A DNA stretch of 64,000 nucleotides. Origin: Amaurobius ferox. Taxonomy: Eukaryota; Arthropoda; Arachnida; Araneae; Amaurobiidae. The first letter of the stretch is position 1; each line of letters opens with the position of its first letter. Positions 1 to 64,000 of the stretch are shown here, piece after piece. Under the pieces are notes generated by a model. The model did no database searches. It saw only the letters and a program-made list of their open reading frames with translations, and had not been told where the DNA came from. The stretch spans positions 36,866,484 to 36,930,483 of the forward strand of contig OX578155.1 in the NCBI GenBank assembly GCA_951213105.1, in the 5' to 3' direction. The translations under genes were made by a program, and so were the position numbers.

Positions 1-7
1 CACGACA

Positions 8-26
8 TGGCATCCCTGCCGGGATC
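8..26 (+). other. putative tRNA primer-binding site
   Basis: Directly after the terminal CGACA of the 5' LTR comes TGG followed by CATCCCTGCCGGGATC. Its complement resembles a tRNA 3' end: CCA tail, acceptor strand and part of a T arm ending GATCCCGG. The tRNA identity is not resolved. Confidence 0.55.
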
Positions 27-118
27 TGTGAGCAGTTATTTTGATAACAAATTATAAGATTGAACACTTTAATTAATTTTGAATTTTTGAAGAGTTTGAA
101 AATATTTGATAGAAAACG

Positions 119-3100
119 ATGGCCGATGAAATGATTACTGCACACAAAAAGAAACGCGGAGTGTTAAGATCGAATGTTACTAAAGTCATTAATAAATTAG
201 AAACTGAACTAGAAAAAACAGAAGTAAATGAAAATGAAATCGAAGAGTTATTGGAACAATTAACGGATAAATTTGAAACTCTTAAATTAGTTGATAATGA
301 TTTAGGACAACTTTTGAAACCAGATGATATTGAAAAAGAAATTGAATCGGCGGAAGAATACCGCGAAAGAGTAGTTATTTGGAGTTTTAGAGCAAAGAAA
401 AGATTACGTACTCTAAATCAGAATATTCAAAATGATATTATACCACACTCTAAGGAAGACTCGAAATCGAGTATAAAACGAAGTGAACACCACATCAGTG
501 TGAAATTACCAAAAATCACAATTCCGAAATTTTATGGTGATGTGAGTCAGTGGTTGACGTTTTGGAACTCATTCGAAACCGCAATACACAAAAATGAGTA
601 TTTAGATCAAGTCGACAAATTTAACTATCTAAAAGCACATTTAGGAAGCACTGCTTTGGGTACTGTAGAAGGATTCGCTATTTCGTCTGAAAATTATGTC
701 AAAGCAATTGATTTGTTAAAAGACCGATTCGGCCGAAATGACGTTCTGATAAATGCACACATGAATCATTTATTACATATTTCTCCTCTTAGACGATCTA
801 ATGATGTTAAAGGATTTAGAAAACTTTTTGACAACTGCCAAACACAAATAAGAAGTTTAGAATCCCTTGGAGTTTCTTCCGATACTTTTGGTAGTTTATT
901 GTGCCCCATAATTTTGAAATTACTACCATATGATTTAGTCTTTGACTTCAGCAAAGAATTTAATGATGCTGACTATACCATAAACAATTTAATTGGCTTC
1001 ATGGATAAGCAGTTAAGAGCTCGCGAACGATCAAACACTTACATTTCCGAAATGAATCAACATGAAACTCATAAATCTTTTCTACCCTCTCGGAGGATAA
1101 ACAGATCTGATGACCCAGAGAGAAATTTACCACAAGTGAAGTTCGGAAAAGCGAAGGTCGCTACAACTGCAGAATTATTTAGCTCAGATGTTCAAGAAAA
1201 TAATAAAATATGTGTATTCTGTAGTAAATATCACCAGAGCTCTACTTGTAAATATGCTCGCGGATTAGCACTTGAAGAAAGGAAATCTCTTTTAATTAAA
1301 AAGGGTGCATGTTTTCGATGTCTAAAAATGAATCATATTTCCAGAGATTGTAAAGTAAAAGTAACTTGTTCGGAATGTGGAAAAAGGCATTTAGATATAA
1401 TGTGTTTTATTAAAAGGAATGATAATTGCGCTAGTAAGCCAAATGTTAAAAATGAAAACACTGAAGTAGTAGAAAACACAGTACTTACAAATCAGTCTTG
1501 CTCTAAAGAAGTTTATTTACAAACAATGATTGTGTGTATTAATGAAAATGGTTTAGAACATTTTGTAAGGATAATTATTGATACTGGAAGTCAAAAATCG
1601 TACGTGAGCAAATACGTAGCTAAAAGAATGGGATTAAAATGTTTAGGAGAAGAAACAGTAATTCACGGACTTTTTGGGGGTATAGAAAATTCTGAAACAC
1701 ATAAGAAATACCGGGTAAAGTTAACTAGCATCGATAAGAAATACAACTGTGAATTTGAAGCGATGGATCAAAGAAAAATTTGTGCTTCTATTCCTAAAAT
1801 CGATGATTCTCAATTCATAAGTGAATTAAGAAACCTTGGTATTTTTGTTAGTGACATTGAAATAAAGGAAAAATCATGTTTGTTCGAGAAGAATAGAAAT
1901 GAAATTCATATACTTATTGGAGCAGACTTAGCGGGAAAATTATTTACTGGGGATGTAAAACATCTTTCTGGAGGTTTAGTAGCCATAAATACCCACTTAG
2001 GCTGGACAGTAATGGGCAAGGATCATAGAGAAAGCAAGGTAGATAATTCCCTTATGTTGCTATCTCTACATGTAAACAATGCTAAGATAACTGATCTCTG
2101 GAACTTAGATTCTTTGGGCATTAGTGACCCGAGTGAAAAACGAACGAAATTAGAAGTACAAGATCTTACTTTAAGACACTTTCACGAAACTGTTTCCAGA
2201 GACAAAACAGGCAGATACCAAGTATATTTACCATGGTTAGATGGACATCAGCCATTATCTGATCACAAAGACTTGGCCGAAAAAAGGCTTAAAAACACAG
2301 TAAAATCCCTTAATTCGATTAACAAGTTAGAAGCTTATCAAAAGGTATTTGACGAATGGGAAAAGGAGGGGATAATAGAAGAAATTAGTCCAGGATTCGA
2401 AAAACTTACCGATGAAAATTCCGCCGTACATTACTTGCCTCATAGAGCAGTGATAAAAGAACAAGCCACGACCAAGATTAGACCGGTTTTTGATGGGTCA
2501 GCCAAAACCCGCAATTCTGTATCGTTAAACGAATGCCTTGAAAAGGGACCCAATTTGATAGAATTGATACCATCAATTCTGAACAGATTCAGGTGGGGTA
2601 AGATCGGAGTAATAGCTGACATCCGAAAGGCCTTCCTACAAATAAGCTTACACGAAAATGACAGAAACTTTTTGCAGTTTTTGTGGTGGAAGGACGGCGA
2701 TCCTCACAAAGTAATCACTTACAGACACACTCGAGTTGTTTTTGGAGTGTCCTGCAGCCCTTTTCTCCTCGCTGCTGTATTGACTCACCTTTTAGATCAA
2801 GTTACAGAACCGCTGAAAGAGCTTGCTAAAAAACTCAAAGACTCTATGTACGTTGACAACTGCGTTGCAAGTGTCGATACAATGGAAGAGTTAGATCATT
2901 TTCGTACCGAGTCTCAGAAACTTCTGTCATCAGCGAAATTCGACCTACGTGGATGGAGGAACAACGAGTTTTCTTCAGAGAAGAAACATGTACAAAATTT
3001 GCATGGGCTGAATGCTGAAGAAACTGATGTACCGGTGTTGGGTCTTTCGTGGAAGATTGAGAAGGATACCTTGTCATGTTTGTTCATCGATACAGACAAT

Positions 3101-4381
3101 GAAGAACCCGTCACAAAGAGAAGAATCTTATCTGTGGCACATAGAATATTTGACCCAATTGGGTTTACATGTCCTGTGACTTTAATACCAAAACTTCTTC
3201 TACAAGAATGTTGGAAAATTGAAGCATCGTGGGACTCTGCATTGCCTGATGATATTGTTAAGAAATTTGATAATTGGAAGAATCAACTACATGAATTAAA
3301 AAACGCTAGGATTCCCCGAAGACTATCCAGTTTAGACCTCAATGATGCGCAGCTGACATTACATGTGTTTTGTGATGCTTCCAAGTTATCGTATGCCACT
3401 TGTATTTTCCTTCGAGCAGAAAAGGAAAATAGAGTAACCTGTCAGTTAATACAAGCAAGATCAAGGGTAGCTCCTTTAAAAGGTATATCCATACCTCGAT
3501 TGGAGTTATTAGCTTGTAACATTGGAGCAAGATTGGCAGACACGGTAAAGAAAGATATAAATATGGAAGATATTGAGACATTTTATTGGTCTGACTCAAT
3601 GGACGCTTTATATTGGATCAAAAGAGAGGGTCCTTGGGTTACTTTTATTTCCAATAGAATACGGGAAATCAGAAGTCTATCTTCCGCCAATGATTGGAAT
3701 TTCGTGCCGGGGGTTCAGAACCCTGCGGATCTCCCATCAAGAGGATGTTCTGTGAAAACACTTATCAAAGGAAATTGGTGGGAAGGGCCGTTATGGTTGA
3801 AGTGTTCCAGGGATAACTGGCCTGACTTCGAACTGATTCCAGATGAGAAGGTGGTGAATTCAGAGAAGAGGAAGATCATAGTATCATCTATAAATGAAGA
3901 GAAAGATGATTATTATCATTATATATCCTCATACCAGAAAATAATAAGAGTCACTGGATGGATATATAGATTTGCCGAAAATGCTAAGAAATCTGGAGAT
4001 AGAAAACTTGGGAAGTTAGATACTAATGAGCTTAAAAAAGCTGAACTTGTGATTCTGAGGAAAGTACAAAAGGATGTTTTCTTGGATGAAAATAATAGTA
4101 GACTTAAATCCCTACCAATTATTACAGATTCTAATGGACTTTTAAGAATCAAGACGAAAGTTTTCATGCGAGCAGATGAAGAAAATTTCAGATTTCCAAT
4201 TGTTCTGCCAACGGACCACAATGTGGTTAAGAGTTTGATAATTTGGAAACATAAAGAACTCGGACATGCTGGAGTACAATTTTTAATGGCTGCGTTAAGA
4301 GAAAATTATTGGATACTGAAAAGTAGAAGAACTATCAAAAAGTTATCCAATCGTGTGTCGTATGCCAAAGGTTTAGTGTAA
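119..4381 (+). pseudogene. BEL/Pao gag-pol polyprotein (gag to start of integrase)
   Basis: A 1,420-codon frame starting at ATG 119. Seen in order: a charged, helical N-terminus; a DUF1759-type capsid region (about residues 130-300); cysteine knuckles near residues 365-435 (CX2CX4HX4C visible in CFRCLKMNHISRDC); an aspartic-protease DTGS at about residue 488; an RT domain with YVDN as its catalytic-box form near residue 910, which is usual for Pao elements where others have YVDD; an RNase H-like region with FCDAS and YWSDS; and the start of the integrase zinc-binding domain. The frame ends at a stop inside that zinc domain. Reading continues in another frame at once, so the stop follows a single-base-scale indel near 4336-4345. 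Other than that break the frame is open, which suggests a fairly young insertion. Confidence 0.92.
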
Positions 4382-5481
4382 GACCACCGCATATTCCTGA
4401 AGGAACTTTACCTGAAGATCGAGTGAAGGATGCCTCTGTCTTTGAGATAATTGGAGTCGATGTAGCAGGTCCTTTAATTCTTAAAGATCGACAAAAGACC
4501 TGGATTCTAATTGTGGCATGCGCCATTTATCGAGCTGTTCATTTGGAACTGCTAACAGCTCTTTCTACTGATAATTTTCTGTTGGCACTTAGAAGATTCA
4601 TAGCACGCAGAGGAAGACCGTCTATAATCTATTCTGACCATGGAGCAAATTTTGTCGGGTCTGGAAACTTCCTTAAAACTATCAATCTGGAAAAATTGAA
4701 ACTAAGTATTGAACCGATTACTTGGAAATTCATTCCTACTTCCGCTCCGTGGTGGGGTGGATTTTGGGAGCGGTTAGTTGGTCTTATGAAACGGATTTTG
4801 AGAAAAGTTCTTGGAAAAACATCTTTATGTTATGAAGAAATGGCAACGGTCTTATGTGATTGTGAAAGCCTACTTAACTCAAGACCAATAACTTATGTAT
4901 CAGAAGACGTGAATGACCTGAGTCCACTTACTCCTGCAATGTTTTTACAGGAAAACAAGGACAATAGTGTTGCTGACTTAGACCATTTGAACCAGTTAGA
5001 TAGGAAAAGGTTGAACAAAAGATTGGTATACCGAAAAAGAATCATGAAAGATCTTCGTGCTAGGTTTCGTATTGAATATCTGGGACAGTTACGCCAGAGC
5101 CACATGAAGAACAGCAAAGTGCATACCCCAAAGGTGGGAGATATTGTCTTAGTGTGGACTGACAATGTGAAAAGAATTAATTGGCCGTTAGGAAGGATTC
5201 TAGACGTATATCCTAGCAAAGATGGACTGGTACGTCTAGCCAAAATAAAGACCAGATCAGGTATTTTCATCCGACCAGTTCGGAAACTGTGCCCACTGGA
5301 ATTAGATGACGATGGTGCTCGCTCTGACCTCACTCAAGATGAACCTGCCAGGTCAGACAGTGCTGAAGAGACCATGCCTGATTCTCCTGGTGGTAAAAAC
5401 GCTGCACAGGAACCTGACCATCGTTATGTGACTACACGAGCAGGACGTACTGTTCGAGTGCCTCAAAGTTACAGACAGTAA
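4382..5481 (+). pseudogene. BEL/Pao integrase core and C-terminal DUF5641 domain, out of frame with pol
   Basis: This continues the polyprotein in a different frame, open from about 4345 to the TAA at 5479-5481. The integrase catalytic core is visible with D near 4459 (GVDVAGPL), D near 4635 (YSDHGANF) and E near 4768 (GGFWERLVG), the D,D-35-E triad of retroviral-type integrases. The C-terminus has the GDIVLVW...W..GRI pattern of the DUF5641 domain found after Pao integrases. There is no good independent start codon, so this is the severed end of the upstream frame and not a separate gene. The catalytic triad itself is intact. Confidence 0.9.
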
Positions 5482-5518
5482 TAGATGTTGAGTCTCAGGT
5501 GAAATTTTCACTGAAACT

Positions 5519-5530
5519 CAAAAGGGGGAG
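5519..5530 (+). other. polypurine tract
   Basis: A purine run AAAAGGGGGAG immediately before the TGTCG start of the 3' LTR, the expected plus-strand priming site. Confidence 0.85.
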
Positions 5531-5894
5531 TGTCGAAAAACTGTTACATCGAACTTTCATATTCTGCCCTGCCGATGGCGTTAATGATGTTTTGAATTGG
5601 GTGAGCTGACAGAATTGCCACTTACAGAAGATATATTGCGCATAAAACATTTCCGTGACGTCACTCCTAACACATGTTGCTGGGACTTTGAGAAACGAAC
5701 GCCAGAGATGAAAAAGAACTGTCGATCAGTGAACAGTATGGAACTAAGATCACTGTAAAGATTATTAATGATTTGTAAATATGTAACATATTAGTGTGTA
5801 GTGAAATTATATAATCTAAAAAATGAAAAACGACTCGGCTAATTCTTGGAGATATCTTTATTTTAATTAAACTTAAGTATTTTCAGAATCGACA
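5531..5894 (+). repeat. 3' LTR of the BEL/Pao element
   Basis: 364 bp bounded by a perfect 5-bp terminal inverted repeat TGTCG/CGACA. Its start abuts the polypurine tract and its end matches the CGACA at the window start. It holds no coding sequence. A TATA-like or polyadenylation signal cannot be assigned with confidence. Confidence 0.85.
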
Positions 5895-6071
5895 GAAACG
5901 ATAGAAGTGCTCAAATACTGTCATCAATCTACTGCTTCCCCGGGAATCTGAGGTAGGATCTTTTATATTTTCAATTTTAAGTATCGATGATAATATAAGA
6001 ATCCTATAGAAGGAATTTGTAATGAATTCTTTCACGACACACATACATACTTTCACACACACACAGAGAGA

Positions 6072-6190
6072 GCCAACGGCCGTACCGTGCAGAAAACACC
6101 GGTTCTCGTTACATCACCGAAGTCAAGCAGCATCGGGCGCGGTTAGTACTTGGGTGGGCGACCACCTGGGAACACCGCGTGCTGTTGGCA
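6072..6190 (+). pseudogene. 5S rRNA-derived sequence (SINE head)
   Basis: 119 bases match eukaryotic 5S rRNA from GCCAACGGCCGTACC through CCGCGTGCTGTTGGC. The internal control regions are well preserved: box A (AAGTCAAGCAGCATCGGGC) and box C (TAGTACTTGGGTGGGCGACC). No T-run terminator follows. The sequence runs straight into SINE body, so I treat it as a SINE promoter head and not as a functional rRNA gene, although transcription by Pol III looks possible. Confidence 0.85.
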
Positions 6191-6457
6191 CATTTCGAGC
6201 GCGGTAGCCCGGTTGTTTGCGCGCTGGATTTGCACGCTGCCACAACAGCCGCCGTGTTCTTGCGGAGTCCGATTACGTTAAACATGTGGGTCCGTAAGTC
6301 CTTCCGAGAGGTTGGTGGTAGGGGAAGGAGGGTACGGTCCCTGTGGATGCCTCCCCCACTGGGTTCCGGTCTAAATTGGGTGGCACTTCTCGACCGTCCA
6401 AACGGTTACCTTACACCTTTCTGGTAGGTCGGACGGTCTGGGTCTCAACAACAAAAA
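6072..6457 (+). mobile_element. composite SINE: 5S rRNA head, tRNA-like segment, shared body, (CAA)n-like tail
   Basis: Bases 6072-6190 are a near-complete 5S rRNA-like sequence. From about 6191 there is the start of a tRNA-like head (GCGGTAGCCC, then GCGCGCTGG) whose B-box half is missing, then the ~200-bp body and ACAAC tail found in the tRNA-headed SINE copies at 6809-7088 and 34822-35114. The body includes AACATGTGGGTCCGTAAG and GGTCGGACGGTCTGGG. Target duplication cannot be read because insertion was into a CA repeat. Family knowledge: 5S-derived SINEs are class SINE3, and fused 5S-tRNA heads are rare. The tRNA-like remnant suggests the 5S head was added onto, or replaced part of, an existing tRNA SINE. 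Confidence 0.8.
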
Positions 6458-6607
6458 CACACACACACAGACAGCACCTCAAAAACGTATGATTCGTGTT
6501 CAGGGGTGTTTAAAACGTGTTCTCCCGTCGAAGACTCTAGTTCGAATTTTCGACCCCGTCACAATACTTTCCTTATACATTATATGTATATAAGGAGAGT
6601 AATATAT

Positions 6608-6793
6608 TGCTAATAAAATCTCCTATTTATTATCCTGCAAAGTAAATTTATATTCAGAACAAAGAACGGTAGAAGTTGGACTCCCTCTAGCGACGAAGAA
6701 TCAGTTGTCTTTTGTCAGGAAAATTTTCAGCTGCGATCCAGCTCAAAGATATTTTTCACCCAGGACTAAGCATGATTTTTGGGGCCCCTTCCC
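6608..6793. other. AT-rich spacer
   Basis: Sequence between the repeat fragment and the next SINE. No reading frame, RNA or recognisable repeat seen. Confidence 0.5.
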
Positions 6794-6808
6794 GGAAACA
6801 AAGTTAGT

Positions 6809-7088
6809 TGTTGTTGTTGAAAACCAGACCGTCCGACCTACCAGAAAGGTGTAAGGTAACAGTTTGGACGGTCGGGAAGTGCCACCCAATTTAGACCGGA
6901 ACCCAGTGGGGGAGGCATCCACAGGGACCGTACCCTCCTTCCCCTGTCACCAACCTCTCGGAAGGACTTTCGGACCCACATGTTTAACGTGATCGTACTC
7001 CGCATGAACACGGCGGCAGTTTTGGCAGTGGCTGGAATCGAACCCGGGCCTTCCGAGTGCAACTCCAGCGCGTTAACCAATGGGTTAT
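6809..7088 (-). mobile_element. tRNA-derived SINE, complete, 15-bp target duplication
   Basis: Read on the minus strand: a tRNA-like head with A-box-like TTGGTTAACGCGCTGG and B box GGGTTCGATTCC, the body shared with the other SINE copies, and a CAACAACAA tail (TTG repeats on the plus strand at 6809-6820). It is flanked by perfect direct repeats GGAAACAAAGTTAGT at 6794-6808 and 7089-7103, so it is an intact retrotransposition event. It differs from the array-unit SINE by scattered substitutions, consistent with an independent insertion of the same family. Confidence 0.9.
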
Positions 7089-7103
7089 GGAAACAAAGTT
7101 AGT

Positions 7104-7380
7104 GAACATGCTAATGTAACATAGCATGCTAATATATTAAATAATCAACAACATTGACTATAACTTGGGAACATTAAAAAAATGTTCAACATTCTCACTG
7201 TTTCTATTTTCATTTTCATATTTTATAATTTTTACAAATATGTTTACTGATAGACTGTACTAAACAAATACCTTTAGTCATTATTTAAATAGATTCCCCT
7301 CGTAAGTACATCATCAGTTACACCAATTAAAATATAACAATCACATTCTTAATCGCATTCTTAATTCCTATTAAAAAAAA
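7104..7380. other. AT-rich spacer
   Basis: No gene or recognisable repeat seen. Confidence 0.5.
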
Positions 7381-8182
7381 TCTGATGTGGGCAGCACATG
7401 ACTTTTATTATATAATGCAATGAATTTACTACTTTTACAGTTTAAAAAAAATTTATTCTTATATTCTTTCCAAGATATTGAATTTTCTTCAATTAATCGT
7501 CATTTTCATTGATTTAGCGTCATTTTTATCCATTTGGCGAGATTTTCGTTAATTTGGCAACATTTAAAAATGTCGCCAAGTTGGCGACATTCCGCCAAAT
7601 TCGTCGTAAAAATCTCGCCTTGTATTATGAACGGAGAAATAAGTTATTCTTACAGCAGATAAATGACTATTGGCGTTCAAATACAAAAGTATTACTCAAA
7701 GTATATTTTCTCGTGAATGGAACGAGTTAGATCCACGAGAATAATGTCACCAACGTTATCTCATGATATTTCATATGAAAAGTGAACATGTTTCTTGACA
7801 GTTAATATATTTTTTTAATTTATTGGGTTTTTTGATACATTTATTTGAAAAAGATGCAATATCTCGAGAATGGTTTATGCTAGCGTTCTAAAGTTTATGT
7901 CAATCGTTTTCTAAGGAAAAATTACATAAGAAATGTCTATTTGCGTAACTTTATTAAAGGATTTGATTTTTTGATGATTTTTTCTAAATTTCACTCGAAA
8001 ATTTAGGGGGGTTCTGAGCATTTGATTGTGTTTTAAAACAATAGGCTTCCAGTATTCACGGATTGTAATTTTTGAACCAAATTTTGTTCGAATCGGTCCA
8101 TTCGTTCGTCATTTATCGTCTCCACAGACTCATTGATATACAGACACACACATACACATACTTTCACACACACACACACATA

Positions 8183-8240
<58 letters not shown>

Positions 8241-8371
8241 CATCACTTCAAAAATGTTCGATTCGTGATCAGGGATGTTTGAAACGTGCTCTCCCGTCGA
8301 AAACTGGAATTCGAATTTTCACCCCGTCATAATACTTTCCTTTTACATTATGTATATAAGGAAAGTAAAAA
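7381..8371 (+). repeat. ~990-bp non-autonomous repeat, copy 1 of a direct pair
   Basis: It starts TCTGATGTGGGCAGCACATG and ends with an inverted repeat TACTTTCC...GGAAAGTA (8333-8367). It contains a region rich in self-complementary TTGGCGAGATTTT / AAATCTCGCC and CGCCAAGTTGGCGAC words (7535-7620), a CA microsatellite (about 8145-8225) and no coding potential. The next copy follows head-to-tail. The terminal hairpin and lack of target duplication are compatible with a Helitron-like or other hairpin-ended element, but I cannot classify it. Confidence 0.7.
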
Positions 8372-9325
8372 TCTGATGTGGGCAGCACATGACTTACCTT
8401 ATATAATGCAATGAATTTACTACTTTTACAGTGAAAAAAAATAGATTATTTTTATAGTAGATATTTATATTCCTTCCAAAATATTGAATTTTCGTCAATG
8501 AGTCGTCATTTTCATTGATTTAGCGTCATTTTTAACCATTCGGCGAGTTTTTCGTTAATTTAGCAATATTTAGAAAAGTTTCCAAGTTGGCGATATTCTA
8601 CCAAATTTGTCGCCAAAATCTCGACAATCGTTATGGTCGGAGAAATAAGTTATTCTTACAGCAGATAAATGACTATTGGCGTTCAAATACAAAAGTATTA
8701 CTCGAAGTATCTTTTTACATGAATGGATCGAGCTAGATCCGCGAGAATGATGTCTCCAAATTTATCGCTTAATATTACATATGAAAAGTGAACATGTTTC
8801 TCACTAGGAAATATTATTTTTTTATTTTATATGACTTTTTGATAATTTTTTTAGAAAAATGTGCAATATCACGAGCACGGTTCATGTTAACGTTCTAAAA
8901 TTTATGTCAATCGTTTTCTAATGAAAAATTGCATCAGGAATGTCTATTTGCGTTACTTTATTAGAGGTTTTGATTTTTTGACGATTTTTTCAAAATTTTA
9001 CTCGAAAATTTAAGGGCATTCTGAACAGTCGAGAGATTGCGTATAAAAACAATAATCTTCCAGTGTTTACGGATTGTAATTTTTGTATCAAATTTCGTTC
9101 GAATCGGTCCATTCGTTCGTCAGTTATCGGCTCCACAGACTCACTGACACACACACACACACATACTTTCACACACACACACACACACAGACATCACTTC
9201 AAAAATGTTCGATTCGTGATTAGGGATGGTTGAAAACAGGGATGCAGAGAAAACTTGAATTCGAATTTTCGACCTCATCACAATACTTTGCTTATACATT
9301 ATTTTATATAACGAAAGTAAAAATA
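8372..9325 (+). repeat. ~950-bp non-autonomous repeat, copy 2 of a direct pair
   Basis: Head-to-tail diverged duplicate of 7381-8371, starting with the same TCTGATGTGGGCAGCACATG. The CA tract is shorter (9148-9189) and the 3' hairpin is degraded (TACTTTGCTTATACATTATTTTATATAACGAAAGTA). It probably arose by tandem insertion or duplication well before the present. Confidence 0.7.
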
Positions 9326-12262
9326 AATTAACAGCGAAATTAGTTTAATTATAAACAAATATATCTTAATCAAAGTTATTGCTGCCAATGTAACAGTTTG
9401 TTTTTTCCAGTATTCATATTATGTAGAAATATTTTTCAAATATCAGCTTACACTGTTTGAATAAATTCAGAGCCCACCACTTTTAATTTAATCATTTAAA
9501 ATCATAATTAAAACATGTCTTCTATCACTCATCAATACAAGAAAAAAATTCACATGGCAGTTGCTAATTAATAATATTGTTGTGACACCCCCAGATTTTC
9601 AGTGGGCCTTGCAAATATATCGGTTCCAAAAATCTTGGAATCCTACATAATTCTCTTATCATAATATATACTACTATCAACATATCTTTTTTGTGCTTAG
9701 GGTTAGCAGAGATTTATTTTCTGTATGTTATACTTTTAAATTAATACAATACTTTACTATACCATAGAAATGTCGGCATGAAAATGTTTCAGTATGTAAT
9801 TTGTCAGTCAAACTACACTTAAGCCACGCCTACTCATTTATTCAGAAAATTTGTTTTTGGAGGGCAGTCACATACTTCTACATACGCCCATTACATAATT
9901 TTTCTCTCTACATAATATTTTTAAAATGCTATATGATCATTTTTCGACATACACTTTTTCAAGCCAGCAGCATAGCGTGATATTTTTGACTGGGGAGGCT
10001 GAGCTGTTGGCGTTTTAACTTGGTAAAGGTTTTCGTATTAATAAGGTATATTTATATTAGAATTCGCATTTTCAATAAGTTTTATTTTCTTGGAGAATAA
10101 AATAAAATAATTTTACATAAAAATGCTAAGAGTGAATGAAATGCATAATATTTTAAAATGTTACCGATGTAAGATAAATACATACAAAATATAACATTTT
10201 AAATATTCCTTATTTCTAAATTAGATGAACTGTTTCAACCCTCCCATTAAATATGAAGGTGGTCGCTCATAGGAGTGGACCCCCCCCCCCCTCCACCACC
10301 ACCACCACCTAACCCGAATATTCAAGGTAATAAAAGCGATCATCAAGTTGCTATGTTGTACATTTTATTCTTGAGTCCCCCCGCCCCCGTCTCCTCCTTG
10401 TGAAATGTTTTACATTCGTAAATGTATGAAAGAGTTCACTGAAAGTTGGTGAGAAATCTGGAACATAAGCTTAGTTGAAAATCACCATATTCAACAATGT
10501 CCTTAAACAATATTGTACATTAATTATTTACAAATACGTACTGTACTATGAAAACTTAAAAATATTTTATAATTACAATATGCTAAGAATCCGCTAGAAA
10601 ATTATCAACCACTTTTTGTAACTAACTGATATTCTCTTCTGACATGGGATTTTTGAAGGGAAATCAGATTTATTCTTTCTAAAACTCCCAAATACGCAAA
10701 CGGATGATTCGCCATATTGATGTCAATATAAAGAGCTAAGTCTACTTTGCAAACTATTCAAGTGTAATAGTAGTTATTATTAGTATATTTCTTCATTATA
10801 TTGTTTAAATTAGGTAAATGCTAGTTTATTCCTGAAAAATGGTTCAAATTCTTTAGTATTACAAATGATTCTTTTCTGCTAATATTAATTAATAGAATCA
10901 CATTTAACCCCAAATGGAGGAACCATTAGCCTTTCCCGAGAAATGTTCTTTCATCCAATTATTGACTGTTTACATACGGCTGAAAACGGGGATAGCGATA
11001 GCCACGCCTTTCTGAAGGCTGGCTTGTATGTTAGTTAATCAGCTAGGGTGGAGTTTAACAGATGCGTTGGTTAAATACCATGCTTATCATTATATACCTC
11101 GAAGCCTGGATGATTTCAGCTTCTAAAACATTAAATTATGCGTTTTAATGGGAAAAATACTTTGAAATATGTCACTTTAAGCAAGTAAAATGTAAAAAAT
11201 TTCTAAATAGTACATATATTCGAAAGTTATTTAAAAAATTATAATGAATAGAAGTATGTTTAAATATTTCTTTAAACTAGATTTTAAGCAGGGGAGGTTC
11301 AGCTTTTTAGCCTCAATGAACACCACGCCACTGGTATCCTATACTTTTAAATTCTACAGGAGATCATATGCTTCAAATCACACGTAAATTTCTGCCAAAT
11401 TAATTTCTTACACAGTAAAATTCAAAACGCAGAAACTACCATCAAATTCTGGTGGAACGCATTGTAACTTCGAAAAACATAATTTTTCAACCCCAGAGAA
11501 ACCCAAATATTCTTATATTGAACGGGTCGTAAATGAAAGCTTGCATAAAATAAAACTATATGAAATATTACCAATCCTTAATGATGTCACTATTACGATA
11601 CTACAGCTTGTAGGAACGACGAACGCAACGACTTGTAAATTACACCCATTTATTACTTATTCCCCCTCTCCATTCTTTTTCCCAATTTATTTTAAAATGA
11701 AAGGCTATATTAGAAAAAAATTTTTTTTTTTGCAGCGATTTATTTGAATGAAATAATATAAAACAAACTACGTATTTTAAAACAAGATCGTTTGCAATGG
11801 GTAACGCCTCCGGACATTTATAGTCACGGATCCTGCCTACAGAGGACGTTCCCAAATATTTGGATAATGTTTTCCAAATTCCTGACATTGCTTAGTAAAA
11901 TTTTTATGATGAATTAAAGGTGTATATGAAAACATAAATATAAATTTCTAGAAGCACTGTAGGTCTGATTTCACGGCTAAGTGATTCTATTCTTGAGGCG
12001 AACAATTATTGAACATCTGTTAAATTCCTATGAATGAATTTCATAGAAATTTTACAAAGAATCTCGTTAAATTATAAATTGATTAGAAATGATCATTTAA
12101 ACAATTGAGAAAGCGTACACTAAAATCAAATAATCCTAAGAAATTTTACATTTTTGATTGCGTTCTCTAGAAAACCACTTATTACCATTTTATTCCTAAA
12201 CTAATGTTGCACATTCTTGATCGCATTGTCAAGAATGAAATCTGGCAATAGGCTACTTAAAT
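9326..12262. other. non-coding AT-rich region
   Basis: I see no gene. The only landmark is a C-run followed by a CCA microsatellite (about 10279-10310). The reading frames here are short and show no domain. Confidence 0.5.
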
Positions 12263-12965
12263 ATGAAACTACACTGTAAGAACATAGATATACCAGAACC
12301 TTTCCAGCTAAATGACAACGATTTTTCAAAATTACTGGAAAAACAACCCAAAACCAAGATTGTTAATTTCAATATCAATAAGCCTCCTGTTGAAGATGCA
12401 AAACCCTTGAAAGATGACTGGTTGGAGTTTATAGACAAGATAGTCCGTTTCGAAAGAAACGGCTATCAGCGCGATTTTCTCCAGCAAGCTCTCAAATATA
12501 CCTTCCCTGAACTCAGAGAGTAAAAAACCGCGATTGATAGAATTTCGAATCTATATGACCACATTTGCCAGTTAGCAAAAACCCCGTCGAACTAAATGGT
12601 TATTTTTAGGACCTGCTAGGTTATTTTTAGAACCTGTGTACTTCGCATCTAGAATTTTCCTCCTGCGTTTTCGATTAGCTCCGCCCCTTGCCTCGCTAGA
12701 ACGTCCCTCATCGTCTCAAGGCAATTTTCTACAAAACACTACCGTTTTCCAAATTTTGCTTCTTTTCTCGGAGAAATTTTATTCTCCCTATTCCAAATTA
12801 AGCGTCACGTAGACTTAATTGGGACCTGTCCTAATTCTGTCTAACGTGCACCACTACGATCCCATTGGATCCCTATCCCATTAAAGTCCTTTACTCTGAC
12901 TTCCCAACCTAATTTTAAGCTCGGAGATCCTACAGGTTTGCTAGGCGCTCCAAAAACTGTGCCAT
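12263..12965 (+). mobile_element. relic of a gag-only LINE (family JkC), 5'-truncated
   Basis: Frame 12263-12523 (86 codons) matches the C-terminal part of the ORF at 36410-38122: both have KIVNFN.NKPP, then DDW.E, then IVRFERNGYQRDFLQ. Downstream, 12530-12960 resembles that element's 3' UTR (CATCGTCTCAAG, TTCTCGGAG, CTAATTCTGTCTAACGTGCAC and a terminal TTTGCTAGG). As in the younger copy, no RT frame lies between gag and the 3' UTR. It is more diverged than 36338-38569, and no clear target duplication was found. Confidence 0.75.
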
Positions 12966-13739
12966 TTAGTCAACCAGAACCTTCCACAGCAGTATTCCAG
13001 TTATTTTAAGAGAGACGTATATATTCTTTGTTTGCTATTTAACACAGAGCATGCGTATCGCAAATGCCCCGTTTATATTAAATATATTGGGAATCGAACC
13101 AGAGGATATTAAATTAAAAAATATTATAAAATAAAATATTTTATAATATTTGTGGTAGATACCGAAAAATTACTTAAAAATATATATGCATTAGAAGTCG
13201 ATGGAAGACTGTGAACAAACAAATCTCAGTAAAGAGATAGAAATATAATAAAATAAGGGATCCCAAATGGAGCATTAAAACAAATTTAGGTAGAAAGCCC
13301 AGGCCACACGACCAGCCCGAAAGCTAATGGTAACTGTTTGTGTGGCCGGAAACTAATTTAGGTGTTGGAGTACTTGCAAATTTGCGAGGACCATGAGCAC
13401 TGAGCTACAGTGTCTATAACTAATAGTGTGCCGACCGCCTAAACCTCCCAATGCTGGGAGATGTTCCTGAAAAGCCGCCTCCGCCAGACGGCGTTGGTCT
13501 CGAATAAGCGGTCTAAAGCGGAGGAGTTAACATTGAAACTAATGGGAATTTATTGCAAATAAAATGACCGATATCTTTCGAAATAAATGAAGAATTTGTG
13601 TGAAATTTGGTGTGATTATTGTTAGCGGTATATACAAAAACTCATTTGATTTTCAGAGAGATTGAGCTAGGGATATATTCATATTTTTAAAATTTTATTT
13701 TACTTGATCTGGTGTTCGTTCAAATCTTTGAGGTCCAAA
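12966..13739. other. non-coding spacer
   Basis: No gene seen. A short inverted pair GGCCACACGA / TGTGTGGCC (13302-13344) may be a small hairpin or mobile-element remnant. Confidence 0.4.
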
Positions 13740-15128
13740 ATAATCAGGTTCATTTATCACAGTAACGTGAAATTCGTTCTGACGTTTCCTCTTGTGGTAC
13801 ATTTCAATTCTTTCGATTTTGAAGCTTATCGGACTAGCCCGTCCTGGATCCGCCATAGGAATTTATCTAGTTTTAGAAATTAACTCGAAAATTAGAGAAC
13901 GTTGGAAATCTAAATTTAATATATCGTTTTCTTTTGGGGTGTATTTTAATTCTTTCAATTTTGAACCGTACCGGGTTAGCCCGTCTTAGGCCCGCATTTG
14001 AAATTCACCCGTTTTCGCAGTATAACTCAAGAGCAGGTGTATCTAAAACTTCGAAGTTTAGAATATCCTTGCCATTTGCTGTATATTTTAACTCTTTGGA
14101 TAAAAAATCTTATCGGGCTAGCCCGTCCTGAGCCCAACAAAAGGAATATATCGTTTTTTGAGAAGAACTAAAATTTCGGAGCATCTAGAATGTATAAATT
14201 TAATATGTCATTGTCCTTTGAGGTACATTACATTTCATCGCATTTCGAACCGTATCGGATTAGCCCGTCTTGGGCCCGTCATAGAAATTTACTCGCTTTT
14301 AAAAAATAACTCGATCAATCGGAGTAGCTAAAAAAATGTAAATTTAGTATATCATTTCCGTTTGGACGGATTTTAATTTAGATTTTGAACCTCGTCGGGC
14401 TAGCCCGTCTTGGATCCGCTGAAGAATGCATTCGTTTTTGAAAAAATAACTCGAGAACCGAAGTAGCTAAAAATTCCAAATTTAACATGTCGTTGGCTTT
14501 TGGGGTATATCTAAGTTTCTTCGCATTTGAACTTTATCGGGGTAGTTCGTCCTGGACCCGACATAGGAATGGACCCGTTTTTTAGAATACCTGGAAAATC
14601 AGGGAAACTAGAAAATATAAATTTAGTACATCCTTATATTTGGGAATTATTTTAATTCCTTTGTTTTTGAACCGTATCGGGCCAACCCGTTTTGGGCCCG
14701 CCTTAGGAATTCTCTTTTTTGGTGGAATAACTCTAAAGCCGGAGTATCAAAAAGTTTCAAGTTTTGAATGTCGTTGTCATTTGCGGTACGTCTAAGCTCA
14801 TTGGATTTAAAACCTGATCGGGCTAGCCCGTCCCGGTCCCAACAAAAAGAATGTACTCGTTTTTTAAAAATAACTCCAAAACTGTAGCAGCTAGAATATT
14901 TAATTTAGTATATCATTGTTTTTTAGGGTATATTTTATTTCTTTGGATTTTGAACCTTATCAGACTCGCCCATCTTGGGCCCGACATAGTGATAATGTAC
15001 TCATTTTTCGAGAATAACTTTTAAATCGGAGCAGCTAAAAAATCTAAATTTAGTATATCAGTTTCTTTTGGGGTTTATCATAATTTATAATTTGAAACTC
15101 ATCGGGCTAGCCCGTCTTATGACCTTAT
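13740..15128 (+). repeat. diverged ~142-bp tandem satellite, about 10 copies
   Basis: The word TAGCCC (or a one- or two-base variant) recurs at 13835, 13977, 14119, 14261, 14401, 14543, 14683, 14824, 14966 and 15108, a spacing of 140-142. Around it lies a palindromic core near CGGGCTAGCCCG followed by TCTTGGGCCCG. Each unit also has TATCATT..CTTTTGGGGTATATTT and AATAACTCGA blocks. The short frames crossing it are an effect of the repeat length and not genes. The right end is cut by the foldback element. Confidence 0.88.
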
Positions 15129-15132
15129 TAAG

Positions 15133-16172
15133 GCCCTATTACACGACAGTATTTGGCACAACAAAACCGTTCGCAAGACCGGTCACTCAACAAATCTAGC
15201 GTCAAAATTTAAGGTTCAAACATAAAATGTTGTGGTTGAGGAAAATGTTGTGCGAAAATTGACCAATCAGAAGTGCGTAAATCCGAACGTCACAGGTGAT
15301 GTGCCTTTAATGGCGACCAAGATGGCCGATAGACTGCTTTGGAATGAGTTAGAATCTCGAGATGGAAAAAATAATAGAACTTTTACTAAATTACAGACAC
15401 CTGTGTGAATAAAAGAGCCAAATTATATGAAAAATACACACTAAAGAATGCTTTCTGAAATCGTAGGCATTAGACAGGACCTTCATTAGTTAGGACCTGT
15501 TAGAAAGGAGGGGCTTAAAGTATCATTGCCGAGCGGAAATGCTGAAGTTTGGCGATGGAAAAAATAATAATAGAACTTTTACCAAATTACAGACATCTGT
15601 GAAATATAAAAGATCCAAATTATACGCAAAAAACATTAAAGAATGTTTCATGGAATGAAATCGGCGACATTAAAGAGGAGGAGGGCGTTAAAAAGGCGGG
15701 GTCCTAAAGTATCATTGCCGGGCGGAATTGCTAAAGTCTGGGGATGGAAAAATAATAATAGAACTTTTACCAAATTACAGACATCTGTGAAATATAAGGG
15801 GTTCAAATTTTAAGCAACAAACACTAAAGAATGTTTCTTAGAATGAAATTAGCGGCATTATAGAGGAGGGGCGAGTTAGAAAGGCGGGGGGAGGCTACGG
15901 TATTATTTTCGGGCGGAATTGCTAAAGTCTGGAGATGGAAAATAATAATAGACCTTTTACCAAATTACAGACATCTGTGAAATATAAATGATTTAAATTA
16001 TACGCAAAAAATACTAAAGAATGTTTCTGGGAATGAAATCGTCGGCATTAAAGAGGACGGAAGCTTTAGAAAGGATGGAACCTAAAGTATCATTGCCGGG
16101 CGGAATTGCTGAAGTCTGAAAATGCAGATGGGAAAAAAAATAATTTTTACCAAATTGCTGTCGTGTAATAAG
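15133..16172 (+). mobile_element. foldback/MITE-like element I with TTAA flanks and internal ~190-bp repeats
   Basis: Terminal inverted repeats: left GGCCCTATTACACGACAG, right end the complement of GGCCTTATTACACGACAG. TTAA lies directly outside both ends (15129-15132 and 16173-16176). Inside is a unique ~300-bp subterminal part, then about four ~190-bp tandem subrepeats. A marker word near AAAGTATCATTGCCG recurs at about 15517, 15709, 15900 and 16089. No transposase is present. The TTAA target recalls piggyBac-type elements, but the termini do not identify a superfamily. Confidence 0.75.
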
Positions 16173-16176
16173 GCCT

Positions 16177-17897
16177 TAAAGGCTTTATTACACGACAGCA
16201 ATTTGGTACAATATACCGTTCGCACAACAGCCTTGGAACGTTTGTGACGTCACTTCACGCAGCACAGAACGAACGTGACGTCACTTCACTCAACAAGTGG
16301 GGGAAGCTCTTTCCCCCTTGCATTCGTTTCTTAATTTCCTCATAGGAATACCGTTTTAGAGTTCTCATACTGTAAAGAGCGATTTTAACATCCCAAAGGT
16401 TCCGTTTGGATTGAATAATGGTGTTATTACATAGGGCAATTTTATTACCGAACTTCTGCAAATTCCGCCCGTCAATCATACTTTAGACTCCTCCTCTTTA
16501 ACAGGTCCATTTTCTCTAATGTCGATGATTTCATTCCAGAAACCATTCTTCAGTGTGTTTTTCGTATAATATAAATCTTTTATATCTCAAAAATGTCTGT
16601 AATTTGGTAAAAATTATTTTTTTTTCCCATCTGCATTTTCAGACTTCAGCAATTCCGCCCGGCAATGATACTTTAGGTTCCCGCCTTTCTAAAGCTCCCC
16701 GTCTCTTTAATGCCGACGATTTCATTCCAAGAAACATTCTTCAGTGTGTTTTTCGTATAATGTAAATCTGTTATATCTCAAAAATGTCTGTAATTTGGTA
16801 AAAATTATTTTTTTACCATCTGCATTTTCAGACTTCAGCAATTCCGCCCGGCAATGATACTTTAGGTTCCCGCCTTTCTAAAGCTCCCCGTCTCTTTAAT
16901 GCCGACGATTTCCTTCCAAGAAACATTCTTTAGTGAAAGCCCCAGGCCGTCCGACACGTCCAGAGGACTTAGAGTATCTAATTGGACGACCGGGAAGGGA
17001 AAAAAACATTCTTTAGTGTTTTTTGCGTATAATTTGAATCCTTTATATTTCACAGATGTCTGAAATTTGGTAAAAGTTCTATTACTATTTTTGCATCTCC
17101 AGACTGTAGCAATTCCGCCCAGCAATGATACTTTAGAGCCGCGCCTTTTTAACGCTCCGCTCCTCTTTAATGTCGCCGATTTCATTCCAAGAAACATTCT
17201 TCAGTGTTTTTTGCTTATAATTTGGATCTGTTATATTTCACAGAAGTCTGTAATTTGGTAAAAGTTCTATTAATATTTTTCCATCTCCAGACTTTAGCAA
17301 TTCCGGCCGGTAATAATACTTTAGCTCTCCGCCATTTTAACGTCCCCTCCTCTTTAATGTCGCCGATTTTATTCCAAGAAATATTCTTCAGTGTTTTTTA
17401 AGTATAATTTGGATCTTATATATTTCACAGATGTTTGTAATTTGGTAAAAGTTCTATTATTATTTTTCCATCTCCAAACTTCAGCATTTCCGCTCGGCAA
17501 TGATACTTTAAGCCCCTCCTTTCTAACAGGTCCTATATAATACAGGTCCTGTCTAATGCCGACGATTTCAGAAAGCATTCTTTAGAGTGTATTTATCATA
17601 TAATTTGGCTCTTTTATATCCCACAGGTGTCTGTAATTTAGTAGAAGTTCTATTATTTTTTTCATCTCGAGATTCAAACTCATTCCAAAGCAGTCTATCG
17701 GCCATCTTGGTTGCCATTAAAGTCACATCACCTGTGACGTTCGGATTTACGCATTTCTGATTGGTCGATTTTCCCACAACATTTTCCTCAACCACAACAT
17801 TTTAGGTTTGTACCTTAAATGTTGAGGCTAAATTTGTTGAGTGACCGGTCTTGCGAACGGTTTTGTTGTGCCAAATACTGTCGTGTAATAGGGCCTA
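16177..17897 (-). mobile_element. foldback/MITE-like element II, inverted relative of element I
   Basis: This is the reverse complement of element I, with more subrepeats: the complementary marker recurs at about 16470, 16663, 16850, 17121, 17309 and 17493. The outer end (17590-17897) mirrors 15133-15440, including CTGTCGTGTAATAGGGCC. The 16177 end lies back-to-back with element I across TTAA, making 15133-17897 one large interrupted palindrome. Just outside, 17898-17912 begins another GGCCCTGTTACAC end facing away, possibly a remnant of a third copy. No coding sequence. Confidence 0.75.
16937..17003 (-). mobile_element. short 3'-end fragment of the tRNA-SINE family inside foldback element II
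   Basis: An extra segment containing CAGGCCGTCCGACACGTCCAG and TTGGACGACCGGGAAGGG interrupts one subrepeat. It resembles the 3' end of the SINE (CCAGACCGTCCGACCTACC and TTGGACGGCCGGGAAGTG). The subrepeat word AACATTCTTTAGTG occurs on both sides (about 16922 and 17004), as expected of a target duplication from a severely 5'-truncated insertion. Confidence 0.6.
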
Positions 17898-17912
17898 AAA
17901 GGCCCTGTTACA

Positions 17913-19698
17913 CTGATTTTTAATACTCATGTGTCAATTCAAATTACCGTAGAATTAATTCCATCGATAGGCCGGCCCTCCTCGTGAAAGTGTAGCGCTC
18001 TTTTTTTGGCAATTAAAGTGTACCCTCAATTCAGTTACCAGATTCCCGCCCCCGTTTACATTCTTGGGGCTTTTGTCGTATTTAAAGGGATGCATCAACG
18101 GAATTCTACCTGTTTCTATAAGCGGAAAATTTTCTTTAACCAACAGACATATGTTAGAGCACCCTTCTTATTTCCGTAACTTTCAATCTCATTAGGGAGA
18201 AACCGATCTCATTCGACTGAATTCTACGGTTGACGGAATGTTGATGCTTGAATGTTTAATATAATACCTTTACAAGTACATCTTTTTACCCAAACTATGA
18301 ATTGTAGAGGAATTTGAGATGGAATTTCTGAACGAAATTCATTCTTTCAAAATGGAATTTCAGAATGATTTTCATTCCTTTAAAATTATGACTCTGGACA
18401 ATTTAAGTAATAAGTTAAGCAATAAAAATATAATACATTATGGGTAAATTTCAGCAATTTTCGTAAAGGCTACAGGTTATTAATTTACTGTACATCAGAT
18501 GAGAGAAGACAAATGAATAATTTCTCAAAGTTTTTGGCAGAAATATTATCTTCCGAAAGATTTGAATACAAATTACAGCTCAAAGGTGTTGCAACAAGAA
18601 CCGAATCGCGATTGCTGACAGCGACATCTAGCGGTTTCTTAAAATTAGACGCAGTTTTTGATCTTTGGTTTACACACTGGCCTCCATAACCACTGTAGTA
18701 TTGATGAACGACCCGAATAATATAAAGTAAATGTTCAATTTCCCCTTTTAAGTAATAACTTGCTGCGTTTTTCCGAAAATATTCGATGAAGCAATCAAAA
18801 CTTATTCGCAAAAAATTATTTTCTATTTTAATGTAGTGGATGCAATGCCTATGCGCATCATGTGGCAAATTGAGGAATGTATAATGTCGAATAACTTTTT
18901 ACTATTTCAAAAATTGCCTGTACTTCTAGTTAAAGTATGCCTTGTGATCTATTTATTAGATCGCTGCTACGTTGTTCCGTATGCACAATAATTGGATTTA
19001 TTATCCTTCGATCTGAATGTATAGTTTGATGGGCGTGGTTTAGTAAGAATATGAAGAAAAAGACAATTTTGAAACCGATTAGAAAACAGAACCGCCGTAG
19101 GCTCTTGATAACAGCAATTTCCTAAATATTTTAATTTTCCAGTCTTACTAATCATGGTTTATTCATTTTCTTCATATTTGAAATTGTAGCGCATCTATTT
19201 TAAGTAAGTTTTTCATGCGATTCTTCTAGAAAAAAATTTCAAAAACAGTAATATACAGAGAAAATAGAGTTTCACTTTTGCATATTTTTACTATCAACAA
19301 AGTCCGAACACTTCATTTATTGAACTAAATATTTTTTGCGAAAATATGTATCCGAATTGCAAGTCGTTTGGACTGCAAAATTTTCTGATGTGCGTTAAAC
19401 ATGAAGTCGGTGCTTCGATTCCCTTTCATGAGATTTCATCTTAAAATTTATTTGTGAAATGCGGTGGGTTCCGCATATTCGACAAATAAGAATGTTTTAA
19501 GAATGTCATGTGTGGTCTAAGAATGCTATGAAACCTCTGTTAGACCGATATCTACGATGTAAAATTTGAAATCTTAATATTGTATCTAGTTTCCAGATTG
19601 AAAAATAGAATTATTTTTTAATACAAAAATATATTCCCATTAAAATAGAACAACAGAATTAGTTCAGATGCATAATTTCTACTAGAATTATATTATGT
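17913..19698. other. array-edge unit spacer, diverged
   Basis: Partial first unit (unit region between the SINE and RNA-X). It lacks a ~130-bp segment near 19390 that the other units have (compare 38870-39010). It contains one open minus-strand frame, listed separately. Otherwise no gene seen. Confidence 0.6.
18485..18868 (-). pseudogene. unrecognised open frame present only in the edge unit
   Basis: A minus-strand frame of about 127 codons or slightly more, with protein-like composition (PHDAHRHCIHYIKIENN, then YYSGYGGQC). There is no ATG near its start: the first usable codon is TTG. I recognise no domain. All later units carry a TAA in the codon after EYFR (caused by TTTTTCC becoming TTTTACC), so the frame is closed there. 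It may be a decayed exon of a gene fragment captured in the unit, or chance. Confidence 0.2.
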
Positions 19699-19708
19699 TC
19701 CACTAAAA
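19699..19708 (+). promoter_or_regulatory. PSE-like promoter motif of RNA-X (edge unit)
   Basis: TCCACTAAAA at -59 to -50 from the inferred RNA-X start. U3 genes have TCTACCAGAA at the identical distance; the two differ only by transitions. Confidence 0.65.
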
Positions 19709-19757
19709 TAATGCCACAAAACCTTTCTTAATATAACATTGTAGTTTGGAAATTGTC

Positions 19758-19892
19758 ATTAGTAGGGTCAATTCTTGGCCTGAAAGTAACCGATGATGAC
19801 TGCGGGTGATGATTTATGTGAATTATATCCCTCGGTGTCTATGGGATCGCAACGCCCATACGCATTCATGTCTGAGTCTTCTACTAATGACC
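19758..19892 (+). ncRNA. RNA-X, unidentified box C/D-like small RNA gene (edge unit)
   Basis: 135 nt. Seen: 5' ATTAGTAG pairs with 3' CTACTAAT (with the preceding GTC the stem could reach 11 bp). Two C-box-like motifs occur, ATGATGA (19793-19799) and GTGATGA (19806-19812), and a D box CTGA (19872-19875) lies just before the terminal stem. A CTATGGG/CCCATAG-type hairpin lies between them. Against the other array copies I see only one difference within the RNA (G to C at the base of the hairpin), although the flanks just upstream are clearly diverged, so the RNA appears constrained. It does not match U8, U13, U14 or spliceosomal RNAs that I can recall. The start is set by the promoter motif at -59 and by LINE junctions. 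Confidence 0.65.
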
Positions 19893-20657
19893 ATCTTAAA
19901 AGAAAAATGTGTCAAGTGTATGGCCTAATGTATTTTCACATCACTAAAAGGGATGCACCATCAGATACCTATACAATTATGCTTTCAAAAATATTTTTAT
20001 TTATTTTTTAATGTATGGTTTGGCTATATCTTAATTAAGCCTCTATATATTGCGAAATTACGACTGGAGATTATATTTTCGTTAAATTAAGAAATAATAT
20101 ATCGTATAACGATATCGATTTAATCTGACTGCAGTTTTCAGCTTAAATAACAAACGGTTTACTTATTAGAAGTTTTAAAATATTTGAGGAAACAGTTGAC
20201 CGATCCTTGCCATGTCCCCATTCACCTGAAATGTTTTCAAGAAATAACCATTTCGCATTTATATTAAAATAAGGTTTACTGAAGGTTTTATTTCTACACA
20301 AGAGCTGTGACAGTTTTAAAGTCATTGAAATAATTATATTGAAAAAGTAGCAATATTGTGCAATCAAGAACTTTGGAGCAGTTTACTGTCGTCTAATTGC
20401 CTAATCACTGAATCCAGAATATACATTTGAGAGAATACTCATCTTTTGGGATACACAGAGTTTCCATTGGCGGAATGTGTTTATGGTAGATAGTGCACAA
20501 CTTATTATTTTATGTATCATAGTGGACATAATATTAATAATCTGGCATTGTATCCAGTGCTACATTAAGTTCGTCAATAGAGCATTTGCAGTTTATTCAG
20601 GGTCTATTATAAAAGTTTTGCTTTTGACTTATTTGAACTAAAGATATCAGACAGGCA
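19893..20657. other. spacer between RNA-X and U3
   Basis: AT-rich, about 960 bp from RNA-X start to U3 start. Short minus-strand frames here recur in every unit but have no recognisable domain, and I do not call them genes. Confidence 0.5.
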
Positions 20658-20667
20658 TCTACCAGAA
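20658..20667 (+). promoter_or_regulatory. PSE-like promoter motif of U3 (edge unit)
   Basis: TCTACCAGAA at -59 to -50 from the U3 start, where animal snRNA-type Pol II genes have their proximal sequence element. No TATA box is seen between it and the start, which fits Pol II. Confidence 0.7.
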
Positions 20668-20716
20668 ATGAAGGAAAGTAAATGATTTCAGTAGTTTTTC
20701 TCCCTCAGGTTAGAGT

Positions 20717-20924
20717 AAGATTATACTTCATAGGATCATTTCTATAGTATGATTAGCGAGTTCACTCACCGAACTTCGCAGAAAACCCAACCACGATGAT
20801 GTGGCAAGGGGTTTCATCCCGAGCGTGAAGCCGGCACATCAGCAACTTGTTGCTGTTGGCCATTGATGATCGCGCTCTCGACGTTTTTACGCCGAGGGAA
20901 GGATGAATCTCTGTCTGAGTGGTT
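20717..20924 (+). ncRNA. U3: U3 snoRNA gene (edge unit), intact
   Basis: 208 nt, close to the ~217 nt of vertebrate U3. U3 is the box C/D snoRNA that base-pairs with pre-18S rRNA in the SSU processome of the nucleolus. Seen in order: 5' AAGATTATACTTC; box A GGATCATTTCTATAGT; box C' GAGCGTGAAGCCGGC; box C CATTGATGATCG; box D and 3' end GTCTGAGTGGTT. These are the conserved animal U3 boxes in their usual order. The promoter motif is in place at -59, and a weak 3'-box-like GTTTTAACAAG...AAATCGA follows about 30 bp downstream. The only difference from the array consensus that I see is T for C at nucleotide 6. Confidence 0.95.
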
Positions 20925-21354
20925 CCCAATTATATTAAATATATGTTGTTTTAACAAGTAAATCGAAGGCAACGGAAAAGCCAACATTTCTAGCTACAAA
21001 TTGTGGCCTAAATTTTAATTGCCTACTGTATGAAACACAGACTGATATATACAGACATTAATTCATATCAAATTGCCACGCTTGGCACTGGTCGATGACG
21101 TTTTCGCCAAGACGTTCTGTTAATATAACCCTATTTGACTCTGAATGCAACCCTTACACAGCCATGCTTTCTTGTAGCGTATTACAGTGCAAAAAGATTA
21201 TTTGTTAAGTGAATCGATAATTACAAGAAAGGATTACCAATTGAAAAAGCATTACCTTCAAAATGTATGTAATTTATTTTTATTTAAATGAAAAGTTTAT
21301 TTGTTATCCATCCCATATTTCATCCTATGCACGTGATCATAAAAAATGAATGAT
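20925..21354. other. unit sequence downstream of U3, ending at a rearrangement junction
   Basis: Unit spacer that is colinear with other units up to AATGAATGAT (21354), where JkA sequence begins. On the far side of the JkA element the unit resumes about 4 kb further along, at RNA-X. Confidence 0.8.
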
Positions 21355-21366
21355 CACAGACTGGAC

Positions 21367-23386
21367 ATGGCGTCCAAGCCTTCTTCACAGACTGCAATAA
21401 AAGGTGTACCTTCGGACATTAGCTTGATTATTGACAAATTCAGGACTCTAACTATCCCATCTGAAAATGAACTTAGTGACCTGGCCTCCATGACCACCTT
21501 CAGACACATCGGCGACTTCCTCCTCAACGAGTACCACAAGATCACTGATGGCATCTCCACCCTCACTCAAGATGAATATTTGGGTATGTGTTACACTTTA
21601 TCTAATCATTTTGAGCAAACTGATTCTTTTGATGATAATACCCCTTACAAATTAGAAATAGATGCTTACATTGCACGCACTGGATTACCCACGTGCGTGG
21701 CTAAAGATAATCTTAATGTTAATTCTGTAAACTCTGCTGAGTCAGCTAACTTAAATGTAAATAATCCTAATTGTAATAGTGTGATTAGTACTTCATCTGA
21801 AATAATAATTCAAACCTCTCAGAATAAAACTATAGATAATAATGATAATCTAAATGTTTCTAATGTCAAAAATAATCTGAAAGTAAATATCAATTGTAAA
21901 ACTAACTCTAGAAATGAAATGAATAATGCACAAGGAGACTCGGAAGGCTTCAGGTATCCGAAGAGGCATTGCCCCATGGCCAATGTCCAACCTCTTAATG
22001 GTATCGAGACTGCTAGAAACCCTTTCTCTTCGTCTGACATGGACACCTCCCCCCCCCTCAGGAAAATGAAATAATTAATAATAATGATTCTCAAACTAAT
22101 ACCAATAGTAATATTAACAATGAACACCCTGAATTTAACGCCTATAAACCGGAACCGTTCTACGTTAACTGCCCTCATAACTGGCGAGAGCTAATAAAAG
22201 CAATCAATTCTAAAACTTCCACTAATGTCAAAGCCCAGCTTGCTGGGGAACTCATCAAAATCCTCCCCCAAAACCTAGATGATTTTAGATTAGTTCAAAG
22301 GTTTCTTATTGAGCAAAAGCTTGAGTTCCACTCAATAAACATCAAGGCGGAAAGGCCTATTAAAATACTCCTTAAAGGACTGCCCCCGAACTCGGATATT
22401 GAGGAGATAAAGGAAGAACTTACCATATTAGGATTTAGTGTCCACAGAATTTCACAACTGAAAGACTTGAAAAATCAAGCCCCCCTGCCTATTTTCCTGG
22501 TGTATCTTAACCCGACTAATGGCTGGGAAGAAATTAGAAAAGTCACTTCTATGTTAGACATGACCATTCGTGTAACAAACTTTGATTCAAGAGGAATCAA
22601 AATGTGTTACCGCTGTCAGCGGTTCGGACATTCTAGTGAATGCTGCAGATTACCTCCTAGATGTCTTAGATGTGGGCTTGGGCATCTTACACGGGAATGT
22701 ACTAAGTCTAGAGACACCCCTGCACAATGTGCAAACTGTAAGGGTCCCCACCCGGCTAATTTTAGACTTTGCCCCGCAAACCCCCAAAATAAAAACCAAA
22801 TGATAAATGCAGAAAACCTGACTGTCCCCCCCCCCAAAAGCAGCCCTGCTAATCTACAGTCCTCAAACTTCCCCCGCCTTCAAACTTCAGCACATGAACA
22901 AAATAATCCTCAAGAACAGTTAAATGCTAAAAGAAGCCAAACTCCCATCCCTGTAAATCAGACGGATAACAGAACTTTTGCAGAAATAGCGGCAGACCAA
23001 ACGACCAAACAAAGCATCTCAGTTCTCCCCCCCCTCCACCAAACTCATTCCCAGAAATCAGTTGGTAGCCAATGATAGAAAACAAACCTTACAGCAAATT
23101 GCAGTGCATTCTTATATCTCCCCTGCTCCCCCCCTCCGCTACGGTGAAACTGAACGAATCTACTAATAATGAATCTTCCTCCACCTCTCAAATCACAGAT
23201 ATAATTCAAATCATTCAGGAAATAAAAAAGATGTTTACTGAACTAGATATAAATTTCAATAAAATCAAAAATTTCATTAACCAAATAAAAGAATCTATCA
23301 ACAAACCAATTAATCCATTGGATAAACTATTAAATATCATATCAGCCCTCGGAGAGGTTTTTAGTACAGTACCCCCCCCCCCCACC
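21367..23386 (+). pseudogene. JkA ORF1 (gag-like, zinc-knuckle RNA-binding protein), frame-broken
   Basis: Probable start ATG 21367; the in-frame ATG at 21346 lies in array DNA, so the first residues of that longer frame are not the element's own. An acidic/Asn-rich N-terminal half runs to 22074, where a C9 tract (22049-22057) precedes the change of frame. The remainder is a PRE_C2HC-type region (near 22330-22580) and three zinc knuckles (CYRCQRFGHSSECC, CLRCGLGHLTREC, CANCKGPHPANFRLC; about 22605-22785). A second frame change lies near further C tracts at 23027 and 23128. Such ORF1 proteins bind LINE RNA in ribonucleoprotein particles. Confidence 0.85.
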
Positions 23387-26059
23387 ATGGCGAGTAAAAC
23401 CTATGATCATTTAAAAATATTGTCGTGGAATGCCAATGGGCTCCGCGGCAAAATCACAGAACTGCGTAGCTTTGTTTAGAATAATAACATTGACATAATT
23501 CTGGTCCAAGAGATAAAACCTGGCCCCCGCCCCCCCCCTCAAAATTGCTAATTATTTTAATTATACTGCCCATCGTACCACCCCTTCTAATCCTCGGTCC
23601 TCCTATGCAGGAGGAGTCTCAGTCTACATAAAACGTAATTTGCCTCATCATGAACTTAATCCCGTTAGTACTACTACTATTGAAAATAAAATGATTCAAC
23701 TCTCCCTTCCTAACTACCCCCCCATCATCGTTGGTTCCATCTATATTAAGCCTGCTAGAAGCACTGACATTACCCCGGACCTCCACAGTATCTGCAACAT
23801 TAATCATCGGGTCATCCTTCTTGGTGATTATAACGCACATAGCCCCCTTTGGAACTGTCGTAGGAGAAATTCTTACGGTACTGCTCTGCAAAACTTCATC
23901 TCTGCCAGTGGAATCCATCTTGCTGTCCCTGACCTACCCACCCATTACTCCCACTCTCCTTACCCCTCCACCATTGATCTTGGTCTTCTTAAAAATATAC
24001 AGTTACCTTATACAATTAAAACGCTTAATGAACTTAGTTCTGACCACCTCCCCATCCTCCTTTCCCTTCAGCTAAACTCCCTTCTCCCTGTCTCCAGCCT
24101 CCCTTCCACTATTAATTGGAAAAATTTTAAAAATAATCTAAGAAATACCTCCCTGCTCATCCCTAAAATTGACTGCACCGCTGACATTGATAATGCAGCA
24201 CATAATATCACGCACGAAATCCAAATCTCCCTGGCTAAAGCATCCACCACCCGCCCCCCCCCTGTATAACTCCCTTCCACATAGCATTCAGATCCAAATT
24301 GTCTACAGAAATTTTGTCCGCCGTCTTTGGCAAGTAACTAGGGATCCTCGCACTAAAAACCATCTTAACATTGTTAACAGAAAAGTTAGAATAGCCATTC
24401 AAAACTATAGCCAAAACAAATGGAAAAACTATATTGAGTCCCTCTCCCCCTCCGACAGAAGCATCTGGAAAGAGATTAAAAGAATTAAGAAACCTTACAC
24501 GCAGCTCCCCCCCCTCCTCTCCCATTCTGGTACCGCTTTCTCCGAACGGGACAAAGCAAATGCTATCGCAAATTGCTATGTGAAGCAATTTGCGATCGAT
24601 ATCCCGAACTCCGAATTTCATAATCAAGTACAAAACTCTGTTAACAACTTTCTTTCGTCCCCCCCCCACCCGGTCCCTCCCACCTCGGTTGATGAAGTGT
24701 TAGAAATCATTCATAAATTGAAAAACAAAAAATCCCCTGGAATTGATAAGATCTCTAATAGGGCCCTTAAGGCCCTCCCCCTTAACATTATTTTTTATAT
24801 TGTTTTAATGATTAACGCCATTCTAAAATTTTGCCACTTTCCCTCCTGCTGGAAGACTGCTGTAGTCATACCTTGTTTAAAGCCCGGTGCTGACCCCTCT
24901 AACCCTGTGTCCTACCGCCCCATCTCCCTCCTCCCTTCTCTTAGTAAAATCACTGAAAGAATAATTCAAACTAGGCTTTACAAATTCATCAGCGACAAAG
25001 ATATAATTATCCCGGAGCAATTTGGATTCCGTCCCTTGCATTCCACCACCCATCAGCTCCTCAGAGTAGTTGAATTCACTGCTAATGCAATCAAAAATAA
25101 AAATCAAGTAGGTGCCCTTCTGCTGGATGTCGAAAAGGCATTCGACAAGACGTGGACCGCCGGAATAATCTATAAATTAATCCAACTTAACTTCCCCCCC
25201 CCTTCATAAAAATTTTAAACTCTTATCTTCTAAACAGGTCATTCCACGTACGTACCCTTAATACCCTCTCAGATATCAAACCCATCCAGGCAGGAGTTCC
25301 TCAAGGATCCATCCTAGGGCCCCTTCTTTTTAATCTGTATGTAAACGATATCCCCCGCTCCCCCAACACCGCCATTTGCTTATATGCAGATGACACCTGC
25401 ATAATTTCCTCCCATAAAAACATAAATTATCTTCACACCCAGTTGCAAAGTCATATAAACATTCTTATAAATTTTTATGATAAATGGAAAATAAAAATTA
25501 ATGCAAACAAATCTCAAGCTGTTTTTCTGTCCGGTGCCCGTATTCCCCCCCCCCCTTAATGTTTAAAAATCAGCCTATTCCTTTCTCACGTACAGCCAAG
25601 TACCTCGGAGTCCATTTGGACAGCCGACTTACTTGGCGTACGCACTTTGAGTACGTTATAAAGAAATCTAGAAAACTCGTCGGATCATTAAACCATCTGC
25701 TTTTCTCTAAAGAACTTGATGTCAGTAATAAAATTCTTCTGTACAAGAGCATAATGCAGCCGATTCTTTTATATGCATGCCCAATTTGGGGGTATGCATG
25801 TAAAACGAATATACAAAAACTTCAAACTGAACAAAACCGCATCCTTCGTATCATTCGGAAAACTCCTCGCTACCTGCGAAATGATATCATCCATAAAGAT
25901 TACAAAATTAAAACTATTAAACAGGCTATCAAAAAACAAACAAAAAAATTTTTTCGTGACATACCTAAAATCCCTAATGAATCTTTGTTTAATCTTCAGG
26001 ATTATGACCCTCGGGCGAACAGAAAGCGTCCCAGAGCAGTCTTGTATGAACCTCCTTAG
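23387..26059 (+). pseudogene. JkA ORF2 (AP endonuclease + reverse transcriptase), frame-broken
   Basis: Start ATG 23387 (ASKTYDHLKILSWNANGLRG). Endonuclease motifs: GDYNAHSPLWNC near 23825 and SSDHLPI near 24040. RT motifs: YRPISLLPSLSKI near 24915, FGFRPLHSTTHQLLR near 25020, and catalytic YADD near 25383; the C-terminal region ends at TAG 26057-26059. Breaks: a TAG near 23478 and frame changes at C tracts near 23527, 24252, 25192 and 25546. Every frame change but the single TAG coincides with a C run. Confidence 0.88.
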
Positions 26060-26393
26060 GCTTTGTTTGTAACTATCGCATTCCCAGTCTGCTTATTGTG
26101 CAATTCTCTTGTAAATTTTTCATAATCATGCATCTATTTCACAAACACTTCCCCCCCTAATTTGTAAATTTTCTTAACGTTGCTTGTTGTATCTCAACTA
26201 GCAGCTAGATGGCAGCACTGCTGCACCCTTGTTTTCACTCCCCTTCCAATAAGGAAGGACTGGACAATGCTGTCCTTTTTGAACGAATCAGATTACTTTG
26301 CTCAAATGATTGTAAGTGTACATACATTATCCACAGATCGGAGGTGAAAGCCCTCGGGCTAGGTACTCCTGCACGCGAACAACATCTCCTCGG
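26060..26393 (+). other. JkA 3' UTR with terminal hairpin
   Basis: Non-coding 3' region. Near the end, AGCC-CTCG-GGCT (26349-26360) is followed by AGGTACTCC and about 33 nt to the terminus. The same arrangement closes copy 2 (AGCC-TTCG-GGCT at 46586-46597). Confidence 0.75.
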
Positions 26394-26404
26394 TAGGAGT
26401 TGTC

Positions 26405-26539
26405 ATTAGTAGGGTCAATTCTTGGCCTGAAAGTAACCGATGATGACTGCGGGTGATGATTTATGTGAATTATATCCCTCGGTGTCTATGGGATCGCAAC
26501 GCCCATAGGCATTCATGTCTGAGTCTTCTACTAATGACC
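26405..26539 (+). ncRNA. RNA-X copy separated from its promoter by a JkA element
   Basis: The RNA sequence is complete (both C-like boxes, hairpin, D box, terminal stem), but only 10 bp of native upstream sequence remains. Upstream is the 3' UTR of a JkA LINE. It lacks the -59 motif and is probably silent unless the LINE supplies a promoter. Confidence 0.6.
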
Positions 26540-27303
26540 ATCTTAAAAGAAAAATATGTCAAGTGTATGACCTAATGTGTTTTCACATCACTAAAAGGGA
26601 TGAACATTCAGATACCTATACAATTATGCTTTCAAAAATATTTCTATTTATTTTTTAATATATGAATTGGCTATATCTTAATTAAGCCTTTATATATTGC
26701 GAAAATACGACTGGAGATTATATTTTCAGTAAATTAAGAAATAATATATCGTATAAGGATGTCGATTTAATCTGACTGCAGTTTTCAGCTTAAATTAAAA
26801 ACGGTTTACTTATTAGAAGTTTTAAAATATTGAGGAAACAGTTGACCGATCCTTGCCATGTCCCCATTCACCTGAAATGTTTTCAAGAAATAACCATTTC
26901 GCATTTATATTAAAATAATGTTTACTGAAGGTTTTATTTCTACACAAGAGCTGTGACAGTTTTAATGTCATTGAAATAATTATGTTGAAAAAGTAGCAAT
27001 ATTGTGCAATCAAGAACTTTGGAGCAGTTTACTGTCGTCTAATTGCCTAATCACTGAATCCAGAATATACATTTGAGAGAATACTCATCTTTTGGGATAC
27101 ACAGAGATTCCATTGGCGGAATGTGTTTATGGTAGATAGTGCACAACTTATTATTTTATATATCATAGTGGACATAATATTAATAATCTGGCATTGTATC
27201 CAGTGCTACATTAAGTTCGTCAATAGAGCATTTGCAGTTTATTCAGGGTCTATTATAAAAGTTTTGCGTTTGACTTATTTGAACTAAAGATATCAGACAG
27301 GCA
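26540..27303. other. unit spacer between RNA-X and U3
   Basis: Colinear with 19893-20657, with scattered substitutions. No gene seen. Confidence 0.6.
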
Positions 27304-27313
27304 TCTACCAGAA
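27304..27313 (+). promoter_or_regulatory. U3 promoter motif now upstream of a JkB LINE
   Basis: TCTACCAGAA exactly 59 bp before 27363, the first base of the JkB element. The U3 gene that it served begins, truncated, 5.2 kb downstream. A transcript started at the U3 +1 position would start on the first base of the LINE. Confidence 0.7.
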
Positions 27314-27420
27314 ATGAAGGAAAGTAAATGATTTCAGTAGTTTTTCTCCCTCAGGTTAGAGTTCGTTTTTCCCACGTGGTTGTGCTTTTCGTACTTCGAG
27401 TTATTTGACCCTGATTTATG

Positions 27421-29502
27421 ATGGATCTTGACAACGACCTATTGGAGAAGACGAAGGAAGTTGCTAGTGAGCTCGAGGGTGACGATGCTCGGCCTCTCAA
27501 GGATGCAATGGATGCGTATCTTGGACGCCTGCCGGACGCTGGACTTCTTGCCGCAAAGACCCAGGAAGTGAAGGATGCGGTGAACTATTGTGGAATGGTG
27601 ATCTACGTGCTGACACTGCATATCCAGGATATGCTCAAGTATGGACTCCTCGGACAGGACAAGGACCAAGTCTCCCGGATTCTAGGTTCGTTCAATTTTG
27701 TGAATTCTTTTTTGTTCTGCTGTGACATTGGTAAATTTAGAAATTGTGATAGTGATATTTATGTGATCTTTAACTCAGTTGAGGAGTATAATGATAGAGT
27801 AATTAGAGCTAAACTGTTAGTGTTAGGACTAATAAATGAAATTAAACTTATTGACAAAACTGAAACGGTTGTAAATCCATGTAAAAGGGCTAGGATAGAG
27901 GAGTCTCACACTGAGGGAACTCCTACTAAAAACCAGGATGGAAATTTAAAATTAAAATCTAATGACCATGATAACATGGACTGTAATGCTGCTAGTGATA
28001 GTGTTGTAAATGAAAAGGTTAGTGATAATGTTGTAACTGTAAATGAAAAAGTTAAAACTAAGACTTATGCTGAAATTGCCGCGCAACCGGTTCAATTTAA
28101 GAGTGCACCTAAACCTAAAGCGGTTGAAAATAGTGTTAGAGAAAATATTATGGAGGTAGAAAAAAAAGAACCAAAAGCAGAATGTTTCTTCATAAAGTTT
28201 AGAGACAACTACCAGGCTCTCCTTAAAAAGCTAAATGAAATTACAGGCAATAAAGTATCTGGCAAACTCTCAGGAGATATGCTCAAACTCATACCCAATG
28301 ACGCTGACTCCTATAGGGTTGTTCAGCGCCATTTGACTAGCGAGAAAATCCCCTTCCATAGTTTAAACCTAAAAACTGAAAGGCCAAAAAAGGTAGTTTT
28401 GAAGGGGCTACCAACTAACTATGACATTGAGGAGATTAAAATGACGCTAACATCCATTGGATTAGATGTAGTCCGGGTTTCTCAATTGAGAAACACAAAA
28501 ACAAGATTACCCCTGCCGATCTTCTTACACAGCCTTAGGCCCACGGAAGACTGGCAGAGGATTTACAGACTGACAAGGTTAGGATACTTGGCTGTGAAGG
28601 TAGAGGCCTTCAGAGCACGGGGCTTTAAGATTTGCTACCGGTGCCAGCAGTTCAACCACTCCTCTGAGAACTGCAGTATGCCACCAAAGTGCCTGAAATG
28701 TGCATAAGATCATTTCACACGGGACTGCCAGAGACCCAGGACAGAGAAGGCAACGTGTGCAAATTGTAATGGAGACCATCCAGCGAACTTCAGGCAATGC
28801 CCGAAGAACCCCTGGAACAGAGGAAAGGCACCGGAGTATGGCCCCCCTCCCCCAAAAAATCAGATACCACCTTGGAGGCAAAAGGCCCTCGGACTAAACC
28901 CCCAGGCACCCCCTCAGGGCTCCTCGCACATAGTGCCACAGGAAAAAAGACACCAACCTTCAGCACCTACCAGATCGGTGCAAGAGCAGGCCCCCAAACC
29001 TTCGACCTCCAGAGAATTGACCCTGGAGGAAGTAAGAGCAGCTACAGCCTACAGCTGCCATTAAAAAGAGATCGGAAATAGAAAAAGCCAGACAGGCAAA
29101 GGATAGGCTTGACATTAAGGTTGAGGATTGGAAACAAAATAAACGAGTCAGGGATGAAGAGATCGCGCAAACCCAGCCGTTAGTTAAAACGGGTGAAAAA
29201 AGCAAAAAACTATCGAGTTCCAAAAGGACACTCACAAAAAAGTGCAAACCGCGGTTGAGGCTGAGGAAATGGAAGCTGAGACTGAACCGACTGATAAATC
29301 TGATGCTGAAAAGATGGAGGATATCATCAACCTCATCAGAGGATTTATTAGCATGTTCAATCTAGACGACATAAAACATCTGTTGATGCAGTTCGCAGAG
29401 TTAGTACAAAAAAAGAGCGATCCTATGGTAATGGTCTTTGAGGCCCTTAAAATAATCGCGGACTTTAAAAATAACAGTGAGAATCAAACCCGTCATGGCT
29501 AG
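27421..29502 (+). pseudogene. JkB copy 1 ORF1, broken by nonsense and indels
   Basis: ATG at 27418/27421 (MDLDNDLLEK). The N-terminal helical region, the PRE_C2HC-type region and the first zinc knuckle (CYRCQQFNHSSENC) are readable to a TAA at 28705-28707. Copy 2 has a sense codon (GAA) at that place. The second and third knuckles, the coiled-coil and the C-terminal helical domain continue downstream with further frame changes, including near the C run at about 28843. The last segment (29242-29502) ends at a TAG that overlaps the ORF2 start. Confidence 0.88.
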
Positions 29503-32182
29503 GTCCCAAAAAGAATCCTTAAAAATAATATTTTGGAATGCGAACGGCATATCTCCAAGAATAAATGAACTTAGGAACTATGTAAATGAAAATGACGTAG
29601 ACGCCTTATTAATTCAGGAAACGAAAGTTAGAGAAAGTAAAAAACTAAACATAGCCAACTATATATGCTATCATAATCTTAGCTCAAATACTAATGCTAG
29701 AACGCCCCATGGAGGAACAGCAGTATACATTAAAAGAAATATTCCCCACGAGGAACTAAACAACATAAATCTTCAAGGTATAGAAAATACTAGTATAAAA
29801 ATTAAAATTAATAATACTAGCCCGTTTATCCTAACCTCAACATATGTCAAAAATATGAGTAGAGTAGATGTAGCTGCGCAACTGGAACTGCTTTTCGCGC
29901 GATATCCAAACACTATACTCGCAGGCGACTTCAACGCGCACCACCGAGCGTGGGGCTGTAGGAGAGCCAATTCACGCGGTACACAGATACACAGACTGCT
30001 GAACACGACAAACACTAACATTATTGTACCGTCGACACCAACCTGCTTCTCAGGCGCCAACGGCTCATTTATAGACTTTGTCCTAACGCGAAACATAGAT
30101 TACGCTCACACTATTAGTACCTTGGATGAATTCGACTCGGATCATCTGCCGGTACTGGTGACATTCGACCTGAACACACCTCTTCCAGCCTCTTTGGGAC
30201 AAGAGAGGGTCAACTGGGAAGTATTCAAAAGAGCACTCTTCGAGCCGCACTTAGCAGTACCTAACATAATGAGCACGGCGGATATTGACTCTGCCACGCA
30301 CACACTCACAACAGAAATCAAGAGAGCAATTGCCTCTGCCACAACACATCGTGAGTCTCCAAAAATGCCCACACTTTCCCACCATGTCAAACAATTAGTC
30401 AGGCAAAGAAACAGAATACGTAAGACATGGCAGGCTAACAGAGACCCCGCCCTTAAAAGGGAGCTTAACAGACTCACGTGCAAAGTCAGGGAAAAAATTG
30501 TCGCAGAAAAGCAGCAACAGTATAAAGAACTAATCGAATCCCTTAGCCCAGAAGACGTATCGCTCTGGCAATTCGCAAAAAGACTCAGGAAACCTCAAAT
30601 TAAGCTCCCGCCACTAATAGATGGTGCTAAAATCGCGTACTCAGACGAGGAAAAAGCCGAGGCGCTCGCAAGCCATTATGAAAAACAATTCCAACCAAAC
30701 CACGATCTAATGTGTCAGGACACCCTAAGAATGGTCAGACAAACTTTAAATAATTTCAGGAATTCCCCGGTAACGGCTGAGATTAGCCCAGCCACCCCGC
30801 AGGAGATAGTAGAAATCATTAAAAATCTCAAAAACCGTAAAAGCCCAGGGCACGACAAAATCAGAAATATTGCGGTTAAAAACCTACCCTTAAACGTAAT
30901 ATGTTACTTGACAATCTTAATAAATAAAATATTAAAACTAAACTATTTTCCCAAAGAATGGAAGGAAGCGATAATTATAGCAATCCATAAGCCTGGTGAG
31001 GATGCCACAATTCCAGCCAACTATAGACCAATTAGCTTGCTACCGACACTTAGTAAAATTACTGAGAAAATTATTCTTAAGAGACTGAACACGCACCTTA
31101 GTGAGAATGACATTATCATTCCGGAGCAGTTTGGATTTCGGCCAAAGCACTCCACCACTCATCAATTGCTGAGAGTGGTAGAGTACATATCTTCTGGTCT
31201 CAATAACAAGACACCCACAGCTGCGATTTTTCTGGACATACAAAAAGCCTTTGATAAAGTATGGCACTGTGGATTAGCATACAAATTGATCACTTTAAAA
31301 GTCCCTGACGCTATTGTCAAACTTTTAATCTCATACTTAAATAACAGACACTTTCAAGTAAGAGTAGGAGGTAACTTATCTACACCCAAGCTCATTAAAA
31401 GTAGTGTACCGCAAGGTTCTATCCTGGGCCCGACACTCTTTAACATATACCTGAACGACATCCCTAGGACTCCAAACACAGAGCTGGCACTCTATGCAGA
31501 CGACAGTGCGATACTTGCAAAACACCCCTATGTCTCAGTAATGCACAGACAGCTACAACAACACTTAGACATACTCCAAACTTGGCTGGAAAAATGGTGA
31601 ATAAAATTAAACCCCAATAAATGTCATTGGAATTATTTCTCAAGAAAACGTAAACCTCCGCCGCCTCTGTACATAAACAACCATGCCCTAAAAGCGGAAA
31701 AATCTACTAAATACCTAGGTGTAACGATAGATTCCCACCTAACCTGGAAACAGCACGTAACGAACTTAATCAAAAAAGCGTATATGGCCACAGGAGCCTT
31801 ATACCCAATGATAGGAAACGGAAATCTAAGTTATCAAAATAAACTCCTAATTTATAAATCGATCATCCGCCCGGGAATGCTGTATGCAGCACCCGTATGG
31901 GGATATGCCTGTAAAACTACAATAGACCTCCTAGAGACAAAACAAAACAAAATCCTACGGATTATCAGGAAAGCTCCCAGGTACTTAAGAAACTCGGTAA
32001 TTAGGAATGACTTCAAAATAAAAACTGTTAGAGCCCAAATTAAAAAGCTAGCGCTTAAATTTTACAGAAATTTGCCATCCGTTCCAAACGAACTGTTATT
32101 CAATCTGCATGACTATGATCATCGCAAGGCCAAATCTCGTAAGAGACCCCGCGCTGTTCTAAACATCGATAATCGGAATTAA
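29495..32182 (+). pseudogene. JkB copy 1 ORF2 (endonuclease-RT) with one nonsense codon
   Basis: It starts at ATG 29495, overlapping the ORF1 stop in the sequence CATGGCTAGG. One frame of 896 codons is interrupted only by TGA at 31598-31600, just after the RT palm (WLEKW), where copy 2 has CGA. Endonuclease motifs FWNANGI, GDFNAHHRAWG and SDHLPVL and RT motifs YRPISLLPTLSKI, FGFRPKHSTTHQLLR and YADDSA are all present. Otherwise intact, so it decayed only recently. Confidence 0.92.
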
Positions 32183-32513
32183 ATGATCCCACCTCAAACA
32201 TCTGATTTTAAAATAAAACTCGCGACTATTATTTTATAAAAAAAAAAAAAAAATATTCTAAACACTAAACTGCCAAAACGCTAGGTAACCCTTAGATCTG
32301 CATCAACCCCCCAAACTGCTTAAACTCTAAATGTGCAACAAACTGCCACACTAGGAGCTAGGACAAATAATAAAAAGTAGTAAATAAAAACCTCGAACCT
32401 CCAATTAGGGTCACTGAATTAATGTCACAGTTTGACGATAAGAACCACATATTGAAACTGGAGATTAAAGGCGCTTCGCGCCTGGTGCTCTGTCTTGTAC
32501 GACACTACGTATA
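32183..32513 (+). other. JkB copy 1 3' UTR with terminal hairpin
   Basis: Non-coding. It has an internal A-run (about 32239-32253) and a terminal GGCGC-TTC-GCGCC hairpin followed by TGGTGCTC, with about 31 nt to the end. Confidence 0.75.
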
Positions 32514-32677
32514 TTCACTCACCGAACTTCGCAGAAAACCCAACCACGATGATGTGGCAAGGGGTTTCATCCCGAGCGTGAAGCCGGCACATCAGCAACT
32601 TGTTGCTGTTGGCCATTGATGATCGCGCTCTCGACGTTTTTACGCCGAGGGAAGGATGAATCTCTGTCTGAGTGGTT
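32514..32677 (+). pseudogene. U3 snoRNA pseudogene, 5' 44 nt deleted
   Basis: It begins at TTCACTC (U3 nucleotide 45) right after the JkB element. Boxes C', C and D and the 3' end are present; the 5' domain with box A, which pairs with pre-rRNA, and the promoter are absent. It cannot act as U3 in processing. Confidence 0.92.
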
Positions 32678-34821
32678 CCCAATTATATTAAATATATGTT
32701 GTTTTAACAAGTAAATCGAAGGCAACGGAAAAGCCAACATTTCTAGCTACAAATTGTGGCCTAAATTTTAATTGCCTACTGTATGAAACACAGACTGATA
32801 TATACAGACATTAATTCATATCAAATTGGCACGCTTGGCACTGGTCGATGACGTTTTCGCCAAGACGTTCTGTTAATATAACCCTATTTGACTCTGAATG
32901 CAACCCTTACACAGCCATGCTTTCTTGTAGCGTATTACAGTGCAAAAAGATTATTTGTTAAGTGAATCGATAATTACAAGAAAGGATTACCAATTGAAAA
33001 AGCATTATCTTCAAAATGTATGTAATTTATTTTTATTTAAATGAAAAGTTTATTTGTTATCCATCCCATATTTCATCCTATGCACGTGATCATAAAAAAT
33101 GAATGATGTATTATCACTGCGGACTAGACCAAATTCCAAGAAGCAGTGGTATTATTAGTTAAAAAAACCTTTTCCGTATTTTTATAAGATGTACAAAAAT
33201 TGATATTTGGATAGCTTTTCCTAGTACAAATTAAATTGATTATGGTATTGTATAGGTATATATTTCGAATACTTTTTAATAACTAAAGCAATGGGGAAAA
33301 TACTCCGCCCCCTTGTAATTAAAGATTGAGTTCCTCAGCTTTGATCGTACATTTATGTAAAATGTTACTTGTTACAAGAATTTTAGTGTATTTAGAAAAA
33401 ATTACATTATGAGCACCTCCATAATAAATTGATAAGTAAGAAATTTAATAATCATATAGTAATCGTATAATATCATAGAAGTTTAATAATCAATAATCAT
33501 AGTTGTATAATATTACTGTCTTTTGAGTATGTTAGCTTATAATTTTTGGTGCATAACGATTTACAGTAATGTAAATGCGTCAATTTTTTATTTAGTTTAT
33601 GATTACATGAATTAAATATATAGCTATGTTTATTTATTTAAATTCACTCAAACAAATAAATATATTACAGATAAAAATATTTTTAAATGCTGATCATTTT
33701 TATAGTTTAAAAATTATAAAAGTACAGTAGCGTAATTTTTATGCCCGCATTAACATAAAACCGTCAAACGTACGATAGTCGCCAAATCTAGCAGCCGGAC
33801 TTTGTTTACATCGTAGCTCCGATGGTTGGCTCCCCGAATGCTAGTGTCCATGCGAAATCCCTTGTTAAAGATGTTGCCATGGGTTCCTATGGAAGTGATC
33901 CTTCTGAATATGGTAATCTGCGGTGCGAAATATAGTGAATATAAGAAATAGTTTGAAATCCGCGCATTGATCTGATCATATTTTGAGACACATTTTGAAG
34001 CACCGCAAGAGGTCGCTGATATCAACCGTTACGTATTTTTTCCCAAAATTTAACATTGTTGCGCACTTTGTGATTTTCAATGTCTACGTTGGAGTTTCCA
34101 TTTTACGCCTGTTTCATAGGACATACATTTGTTTACTAAGGATGGAAAATACGTATCAACAATCATTGCAAATACACCACGAATGTGTAATAAAAACCTA
34201 TTTCCAACTGTGGGATAACCCTTTTCTGACGTATCCTTTAGATGCCATTTCCACCTGTGTGTTGGTAATTTAAAATGACGTATACGTAATATCTTGAAAT
34301 GTTGGGATTACGTCACAAACACGTATCCTCAAGCATTGAAAATGAGCCTTTAAAACTTATGAATATTTCATAAATAATTATTACCAATTTGGCAACACGC
34401 ATAAGCAACCGCTGAACATTCATCATATCGCGACCTTTGCACATACATTAAAAATTTTTATTTTTGTAAAAATATCTAAAAATAAAATGTATATTGAAAT
34501 CACAGAAAAAAAAAAATAAATGATACATTAAGTAATTTACTGTAATGCACCTTTTCAATAAAGATATTAATATTAAGTTTCCTATAAGCTGACAGAAATA
34601 AATGTTTCATTATTAGACGACTGCATTAGCAGGTCAAATCTGAATGTTGTTGAATAGGTATTTCCGAATTGTATAGGGGAATTAAAAATGCCACCAAGAG
34701 AATTTTTTGGGGCATCTCCTACTACTCTCCTTAACAAAATATTGTTGTTTATTACTGTTTATGCTGCCTGGACTGACTCCTGTCCAATGCAATTTTTCTT
34801 AAATTATCCCTCCTCCCTGTG
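32678..34821. other. unit spacer between U3 and SINE
   Basis: AT-rich, no recognised gene. A GC-richer patch (33740-34030) is open in two overlapping antiparallel frames in all units, but near-identity of the units makes that uninformative. Confidence 0.5.
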
Positions 34822-35114
34822 TTGTTGTTGTTGTTGAGACCCAGACCGTCCGACCTACCAGAAAGGTGCAAGGCAACTGTTTGGACGGCCGGGAAGTGCC
34901 ACACAATTTAGACCGGAACCCAGTGGGGGAGGCATCCACAGGGACCGTACCCTACTTCCCCTACCACCAACCTCTCGGAAGGACTTACGGACCCACATGT
35001 TTAACGTGATCGTACTCCGCGTGAACACGGCGGCAGTTTTGGCAGTGGCTGGAATCGAACCCGGGCCAACCGAGTGCAACTCCAGCGCGCTAACCAATGG
35101 GCTACCGCACCCTG
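34822..35114 (-). mobile_element. tRNA-derived SINE fixed in the array unit
   Basis: Minus-strand head (GGTGCGGTAGCCCATTGG, B box GGGTTCGATTCC), body, and (CAA)n tail at the 34822 side. Perfect 10-bp target duplication CCTCCCTGTG at 34812-34821 and 35115-35124. The same insertion with the same flanks occurs in each later unit, so it entered one unit before the array was amplified or homogenised. Confidence 0.93.
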
Positions 35115-36337
35115 CCTCCCTGTGTGTCACAAGCTGAAAAAAACCGTTTTTAATAGAGGTCTGATTTTTAACACTCATGTGTCAATTCAAATTACCGTAG
35201 AATTAATTCCATGGATAGTCCGGCCCTCCTCGTGAAAGTGTACCGCTCTTTTTTTGGCAGTTAAAGTGTACCCTCAATTAAGTTAGCAGATTTCCGCCCC
35301 CGTTTACATTCCTGGGGTCCCTTTTGTCGTATTTAAAGGGATGCATCAACGGAAATCTCCCTGTTTCTATAAGCGGAAAATTTTCTTTAACCAACTGGCA
35401 TTTTTTAGTGCACCCTTCCTATTTCCGTAACTTTCAATCCCATTAGGGAGAAACCGATCTCATTAGACTGAATTCTACGGTTGACGGAATGTTGATGCTT
35501 GAATGTTTAATATAATACCTTTACAAGTACATCTTTTTACCCAAACTATGAATTGTAGAGAAATTTGAGATGGAATTTCTGAACGAAATTCATTCTTTTA
35601 AAATGGAATTTCAGAATGATATTCATTCCTTTAAAATTATGACTCTGGACAAATTAAGTAATAAGTTATGCAATAAAAATATAATTTATTATGGGTAAAT
35701 TTCAGTAATTTTCGTAAAGGTTATTAATTTACTGTACATCAGATGAGAGACGACAAATGAATAATTTCACAAAGTTTTTGGCAGAAATATTATCTTCCGA
35801 AAGATTTGAATACAAATTACAGCTCAAAGGTGTTGCAGCAAGAACCGAATCGCGATTGCTGACAGCGACATCTAGCGGTTTCTTAAAATTAGGCGCAGTT
35901 TTTGATCTTTGGTTTACACACTGGCCTACATAGCCACTGTAGTATTGATGAACGACCCGAATAATGTAAAGTAAATGTTCAATTTCCCCTTTTAAGTAAT
36001 AACTTGCTGCGTTTTACCGAAAATATTCGATGAAGCAATCAAACCTTATTCGCAAAAAATTATTTTCTATTTTAATGTAGTCGATGCAATGCCTATGCGC
36101 ATCATGTGGCAAATTGAGGAATGTATAATGTCGAATAACTTTTTACTATTTCAAAAATTGCCTCTACTTCTAGTTAAAGTATGCCTTGGGATCTATTTAT
36201 TAGATCGCTGCTACGTTGTTCCGAAAGCACAATAATTGGATTTATTATCCTTCGATCTGAATGTATGGTTTGATGGGCGTGGTTTAGTAAGATTATGAAG
36301 AAAAAGGCAATTTTGAAACGGATTAGAAAATAGAACC
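35115..36337. other. unit spacer between SINE and JkC insertion
   Basis: Colinear with 17913-19100. No gene seen; the frame corresponding to 18485-18868 is closed by a TAA here. Confidence 0.5.
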
Positions 36338-36409
36338 ATTCGAGTCTAGAACGTCGTCGGGGTAGGTCGTTTTCACGGTCTGCTCCTGCTTTGCGCCATT
36401 TTGGACGAA

Positions 36410-38122
36410 ATGGATCTAACACGTGCTCTCACCTCGGTTGCTACGTTTAAGAGGATCTTCGGATCTGACTTATGTATGGCCGATTGGAGGTTGTTCAAAG
36501 AGCAATATCATGCTCTTCCTGAAGAGATTCCCTTGAGAGGGAAGCCCGACTTAGAAAAGTTACAGCATTCGGACTTTGAGTACGAGGAACTTTGTATTAT
36601 TGTTGATAACCCACCCAGGGATATCACCAGGCACGAGTGGTTGATTTTGAAGGCCAAAGCTGCTGCTATGGAAAAAGATATGGAGATTGCATTGGACGAT
36701 GCAACAAGTATGGATCAGTCAGGTGAGCCCCCCATGAGTTCTTCTCATGGGTTTTCTGTTGTCTCTACTACGCCTACGATGTCTCCAGCCCCCCCCATGC
36801 CGTCCCAGACCACGTGCACAGGCACCTCGAATAGAATTGTGATTTCTAAAGAAGTTTTAAAAGTTATGAATGATTTTGAAAAATTTTCCAGTGAGAATAG
36901 TTCTGCTTCAAATCCCAGCACCAGTGCCAGTAAACATCCCTTAAATGATTCCGACGAGGAAGGATTTTTCAAAGTGCCAAAAAGGCACTCAGCCAAAGCT
37001 GTTAAGAACACCCCCCCCCCCCCTCCCATTTCCACGGTCCAGCCTGTTCTGGATCCTGAGGTTCCTGCACCTGATGCTGCTAACACTGATGAAATTCCTA
37101 AAAAAGAACGCCGCCCCCCCCCCCTTTTCATAGTGCACAGCCCTAGCTGGTACGATTATCTGAATCAGTTGCGCATTATAGCGCCATCTATCGTCAGTAG
37201 TTTGAGAGGTAGTCTTTTTAAAATAGAGGTTGATACTAGACAGGAATTTATAGAAATACAGAGAAGACTTCTTAATGATAAAATTTCTTTTCGGACCTTT
37301 CTCCTCAACGAGGACAAACCCCTCAAGGTAGTAATCAGGGGTCTCCCTGTTCCTACCAGTGTAGACCTAATTAAAGAGAGACTTGAAGTTGGAGGTTTTC
37401 AGATTAACAGTGTCACCCAGCTGTACAAGGGTCCCAAAACGAACAGAATAATGATGCCCCTGTTTTACGTTCAATTGAACAAAAACCCGGATAACCTTAA
37501 AATTTATCAGGTAATCAAGCTGTTAGGAGTTTCTGTTAAAATCGAGCGATACAGAGGGCGCAAGGGCGCCAGCACCCAGTGCTTTTCATGCCAGAAATGG
37601 CACCATGCCGCTAATTCGTGCCATCTCCCGCCCAAGTGTGTTAAGTGCGCAGGCGACCACAGATCCTACGAATGTCCGAAAAAGCCGGAAGTGAAGTGCA
37701 CTTGTGCTAACTGCGGAGGGGAACACCCCGCCAGCTATAGAGGCTGTCCTAAATTTCCCAAACCTAGAGTCGCTCAAATTCGCAATTTTACCAGTAGACC
37801 TGTTCAAAACAACGTATCATACGCTGCTACTCTTCAACATAAACCTCAAGATTTTCCTAAACTTCCGACCAAAGTCACCCCTCAATCCAAAATTGTAAAT
37901 TTTAACCCTAATAAGCCTCCCACTGAAAGTGATGATAACATGAGAGATGACTGGATGGAGGTCATCGATCTGATAGTCCGTTTCGAAAGAAATGGATATC
38001 AGAGAGATTTCCTCCAAAAAGCCCTTAATGCTGCCCTCCCTAAATTGAGAGAATCCACTACTATAATTGATAGGATAGCAATACCGTATGACAGTATTTG
38101 CGACCTTGCTAAATCCCCTTAA
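36410..38122 (+). CDS. JkC ORF1, gag-like zinc-knuckle protein, intact
   Basis: 570 residues from ATG 36410 (an upstream in-frame TTG is not used). The N-terminal half is acidic and Ser/Pro-rich with two polyproline stretches encoded by C runs (about 37012 and 37118) that keep frame here. A PRE_C2HC-type region follows (about residues 300-385), then three zinc knuckles from about residue 391: CFSCQKWHHAANSC, CVKCAGDHRSYEC, CANCGGEHPASYRGC. A C-terminal helical segment with IVRFERNGYQRDFLQKAL is similar in place to the C-terminal helix of JkB ORF1. Inferred role: RNA binding and particle formation for its own transcript, with RT supplied in trans. It is one of only two undamaged long frames in the array. 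Confidence 0.9.
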   Translation: MDLTRALTSVATFKRIFGSDLCMADWRLFKEQYHALPEEIPLRGKPDLEKLQHSDFEYEELCIIVDNPPRDITRHEWLILKAKAAAMEKDMEIALDDATSMDQSGEPPMSSSHGFSVVSTTPTMSPAPPMPSQTTCTGTSNRIVISKEVLKVMNDFEKFSSENSSASNPSTSASKHPLNDSDEEGFFKVPKRHSAKAVKNTPPPPPISTVQPVLDPEVPAPDAANTDEIPKKERRPPPLFIVHSPSWYDYLNQLRIIAPSIVSSLRGSLFKIEVDTRQEFIEIQRRLLNDKISFRTFLLNEDKPLKVVIRGLPVPTSVDLIKERLEVGGFQINSVTQLYKGPKTNRIMMPLFYVQLNKNPDNLKIYQVIKLLGVSVKIERYRGRKGASTQCFSCQKWHHAANSCHLPPKCVKCAGDHRSYECPKKPEVKCTCANCGGEHPASYRGCPKFPKPRVAQIRNFTSRPVQNNVSYAATLQHKPQDFPKLPTKVTPQSKIVNFNPNKPPTESDDNMRDDWMEVIDLIVRFERNGYQRDFLQKALNAALPKLRESTTIIDRIAIPYDSICDLAKSP

Positions 38123-38569
38123 ATTCAGGTATTTAGTTTACGATAGGGTTTTTTGCGAGTCCTGCTTGCCAGGGCTTGTTTTTTCCCGTGGTCTGGAACT
38201 GTGCGGCTTTCTGATTGGCTGGGCCTGGATCCCTTGATCTGCTGGCACTTCCCGCCGTCCCCCCTCCTTCTGCCTCGTGTGTACGCTGCTCATCGTCTCA
38301 AGACAGAGTTCCACGGAACTCAACCCTTTCTTCCAATATTTCCCTTTATTTCTCGGAGTTATTCTCTCCATATTCCAAATCAGCGACATGTAGACCGCAT
38401 TGGGAATACTCCCAATTCTGTCTAACGTGCACGCTATGATCTTTCCAGATCACTATTTTATTTAAAAGTCTTTTCTATGATTACCAAACCTGCTACAGCT
38501 ATGACCGGGGAAGAAAGCAAGCCTTCGGCTTTGCTAGGTACCCCAAGATTTGGACTCCTTGAGACCTTG
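38123..38569 (+). other. JkC 3' UTR with terminal hairpin
   Basis: Non-coding, with CATCGTCTCAAGACAG, TTCTCGGAGTTATTC and AATTCTGTCTAACGTGCAC shared with the relic at 12660-12960. The terminal hairpin AAGCC-TTC-GGCTT parallels those of JkA and JkB. Confidence 0.75.
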
Positions 38570-38582
38570 AGAAAATAGAACC

Positions 38583-39330
38583 GCCGTGGGCTCCTGATAA
38601 CAGCAATTTCCTAAATATTTTATTTTTCCAGTCTTACTAATCATGTTTTATTCATTTTCTTCATATTTGAAATTGTAACGCATCTATTTTAGGTAAGTTT
38701 TTCATGCGATTCTTCTAGAAAAAAATTTCAAAAACAGTAATATACAGAGAAAATATAGTTTCACTTTTGCATAATTTTACTATCATCAAAGTCCGAACAC
38801 TTTATTTATTGAACTCACTATTTTTTGCGAAAATATGTATCCGAATTGCAAGTCGTTTGGACTGCAAAATTTTTGTTTTCTTTAAACAGTTTTTGTAAAA
38901 GGTATTACTTGTTTGTATGTGAATGTTATTTTGATTATTCTTAAGCCATACGTCATTTTGTAAGTTTGAAGGTCTGACCTGTCATTAATTTTATCATATA
39001 TTTTCCATCAATTGCTCTGATGTGCGTTAAACATGAAGTCGGTGCTTCGATTCCCTTTCATGAGATTCCATCTTAAAATTTATTTGTGAAATGCGGTGGG
39101 TTCCGGATATTCGACAAAAAAGAATGTTTTAAGAATGTCATGTGTGGCCTAAGAATGCTATGAAACCTCGGTTAGACCGATATCTACGATGTAAAATTTG
39201 AAATCTTAATATTGTATCTAGTTTCCAGATTGAAAAATAGAATTATTTTTTAATACAAAAATATATTCCCATTAAAATAGAACAACAGAATTAGTTCAGA
39301 TGCATAATTTCTACTAGAATTATATTATGT
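38583..39330. other. unit spacer between JkC and RNA-X promoter
   Basis: Unit sequence including the ~130-bp segment (38870-39010) missing from the edge unit. No gene seen. Confidence 0.5.
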
Positions 39331-39340
39331 TCCACTAAAA
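39331..39340 (+). promoter_or_regulatory. RNA-X promoter motif now upstream of a JkB LINE
   Basis: TCCACTAAAA exactly 59 bp before 39390, the first base of JkB copy 2. The RNA-X gene it served lies 5.3 kb downstream at 44730. Confidence 0.7.
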
Positions 39341-39637
39341 TAATGCGACAAAACCTTTCATAATTTAACATTGTTGTTTAGGAGTTGTCGATTCGGAGCT
39401 TAGACTTCGAGTTGTGTGGACGTACTTTAGTATTGCTCCTGCTTTTACCAGTTGGTGATCTTCCGCTTGGGCGTGTTATATCTAGTTTCGATAGAGCACG
39501 TCGGGCAAAGCAATTCTACAGCTTGTTGTGTACGGGCGATTCGCCATTTTGGATTTTGTGCTTTCCATTTTGGAGTGCCACGTGTGTTGTTACCACGTGG
39601 TAGTGCTATTTTTTTGGAACTTCTCCACCCTGACGAT

Positions 39638-41716
39638 ATGGATTTGGAACGAGGCGACGTGGCAGCTACTCGCGAACTTGCTGGTGAGCTGGACGAGGAA
39701 GAATTCGGGCCTCTCAAGGGTGCCTTGATGAATTTCTGTGAAACTCTACCTGATGATGGACTGATGACTGGACTGAAGGAAGAAATCAAGACCGCCGTCA
39801 ACTTCTGCACCCTGGCAGTCTACGTGATGACCCTTCACATCAGGGAGCTGCTGATGAACGGACTACTGGGACAGGAAGAAGATCAAGTCTCCAAGATGCT
39901 AGGTTCGTTACTTTCTGTGAATTCTTTTTTGTTTGCCCGGAAATTGGATAGGTTTATTGATTGTGATATTTATGAGATTTCTAAATGTGAGGGATGTAAT
40001 TCTAGTGTTCAAATCAAAAGTAAAATGATAGAGCTAGGCTTAATTAAGGATATTAAAGATGAAGATAAACTTAAAACGGTTGAAAATCCAAATAAAAAAA
40101 GAAAGATGGAGGGGCAATCCACTAAGGATGCTCCTACTAAAAGCCAGATTGTAGAAGAAAACTTAAATGTCCATGATAACATGGACTATAATGAAATAGC
40201 TGATAATGTTGTAAATGTAACTGACAATGATTATGTTAAAACTAAGACTTACGCTGAGATTGCCGCGCAACCAGTAGTGTTTAAAAGTGCACCTAAACCT
40301 AAAACGGTCGAAAATAGTGACAGGCTAACAACAGTTGAAGTTGAGAAAAAAGACCCAAAAGCTGAATGTTTTTTCATAAAGTTCAATGATAATTACAAGG
40401 TTCTCCTTAAAAAACTAAATGATATCTCAGGAAATAAAGTATCTGGCAAGCTCACAGGAGACATGCTAAAATTGATTCCAAATGACGCTGACACCTACAG
40501 GGTTGTACAGCGCCATTTAAGTAGTGAGAAAATCCCCTTCCACAGCTTAAACCTAAAGACGGAGAGGCCAAAAAAGGTAGTTCTGAAGGGGCTACCAACA
40601 AATTATAACATGGAGGAAATAAAAATCACTTTAACATCCGAAGGATTAGATGTAGTCCGGGTTTCTCAACTGAGAAACACTAAAACGAGATTACCCCTGC
40701 CGATCTCCTTAGTCAGCCTTAGGCCTACGGCAGACTGGCAGAGGGTCTACAGACTAACAAGATTAGGTTACTTGGCTGTGAAGGTAGAGGCCTTCAGAGC
40801 ACGGGGCTTCAAAATCTGCTACCGGTGCCAACAGTTCAATCACTCCTCGGAGAACTGCAGTATGCCACCTAAGTGCCTTAAGTGTGCTGAAGAACACTTC
40901 ACACGGGACTGCCAGAGACCTAGGTCTGAGAAGGCTACGTGTGCAAATTGCAATGGAGACCACCCAGCGAACTTCAGGCAATGCCCGAAGAACCCCTGGA
41001 ACAGAGGAAAGGCACCGGGGTATGCCCCCCCTCCCCAAAATCAGATACCCCCTTGGAGGCAAAAGACCCTCGGATTAAACTCCCAGGCACCCCCTCAGGG
41101 CTCCTCGCACACTGTGCCACAGCAAAATAGATACCAATCTTCAGCACCCACCAGATCGGTGCAAGAGCAGGCCCCCAAACCTTCGTCTTCCAGAGAATTG
41201 ACTCCGGAAGAAGTAAAACTGGCTACTACAGCCATTATAAAGAGAAAGGAAGCCGAAAAAGCCAGACAGGCAAGACAGGCGGAACTAGAAGCTAAAATTG
41301 TAAATCAATATGCTAAATCAAAAGAAGAAATCAAAACACGTGAAGCCAAAACTAAACGAGTCAGAGAGGAAGAGCTCGCGCAAACCCAGCTGTTAGAAAA
41401 AACGGTTGAAAAAAGGCAAAAAACTACTGAGGTCCAAAAGGATACTCACGAAAATGACCAAACCGCGGTTGAGGCTGAGGATATGGAAGCTGAGACTGAA
41501 CCTGCTGGTAAAACCAATGATGAAAAGATGGATGACATCCTCAACCTCATCAGAGGGTTTATCACCATGTTCGACCTAGATGCAATAAAACACCTGTTGA
41601 TGCAGTTCGCAGAGCTAATACAAAAAAAGAGTGATCCAATGCAAATGGTCTTTGAGGCTTTTAAATTAATCGCGGACTTTAAAAATAACAGTGAGAATCA
41701 AACCCGCCATGGCTAG
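39638..41716 (+). CDS. JkB copy 2 ORF1, gag-like zinc-knuckle protein, intact
   Basis: 692 residues from ATG 39638 (MDLERGDVAATREL); the frame is open further upstream but without an ATG that matches copy 1. N-terminal helical region; PRE_C2HC-type region (about residues 300-390); three CCHC knuckles from about residue 394 (CYRCQQFNHSSENC, CLKCAEEHFTRDC, CANCNGDHPANFRQC); a Pro/Gln-rich linker; a charged coiled coil (about residues 530-610: KRKEAEKARQARQAELEAK); and a C-terminal helical domain (MDDILNLIRGFITMF). The stop TAG overlaps the ORF2 ATG. Likely the RNA-binding component of the LINE particle. Confidence 0.93.
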   Translation: MDLERGDVAATRELAGELDEEEFGPLKGALMNFCETLPDDGLMTGLKEEIKTAVNFCTLAVYVMTLHIRELLMNGLLGQEEDQVSKMLGSLLSVNSFLFARKLDRFIDCDIYEISKCEGCNSSVQIKSKMIELGLIKDIKDEDKLKTVENPNKKRKMEGQSTKDAPTKSQIVEENLNVHDNMDYNEIADNVVNVTDNDYVKTKTYAEIAAQPVVFKSAPKPKTVENSDRLTTVEVEKKDPKAECFFIKFNDNYKVLLKKLNDISGNKVSGKLTGDMLKLIPNDADTYRVVQRHLSSEKIPFHSLNLKTERPKKVVLKGLPTNYNMEEIKITLTSEGLDVVRVSQLRNTKTRLPLPISLVSLRPTADWQRVYRLTRLGYLAVKVEAFRARGFKICYRCQQFNHSSENCSMPPKCLKCAEEHFTRDCQRPRSEKATCANCNGDHPANFRQCPKNPWNRGKAPGYAPPPQNQIPPWRQKTLGLNSQAPPQGSSHTVPQQNRYQSSAPTRSVQEQAPKPSSSRELTPEEVKLATTAIIKRKEAEKARQARQAELEAKIVNQYAKSKEEIKTREAKTKRVREEELAQTQLLEKTVEKRQKTTEVQKDTHENDQTAVEAEDMEAETEPAGKTNDEKMDDILNLIRGFITMFDLDAIKHLLMQFAELIQKKSDPMQMVFEAFKLIADFKNNSENQTRHG

Positions 41717-44396
41717 GTCCCAAAAAGAAAGCTTTAAAATAATATTTTGGAATGCGAACGGCATATCTCCAAGAATAAATGAACTTAGGAACTACGTAAA
41801 TGAAAATGATGTAGATGCCCTGTTAATTCAGGAAACTAAAGTTAGAGAAAATAAAAAACTAAATATAGCAAACTATATTGGCTATCACAACCTAAGCTCA
41901 AATACAACTGCTAGAAACCCCCATGGAGGAACAGCAATATATATCAAAAGAAATATTCCCCACGAGGAAATAAACAACATAAATCTTCAAGGAGTAGAAA
42001 ATACTAGCATAAAAATTAAAATAAATAATGTAAACCCATTTATCCTAACTTCAATATATGTCAAAAACATGAGTGGTATAAATGTAGCTGCGCAGCTGGA
42101 ACTGCTTTTCTCGCGATATCCAAACACAATACTCGCGGGCGACTTCAATGCACACCACCGAGCGTGGGGCAGCAGGAGAGCCAACATACGCGGTACACAG
42201 ATACACAGATTACTGAACACAACAAACACCAACATCATTGCACCGTCGAGACCAACCTGCTTCTCAGGTGCCAACGGCTCATTCATAGACTTTGTCCTAA
42301 CGAGAAACATAGAATACGCTCACACTATCGATACCCTAGATGAATTCGACTCGGATCATTTACCGGTATTGGTGACATTCGATCTGAACACTCCCCTTCC
42401 AGCCTCTCTGGGACAAGAGAGGGTGAACTGGAACGTTTTCAAAAGAGCACTTTTTGAGCCGCACTTGGCAGTACCCAACATTATGAGCACGGCGGATATT
42501 GACTCTGCCACACACACACTCACAACAGAAATCAAAAGAGCTATTGCCTCTGCCACAACACATCGTGAGTCACCAAAAATGCCCACACTTTCCCACCATG
42601 TCAAACAATTAGTTAGGCAAAGGAACAGAATGCGTAAGACATGGCAGGCTAATAGGGACCCTACCCTCAAAAGGGAGCTTAACAGACTCACGTGGAAAGT
42701 CAGGGATAAAATTGTCGCAGAAAAGCAGCAACAGTATAAAGAGTTAATTGAATCCCTTAGCTCGGAAGACGTATCGCTCTGGCAATTCGCTAAAAGACTC
42801 AGAAAACCTCAAATTAAACTCCCGCCACTAATAGATGGCGTTAAAATCGCGTACTGAGACGAAGAAAAAGCAGAGGCGCTTGCTAGGCATTACGAAAAGC
42901 AATTTGAACCAAATCACGATCTAATGTGTCAGGACACCCTAAGAATGGTTAGGCAAACTCTAAACAACTTCAGGAACTCCCCGGTCACGGCTGAGATTAA
43001 CCCAGCCACCCCGCAAGAGATAATTGATATCATCAAAAACCTTAAAAACCGTAAAAGCCCAGGGCACGACAAAATCAGGAATATTGCGGTCAAAAACCTA
43101 CCCTTAAATATAATATTTTACTTGACCACCCTAATAAACAAAATACTAAAACTAAATTATTTCCCCAAAGAATGGAAGGAAGCGATAATTATAGCGATCC
43201 ATAAGCCTGGTGAGGATGCCACAATTCCAGCCAACTATAGACCAATCAGCTTACTACCGACACTTAGTAAAATTACTGAGAAAATAATTCTTAATAGACT
43301 GAACACGCACCTTAGTGAGAATGATATTATCATTCCGGAGCAGTTTGGATTTCGGCCAAAACACTCCACCACTCATCAATTGCTGAGAGTGGTAGAGTAC
43401 ATATCTTCTGGACTTAATAGTAAGACACCCACAGCTGCGATTTTTCTTGACATACAAAAAGCATTTGATAAAGTGTGGCACTGTGGATTAGCATACAAAT
43501 TGATCACTCTAAAAGTCCCTGACGCACTTGTCAAACTTTTAATCTCATACCTAAATAACAGACACTTCCAAGTTAGAGTAAAAGATAACATGTCTACACC
43601 CAAGCTCATTAAAAGTAGTGTACCGCAAGGATCCATCCTGGGCCCGACACTCTTTAACATATATCTAAATGACATCCCCAGGACCCTAGACACGGAGCTG
43701 GCACTCTATGCAGACGACAGTGCGATACTTGCAAAACATCCTTACGTCTCAGTAATGCACAGACAGCTACAACAACACTTAGACATACTCCAAACATGGC
43801 TGGAAAAATGGCGAATAAAATTAAACCCCAATAAATGTCATTGGATTTATTTCTCTAGAAAACGTAAACCTCCGCCGCCTCTGTACATAAACAACCATGC
43901 CCTAAAAGCGGAAAAATCTACTAAATACCTAGGTGTAACGATAGATTCCCACCTAACCTGGAAACAGCACGTAACGAACTTAATCAAAAAAGCGTATATG
44001 GCCACAGGAGCCTTATACCCAATGATAGGAAACGGAAATCTAAGTTATCAAAATAAACTCCTAATTTATAAATCGGTCATCCGCCCGGGAATGCTATATG
44101 CAGCACCCGTATGGGGATATGCCTGTAAAACTACTATAGACTTACTAGAGACAAAACAAAACAAAACCCTAAGGATTATAAGGAAAGCCCCTAGATACTT
44201 AAGAAACTCGGTAATTAGGAAAGACTTCAAAATAAAAACTGTTAGAGCCCAAATTAAAAAGCTAGCGCTTAAATTCTATAAAAATCTGCCATCTGTTCCA
44301 AATGAACTACTATTCAATCTGCATGACTATGATCATCGCAAAGCCAAATCACGTAAGAGACCCCGCGCGGTACTTAATATTGAAAATCGGAATTAG
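41709..44396 (+). pseudogene. JkB copy 2 ORF2 (endonuclease-RT) with a single nonsense codon
   Basis: ATG 41709 overlaps the ORF1 stop by 8 bases, suggesting reinitiation or coupled translation. One 896-codon frame is broken only by TGA at 42855-42857, between endonuclease and RT, where copy 1 has TCA. Endonuclease: FWNANGI, GDFNAHHRAWG (about residue 143), SDHLPVL (about residue 213). RT: YRPISLLPTLSKI, FGFRPKHSTTHQLLR, SVPQGSILGP and YADDSA (about residue 667). The C-terminal region ends KRPRAVLNIENRN. Copies 1 and 2 are equal in length here and carry different, private nonsense codons. Confidence 0.93.
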
Positions 44397-44718
44397 GTAA
44401 GTCCCAACTTAAATAGTTGATATTAAATTAAAACTCGATCAATGTTTTCTAAAAAATGTTGTTAAACCTTAAACTGCCAAATTGATAGGAAATCCTTAGA
44501 ACTGCATCAACTCCCCAAAATTACTCAAACTCTAAATGTGCAACAAACTGCCACACTAGGAGCTAAGTCAAATAATAAAAACAGTAAATCAAAAACCTCG
44601 AACCTCCAACTATGGGCAAATGAAATAATGTCACAGTATGAAGATAAGAACCACACCTAGAGATTGGAGATTAAAGGCGCTTCGCGCCTGGTGCTCTTTT
44701 CTGGACGAAACCCACATC
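44397..44718 (+). other. JkB copy 2 3' UTR with terminal hairpin
   Basis: Non-coding; GGCGC-TTC-GCGCC (44676-44688) then TGGTGCTC and 30 nt to the end. Similar to the copy 1 3' UTR but without its A-run. Confidence 0.8.
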
Positions 44719-44729
44719 TAGGAGTTGTC

Positions 44730-44864
44730 ATTAGTAGGGTCAATTCTTGGCCTGAAAGTAACCGATGATGACTGCGGGTGATGATTTATGTGAATTATAT
44801 CCCTCGGTGTCTATGGGATCGCAACGCCCATAGGCATTCATGTCTGAGTCTTCTACTAATGACC
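44730..44864 (+). ncRNA. RNA-X copy separated from its promoter by a JkB element
   Basis: Complete 135-nt RNA-X sequence with only the 10-bp duplicated AGGAGTTGTC of native upstream sequence; its promoter is at 39331. Probably not expressed from its own promoter. Confidence 0.6.
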
Positions 44865-45628
44865 ATCTTAAAAGAAAAATATGTCAAGTGTATGGCCTAA
44901 TGTGTTTTCACATCACTAAAAGGGATGAACATTCAGATACCTATACAATTATGCTTTCAAAAATATTTCTATTTATTTTTTAATATATGAATTGGCTATA
45001 TCTTAATTAAGCCTTTATATATTGCGAAAATACGACTGGAGATTATATTTTCAGTAAATTAAGAAATAATATATCGTATAAGGATGTCGATTTAATCTGA
45101 CTGCAGTTTTCAGCTTAAATTAAAAACGGTTTACTTATTAGAAGTTTTAAAATATTGAGGAAACAGTTGACCGATCCTTGCCATGTCCCCATTCACCTGA
45201 AATGTTTTCAAGAAATAACCATTTCGCATTTATATTAAAATAAGGTTTACTGAAGGTTTTATTTCTACACAAGAGCTGTGACAGTTTTAATGTCATTGAA
45301 ATAATTATGTTGAAAAAGTAGCAATATTGTGCAATCAAGAACTTTGGAGCAGTTTACTGTCGTCTAATTGCCTAATCACTGAATCCAGAATATACATTTG
45401 AGAGAATACTCATCTTTTGGGATACACAGAGATTCCATTGGCGGAATGTGTTTATGGTAGATAGTGCACAACTTATTATTTTATATATCATAGTGGACAT
45501 AATATTAATAATCTGGCATTGTATCCAGTGCTACATTAAGTTCGTCAATAGAGCATTTGCAGTTTATTCAGGGTCTATTATAAAAGTTTTGCGTTTGACT
45601 TATTTGAACTAAAGATATCAGACAGGCA
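44865..45628. other. unit spacer between RNA-X and U3
   Basis: Colinear with 26540-27303. No gene seen. Confidence 0.6.
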
Positions 45629-45638
45629 TCTACCAGAA
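45629..45638 (+). promoter_or_regulatory. U3 promoter motif upstream of a JkA fragment
   Basis: TCTACCAGAA, 59 bp before the interrupted U3 +1 at 45688. Only AAGA of U3 remains before the JkA copy 2 insertion. Confidence 0.65.
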
Positions 45639-45691
45639 ATGAAGGAAAGTAAATGATTTCAGTAGTTTTTCTCCCTCAGGTTAGAGTAAGA

Positions 45692-46302
45692 CAGAATCAT
45701 ATCACCATACTTATAAAATATTACGATAATTGGAAAATCAAGATAAACGCATCCAAATCGCAGGCAGTCTTTCTCTCTGGAGCCCGTATCCCCCCCCCTT
45801 AATGTTCAAAAATCAGCCTATCCCTTTTTCGCGTACTGCCAAGTACCTCGGTGTCCATTTGGATAGCCGGCTTACTTGGCGTACGCACTTTGAGTACATT
45901 GTCAAAAAAACTAAAAAGCTCGTAGGAGCACTAAATCATCTTTTATTTTCAAAAGACCTCGATATTAGCAATAAGATTCTCTTATACAAGAGCATTATGC
46001 AGCCAATTCTCTTATATGCATGCCCGGTTTGGGGGTATGCATGTAAATCGAATATTCAAAAACTTCAAGTGGAACAGAACAGGATACTCCGAATCATCAG
46101 GAAAGCCCCTCGTTACTTACGTAATGATATAATTCACAAAGACTTTAAAGTAAAAACTATTAAACAGGCTATTAAAAAACAAACTACAAAATTCTTTAGA
46201 GACATACCAAAAATACCGAATGAATCTCTGTTTAATCTCCAGGACTATGACCCGCGGGCGAATAAAAAGCGTCCCCGTGCAGTCTTGTATGAACCTCCCT
46301 AA
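45692..46302 (+). pseudogene. JkA copy 2, C-terminal ORF2 fragment
   Basis: RT thumb and C-terminal region: NWKIKINASKSQAVFLSGA, then a frame change at a C8 tract (about 45791-45798), then MFKNQPIPFSRTAKYLGVHL through KRPRAVLYEPP. The frame change is at the same C tract that breaks copy 1 (near 25546). Confidence 0.88.
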
Positions 46303-46630
46303 GCATCGTTTTAATTTTTCTAGCATTCCCAGTCTGCTTATTGTGCAACTCTTTAACCTCTTACATTCTTTTAGCATCTATCTCGCAAACTCCTCCCCCC
46401 TCAGCTTGTATCCAATGCTGCAAGTTGTATCCCAACTTGCCTCTAGATGGCAGCACCGCTGCACCTTAGTTTTCACTCTCCTTCCAATAAGGAAGGCTGG
46501 ACTTTGTGTCTTTTTTGTATGAATCAGATCAATTTCGCTCAAATGATGACATGTGTTAATACTTTATCCACAGACCGGAGGTAAAAGCCTTCGGGCTAGG
46601 CACTCCAGCACGTATCCAACATCCCCGGGT
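45692..46630 (+). mobile_element. Jockey-clade LINE, family JkA, copy 2, 5'-truncated, at the U3 start
   Basis: Flanked by a 14-bp target duplication AGGTTAGAGTAAGA (45678-45691 and 46631-46644). The 3' junction is at -10 of U3, as in copy 1 at RNA-X. It holds only the last part of ORF2 and the 3' UTR with hairpin AGCC-TTCG-GGCT (46586-46597). 5' truncation is the usual product of incomplete target-primed reverse transcription. Confidence 0.93.
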
Positions 46631-46640
46631 AGGTTAGAGT

Positions 46641-46848
46641 AAGATCATACTTCATAGGATCATTTCTATAGTATGATTAGCGAGTTCACTCACCGAACTT
46701 CGCAGAAAACCCAACCACGATGATGTGGCAAGGGGTTTCATCCCGAGCGTGAAGCCGGCACATCAGCAACTTGTTGCTGTTGGCCATTGATGATCGCGCT
46801 CTCGACGTTTTTACGCCGAGGGAAGGATGAATCTCTGTCTGAGTGGTT
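46641..46848 (+). ncRNA. U3: U3 snoRNA gene body, intact but promoter displaced by JkA copy 2
   Basis: All 208 nt are present and equal to the array consensus with all boxes. Only AGGTTAGAGT (10 bp) of native promoter precedes it; the -59 motif lies ~1 kb upstream behind the LINE fragment. Likely silenced in practice although the RNA sequence is perfect. Confidence 0.92.
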
Positions 46849-48992
46849 CCCAATTATATTAAATATATGTTGTTTTAACAAGTAAATCGAAGGCAACGGA
46901 AAAGCCAACATTTCTAGCTACAAATTGTGGCCTAAATTTTAATTGCCTACTGTATGAAACACAGACTGATATATACAGACATTAATTCATATCAAATTGG
47001 CACGCTTGGCACTGGTCGATGACGTTTTCGCCAAGACGTTCTGTTAATATAACCCTATTTGACTCTGAATGCAACCCTTACACAGCCATGCTTTCTTGTA
47101 GCGTATTACAGTGCAAAAAGATTATTTGTTAAGTGAATCGATAATTACAAGAAAGGATTACCAATTGAAAAAGCATTACCTTCAAAATGTATGTAATTTA
47201 TTTTTATTTAAATGAAAAGTTTATTTGTTATCCATCCCATATTTCATCCTATGCACGTGATCATAAAAAATGAATGATGTATTATCACTGCGGACTAGAC
47301 CAAATTCCAAGAAGCAGTGGTATTATTAGTTAAAAAAACCTTTTCCGTATTTTTATAAGATGTACAAAAATTGATATTTGGATAGCTTTTCCTAGTACAA
47401 ATTAAATTGATTATGGTATTGTATAGGTATATATTTCGAATACTTTTTAATAACTAAAGCAATGGGGAAAATACTCCGCCCCCTTGTAATTAAAGATTGA
47501 GTTCCTCAGCTTTGATCGTACATTTATGTAAAATGTTACTTGTTACAAGAATTTTAGTGTATTTAGAAAAAATTACATTATGAGCACCTCCATAATAAAT
47601 TGATAAGTAAGAAATTTAATAATCATATAGTAATCGTATAATATCATAGAAGTTTAATAATCAATAATCATAGTTGTATAATATTACTGTCTTTTGAGTA
47701 TGTTAGCTTATAATTTTTGGTGCATAACGATTTACAGTAATGTAAATGCGTCAATTTTTTATTTAGTTTATGATTACATGAATTAAATATATAGCTATGT
47801 TTATTTATTTAAATTCACTCAAACAAATAAATATATTACAGATAAAAATATTTTTAAATGCTGATCATTTTTATAGTTTAAAAATTATAAAAGTACAGTA
47901 GCGTAATTTTTATGCCCGCATTAACATAAAACCGTCAAACGTACGATAGTCGCCAAATCTAGCAGCCGGACTTTGTTTACATCGTAGCTCCGATGGTTGG
48001 CTCCCCGAATGCTAGTGTCCATGCGAAATCCCTTGTTAAAGATGTTGCCATGGGTTCCTATGGAAGTGATCCTTCTGAATATGGTAATCTGCGGTGCGAA
48101 ATATAGTGAATATAAGAAATAGTTTGAAATCCGCGCATTGATCTGATCATATTCTGAGACACATTTTGAAGCACCGCAAGAGGTCGCTGATATCAACCGT
48201 TACGTATTTTTTCCCAAAATTTAACATTGTTGCGCACTTTGTGATTTTCAATGTCTACGTTGGAGTTTCCATTTTACGCCTGTTTCATAGGACATACATT
48301 TGTTTACTAAGGATGGAAAATACGTATCAACAATCATTGCAAATACACCACGAATGTGTAATAAAAACCTATTTCCAACTGTGGGATAACCCTTTTCTGA
48401 CGTATCCTTTAGATGCCATTTCCACCTGTGTGTTGGTAATTTAAAATGACGTATACGTAATATCTTGAAATGTTGGGATTACGTCACAAACACGTATCCT
48501 CAAGCATTGAAAATGAGCCTTTAAAACTTATGAATATTTCATAAATAATTATTACCAATTTGGCAACACGCATAAGCAACCGCTGAACATTCATCATATC
48601 GCGACCTTTGCACATACATTAAAAATTTTTATTTTTGTAAAAATATCTAAAAATAAAATGTATATTGAAATCACAGAAAAAAAAAAATAAATGATACATT
48701 AAGTAATTTACTGTAATGCACCTTTTCAATAAAGATATTAATATTAAGTTTCCTATAAGCTGACAGAAATAAATGTTTCATTATTAGACGACTGCATTAG
48801 CAGGTCAAATCTGAATGTTGTTGAATAGGTATTTCCGAATTGTATAGGGGAATTAAAAATGCCACCAAGAGAATTTTTTGGGGCATCTCCTACTACTCTC
48901 CTTAACAAAATATTGTTGTTTATTACTGTTTATGCTGCCTGGACTGACTCCTGTCCAATGCAATTTTTCTTAAATTATCCCTCCTCCCTGTG
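46849..48992. other. unit spacer between U3 and SINE
   Basis: Colinear with 32678-34821, nearly identical. No gene seen. Confidence 0.5.
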
Positions 48993-49285
48993 TTGTTGTT
49001 GTTGTTGAGACCCAGACCGTCCGACCTACCAGAAAGGTGCAAGGCAACTGTTTGGACGGCCGGGAAGTGCCACACAATTTAGACCGGAACCCAGTGGGGG
49101 AGGCATCCACAGGGACCGTACCCTACTTCCCCTACCACCAACCTCTCGGAAGGACTTACGGACCCACATGTTTAACGTGATCGTACTCCGCGTGAACACG
49201 GCGGCAGTTTTGGCAGTGGCTGGAATCGAACCCGGGCCAACCGAGTGCAACTCCAGCGCGCTAACCAATGGGCTACCGCACCCTG
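48993..49285 (-). mobile_element. array-unit SINE copy
   Basis: Same insertion as 34822-35114, with the same CCTCCCTGTG flanks. It was duplicated with the unit and is not an independent insertion. Confidence 0.9.
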
Positions 49286-51255
49286 CCTCCCTGTGTGTCA
49301 CAAGCTGACAAAAACCGTTTTTAATAGAGGTCTGATTTTTAACACTCATGTGTCAATTCAAATTACCGTAGAATTAATTCCATGGATAGTCCGGCCCTCC
49401 TCGTGAAAGTGTACCGCTCTTTTTTTGGCAGTTAAAGTGTACCCTCAATTAAGTTAGCAGATTTCCGCCCCCGTTTACATTCCTGGGGTCCCTTTTGTCG
49501 TATTTAAAGGGATGCATCAACGGAAATCTCCCTGTTTCTATAAGCGGAAAATTTTCTTTAACCAACTGGCATTTTTTAGTGCACCCTTCCTATTTCCGTA
49601 ACTTTCAATCCCATTAGGGAGAAACCGATCTCATTAGACTGAATTCTACGGTTGACGGAATGTTGATGCTTGAATGTTTAATATAATACCTTTACAAGTA
49701 CATCTTTTTACCCAAACTATGAATTGTAGAGAAATTTGAGATGGAATTTCTGAACGAAATTCATTCTTTTAAAATGGAATTTCAGAATGATATTCATTCC
49801 TTTAAAATTATGACTCTGGACAAATTAAGTAATAAGTTATGCAATAAAAATATAATTTATTATGGGTAAATTTCAGTAATTTTCGTAAAGGTTATTAATT
49901 TACTGTACATCAGATGAGAGACGACAAATGAATAATTTCACAAAGTTTTTGGCAGAAATATTATCTTCCGAAAGATTTGAATACAAATTACAGCTCAAAG
50001 GTGTTGCAGCAAGAACCGAATCGCGATTGCTGACAGCGACATCTAGCGGTTTCTTAAAATTAGGCGCAGTTTTTGATCTTTGGTTTACACACTGGCCTAC
50101 ATAGCCACTGTAGTATTGATGAACGACCCGAATAATGTAAAGTAAATGTTCAATTTCCCCTTTTAAGTAATAACTTGCTGCGTTTTACCGAAAATATTCG
50201 ATGAAGCAATCAAACCTTATTCGCAAAAAATTATTTTCTATTTTAATGTAGTCGATGCAATGCCTATGCGCATCATGTGGCAAATTGAGGAATGTATAAT
50301 GTCGAATAACTTTTTACTATTCAAAAATTGCCTCTACTTCTAGTTAAAGTATGCCTTGGGATCTATTTATTAGATCGCTGCTACGTTGTTCCGAAAGCAC
50401 AATAATTGGATTTATTATCCTTCGATCTGAATGTATGGTTTGATGGGCGTGGTTTAGTAAGATTATGAAGAAAAAGGCAATTTTGAAACGGATTAGAAAA
50501 TAGAACCGCCGTGGGCTCCTGATAACAGCAATTTCCTAAATATTTTATTTTTCCAGTCTTACTAATCATGTTTTATTCATTTTCTTCATATTTGAAATTG
50601 TAACGCATCTATTTTAGGTAAGTTTTTCATGCGATTCTTCTAGAAAAAAATTTCAAAAACAGTAATATACAGAGAAAATATAGTTTCACTTTTGCATAAT
50701 TTTACTATCATCAAAGTCCGAACACTTTATTTATTGAACTAACTATTTTTTGCGAAAATATGTATCCGAATTGCAAGTCGTTTGGACTGCAAAATTTTTG
50801 TTTTCTTTAAACAGTTTTTGTAAAAGGTATTACTTGTTTGTATGTGAATGTTATTTTGATTATTCTTAAGCCATACGTCATTTTGTAAGTTTGAAGGTCT
50901 GACCTGTCATTAATTTTATCATATATTTTCCATCAATTGCTCTGATGTGCGTTAAACATGAAGTCGGTGCTTCGATTCCCTTTCATGAGATTCCATCTTA
51001 AAATTTATTTGTGAAATGCGGTGGGTTCCGGATATTCGACAAAAAAGAATGTTTTAAGAATGTCATGTGTGGCCTAAGAATGCTATGAAACCTCGGTTAG
51101 ACCGATATCTACGATGTAAAATTTGAAATCTTAATATTGTATCTAGTTTCCAGATTGAAAAATAGAATTATTTTTTAATACAAAAATATATTCCCATTAA
51201 AATAGAACAACAGAATTAGTTCAGATGCATAATTTCTACTAGAATTATATTATGT
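49286..51255. other. unit spacer between SINE and RNA-X
   Basis: Uninterrupted equivalent of the JkC target: AGAAAATAGAACC occurs once, at about 50495. The first copy of the ~581-bp duplicated segment begins at 50809. No gene seen. Confidence 0.5.
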
Positions 51256-51265
51256 TCCACTAAAA
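51256..51265 (+). promoter_or_regulatory. PSE-like promoter motif of truncated RNA-X
   Basis: TCCACTAAAA at -59 from 51315. Confidence 0.6.
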
Positions 51266-51314
51266 TAATGCGACAAAACCTTTCATAATTTAACATTGTT
51301 GTTTAGGAGTTGTC

Positions 51315-51388
51315 ATTAGTAGGGTCAATTCTTGGCCTGAAAGTAACCGATGATGACTGCGGGTGATGATTTATGTGAATTATATCCC
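51315..51388 (+). pseudogene. RNA-X pseudogene, 3' half missing
   Basis: The promoter and first 74 nt are intact. The hairpin, D box and 3' strand of the terminal stem were lost at the duplication junction. Without the D box and stem a C/D-type RNA would not be stable. Confidence 0.75.
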
Positions 51389-51836
51389 GAAACAGTTTTT
51401 GTAAAAGGTATTACTTGTTTGTATGTGAATGTTATTTTGATTATTCTTAAGCCATACGTCATTTTGTAAGTTTGAAGGTCTGACCTGTCATTAATTTTAT
51501 CATATATTTTCCATCAATTGCTCTGATGTGCGTTAAACATGAAGTCGGTGCTTCGATTCCCTTTCATGAGATTCCATCTTAAAATTTATTTGTGAAATGC
51601 GGTGGGTTCCGGATATTCGACAAAAAAGAATGTTTTAAGAATGTCATGTGTGGCCTAAGAATGCTATGAAACCTCGGTTAGACCGATATCTACGATGTAA
51701 AATTTGAAATCTTAATATTGTATCTAGTTTCCAGATTGAAAAATAGAATTATTTTTTAATACAAAAATATATTCCCATTAAAATAGAACAACAGAATTAG
51801 TTCAGATGCATAATTTCTACTAGAATTATATTATGT

Positions 51837-51846
51837 TCCACTAAAA
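51837..51846 (+). promoter_or_regulatory. PSE-like promoter motif of RNA-X
   Basis: TCCACTAAAA at -59 to -50 from 51896. A second related word, TCTACTAGAA, lies 21 bp further upstream (51816-51825). Confidence 0.65.
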
Positions 51847-51895
51847 TAATGCGACAAAACCTTTCATAATTTAACATTGTTGTTTAGGAGTTGTC

Positions 51896-52030
51896 ATTAG
51901 TAGGGTCAATTCTTGGCCTGAAAGTAACCGATGATGACTGCGGGTGATGATTTATGTGAATTATATCCCTCGGTGTCTATGGGATCGCAACGCCCATAGG
52001 CATTCATGTCTGAGTCTTCTACTAATGACC
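51896..52030 (+). ncRNA. RNA-X gene, intact with promoter (reference copy)
   Basis: C-like boxes ATGATGA (51931-51937) and GTGATGA (51944-51950); hairpin CTATGGG (51977-51983) with CCCATAG (51993-51999); D box CTGA (52010-52013); terminal stem ATTAGTAG with CTACTAAT. An additional CTGA lies 5' of the first C box. The organisation suggests a box C/D RNP RNA with an independent snRNA-type promoter, as for U3, U8 and U13, but no family is recognised. Co-amplification with U3 suggests that it may also serve ribosome production; that is inference. Confidence 0.65.
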
Positions 52031-52794
52031 ATCTTAAAAGAAAAACATGTCAAGTGTATGGCCTAATGTGTTTTCACATCACTAAAAGGGATGAACATTC
52101 AGATACCTATACAATTATGCTTTCAAAAATATTTCTATTTATTTTTTAATATATGAATTGGCTGTATCTTAATTAAGCCTTTATATATTGCGAAAATACG
52201 ACTGGAGATTATATTTTCAGTAAATTAAGAAATAATATATCGTATAAGGATGTCGATTTAATCTGACTGCAGTTTTCAGCTTAAATTAAAAACGGTTTAC
52301 TTATTAGAAGTTTTAAAATATTGAGGAAACAGTTGACCGATCCTTGCCATGTCCCCATTCACCTGAAATGTTTTCAAGAAATAACCATTTCGCATTTATA
52401 TTAAAATAAGGTTTACTGAAGGTTTTATTTCTACACAAGAGCTGTGACAGTTTTAATGTCATTGAAATAATTATGTTGAAAAAGTAGCAATATTGTGCAA
52501 TCAAGAACTTTGGAGCAGTTTACTGTCGTCTAATTGCCTAATCACTGAATCCAGAATATACATTTGAGAGAATACTCATCTTTTGGGATACACAGAGATT
52601 CCATTGGCGGAATGTGTTTATGGTAGATAGTGCACAACTTATTATTTTATATATCATAGTGGACATAATATTAATAATCTGGCATTGTATCCAGTGCTAC
52701 ATTAAGTTCGTCAATAGAGCATTTGCAGTTTATTCAGGGTCTATTATAAAAGTTTTGCGTTTGACTTATTTGAACTAAAGATATCAGACAGGCA
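52031..52794. other. unit spacer between RNA-X and U3
   Basis: Colinear with the other units; no gene seen. Confidence 0.5.
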
Positions 52795-52804
52795 TCTACC
52801 AGAA
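52795..52804 (+). promoter_or_regulatory. PSE-like promoter motif of U3
   Basis: TCTACCAGAA at -59 to -50 from 52854. Confidence 0.7.
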
Positions 52805-52853
52805 ATGAAGGAAAGTAAATGATTTCAGTAGTTTTTCTCCCTCAGGTTAGAGT

Positions 52854-53061
52854 AAGATCATACTTCATAGGATCATTTCTATAGTATGATTAGCGAGTTC
52901 AATCACCGAACTTCGCAGAAAACCCAACCACGATGATGTGGCAAGGGGTTTCATCCCGAGCGTGAAGCCGGCACATCAGCAACTTGTTGCTGTTGGCCAT
53001 TGATGATCGCGCTCTCGACGTTTTTACGCCGAGGGAAGGATGAATCTCTGTCTGAGTGGTT
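52854..53061 (+). ncRNA. U3: U3 snoRNA gene, intact with promoter
   Basis: 208 nt with box A (GGATCATTTCTATAGT), box C' (GAGCGTGAAGCCGGC), box C (CATTGATGATCG) and box D (GTCTGA). One private change is seen: C to A near nucleotide 50 (TTCAATC), outside the conserved boxes. Promoter in place, no insertion. Likely functional. Confidence 0.95.
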
Positions 53062-55204
53062 CCCAATTATATTAAATATATGTTGTTTTAACAAGTAAAT
53101 CGAAGGCAACGGAAAAGCCAACATTTCTAGCTACAAATTGTGGCCTAAATTTTAATTGCCTACTGTATGAAACACAGACTGATATATACAGACATTAATT
53201 CATATCAAATTGGCACGCTTGGCACTGGTCGATGACGTTTTCGCCAAGACGTTCTGTTAATATAACCCTATTTGACTCTGAATGCAACCCTTACACAGCC
53301 ATGCTTTCTTGTAGCGTATTACAGTGCAAAAAGATTATTTGTTAAGTGAATCGATAATTACAAGAAAGGATTACCAATTGAAAAAGCATTACCTTCAAAA
53401 TGTATGTAATTTATTTTTATTTAAATGAAAAGTTTATTTGTTATCCATCCCATATTTCATCCTATGCACGTGATCATAAAAAATGAATGATGTATTATCA
53501 CTGCGGACTAGACCAAATTCCAAGAAGCAGTGGTATTATTAGTTAAAAAAACCTTTTCCGTATTTTTATAAGATGTACAAAAATTGATATTTGGATAGCT
53601 TTTCCTAGTACAAATTAAATTGATTATGGTATTGTATAGGTATATATTTCGAATACTTTTTAATAACTAAAGCAATGGGGAAAATACTCCGCCCCCTTGT
53701 AATTAAAGATTGAGTTCCTCAGCTTTGATCGTACGTTTATGTAAAATGTTACTTGTTACAAGAATTTTAGTGTATTTAGAAAAAATTACATTATGAGCAC
53801 CTCCATAATAAATTGATAAGTAAGAAATTTAATAATCATATAGTAATCGTATAATATCATAGAAGTTTAATAATCAATAATCATAGTTGTATAATATTAC
53901 TGTCTTTTGAGTATGTTAGCTTATAATTTTTGGTGCATAACTTTTTACAGTAATGTAAATGCGTCAATTTTTTATTTAGTTTATGATTACATGAATTAAA
54001 TATATAGGTATGTTTATTTATTTAAATTCACTCAAACAAATAAATATATTACAGATAAAAATATTTTTAAATGCTGATCATTTTTATAGTTTAAAAATTA
54101 TAAAAGTACAATAGCGTAATTTTTATGCCCGCATTAACATAAAACCGTCAAACGTACGATAGTCGCCAAATCTAGCAGCCGGACTTTGTTTACATCGTAG
54201 CTCCGATGGTTGGCTCCCCGAATGCTAGTGTCCATGCGAAATCCCTTGTTAAAGATGTTGCCATGGGTTCCTATGGAAGTGATCCTTCTGAATATGGTAA
54301 TCTGCGGTGCGAAATATAGTGAATATAAGAAATAGTTTGAAATCCGCGCATTGATCTGATCATATTCTGAGACACATTTTGAAGCACCGCAAGAGGTCGC
54401 TGATATCAACCGTTACGTATTTTTTCCCAAAATTTAACATTGTTGCGCACTTTGTGATTTTCAATGTCTACGTTGGAGTTTCCATTTTACGCCTGTTTCA
54501 TAGGACATACATTTGTTTACTAAGGATGGAAAATACGTATCAACAATCATTGCAAATACACCACGAATGTGTAATAAAAACCTATTTCCAACTGTGGGAT
54601 AACCCTTTTCTGACGTATCCTTTAGATGCCATTTCCACCTGTGTGTTGGTAATTTAAAATGACGTATACGTAATATCTTGAAATGTTGGGATTACGTCAC
54701 AAACACGTATCCTCAAGCATTGAAAATGAGCCTTTAAAACTTATGAATATTTCATAAATAATTATTACCAATTTGGCAACACGCATAAGCAACCGCTGAA
54801 CATTCATCATATCGCGACCTTTGCACATACATTAAAAATTTTTATTTTTGTAAAAATATCTAAAAATAAAATGTATATTGAAATCACAGAAAAAAAAAAT
54901 AAATGATACATTAAGTAATTTACTGTAATGCACCTTTTCAATAAAGATATTAATATTAAGTTTCCTATAAGCTGACAGAAATAAATGTTTCATTATTAGA
55001 CGACTGCATTAGCAGGTCAAATCTGAATGTTGTTGAATAGGTATTTCCGAATTGTATAGGGGAATTAAAAATGCCACCAAGAGAATTTTTTGGGGCATCT
55101 CCTACTACTCTCCTTAACAAAATATTGTTGTTTATTACTGTTTATGCTGCCTGGACTGACTCCTGTCCAATGCAATTTTTCTTAAATTATCCCTCCTCCC
55201 TGTG
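53062..55204. other. unit spacer between U3 and SINE
   Basis: Colinear with 46849-48992, with a few substitutions. No gene seen. Confidence 0.5.
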
Positions 55205-55497
55205 TTGTTGTTGTTGTTGAGACCCAGACCGTCCGACCTACCAGAAAGGTGCAAGGCAACTGTTTGGACGGCCGGGAAGTGCCACACAATTTAGACCGGA
55301 ACCCAGTGGGGGAGGCATCCACAGGGACCGTACCCTACTTCCCCTACCACCAACCTCTCGGAAGGACTTACGGACCCACATGTTTAACGTGATCGTACTC
55401 CGCGTGAACACGGCGGCAGTTTTGGCAGTGGCTGGAATCGAACCCGGGCCAACCGAGTGCAACTCCAGCGCGCTAACCAATGGGCTACCGCACCCTG
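55205..55497 (-). mobile_element. array-unit SINE copy
   Basis: Same ancestral insertion as 34822-35114. Confidence 0.9.
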
Positions 55498-57468
55498 CCT
55501 CCCTGTGTGTCACAAGCTGACAAAAACCGTTTTTAATAGAGGTCTGATTTTTAACACTCATGTGTCAATTCAAATTACCGTAGAATTAATTCCATGGATA
55601 GTCCGGCCCTCCTCGTGAAAGTGTACCGCTCTTTTTTTGGCAGTTAAAGTGTACCCTCAATTAAGTTAGCAGATTTCCGCCCCCGTTTACATTCCTGGGG
55701 TCCCTTTTGTCGTATTTAAAGGGATGCATCAACGGAAATCTCCCTGTTTCTATAAGCGGAAAATTTTCTTTAACCAACTGACATTTTTTAGTTCACCCTT
55801 CCTATTTCCGTAACTTTCAATCCCATTAGGGAGAAACCGATCTCATTAGACTGAATTCTACGGTTGACGGAATGTTGATGCTTGAATGTTTAATATAATA
55901 CCTTTACAAGTACATCTTTTTACCCAAACTATGAATTGTAGAGAAATTTGAGATGGAATTTCTGAACGAAATTCATTCTTTTAAAATGGAATTTCAGAAT
56001 GATATTCATTCCTTTAAAATTATGACTCTGGACAAATTAAGTAATAAGTTATGCAATAAAAATATAATTTTTTATGGGTAAATTTCAGTAATTTTCGTAA
56101 AGGTTATTAATTTACTGTACATCAGATGAGAGACGACAAATGAATAATTTCACAAAGTTTTTGGCAGAAATATTATCTTCCGAAAGATTTGAATACAAAT
56201 TACAGCTCAAAGGTGTTGCAGCAAGAACCGAATCGCGATTGCTGACAGCGACATCTAGCGGTTTCTTAAAATTAGGCGCAGTTTTTGATCTTTGGTTTAC
56301 ACACTGGCCTACATAGCCACTGTAGTATTGATGAACGACCCGAATAATGTAAAGTAAATGTTCAATTTCCCCTTTTAAGTAATAACTTGCTGCGTTTTAC
56401 CGAAAATATTCGATGAAGCAATCAAACCTTATTCGCAAAAAATTATTTTCTATTTTAATGTAGTCGATGCAATGCCTATGCGCATCATGTGGCAAATTGA
56501 GGAATGTATAATGTCGAATAACTTTTTACTATTTCAAAAATTGCCTCTACTTCTAGTTAAAATATGCCTTGGGATCTATTTATTAGATCGCTGCTACGTT
56601 GTTCCGAAAGCACAATAATTGGATTTATTATCCTTCGATCTGAATGTATGGTTTGATGGGCGTGGTTTAGTAAGATTATGAAGAAAAAGGCAATTTTGAA
56701 ACGGATTAGAAAATAGAACCGCCGTGGGCTCCTGATAACAGCAATTTCCTAAATATTTTATTTTTCCAGTCTTACTAATCATGTTTTATTCATTTTCTTC
56801 ATATTTGAAATTGTAACGCATCTATTTTAGGTAAGTTTTTCATGCGATTCTTCTAGAAAAAAATTTCAAAAACAGTAATATACAGAGAAAATATAGTTTC
56901 ACTTTTGCATAATTTTACTATCATCAAAGTCCGAACACTTTATTTATTGAACTAACTATTTTTTGCGAAAATATGTATCCGAATTGCAAGTCGTTTGGAC
57001 TGCAAAATTTTTGTTTTCTTTAAACAGTTTTTGTAAAAGGTATTACTTGTTTGTATGTGAATGTTATTTTGATTATTCTTAAGCCATACGTCATTTTGTA
57101 AGTTTGAAGGTCTGACCTGTCATTAATTTTATCATATATTTTCCATCAATTGCTCTGATGTGCGTTAAACATGAAGTCGGTGCTTCGATTCCCTTTCATG
57201 AGATTCCATCTTAAAATTTATTTGTGAAATGCGGTGGGTTCCGGATATTCGACAAAAAAGAATGTTTTAAGAATGTCATGTGTGGCCTAAGAATGCTATG
57301 AAACCTCGGTTAGACCGATATCTACGATGTAAAATTTGAAATCTTAATATTGTATCTAGTTTCCAGATTGAAAAATAGAATTATTTTTTAATACAAAAAT
57401 ATATTCCCATTAAAATAGAACAACAGAATTAGTTCAGATGCATAATTTCTACTAGAATTATATTATGT
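55498..57468. other. unit spacer between SINE and RNA-X
   Basis: Colinear with other units; single copy of the segment duplicated at 50809-51970. No gene seen. Confidence 0.5.
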
Positions 57469-57478
57469 TCCACTAAAA
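57469..57478 (+). promoter_or_regulatory. PSE-like promoter motif of RNA-X
   Basis: TCCACTAAAA at -59 from 57528. Confidence 0.65.
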
Positions 57479-57527
57479 TAATGCGACAAAACCTTTCATA
57501 ATTTAACATTGTTGTTTAGGAGTTGTC

Positions 57528-57662
57528 ATTAGTAGGGTCAATTCTTGGCCTGAAAGTAACCGATGATGACTGCGGGTGATGATTTATGTGAATTATATCC
57601 CTCGGTGTCTATGGGATCGCAACGCCCATAGGCATTCATGTCTGAGTCTTCTACTAATGACC
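57528..57662 (+). ncRNA. RNA-X gene, intact with promoter
   Basis: Matches the reference copy at 51896-52030, with all boxes, hairpin and terminal stem. Confidence 0.65.
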
Positions 57663-58426
57663 ATCTTAAAAGAAAAACATGTCAAGTGTATGGCCTAATG
57701 TGTTTTCACATCACTAAAAGGGATGAACATTCAGATACCTATACAATTATGCTTTCAAAAATATTTCTATTTATTTTTTAATATATGAATTGGCTGTATC
57801 TTAATTAAGCCTTTATATATTGCGAAAATACGACTGGAGATTATATTTTCAGTAAATTAAGAAATAATATATCGTATAAGGATGTCGATTTAATCTGACT
57901 GCAGTTTTCAGCTTAAATTAAAAACGGTTTACTTATTAGAAGTTTTAAAATATTGAGGAAACAGTTGACCGATCCTTGCCATGTCCCCATTCACCTGAAA
58001 TGTTTTCAAGAAATAACCATTTCGCATTTATATTAAAATAAGGTTTACTGAAGGTTTTATTTCTACACAAGAGCTGTGACAGTTTTAATGTCATTGAAAT
58101 AATTATGTTGAAAAAGTAGCAATATTGTGCAATCAAGAACTTTGGAGCAGTTTACTGTCGTCTAATTGCCTAATCACTGAATCCAGAATATACATTTGAG
58201 AGAATACTCATCTTTTGGGATACACAGAGATTCCATTGGCGGAATGTGTTTATGGTAGATAGTGCACAACTTATTATTTTATATATCATAGTGGACATAA
58301 TATTAATAATCTGGCATTGTATCCAGTGCTACATTAAGTTCGTCAATAGAGCATTTGCAGTTTATTCAGGGTCTATTATAAAAGTTTTGCGTTTGACTTA
58401 TTTGAACTAAAGATATCAGACAGGCA
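57663..58426. other. unit spacer between RNA-X and U3
   Basis: Colinear with other units; no gene seen. Confidence 0.5.
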
Positions 58427-58436
58427 TCTACCAGAA
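58427..58436 (+). promoter_or_regulatory. PSE-like promoter motif of U3
   Basis: TCTACCAGAA at -59 from 58486. Confidence 0.7.
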
Positions 58437-58485
58437 ATGAAGGAAAGTAAATGATTTCAGTAGTTTTTCTCCCTCAGGTTAGAGT

Positions 58486-58693
58486 AAGATCATACTTCAT
58501 AGGATCATTTCCATAGTATGATTAGCGAGTTCACTCACCGAACTTCGCAGAAAACCCAACCACGATGATGTGGCAAGGGGTTTCATCCCGAGCGTGAAGC
58601 CGGCACATCAGCAACTTGTTGCTGTTGGCCATTGATGATCGCGCTCTCGACGTTTTTACGCCGAGGGAAGGATGAATCTCTGTCTGAGTGGTT
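58486..58693 (+). ncRNA. U3: U3 snoRNA gene with a substitution in box A
   Basis: Full-length with promoter. Nucleotide 27 is C instead of T (GGATCATTTCCATAGT), within the otherwise invariant box A that pairs with pre-18S rRNA, so this copy may be hypomorphic if expressed. Confidence 0.93.
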
Positions 58694-60837
58694 CCCAATT
58701 ATATTAAATATATGTTGTTTTAACAAGTAAATCGAAGGCAACGGAAAAGCCAACATTTCTAGCTACAAATTGTGGCCTAAATTTTAATTGCCTACTGTAT
58801 GAAACACAGACTGATATATACAGACATTAATTCATATCAAATTGGCACGCTTGGCACTGGTCGATGACGTTTTCGCCAAGACGTTCTGTTAATATAACCC
58901 TATTTGACTCTGAATGCAACCCTTACACAGCCATGCTTTCTTGTAGCGTATTACAGTGCAAAAAGATTATTTGTTAAGTGAATCGATAATTACAAGAAAG
59001 GATTACCAATTGAAAAAGCATTACCTTCAAAATGTATGTAATTTATTTTTATTTAAATGAAAAGTTTATTTGTTATCCATCCCATATTTCATCCTATGCA
59101 CGTGATCATAAAAAATGAATGATGTATTATCACTGCGGACTAGACCAAATTCCAAGAAGCAGTGGTATTATTAGTTAAAAAAACCTTTTCCGTATTTTTA
59201 TAAGATGTACAAAAATTGATATTTGGATAGCTTTTCCTAGTACAAATTAAATTGATTATGGTATTGTATAGGTATATATTTCGAATACTTTTTAATAACT
59301 AAAGCAATGGGGAAAATACTCCGCCCCCTTGTAATTAAAGATTGAGTTCCTCAGCTTTGATCGTACATTTATGTAAAATGTTACTTGTTACAAGAATTTT
59401 AGTGTATTTAGAAAAAATTACATTATGAGCACCTCCATAATAAATTGATAAGTAAGAAATTTAATAATCATATAGTAATCGTATAATATCATAGAAGTTT
59501 AATAATCAATAATCATAGTTGTATAATATTACTGTCTTTTGAGTATGTTAGCTTATAATTTTTGGTGCATAACGATTTACAGTAATGTAAATGCGTCAAT
59601 TTTTTATTTAGTTTATGATTACATGAATTAAATATATAGCTATGTTTATTTATTTAAATTCACTCAAACAAATAAATATATTACAGATAAAAATATTTTT
59701 AAATGCTGATCATTTTTATAGTTTAAAAATTATAAAAGTACAGTAGCGTAATTTTTATGCCCGCATTAACATAAAACCGTCAAACGTACGATAGTCGCCA
59801 AATCTAGCAGCCGGACTTTGTTTACATCGTAGCTCCGATGGTTGGCTCCCCGAATGCTAGTGTCCATGCGAAATCCCTTGTTAAAGATGTTGCCATGGGT
59901 TCCTATGGAAGTGATCCTTCTGAATATGGTAATCTGCGGTGCGAAATATAGTGAATATAAGAAATAGTTTGAAATCCGCGCATTGATCTGATCATATTCT
60001 GAGACACATTTTGAAGCACCGCAAGAGGTCGCTGATATCAACCGTTACGTATTTTTTCCCAAAATTTAACATTGTTGCGCACTTTGTGATTTTCAATGTC
60101 TACGTTGGAGTTTCCATTTTACGCCTGTTTCATAGGACATACATTTGTTTACTAAGGATGGAAAATACGTATCAACAATCATTGCAAATACACCACGAAT
60201 GTGTAATAAAAACCTATTTCCAACTGTGGGATAACCCTTTTCTGACGTATCCTTTAGATGCCATTTCCACCTGTGTGTTGGTAATTTAAAATGACGTATA
60301 CGTAATATCTTGAAATGTTGGGATTACGTCACAAACACGTATCCTCAAGCATTGAAAATGAGCCTTTAAAACTTATGAATATTTCATAAATAATTATTAC
60401 CAATTTGGCAACACGCATAAGCAACCGCTGAACATTCATCATATCGCGACCTTTGCACATACATTAAAAATTTTTATTTTTGTAAAAATATCTAAAAATA
60501 AAATGTATATTGAAATCACAGAAAAAAAAAAATAAATGATACATTAAGTAATTTACTGTAATGCACCTTTTCAATAAAGATATTAATATTAAGTTTCCTA
60601 TAAGCTGACAGAAATAAATGTTTCATTATTAGACGACTGCATTAGCAGGTCAAATCTGAATGTTGTTGAATAGGTATTTCCGAATTGTATAGGGGAATTA
60701 AAAATGCCACCAAGAGAATTTTTTGGGGCATCTCCTACTACTCTCCTTAACAAAATATTGTTGTTTATTACTGTTTATGCTGCCTGGACTGACTCCTGTC
60801 CAATGCAATTTTTCTTAAATTATCCCTCCTCCCTGTG
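58694..60837. other. unit spacer between U3 and SINE
   Basis: Colinear with other units; no gene seen. Confidence 0.5.
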
Positions 60838-61130
60838 TTGTTGTTGTTGTTGAGACCCAGACCGTCCGACCTACCAGAAAGGTGCAAGGCAACTGTTTGG
60901 ACGGCCGGGAAGTGCCACACAATTTAGACCGGAACCCAGTGGGGGAGGCATCCACAGGGACCGTACCCTACTTCCCCTACCACCAACCTCTCGGAAGGAC
61001 TTACGGACCCACATGTTTAACGTGATCGTACTCCGCGTGAACACGGCGGCAGTTTTGGCAGTGGCTGGAATCGAACCCGGGCCAACCGAGTGCAACTCCA
61101 GCGCGCTAACCAATGGGCTACCGCACCCTG
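60838..61130 (-). mobile_element. array-unit SINE copy
   Basis: Same ancestral insertion as 34822-35114. Confidence 0.9.
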
Positions 61131-63101
61131 CCTCCCTGTGTGTCACAAGCTGACAAAAACCGTTTTTAATAGAGGTCTGATTTTTAACACTCATGTGTCA
61201 ATTCAAATTACCGTAGAATTAATTCCATGGATAGTCCGGCCCTCCTCGTGAAAGTGTACCGCTCTTTTTTTGGCAGTTAAAGTGTACCCTCAATTAAGTT
61301 AGCAGATTTCCGCCCCCGTTTACATTCCTGGGGTCCCTTTTGTCGTATTTAAAGGGATGCATCAACGGAAATCTCCCTGTTTCTATAAGCGGAAAATTTT
61401 CTTTAACCAACTGGCATTTTTTAGTGCACCCTTCCTATTTCCGTAACTTTCAATCCCATTAGGGAGAAACCGATCTCATTAGACTGAATTCTACGGTTGA
61501 CGGAATGTTGATGCTTGAATGTTTAATATAATACCTTTACAAGTACATCTTTTTACCCAAACTATGAATTGTAGAGAAATTTGAGATGGAATTTCTGAAC
61601 GAAATTCATTCTTTTAAAATGGAATTTCAGAATGATATTCATTCCTTTAAAATTATGACTCTGGACAAATTAAGTAATAAGTTATGCAATAAAAATATAA
61701 TTTATTATGGGTAAATTTCAGTAATTTTCGTAAAGGTTATTAATTTACTGTACATCAGATGAGAGACGACAAATGAATAATTTCACAAAGTTTTTGGCAG
61801 AAATATTATCTTCCGAAAGATTTGAATACAAATTACAGCTCAAAGGTGTTGCAGCAAGAACCGAATCGCGATTGCTGACAGCGACATCTAGCGGTTTCTT
61901 AAAATTAGGCGCAGTTTTTGATCTTTGGTTTACACACTGGCCTACATAGCCACTGTAGTATTGATGAACGACCCGAATAATGTAAAGTAAATGTTCAATT
62001 TCCCCTTTTAAGTAATAACTTGCTGCGTTTTACCGAAAATATTCGATGAAGCAATCAAACCTTATTCGCAAAAAATTATTTTCTATTTTAATGTAGTCGA
62101 TGCAATGCCTATGCGCATCATGTGGCAAATTGAGGAATGTATAATGTCGAATAACTTTTTACTATTTCAAAAATTGCCTCTACTTCTAGTTAAAATATGC
62201 CTTGGGATCTATTTATTAGATCGCTGCTACGTTGTTCCGAAAGCACAATAATTGGATTTATTATCCTTCGATCTGAATGTATGGTTTGATGGGCGTGGTT
62301 TAGTAAGATTATGAAGAAAAAGGCAATTTTGAAACGGATTAGAAAATAGAACCGCCGTGGGCTCCTGATAACAGCAATTTCCTAAATATTTTATTTTTCC
62401 AGTCTTACTAATCATGTTTTATTCATTTTCTTCATATTTGAAATTGTAACGCATCTATTTTAGGTAAGTTTTTCATGCGATTCTTCTAGAAAAAAATTTC
62501 AAAAACAGTAATATACAGAGAAAATATAGTTTCACTTTTGCATAATTTTACTATCATCAAAGTCCGAACACTTTATTTATTGAACTAACTATTTTTTGCG
62601 AAAATATGTATCCGAATTGCAAGTCGTTTGGACTGCAAAATTTTTGTTTTCTTTAAACAGTTTTTGTAAAAGGTATTACTTGTTTGTATGTGAATGTTAT
62701 TTTGATTATTCTTAAGCCATACGTCATTTTGTAAGTTTGAAGGTCTGACCTGTCATTAATTTTATCATATATTTTCCATCAATTGCTCTGATGTGCGTTA
62801 AACATGAAGTCGGTGCTTCGATTCCCTTTCATGAGATTCCATCTTAAAATTTATTTGTGAAATGCGGTGGGTTCCGGATATTCGACAAAAAAGAATGTTT
62901 TAAGAATGTCATGTGTGGCCTAAGAATGCTATGAAACCTCGGTTAGACCGATATCTACGATGTAAAATTTGAAATCTTAATATTGTATCTAGTTTCCAGA
63001 TTGAAAAATAGAATTATTTTTTAATACAAAAATATATTCCCATTAAAATAGAACAACAGAATTAGTTCAGATGCATAATTTCTACTAGAATTATATTATG
63101 T
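61131..63101. other. unit spacer between SINE and RNA-X
   Basis: Colinear with other units; no gene seen. Confidence 0.5.
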
Positions 63102-63111
63102 TCCACTAAAA
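63102..63111 (+). promoter_or_regulatory. PSE-like promoter motif of RNA-X
   Basis: TCCACTAAAA at -59 from 63161. Confidence 0.65.
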
Positions 63112-63160
63112 TAATGCGACAAAACCTTTCATAATTTAACATTGTTGTTTAGGAGTTGTC

Positions 63161-63295
63161 ATTAGTAGGGTCAATTCTTGGCCTGAAAGTAACCGATGAT
63201 GACTGCGGGTGATGATTTATGTGAATTATATCCCTCGGTGTCTATGGGATCGCAACGCCCATAGGCATTCATGTCTGAGTCTTCTACTAATGACC
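63161..63295 (+). ncRNA. RNA-X gene, intact with promoter
   Basis: Matches the reference copy at 51896-52030. The unit continues to the window end; the next U3 would start about 118 bases beyond it. Confidence 0.65.
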
Positions 63296-64000
63296 ATCTT
63301 AAAAGAAAAACATGTCAAGTGTATGGCCTAATGTGTTTTCACATCACTAAAAGGGATGAACATTCAGATACCTATACAATTATGCTTTCAAAAATATTTC
63401 TATTTATTTTTTAATATATGAATTGGCTGTATCTTAATTAAGCCTTTATATATTGCGAAAATACGACTGGAGATTATATTTTCAGTAAATTAAGAAATAA
63501 TATATCGTATAAGGATGTCGATTTAATCTGACTGCAGTTTTCAGCTTAAATTAAAAACGGTTTACTTATTAGAAGTTTTAAAATATTGAGGAAACAGTTG
63601 ACCGATCCTTGCCATGTCCCCATTCACCTGAAATGTTTTCAAGAAATAACCATTTCGCATTTATATTAAAATAAGGTTTACTGAAGGTTTTATTTCTACA
63701 CAAGAGCTGTGACAGTTTTAATGTCATTGAAATAATTATGTTGAAAAAGTAGCAATATTGTGCAATCAAGAACTTTGGAGCAGTTTACTGTCGTCTAATT
63801 GCCTAATCACTGAATCCAGAATATACATTTGAGAGAATACTCATCTTTTGGGATACACAGAGATTCCATTGGCGGAATGTGTTTATGGTAGATAGTGCAC
63901 AACTTATTATTTTATATATCATAGTGGACATAATATTAATAATCTGGCATTGTATCCAGTGCTACATTAAGTTCGTCAATAGAGCATTTGCAGTTTATTC
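63296..64000. other. unit spacer at the window end
   Basis: Colinear with 52031-52740. No gene seen; the array is open to the right. Confidence 0.5.

Follow-up and report, generated by a model that had tools for sequence, protein, structure and literature searches.

Two LINE families, JkA and JkB, probably insert preferentially at the starts of U3 and U8 snoRNA genes, facing the same way as the gene, by target-primed insertion steered to promoters of the snoRNA type. The genes form a tandem U8 and U3 array, with a unit of about 5,632 bp, in the window (the whole 64,000-nucleotide stretch of Amaurobius ferox contig OX578155.1 that was analysed). The array carries five LINE insertions, every one in gene orientation. 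As the preliminary description of this DNA had claimed, all four RNA starts from 26 to 47 kb are LINE-occupied, with two families and both genes involved: JkA at U8, JkB at U3, JkB at U8 and JkA at U3. Coordinates are collected in Table 1.

Table 1. LINE insertions, target-site duplications and associated snoRNA gene features in the window
Feature	Position	Strand	Remarks
JkA at U8, long LINE copy	21355..26393	+	ORF1 and ORF2 frames broken; 3' end adjoins U8 -10/-11
U8 from -11/-10 on	26394..26523	+	JkA separates U8 from upstream promoter
Promoter-like motif TCTACCAGAA	27304..27313	+	-59 of U3 start where JkB sits
JkB at U3	27363..32513	+	5' junction at +1; 3' junction at U3 +45
U3 from +45 on	32514..32676	+	without first 44 nt
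JkC1 target-site duplication, 5' copy AGAAAATAGAACC	36325..36337	+	13 bp
JkC1, gag-only LINE	36338..38569	+	array spacer, off gene starts; ORF1 36350-38122; no ORF2 match
JkC1 target-site duplication, 3' copy	38570..38582	+	
Promoter-like motif TCCACTAAAA	39331..39340	+	-59 of U8 start where JkB sits
JkB/U8 target-site duplication, 5' copy TAGGAGTTGTC	39379..39389	+	11 bp, U8 -11..-1
JkB at U8	39390..44718	+	ORF1 open (39431-41716); ORF2 open except one stop (41670-44396)
JkB/U8 target-site duplication, 3' copy TAGGAGTTGTC	44719..44729	+	followed by U8 body
U8 body	44730..44848	+	119/119 identical to uninterrupted copy at 51896; without promoter
Promoter-like motif TCTACCAGAA	45629..45638	+	-59 of U3 start where JkA sits
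JkA/U3 target-site duplication, 5' copy AGGTTAGAGTAAGA	45678..45691	+	14 bp, U3 -10..+4
JkA at U3, 5'-truncated	45692..46630	+	ORF2 end and 3' UTR
JkA/U3 target-site duplication, 3' copy AGGTTAGAGTAAGA	46631..46644	+	
U3 body	46641..46847	+	206/207 identical to uninterrupted copy at 52854; without promoter
Uninterrupted array unit, empty-site reference	51390..57021	+	5632 bp; U8 +1 at 51896, U3 +1 at 52854

The gene termed RNA-X in the preliminary description matches U8 (RF00096) in five copies in Rfam, marginally, its 42.5 bits lying just above the gathering score of 41. Start sites of both genes are predicted, being inferred from the Rfam ends and the common spacing. Besides the four occupied starts, eight in the window carry no insertion: those of U8 at about 19758 (U8-like, with no Rfam listing), 51315 (a partial copy), 51896, 57528 and 63161, and those of U3 at 20717, 52854 and 58486. 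Uninterrupted units are more than 99% alike, so the array is strongly homogenised. A search of one unit against Rfam at E up to 1 returned nothing besides U3 and U8, and hence nothing at the JkC1 site, while a tRNA scan with ARAGORN gave no tRNA. A 580-bp partial duplication at 50809-51388 appears rearranged.

JkA and JkB show the repeated insertion at one site, with a duplication of the type left by target-primed reverse transcription, that characterizes target-specific LINEs. In three of their four events the 3' junction lies at -10/-11, and AGG at -10 follows either directly or one T later (26395, 44720, 46631). The offset is -10 for JkA at U3 and -11 as read for JkB at U8; for JkA at U8 it can be either, as the junction T is assignable to element or target. 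The preliminary description had placed AGG at exactly -10 in three clean cases. The three 3' junctions hold, with agreement to within one base in place of exactness, and only two of the four events (JkB at U8 and JkA at U3) are clean in having both ends at the start and a matching target-site duplication. Its statement that the JkB 5' junction is exactly +1 is borne out in both copies (27363 at U3, 39390 at U8). So is its placement of the motif TCYACYARAA, which starts at -59 of U3 and of U8 alike; U8 alone has a second copy, at -80.

The remaining two events are incomplete at one side. The 5' end of JkA at U8 joins the spacer of the upstream unit, about 638 bp beyond the U3 start of that unit, with about 4 kb of the array unit gone and no target-site duplication. 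In the JkB insertion at U3, the position of the 3' junction means that -10 to +44 were lost (54 bp, including U3 +1 to +44).

Independence of the four JkA and JkB events, on two genes with little common sequence, is supported by sequence divergence. ORF2 pieces of JkA and JkB are only 38-53% identical, which argues for separate events. The two JkB copies are 93-96% identical in ORF2 protein and the two JkA 3' ends about 81% identical in DNA. For three of five 3' junctions to fall at one offset has a chance probability of about 4.5e-8 (5.7e-9 if the offset is exact), a post hoc figure under a uniform null that leaves room for the ambiguity of one base, counts both orientations and considers 101 possible offsets. 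The probability that at least four of five insertions have a junction no more than 15 nt from a start is 1.2e-6. The evidence base for targeting is limited to five array insertions in one array of one genome.

JkC provides a useful control, a sibling family inserted elsewhere in the U3/U8 array, in spacer, with a normal duplication. This fifth LINE of the array was missing from the preliminary description. A relative of JkC at about 12303-12972 is also off any Rfam gene; its 5' boundary at 12303 is set by an 11-bp repeat found by eye, with a chance of about 0.005 in the compared stretch, and the protein match extends 22 bp outward of that boundary.

The DNA itself shows the junctions, the duplications and the orientation of the elements, the reading frames for an AP-type endonuclease and a reverse transcriptase, and the placement of JkC elsewhere. 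In the mechanism we favour, target-primed reverse transcription would begin with a nick in the bottom (template) strand at or beside -11/-10, cDNA synthesis, starting from the LINE 3' end, would be primed by the free end of the nicked strand, and a cut in the top strand would fall between +1 and +5. Aiming may occur mainly via a promoter complex of the snoRNA type, because, apart from TYAGG and their spacing from the -59 motif, the start regions have little in common. A LINE inserted at +1, downstream of an intact snoRNA promoter, would presumably be transcribed from that promoter, and the snoRNA body downstream, left with about 10 bp of 5' flank, would be silenced. Spare array copies could make such a loss tolerable, as with R1 and R2 in rDNA. 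Against this model stand the 3' junction of JkB at U3 +45 and the lost 5' side of JkA at U8.

A more specific version, which we put forward tentatively, is that what the two families read is a promoter of the snRNA type in its engaged state, and not the DNA letters. The nick at -11/-10 would then lie where the melted start region begins upstream and the second cut, at +1 to +5, where it ends downstream; the duplicated 11-14 bp would be the transcription bubble, and the LINE would be expressed like U3 or U8. If this is true, every full-length insertion would have captured a snoRNA promoter and lie at its +1, a promoter-capture mode of LINE targeting that could reach any gene that carries the -59 motif. 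More generally, use of the starts of two dissimilar snoRNA genes by Jockey-type elements would indicate promoter-based aiming, and insertion there would supply the LINEs with a ready-made promoter. Such elements would also open host-factor targeting to experiment, since they offer a defined endonuclease together with two natural targets.

Sequence may nevertheless contribute to the specificity. The LINE endonuclease might read a TYAGG-like motif and its flanks at about -12 to -4 directly, with no role for the promoter, which we regard as rather unlikely. TYAGGWKWK occurs on the two strands of the unit at the two used sites only, a point in favour of sequence recognition, and direct reading of DNA is how the known target-specific LINEs are described to find their sites (PMC3706591). 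However, TYAGGWKWK was derived post hoc from those same two sites, and both families would need to have retained the recognition despite their ORF2 divergence. Moreover, the flanks beyond AGG are unlike, and the JkB insertion at U3 keeps its 5' junction at +1 although no AGG marks its 3' junction. The unit contains 45 TYAGR sites on both strands, and for the three AGG-type events to use the same two has a probability of (2/45)^3, or about 9e-5. With TYAGG only (14 sites in the unit) the figure is just 0.003, so sequence could account for much of the specificity. U3 and U8 both present CCT^RA as the context of a nick at -10; JkB at U8 as read is nicked one base off (CCTA^AA), so the two genes do not have this context entirely in common. 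Such contexts also bear on non-specific insertion into open promoter chromatin, in which any LINE would favour starts that are free of nucleosomes and offer a T^R nick, and the placement would only seem exact through small numbers. T^R nicks are ordinary for endonucleases of this kind, and the YCT^RA of both starts is common to JkC1 (TCT^AA), while JkC2 has GGT^AT. Three events on the same base to within one nucleotide, and a JkC kept off the starts within the same array, make this explanation improbable.

Two further explanations derive from the repetitive nature of the array. One or two founder insertions could have been spread by recombination or gene conversion, given the strong homogenisation and the plainly rearranged JkA at U8. 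We consider this very improbable, and gene conversion was rejected on divergence: the U3 and U8 start regions are non-homologous, aligned stretches of copies within a family diverge by about 10-19% in DNA, and the families share only the low ORF2 identity given above. The same observations uphold the preliminary argument that duplication of a single event is insufficient. An assembly artefact, suggested by the repetitive array, by one rearranged-looking JkA junction and by the 580-bp partial duplication, is hardly credible, and was rejected on the duplications; three of the array insertions are flanked by matching target duplications, of 11, 13 and 14 bp, which assembly errors do not create.

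On sequence grounds both JkA and JkB are probably old LINE families of the Jockey/X-element type. PRE_C2HC (PF07530) was found in ORF1 frames of JkA, both JkB copies and JkC (8 of 12 frames scanned), and zinc knuckles were spotted by eye in ORF1 frames. The JkB ORF2 contains Exo_endo_phos and RVT_1 domains. A LINE with a restriction-like endonuclease (R2, Utopia; PD-(D/E)xK) was rejected as a candidate, JkB ORF2 having the AP-type domain instead. RNase H gave no match in JkB ORF2, and PF00075 was not listed for the relative P0001 (896 aa). In the reverse transcriptase tree, JkA (whose row covers only 38% of the alignment columns) and JkB fall in one supported group of seven rows (100/99) with unnamed relatives. 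This group adjoins P0011 and P0012, source-named X-element of Trichonephila, in a tree whose clades have no curated references. The closest relative, P0001/P0204, is 84% and 55% identical and consists of protein sequence only, with 5455 bp as the longest contig recorded for each; of the stretches considered as DNA-flanked relatives, 9 in viral contigs and 28 in genome contigs, none was confirmed. LINEs of the R1 clade carry a CCHC knuckle at the ORF2 C-terminus; no such knuckle was present in residues 601-896 of P0001. Jockey members in Drosophila have a poly(A) 3' tail. Poly(A) is absent from all five array copies, which end about 20-30 nt past a hairpin-like GC-rich stretch. Fold z-scores of the five 3' ends were -0.88, -0.49, -1.54, -2.54 and -0.30, a fold better than shuffles by a clear margin in only one of five, and because the other four were weak a conserved common 3' stem-loop was set aside.

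Placement at U3 and U8 starts suggests a targeted insertion habit that seems undescribed for these genes. The open-access literature was searched, with Repbase outside its scope, and among the matches listed no description of a U3- or U8-targeting element was found, in agreement with the preliminary description. Several known systems share parts of the pattern. Drosophila HeT-A, TART and TAHRE are telomeric elements of the Jockey clade, HeT-A being gag-only; Keno belongs to the Tx1 clade; and R1 and R2 enter a single sequence within the gene, sparing the 5' start position, and inactivate part of a tandem family. Like R1 and R2, JkA and JkB inactivate part of a tandem family, but only they occupy the gene start. 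R1 and R2 are LINEs of 28S rDNA (PMC3706591). HeT-A, TART and TAHRE, with their telomeric role (PMC10088271), resemble the spider elements in pairing a Jockey affiliation with a special target, both probable for JkA and JkB, and JkC is gag-only as HeT-A is, but their targets are chromosome ends and those of JkA and JkB internal gene starts. Keno, with an AP-type endonuclease, and Utopia, with a restriction-like one, are LINEs in U2 snRNA genes (PMC4640811), and so likewise lie within multicopy snRNA-type genes. They differ in clade and in using one fixed sequence in U2, not a start common to two genes. TRE5-A of Dictyostelium is brought to tRNA genes by host DNA-binding proteins, yet inserts close to its target, at a distance (PMC3706591), whereas JkA and JkB land at one base. 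Dada elements, found in U1, U6 and tRNA genes (PMC3706591), have similar multicopy small-RNA gene targets and short duplications, but are DNA transposons and insert within the RNA sequence. Jockey-like LINEs of about 5 kb in Tribolium freemani occur mostly with 5S rDNA arrays (PMC11202950). They differ in their gene, 5S (Pol III) and not U3 or U8, and in a satellite association, and the portion of that account consulted gives no exact insertion site or duplication (PMC11202950). They are alike in being Jockey-like and in a tandem small-RNA array. Shorter 5S pseudogenes occur there only in the LINE arrangement, and 32 of 113 5S copies are without 30 bp at the gene start (PMC11202950), a loss that resembles the U3 copy without its first 44 nt.

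Self-comparison of the window by BLAST revealed a tandem array with a unit of 5,632–5,633 bp, which begins at ~17.9 kb and continues to the end of the window. Rfam searches of the window returned five copies of U3 (RF00012, 87–129 bits) and five of U8 (RF00096, 42.5 bits; gathering score 41), the latter being the second RNA gene, named RNA-X in the preliminary description. One whole unit searched at E up to 1 gave nothing besides U3 and U8. An extra U8-like copy near 19758 is visible by BLAST and is not among the Rfam matches. With +1 positions inferred at AAGA (U3) and ATTAG (U8), both genes carry AGG at -10 and, as had been described, the same promoter-like motif at a fixed distance (TCYACYARAA at -59); U8 has a further one at -80. 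Within the array a 580-bp tandem duplication (50809–51388 and 51390–51969) has left a U8 fragment (start 51315), composed of the promoter and ~74 nt of RNA, immediately 5' of a complete unit.

The array is broken up by five LINE insertions, each oriented like the genes, and four of them touch a gene start; eight U3/U8 starts elsewhere in the window are LINE-free. The four belong to two families, JkA and JkB, probably of Jockey/X-element type; the fifth is from a third family, JkC.

LINE copies in the window and their junctions
Element and site	Position	Strand	5' junction	3' junction or flank	Duplication
JkB at U8	39390–44718	+	after TAGGAGTTGTC = +1	flank TAGGAGTTGTCATTAG	11 bp
JkA at U3 (5'-truncated)	45692–46630	+	after +4	flank begins AGG at -10	14 bp, AGGTTAGAGTAAGA
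JkB at U3	27363–32513	+	+1	flank restarts at U3 +45
JkA at U8	21355–26393	+	flank is spacer, ~638 bp past preceding U3 start	-10/-11	none
JkC1, array spacer	36338–38569	+			13 bp, AGAAAATAGAACC
JkC relative	~12303–12972				likely, ACCAGAACCTT

Of the four insertions at starts, two have both ends complete. The 11-bp duplication places the 3' junction of JkB at U8 at -11 as read. At U3 the JkB flank restarts within the gene, so 54 bp were lost, and ~4 kb of the unit is missing beside JkA at U8. The earlier claim that three 3' junctions fall exactly at -10 needs adjusting: three of the five do share one offset, but agree to within a base. Both long JkB copies begin exactly at +1, as claimed, downstream of an intact snoRNA promoter.

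For uniform insertion in 5,632 bp, the probability that three of five 3' junctions share an offset from either start is 4.5e-8 when one base of ambiguity, both orientations and 101 possible offsets are allowed for (5.7e-9 with the offset taken as exact). At least four of five having a junction ≤15 nt from a start gives P = 1.2e-6. When insertion is restricted to YCT^RA nick sites (45 TYAGR on the two strands of a unit), the probability of three events falling on two of them is ~9e-5, and with TYAGG sites (14) 0.003. These figures, all post hoc and assuming independence, speak against coincidence, yet are compatible with a sequence preference; the specificity inference draws on four insertions in one array. 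As the preliminary description had argued, duplication of one event is an unlikely source of the insertions, judged from sequence: ORF2 pieces of JkA and JkB are 38–53% identical, the two JkB copies 93–96% in ORF2 (DNA 81–90% over two aligned stretches, lower at the 5' end) and the two JkA 3' ends ~81%, and the U3 and U8 start regions have little in common but TYAGG. JkC serves as a control family: neither JkC1, at whose site no RNA gene was found, nor the JkC relative lies at any Rfam gene. Array location alone forces no insertion to a start.

The duplications would be bounded by a nick near -11/-10 and another cut between +1 and +5. This is the pattern produced by target-primed reverse transcription, which is established for LINEs and is the probable mechanism here. 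On the bottom strand of empty sites a nick at -10 reads ACCT^GA at U3 and TCCT^AA at U8. For JkB at U8 as read, the nick would be one base on (CCTA^AA), and the contexts are TCT^AA for JkC1 and GGT^AT for the JkC relative. The duplicated interval, -11/-10 to -1/+4, fits the usual extent of a promoter bubble, and the boldest reading, which this suggests, is that an engaged promoter is the insertion target. Direct recognition of a TYAGGWKWK-like motif is a possible rival. Elements that read DNA have been set apart from TRE5-A, which host proteins aim (PMC3706591). Displaced gene bodies keep ~10 bp of upstream sequence (U8 for JkB, U3 and U8 for JkA). The LINE would be transcribed from the snoRNA promoter and the displaced snoRNA copy silenced.

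ORF1 frames of JkA, JkB and JkC contain PRE_C2HC; JkB ORF2 contains Exo_endo_phos and RVT_1, as do the JkA ORF2 pieces. The nearest full-length relative, a protein sequence (P0001, 896 aa), is 84% identical, with RNase H not among its listed domains and a C-terminal CCHC absent. In a 40-row tree (three rows from the window, 37 hits; JkA row partial) JkA and JkB fall in one 7-row group (support 100/99) adjoining Trichonephila clavipes proteins, X-element by source naming. Comparison with solved structures matched 12 sequences, among them LINE-1 ORF2p and R2. ORF1 gave six matches, and all five named ones are from the spider Trichonephila; together with the matches of a BEL/Pao frame described below, this makes a spider the probable host. 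The JkC ORF1 (590 aa, 36350–38122) leads directly into the 3' UTR without an ORF2 match, and its relative, which contains a stop and shows 57% identity across the end of ORF1, has the same layout; no JkA/JkB ORF2 match was found within either at E 1e-4. On sequence grounds JkC seems to be a family of Jockey type with gag alone, reminiscent of gag-only HeT-A. AGAACC is present in the duplications of both copies.

Among the matches listed in the literature on targeted elements there was no U3/U8-targeting element. The nearest parallel is Tribolium freemani, where Jockey-like elements are mostly tied to 5S arrays, 5S pseudogenes are reported in no other arrangement, and 30 bp at the gene start are missing from 32 of 113 5S copies (PMC11202950). 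This parallel suggests that Jockey-type elements may aim more widely at small-RNA genes.

Outside the array, exact TCYACYARAA occurs on the minus strand at 11447–11456 and 14717–14726, with no Rfam gene beside either at gathering score. Inverted copies (~91%) of a degenerate-tandem-repeat region (15123–17902) border the first array unit. A repeat at 6237–7084, with inverted arms (6237–6458 and 6807–7028), is ~94% identical to a stretch in four array spacers (including 34818–35101) and is possibly a MITE-like element. A single 5S rRNA gene (6072–6190, 96 bits) lies ~600 bp past a BEL/Pao LTR retrotransposon (113–5481), whose frame (113–4381) has its best named matches in spiders and a pseudoscorpion, the closest being from the spider Parasteatoda (62%).
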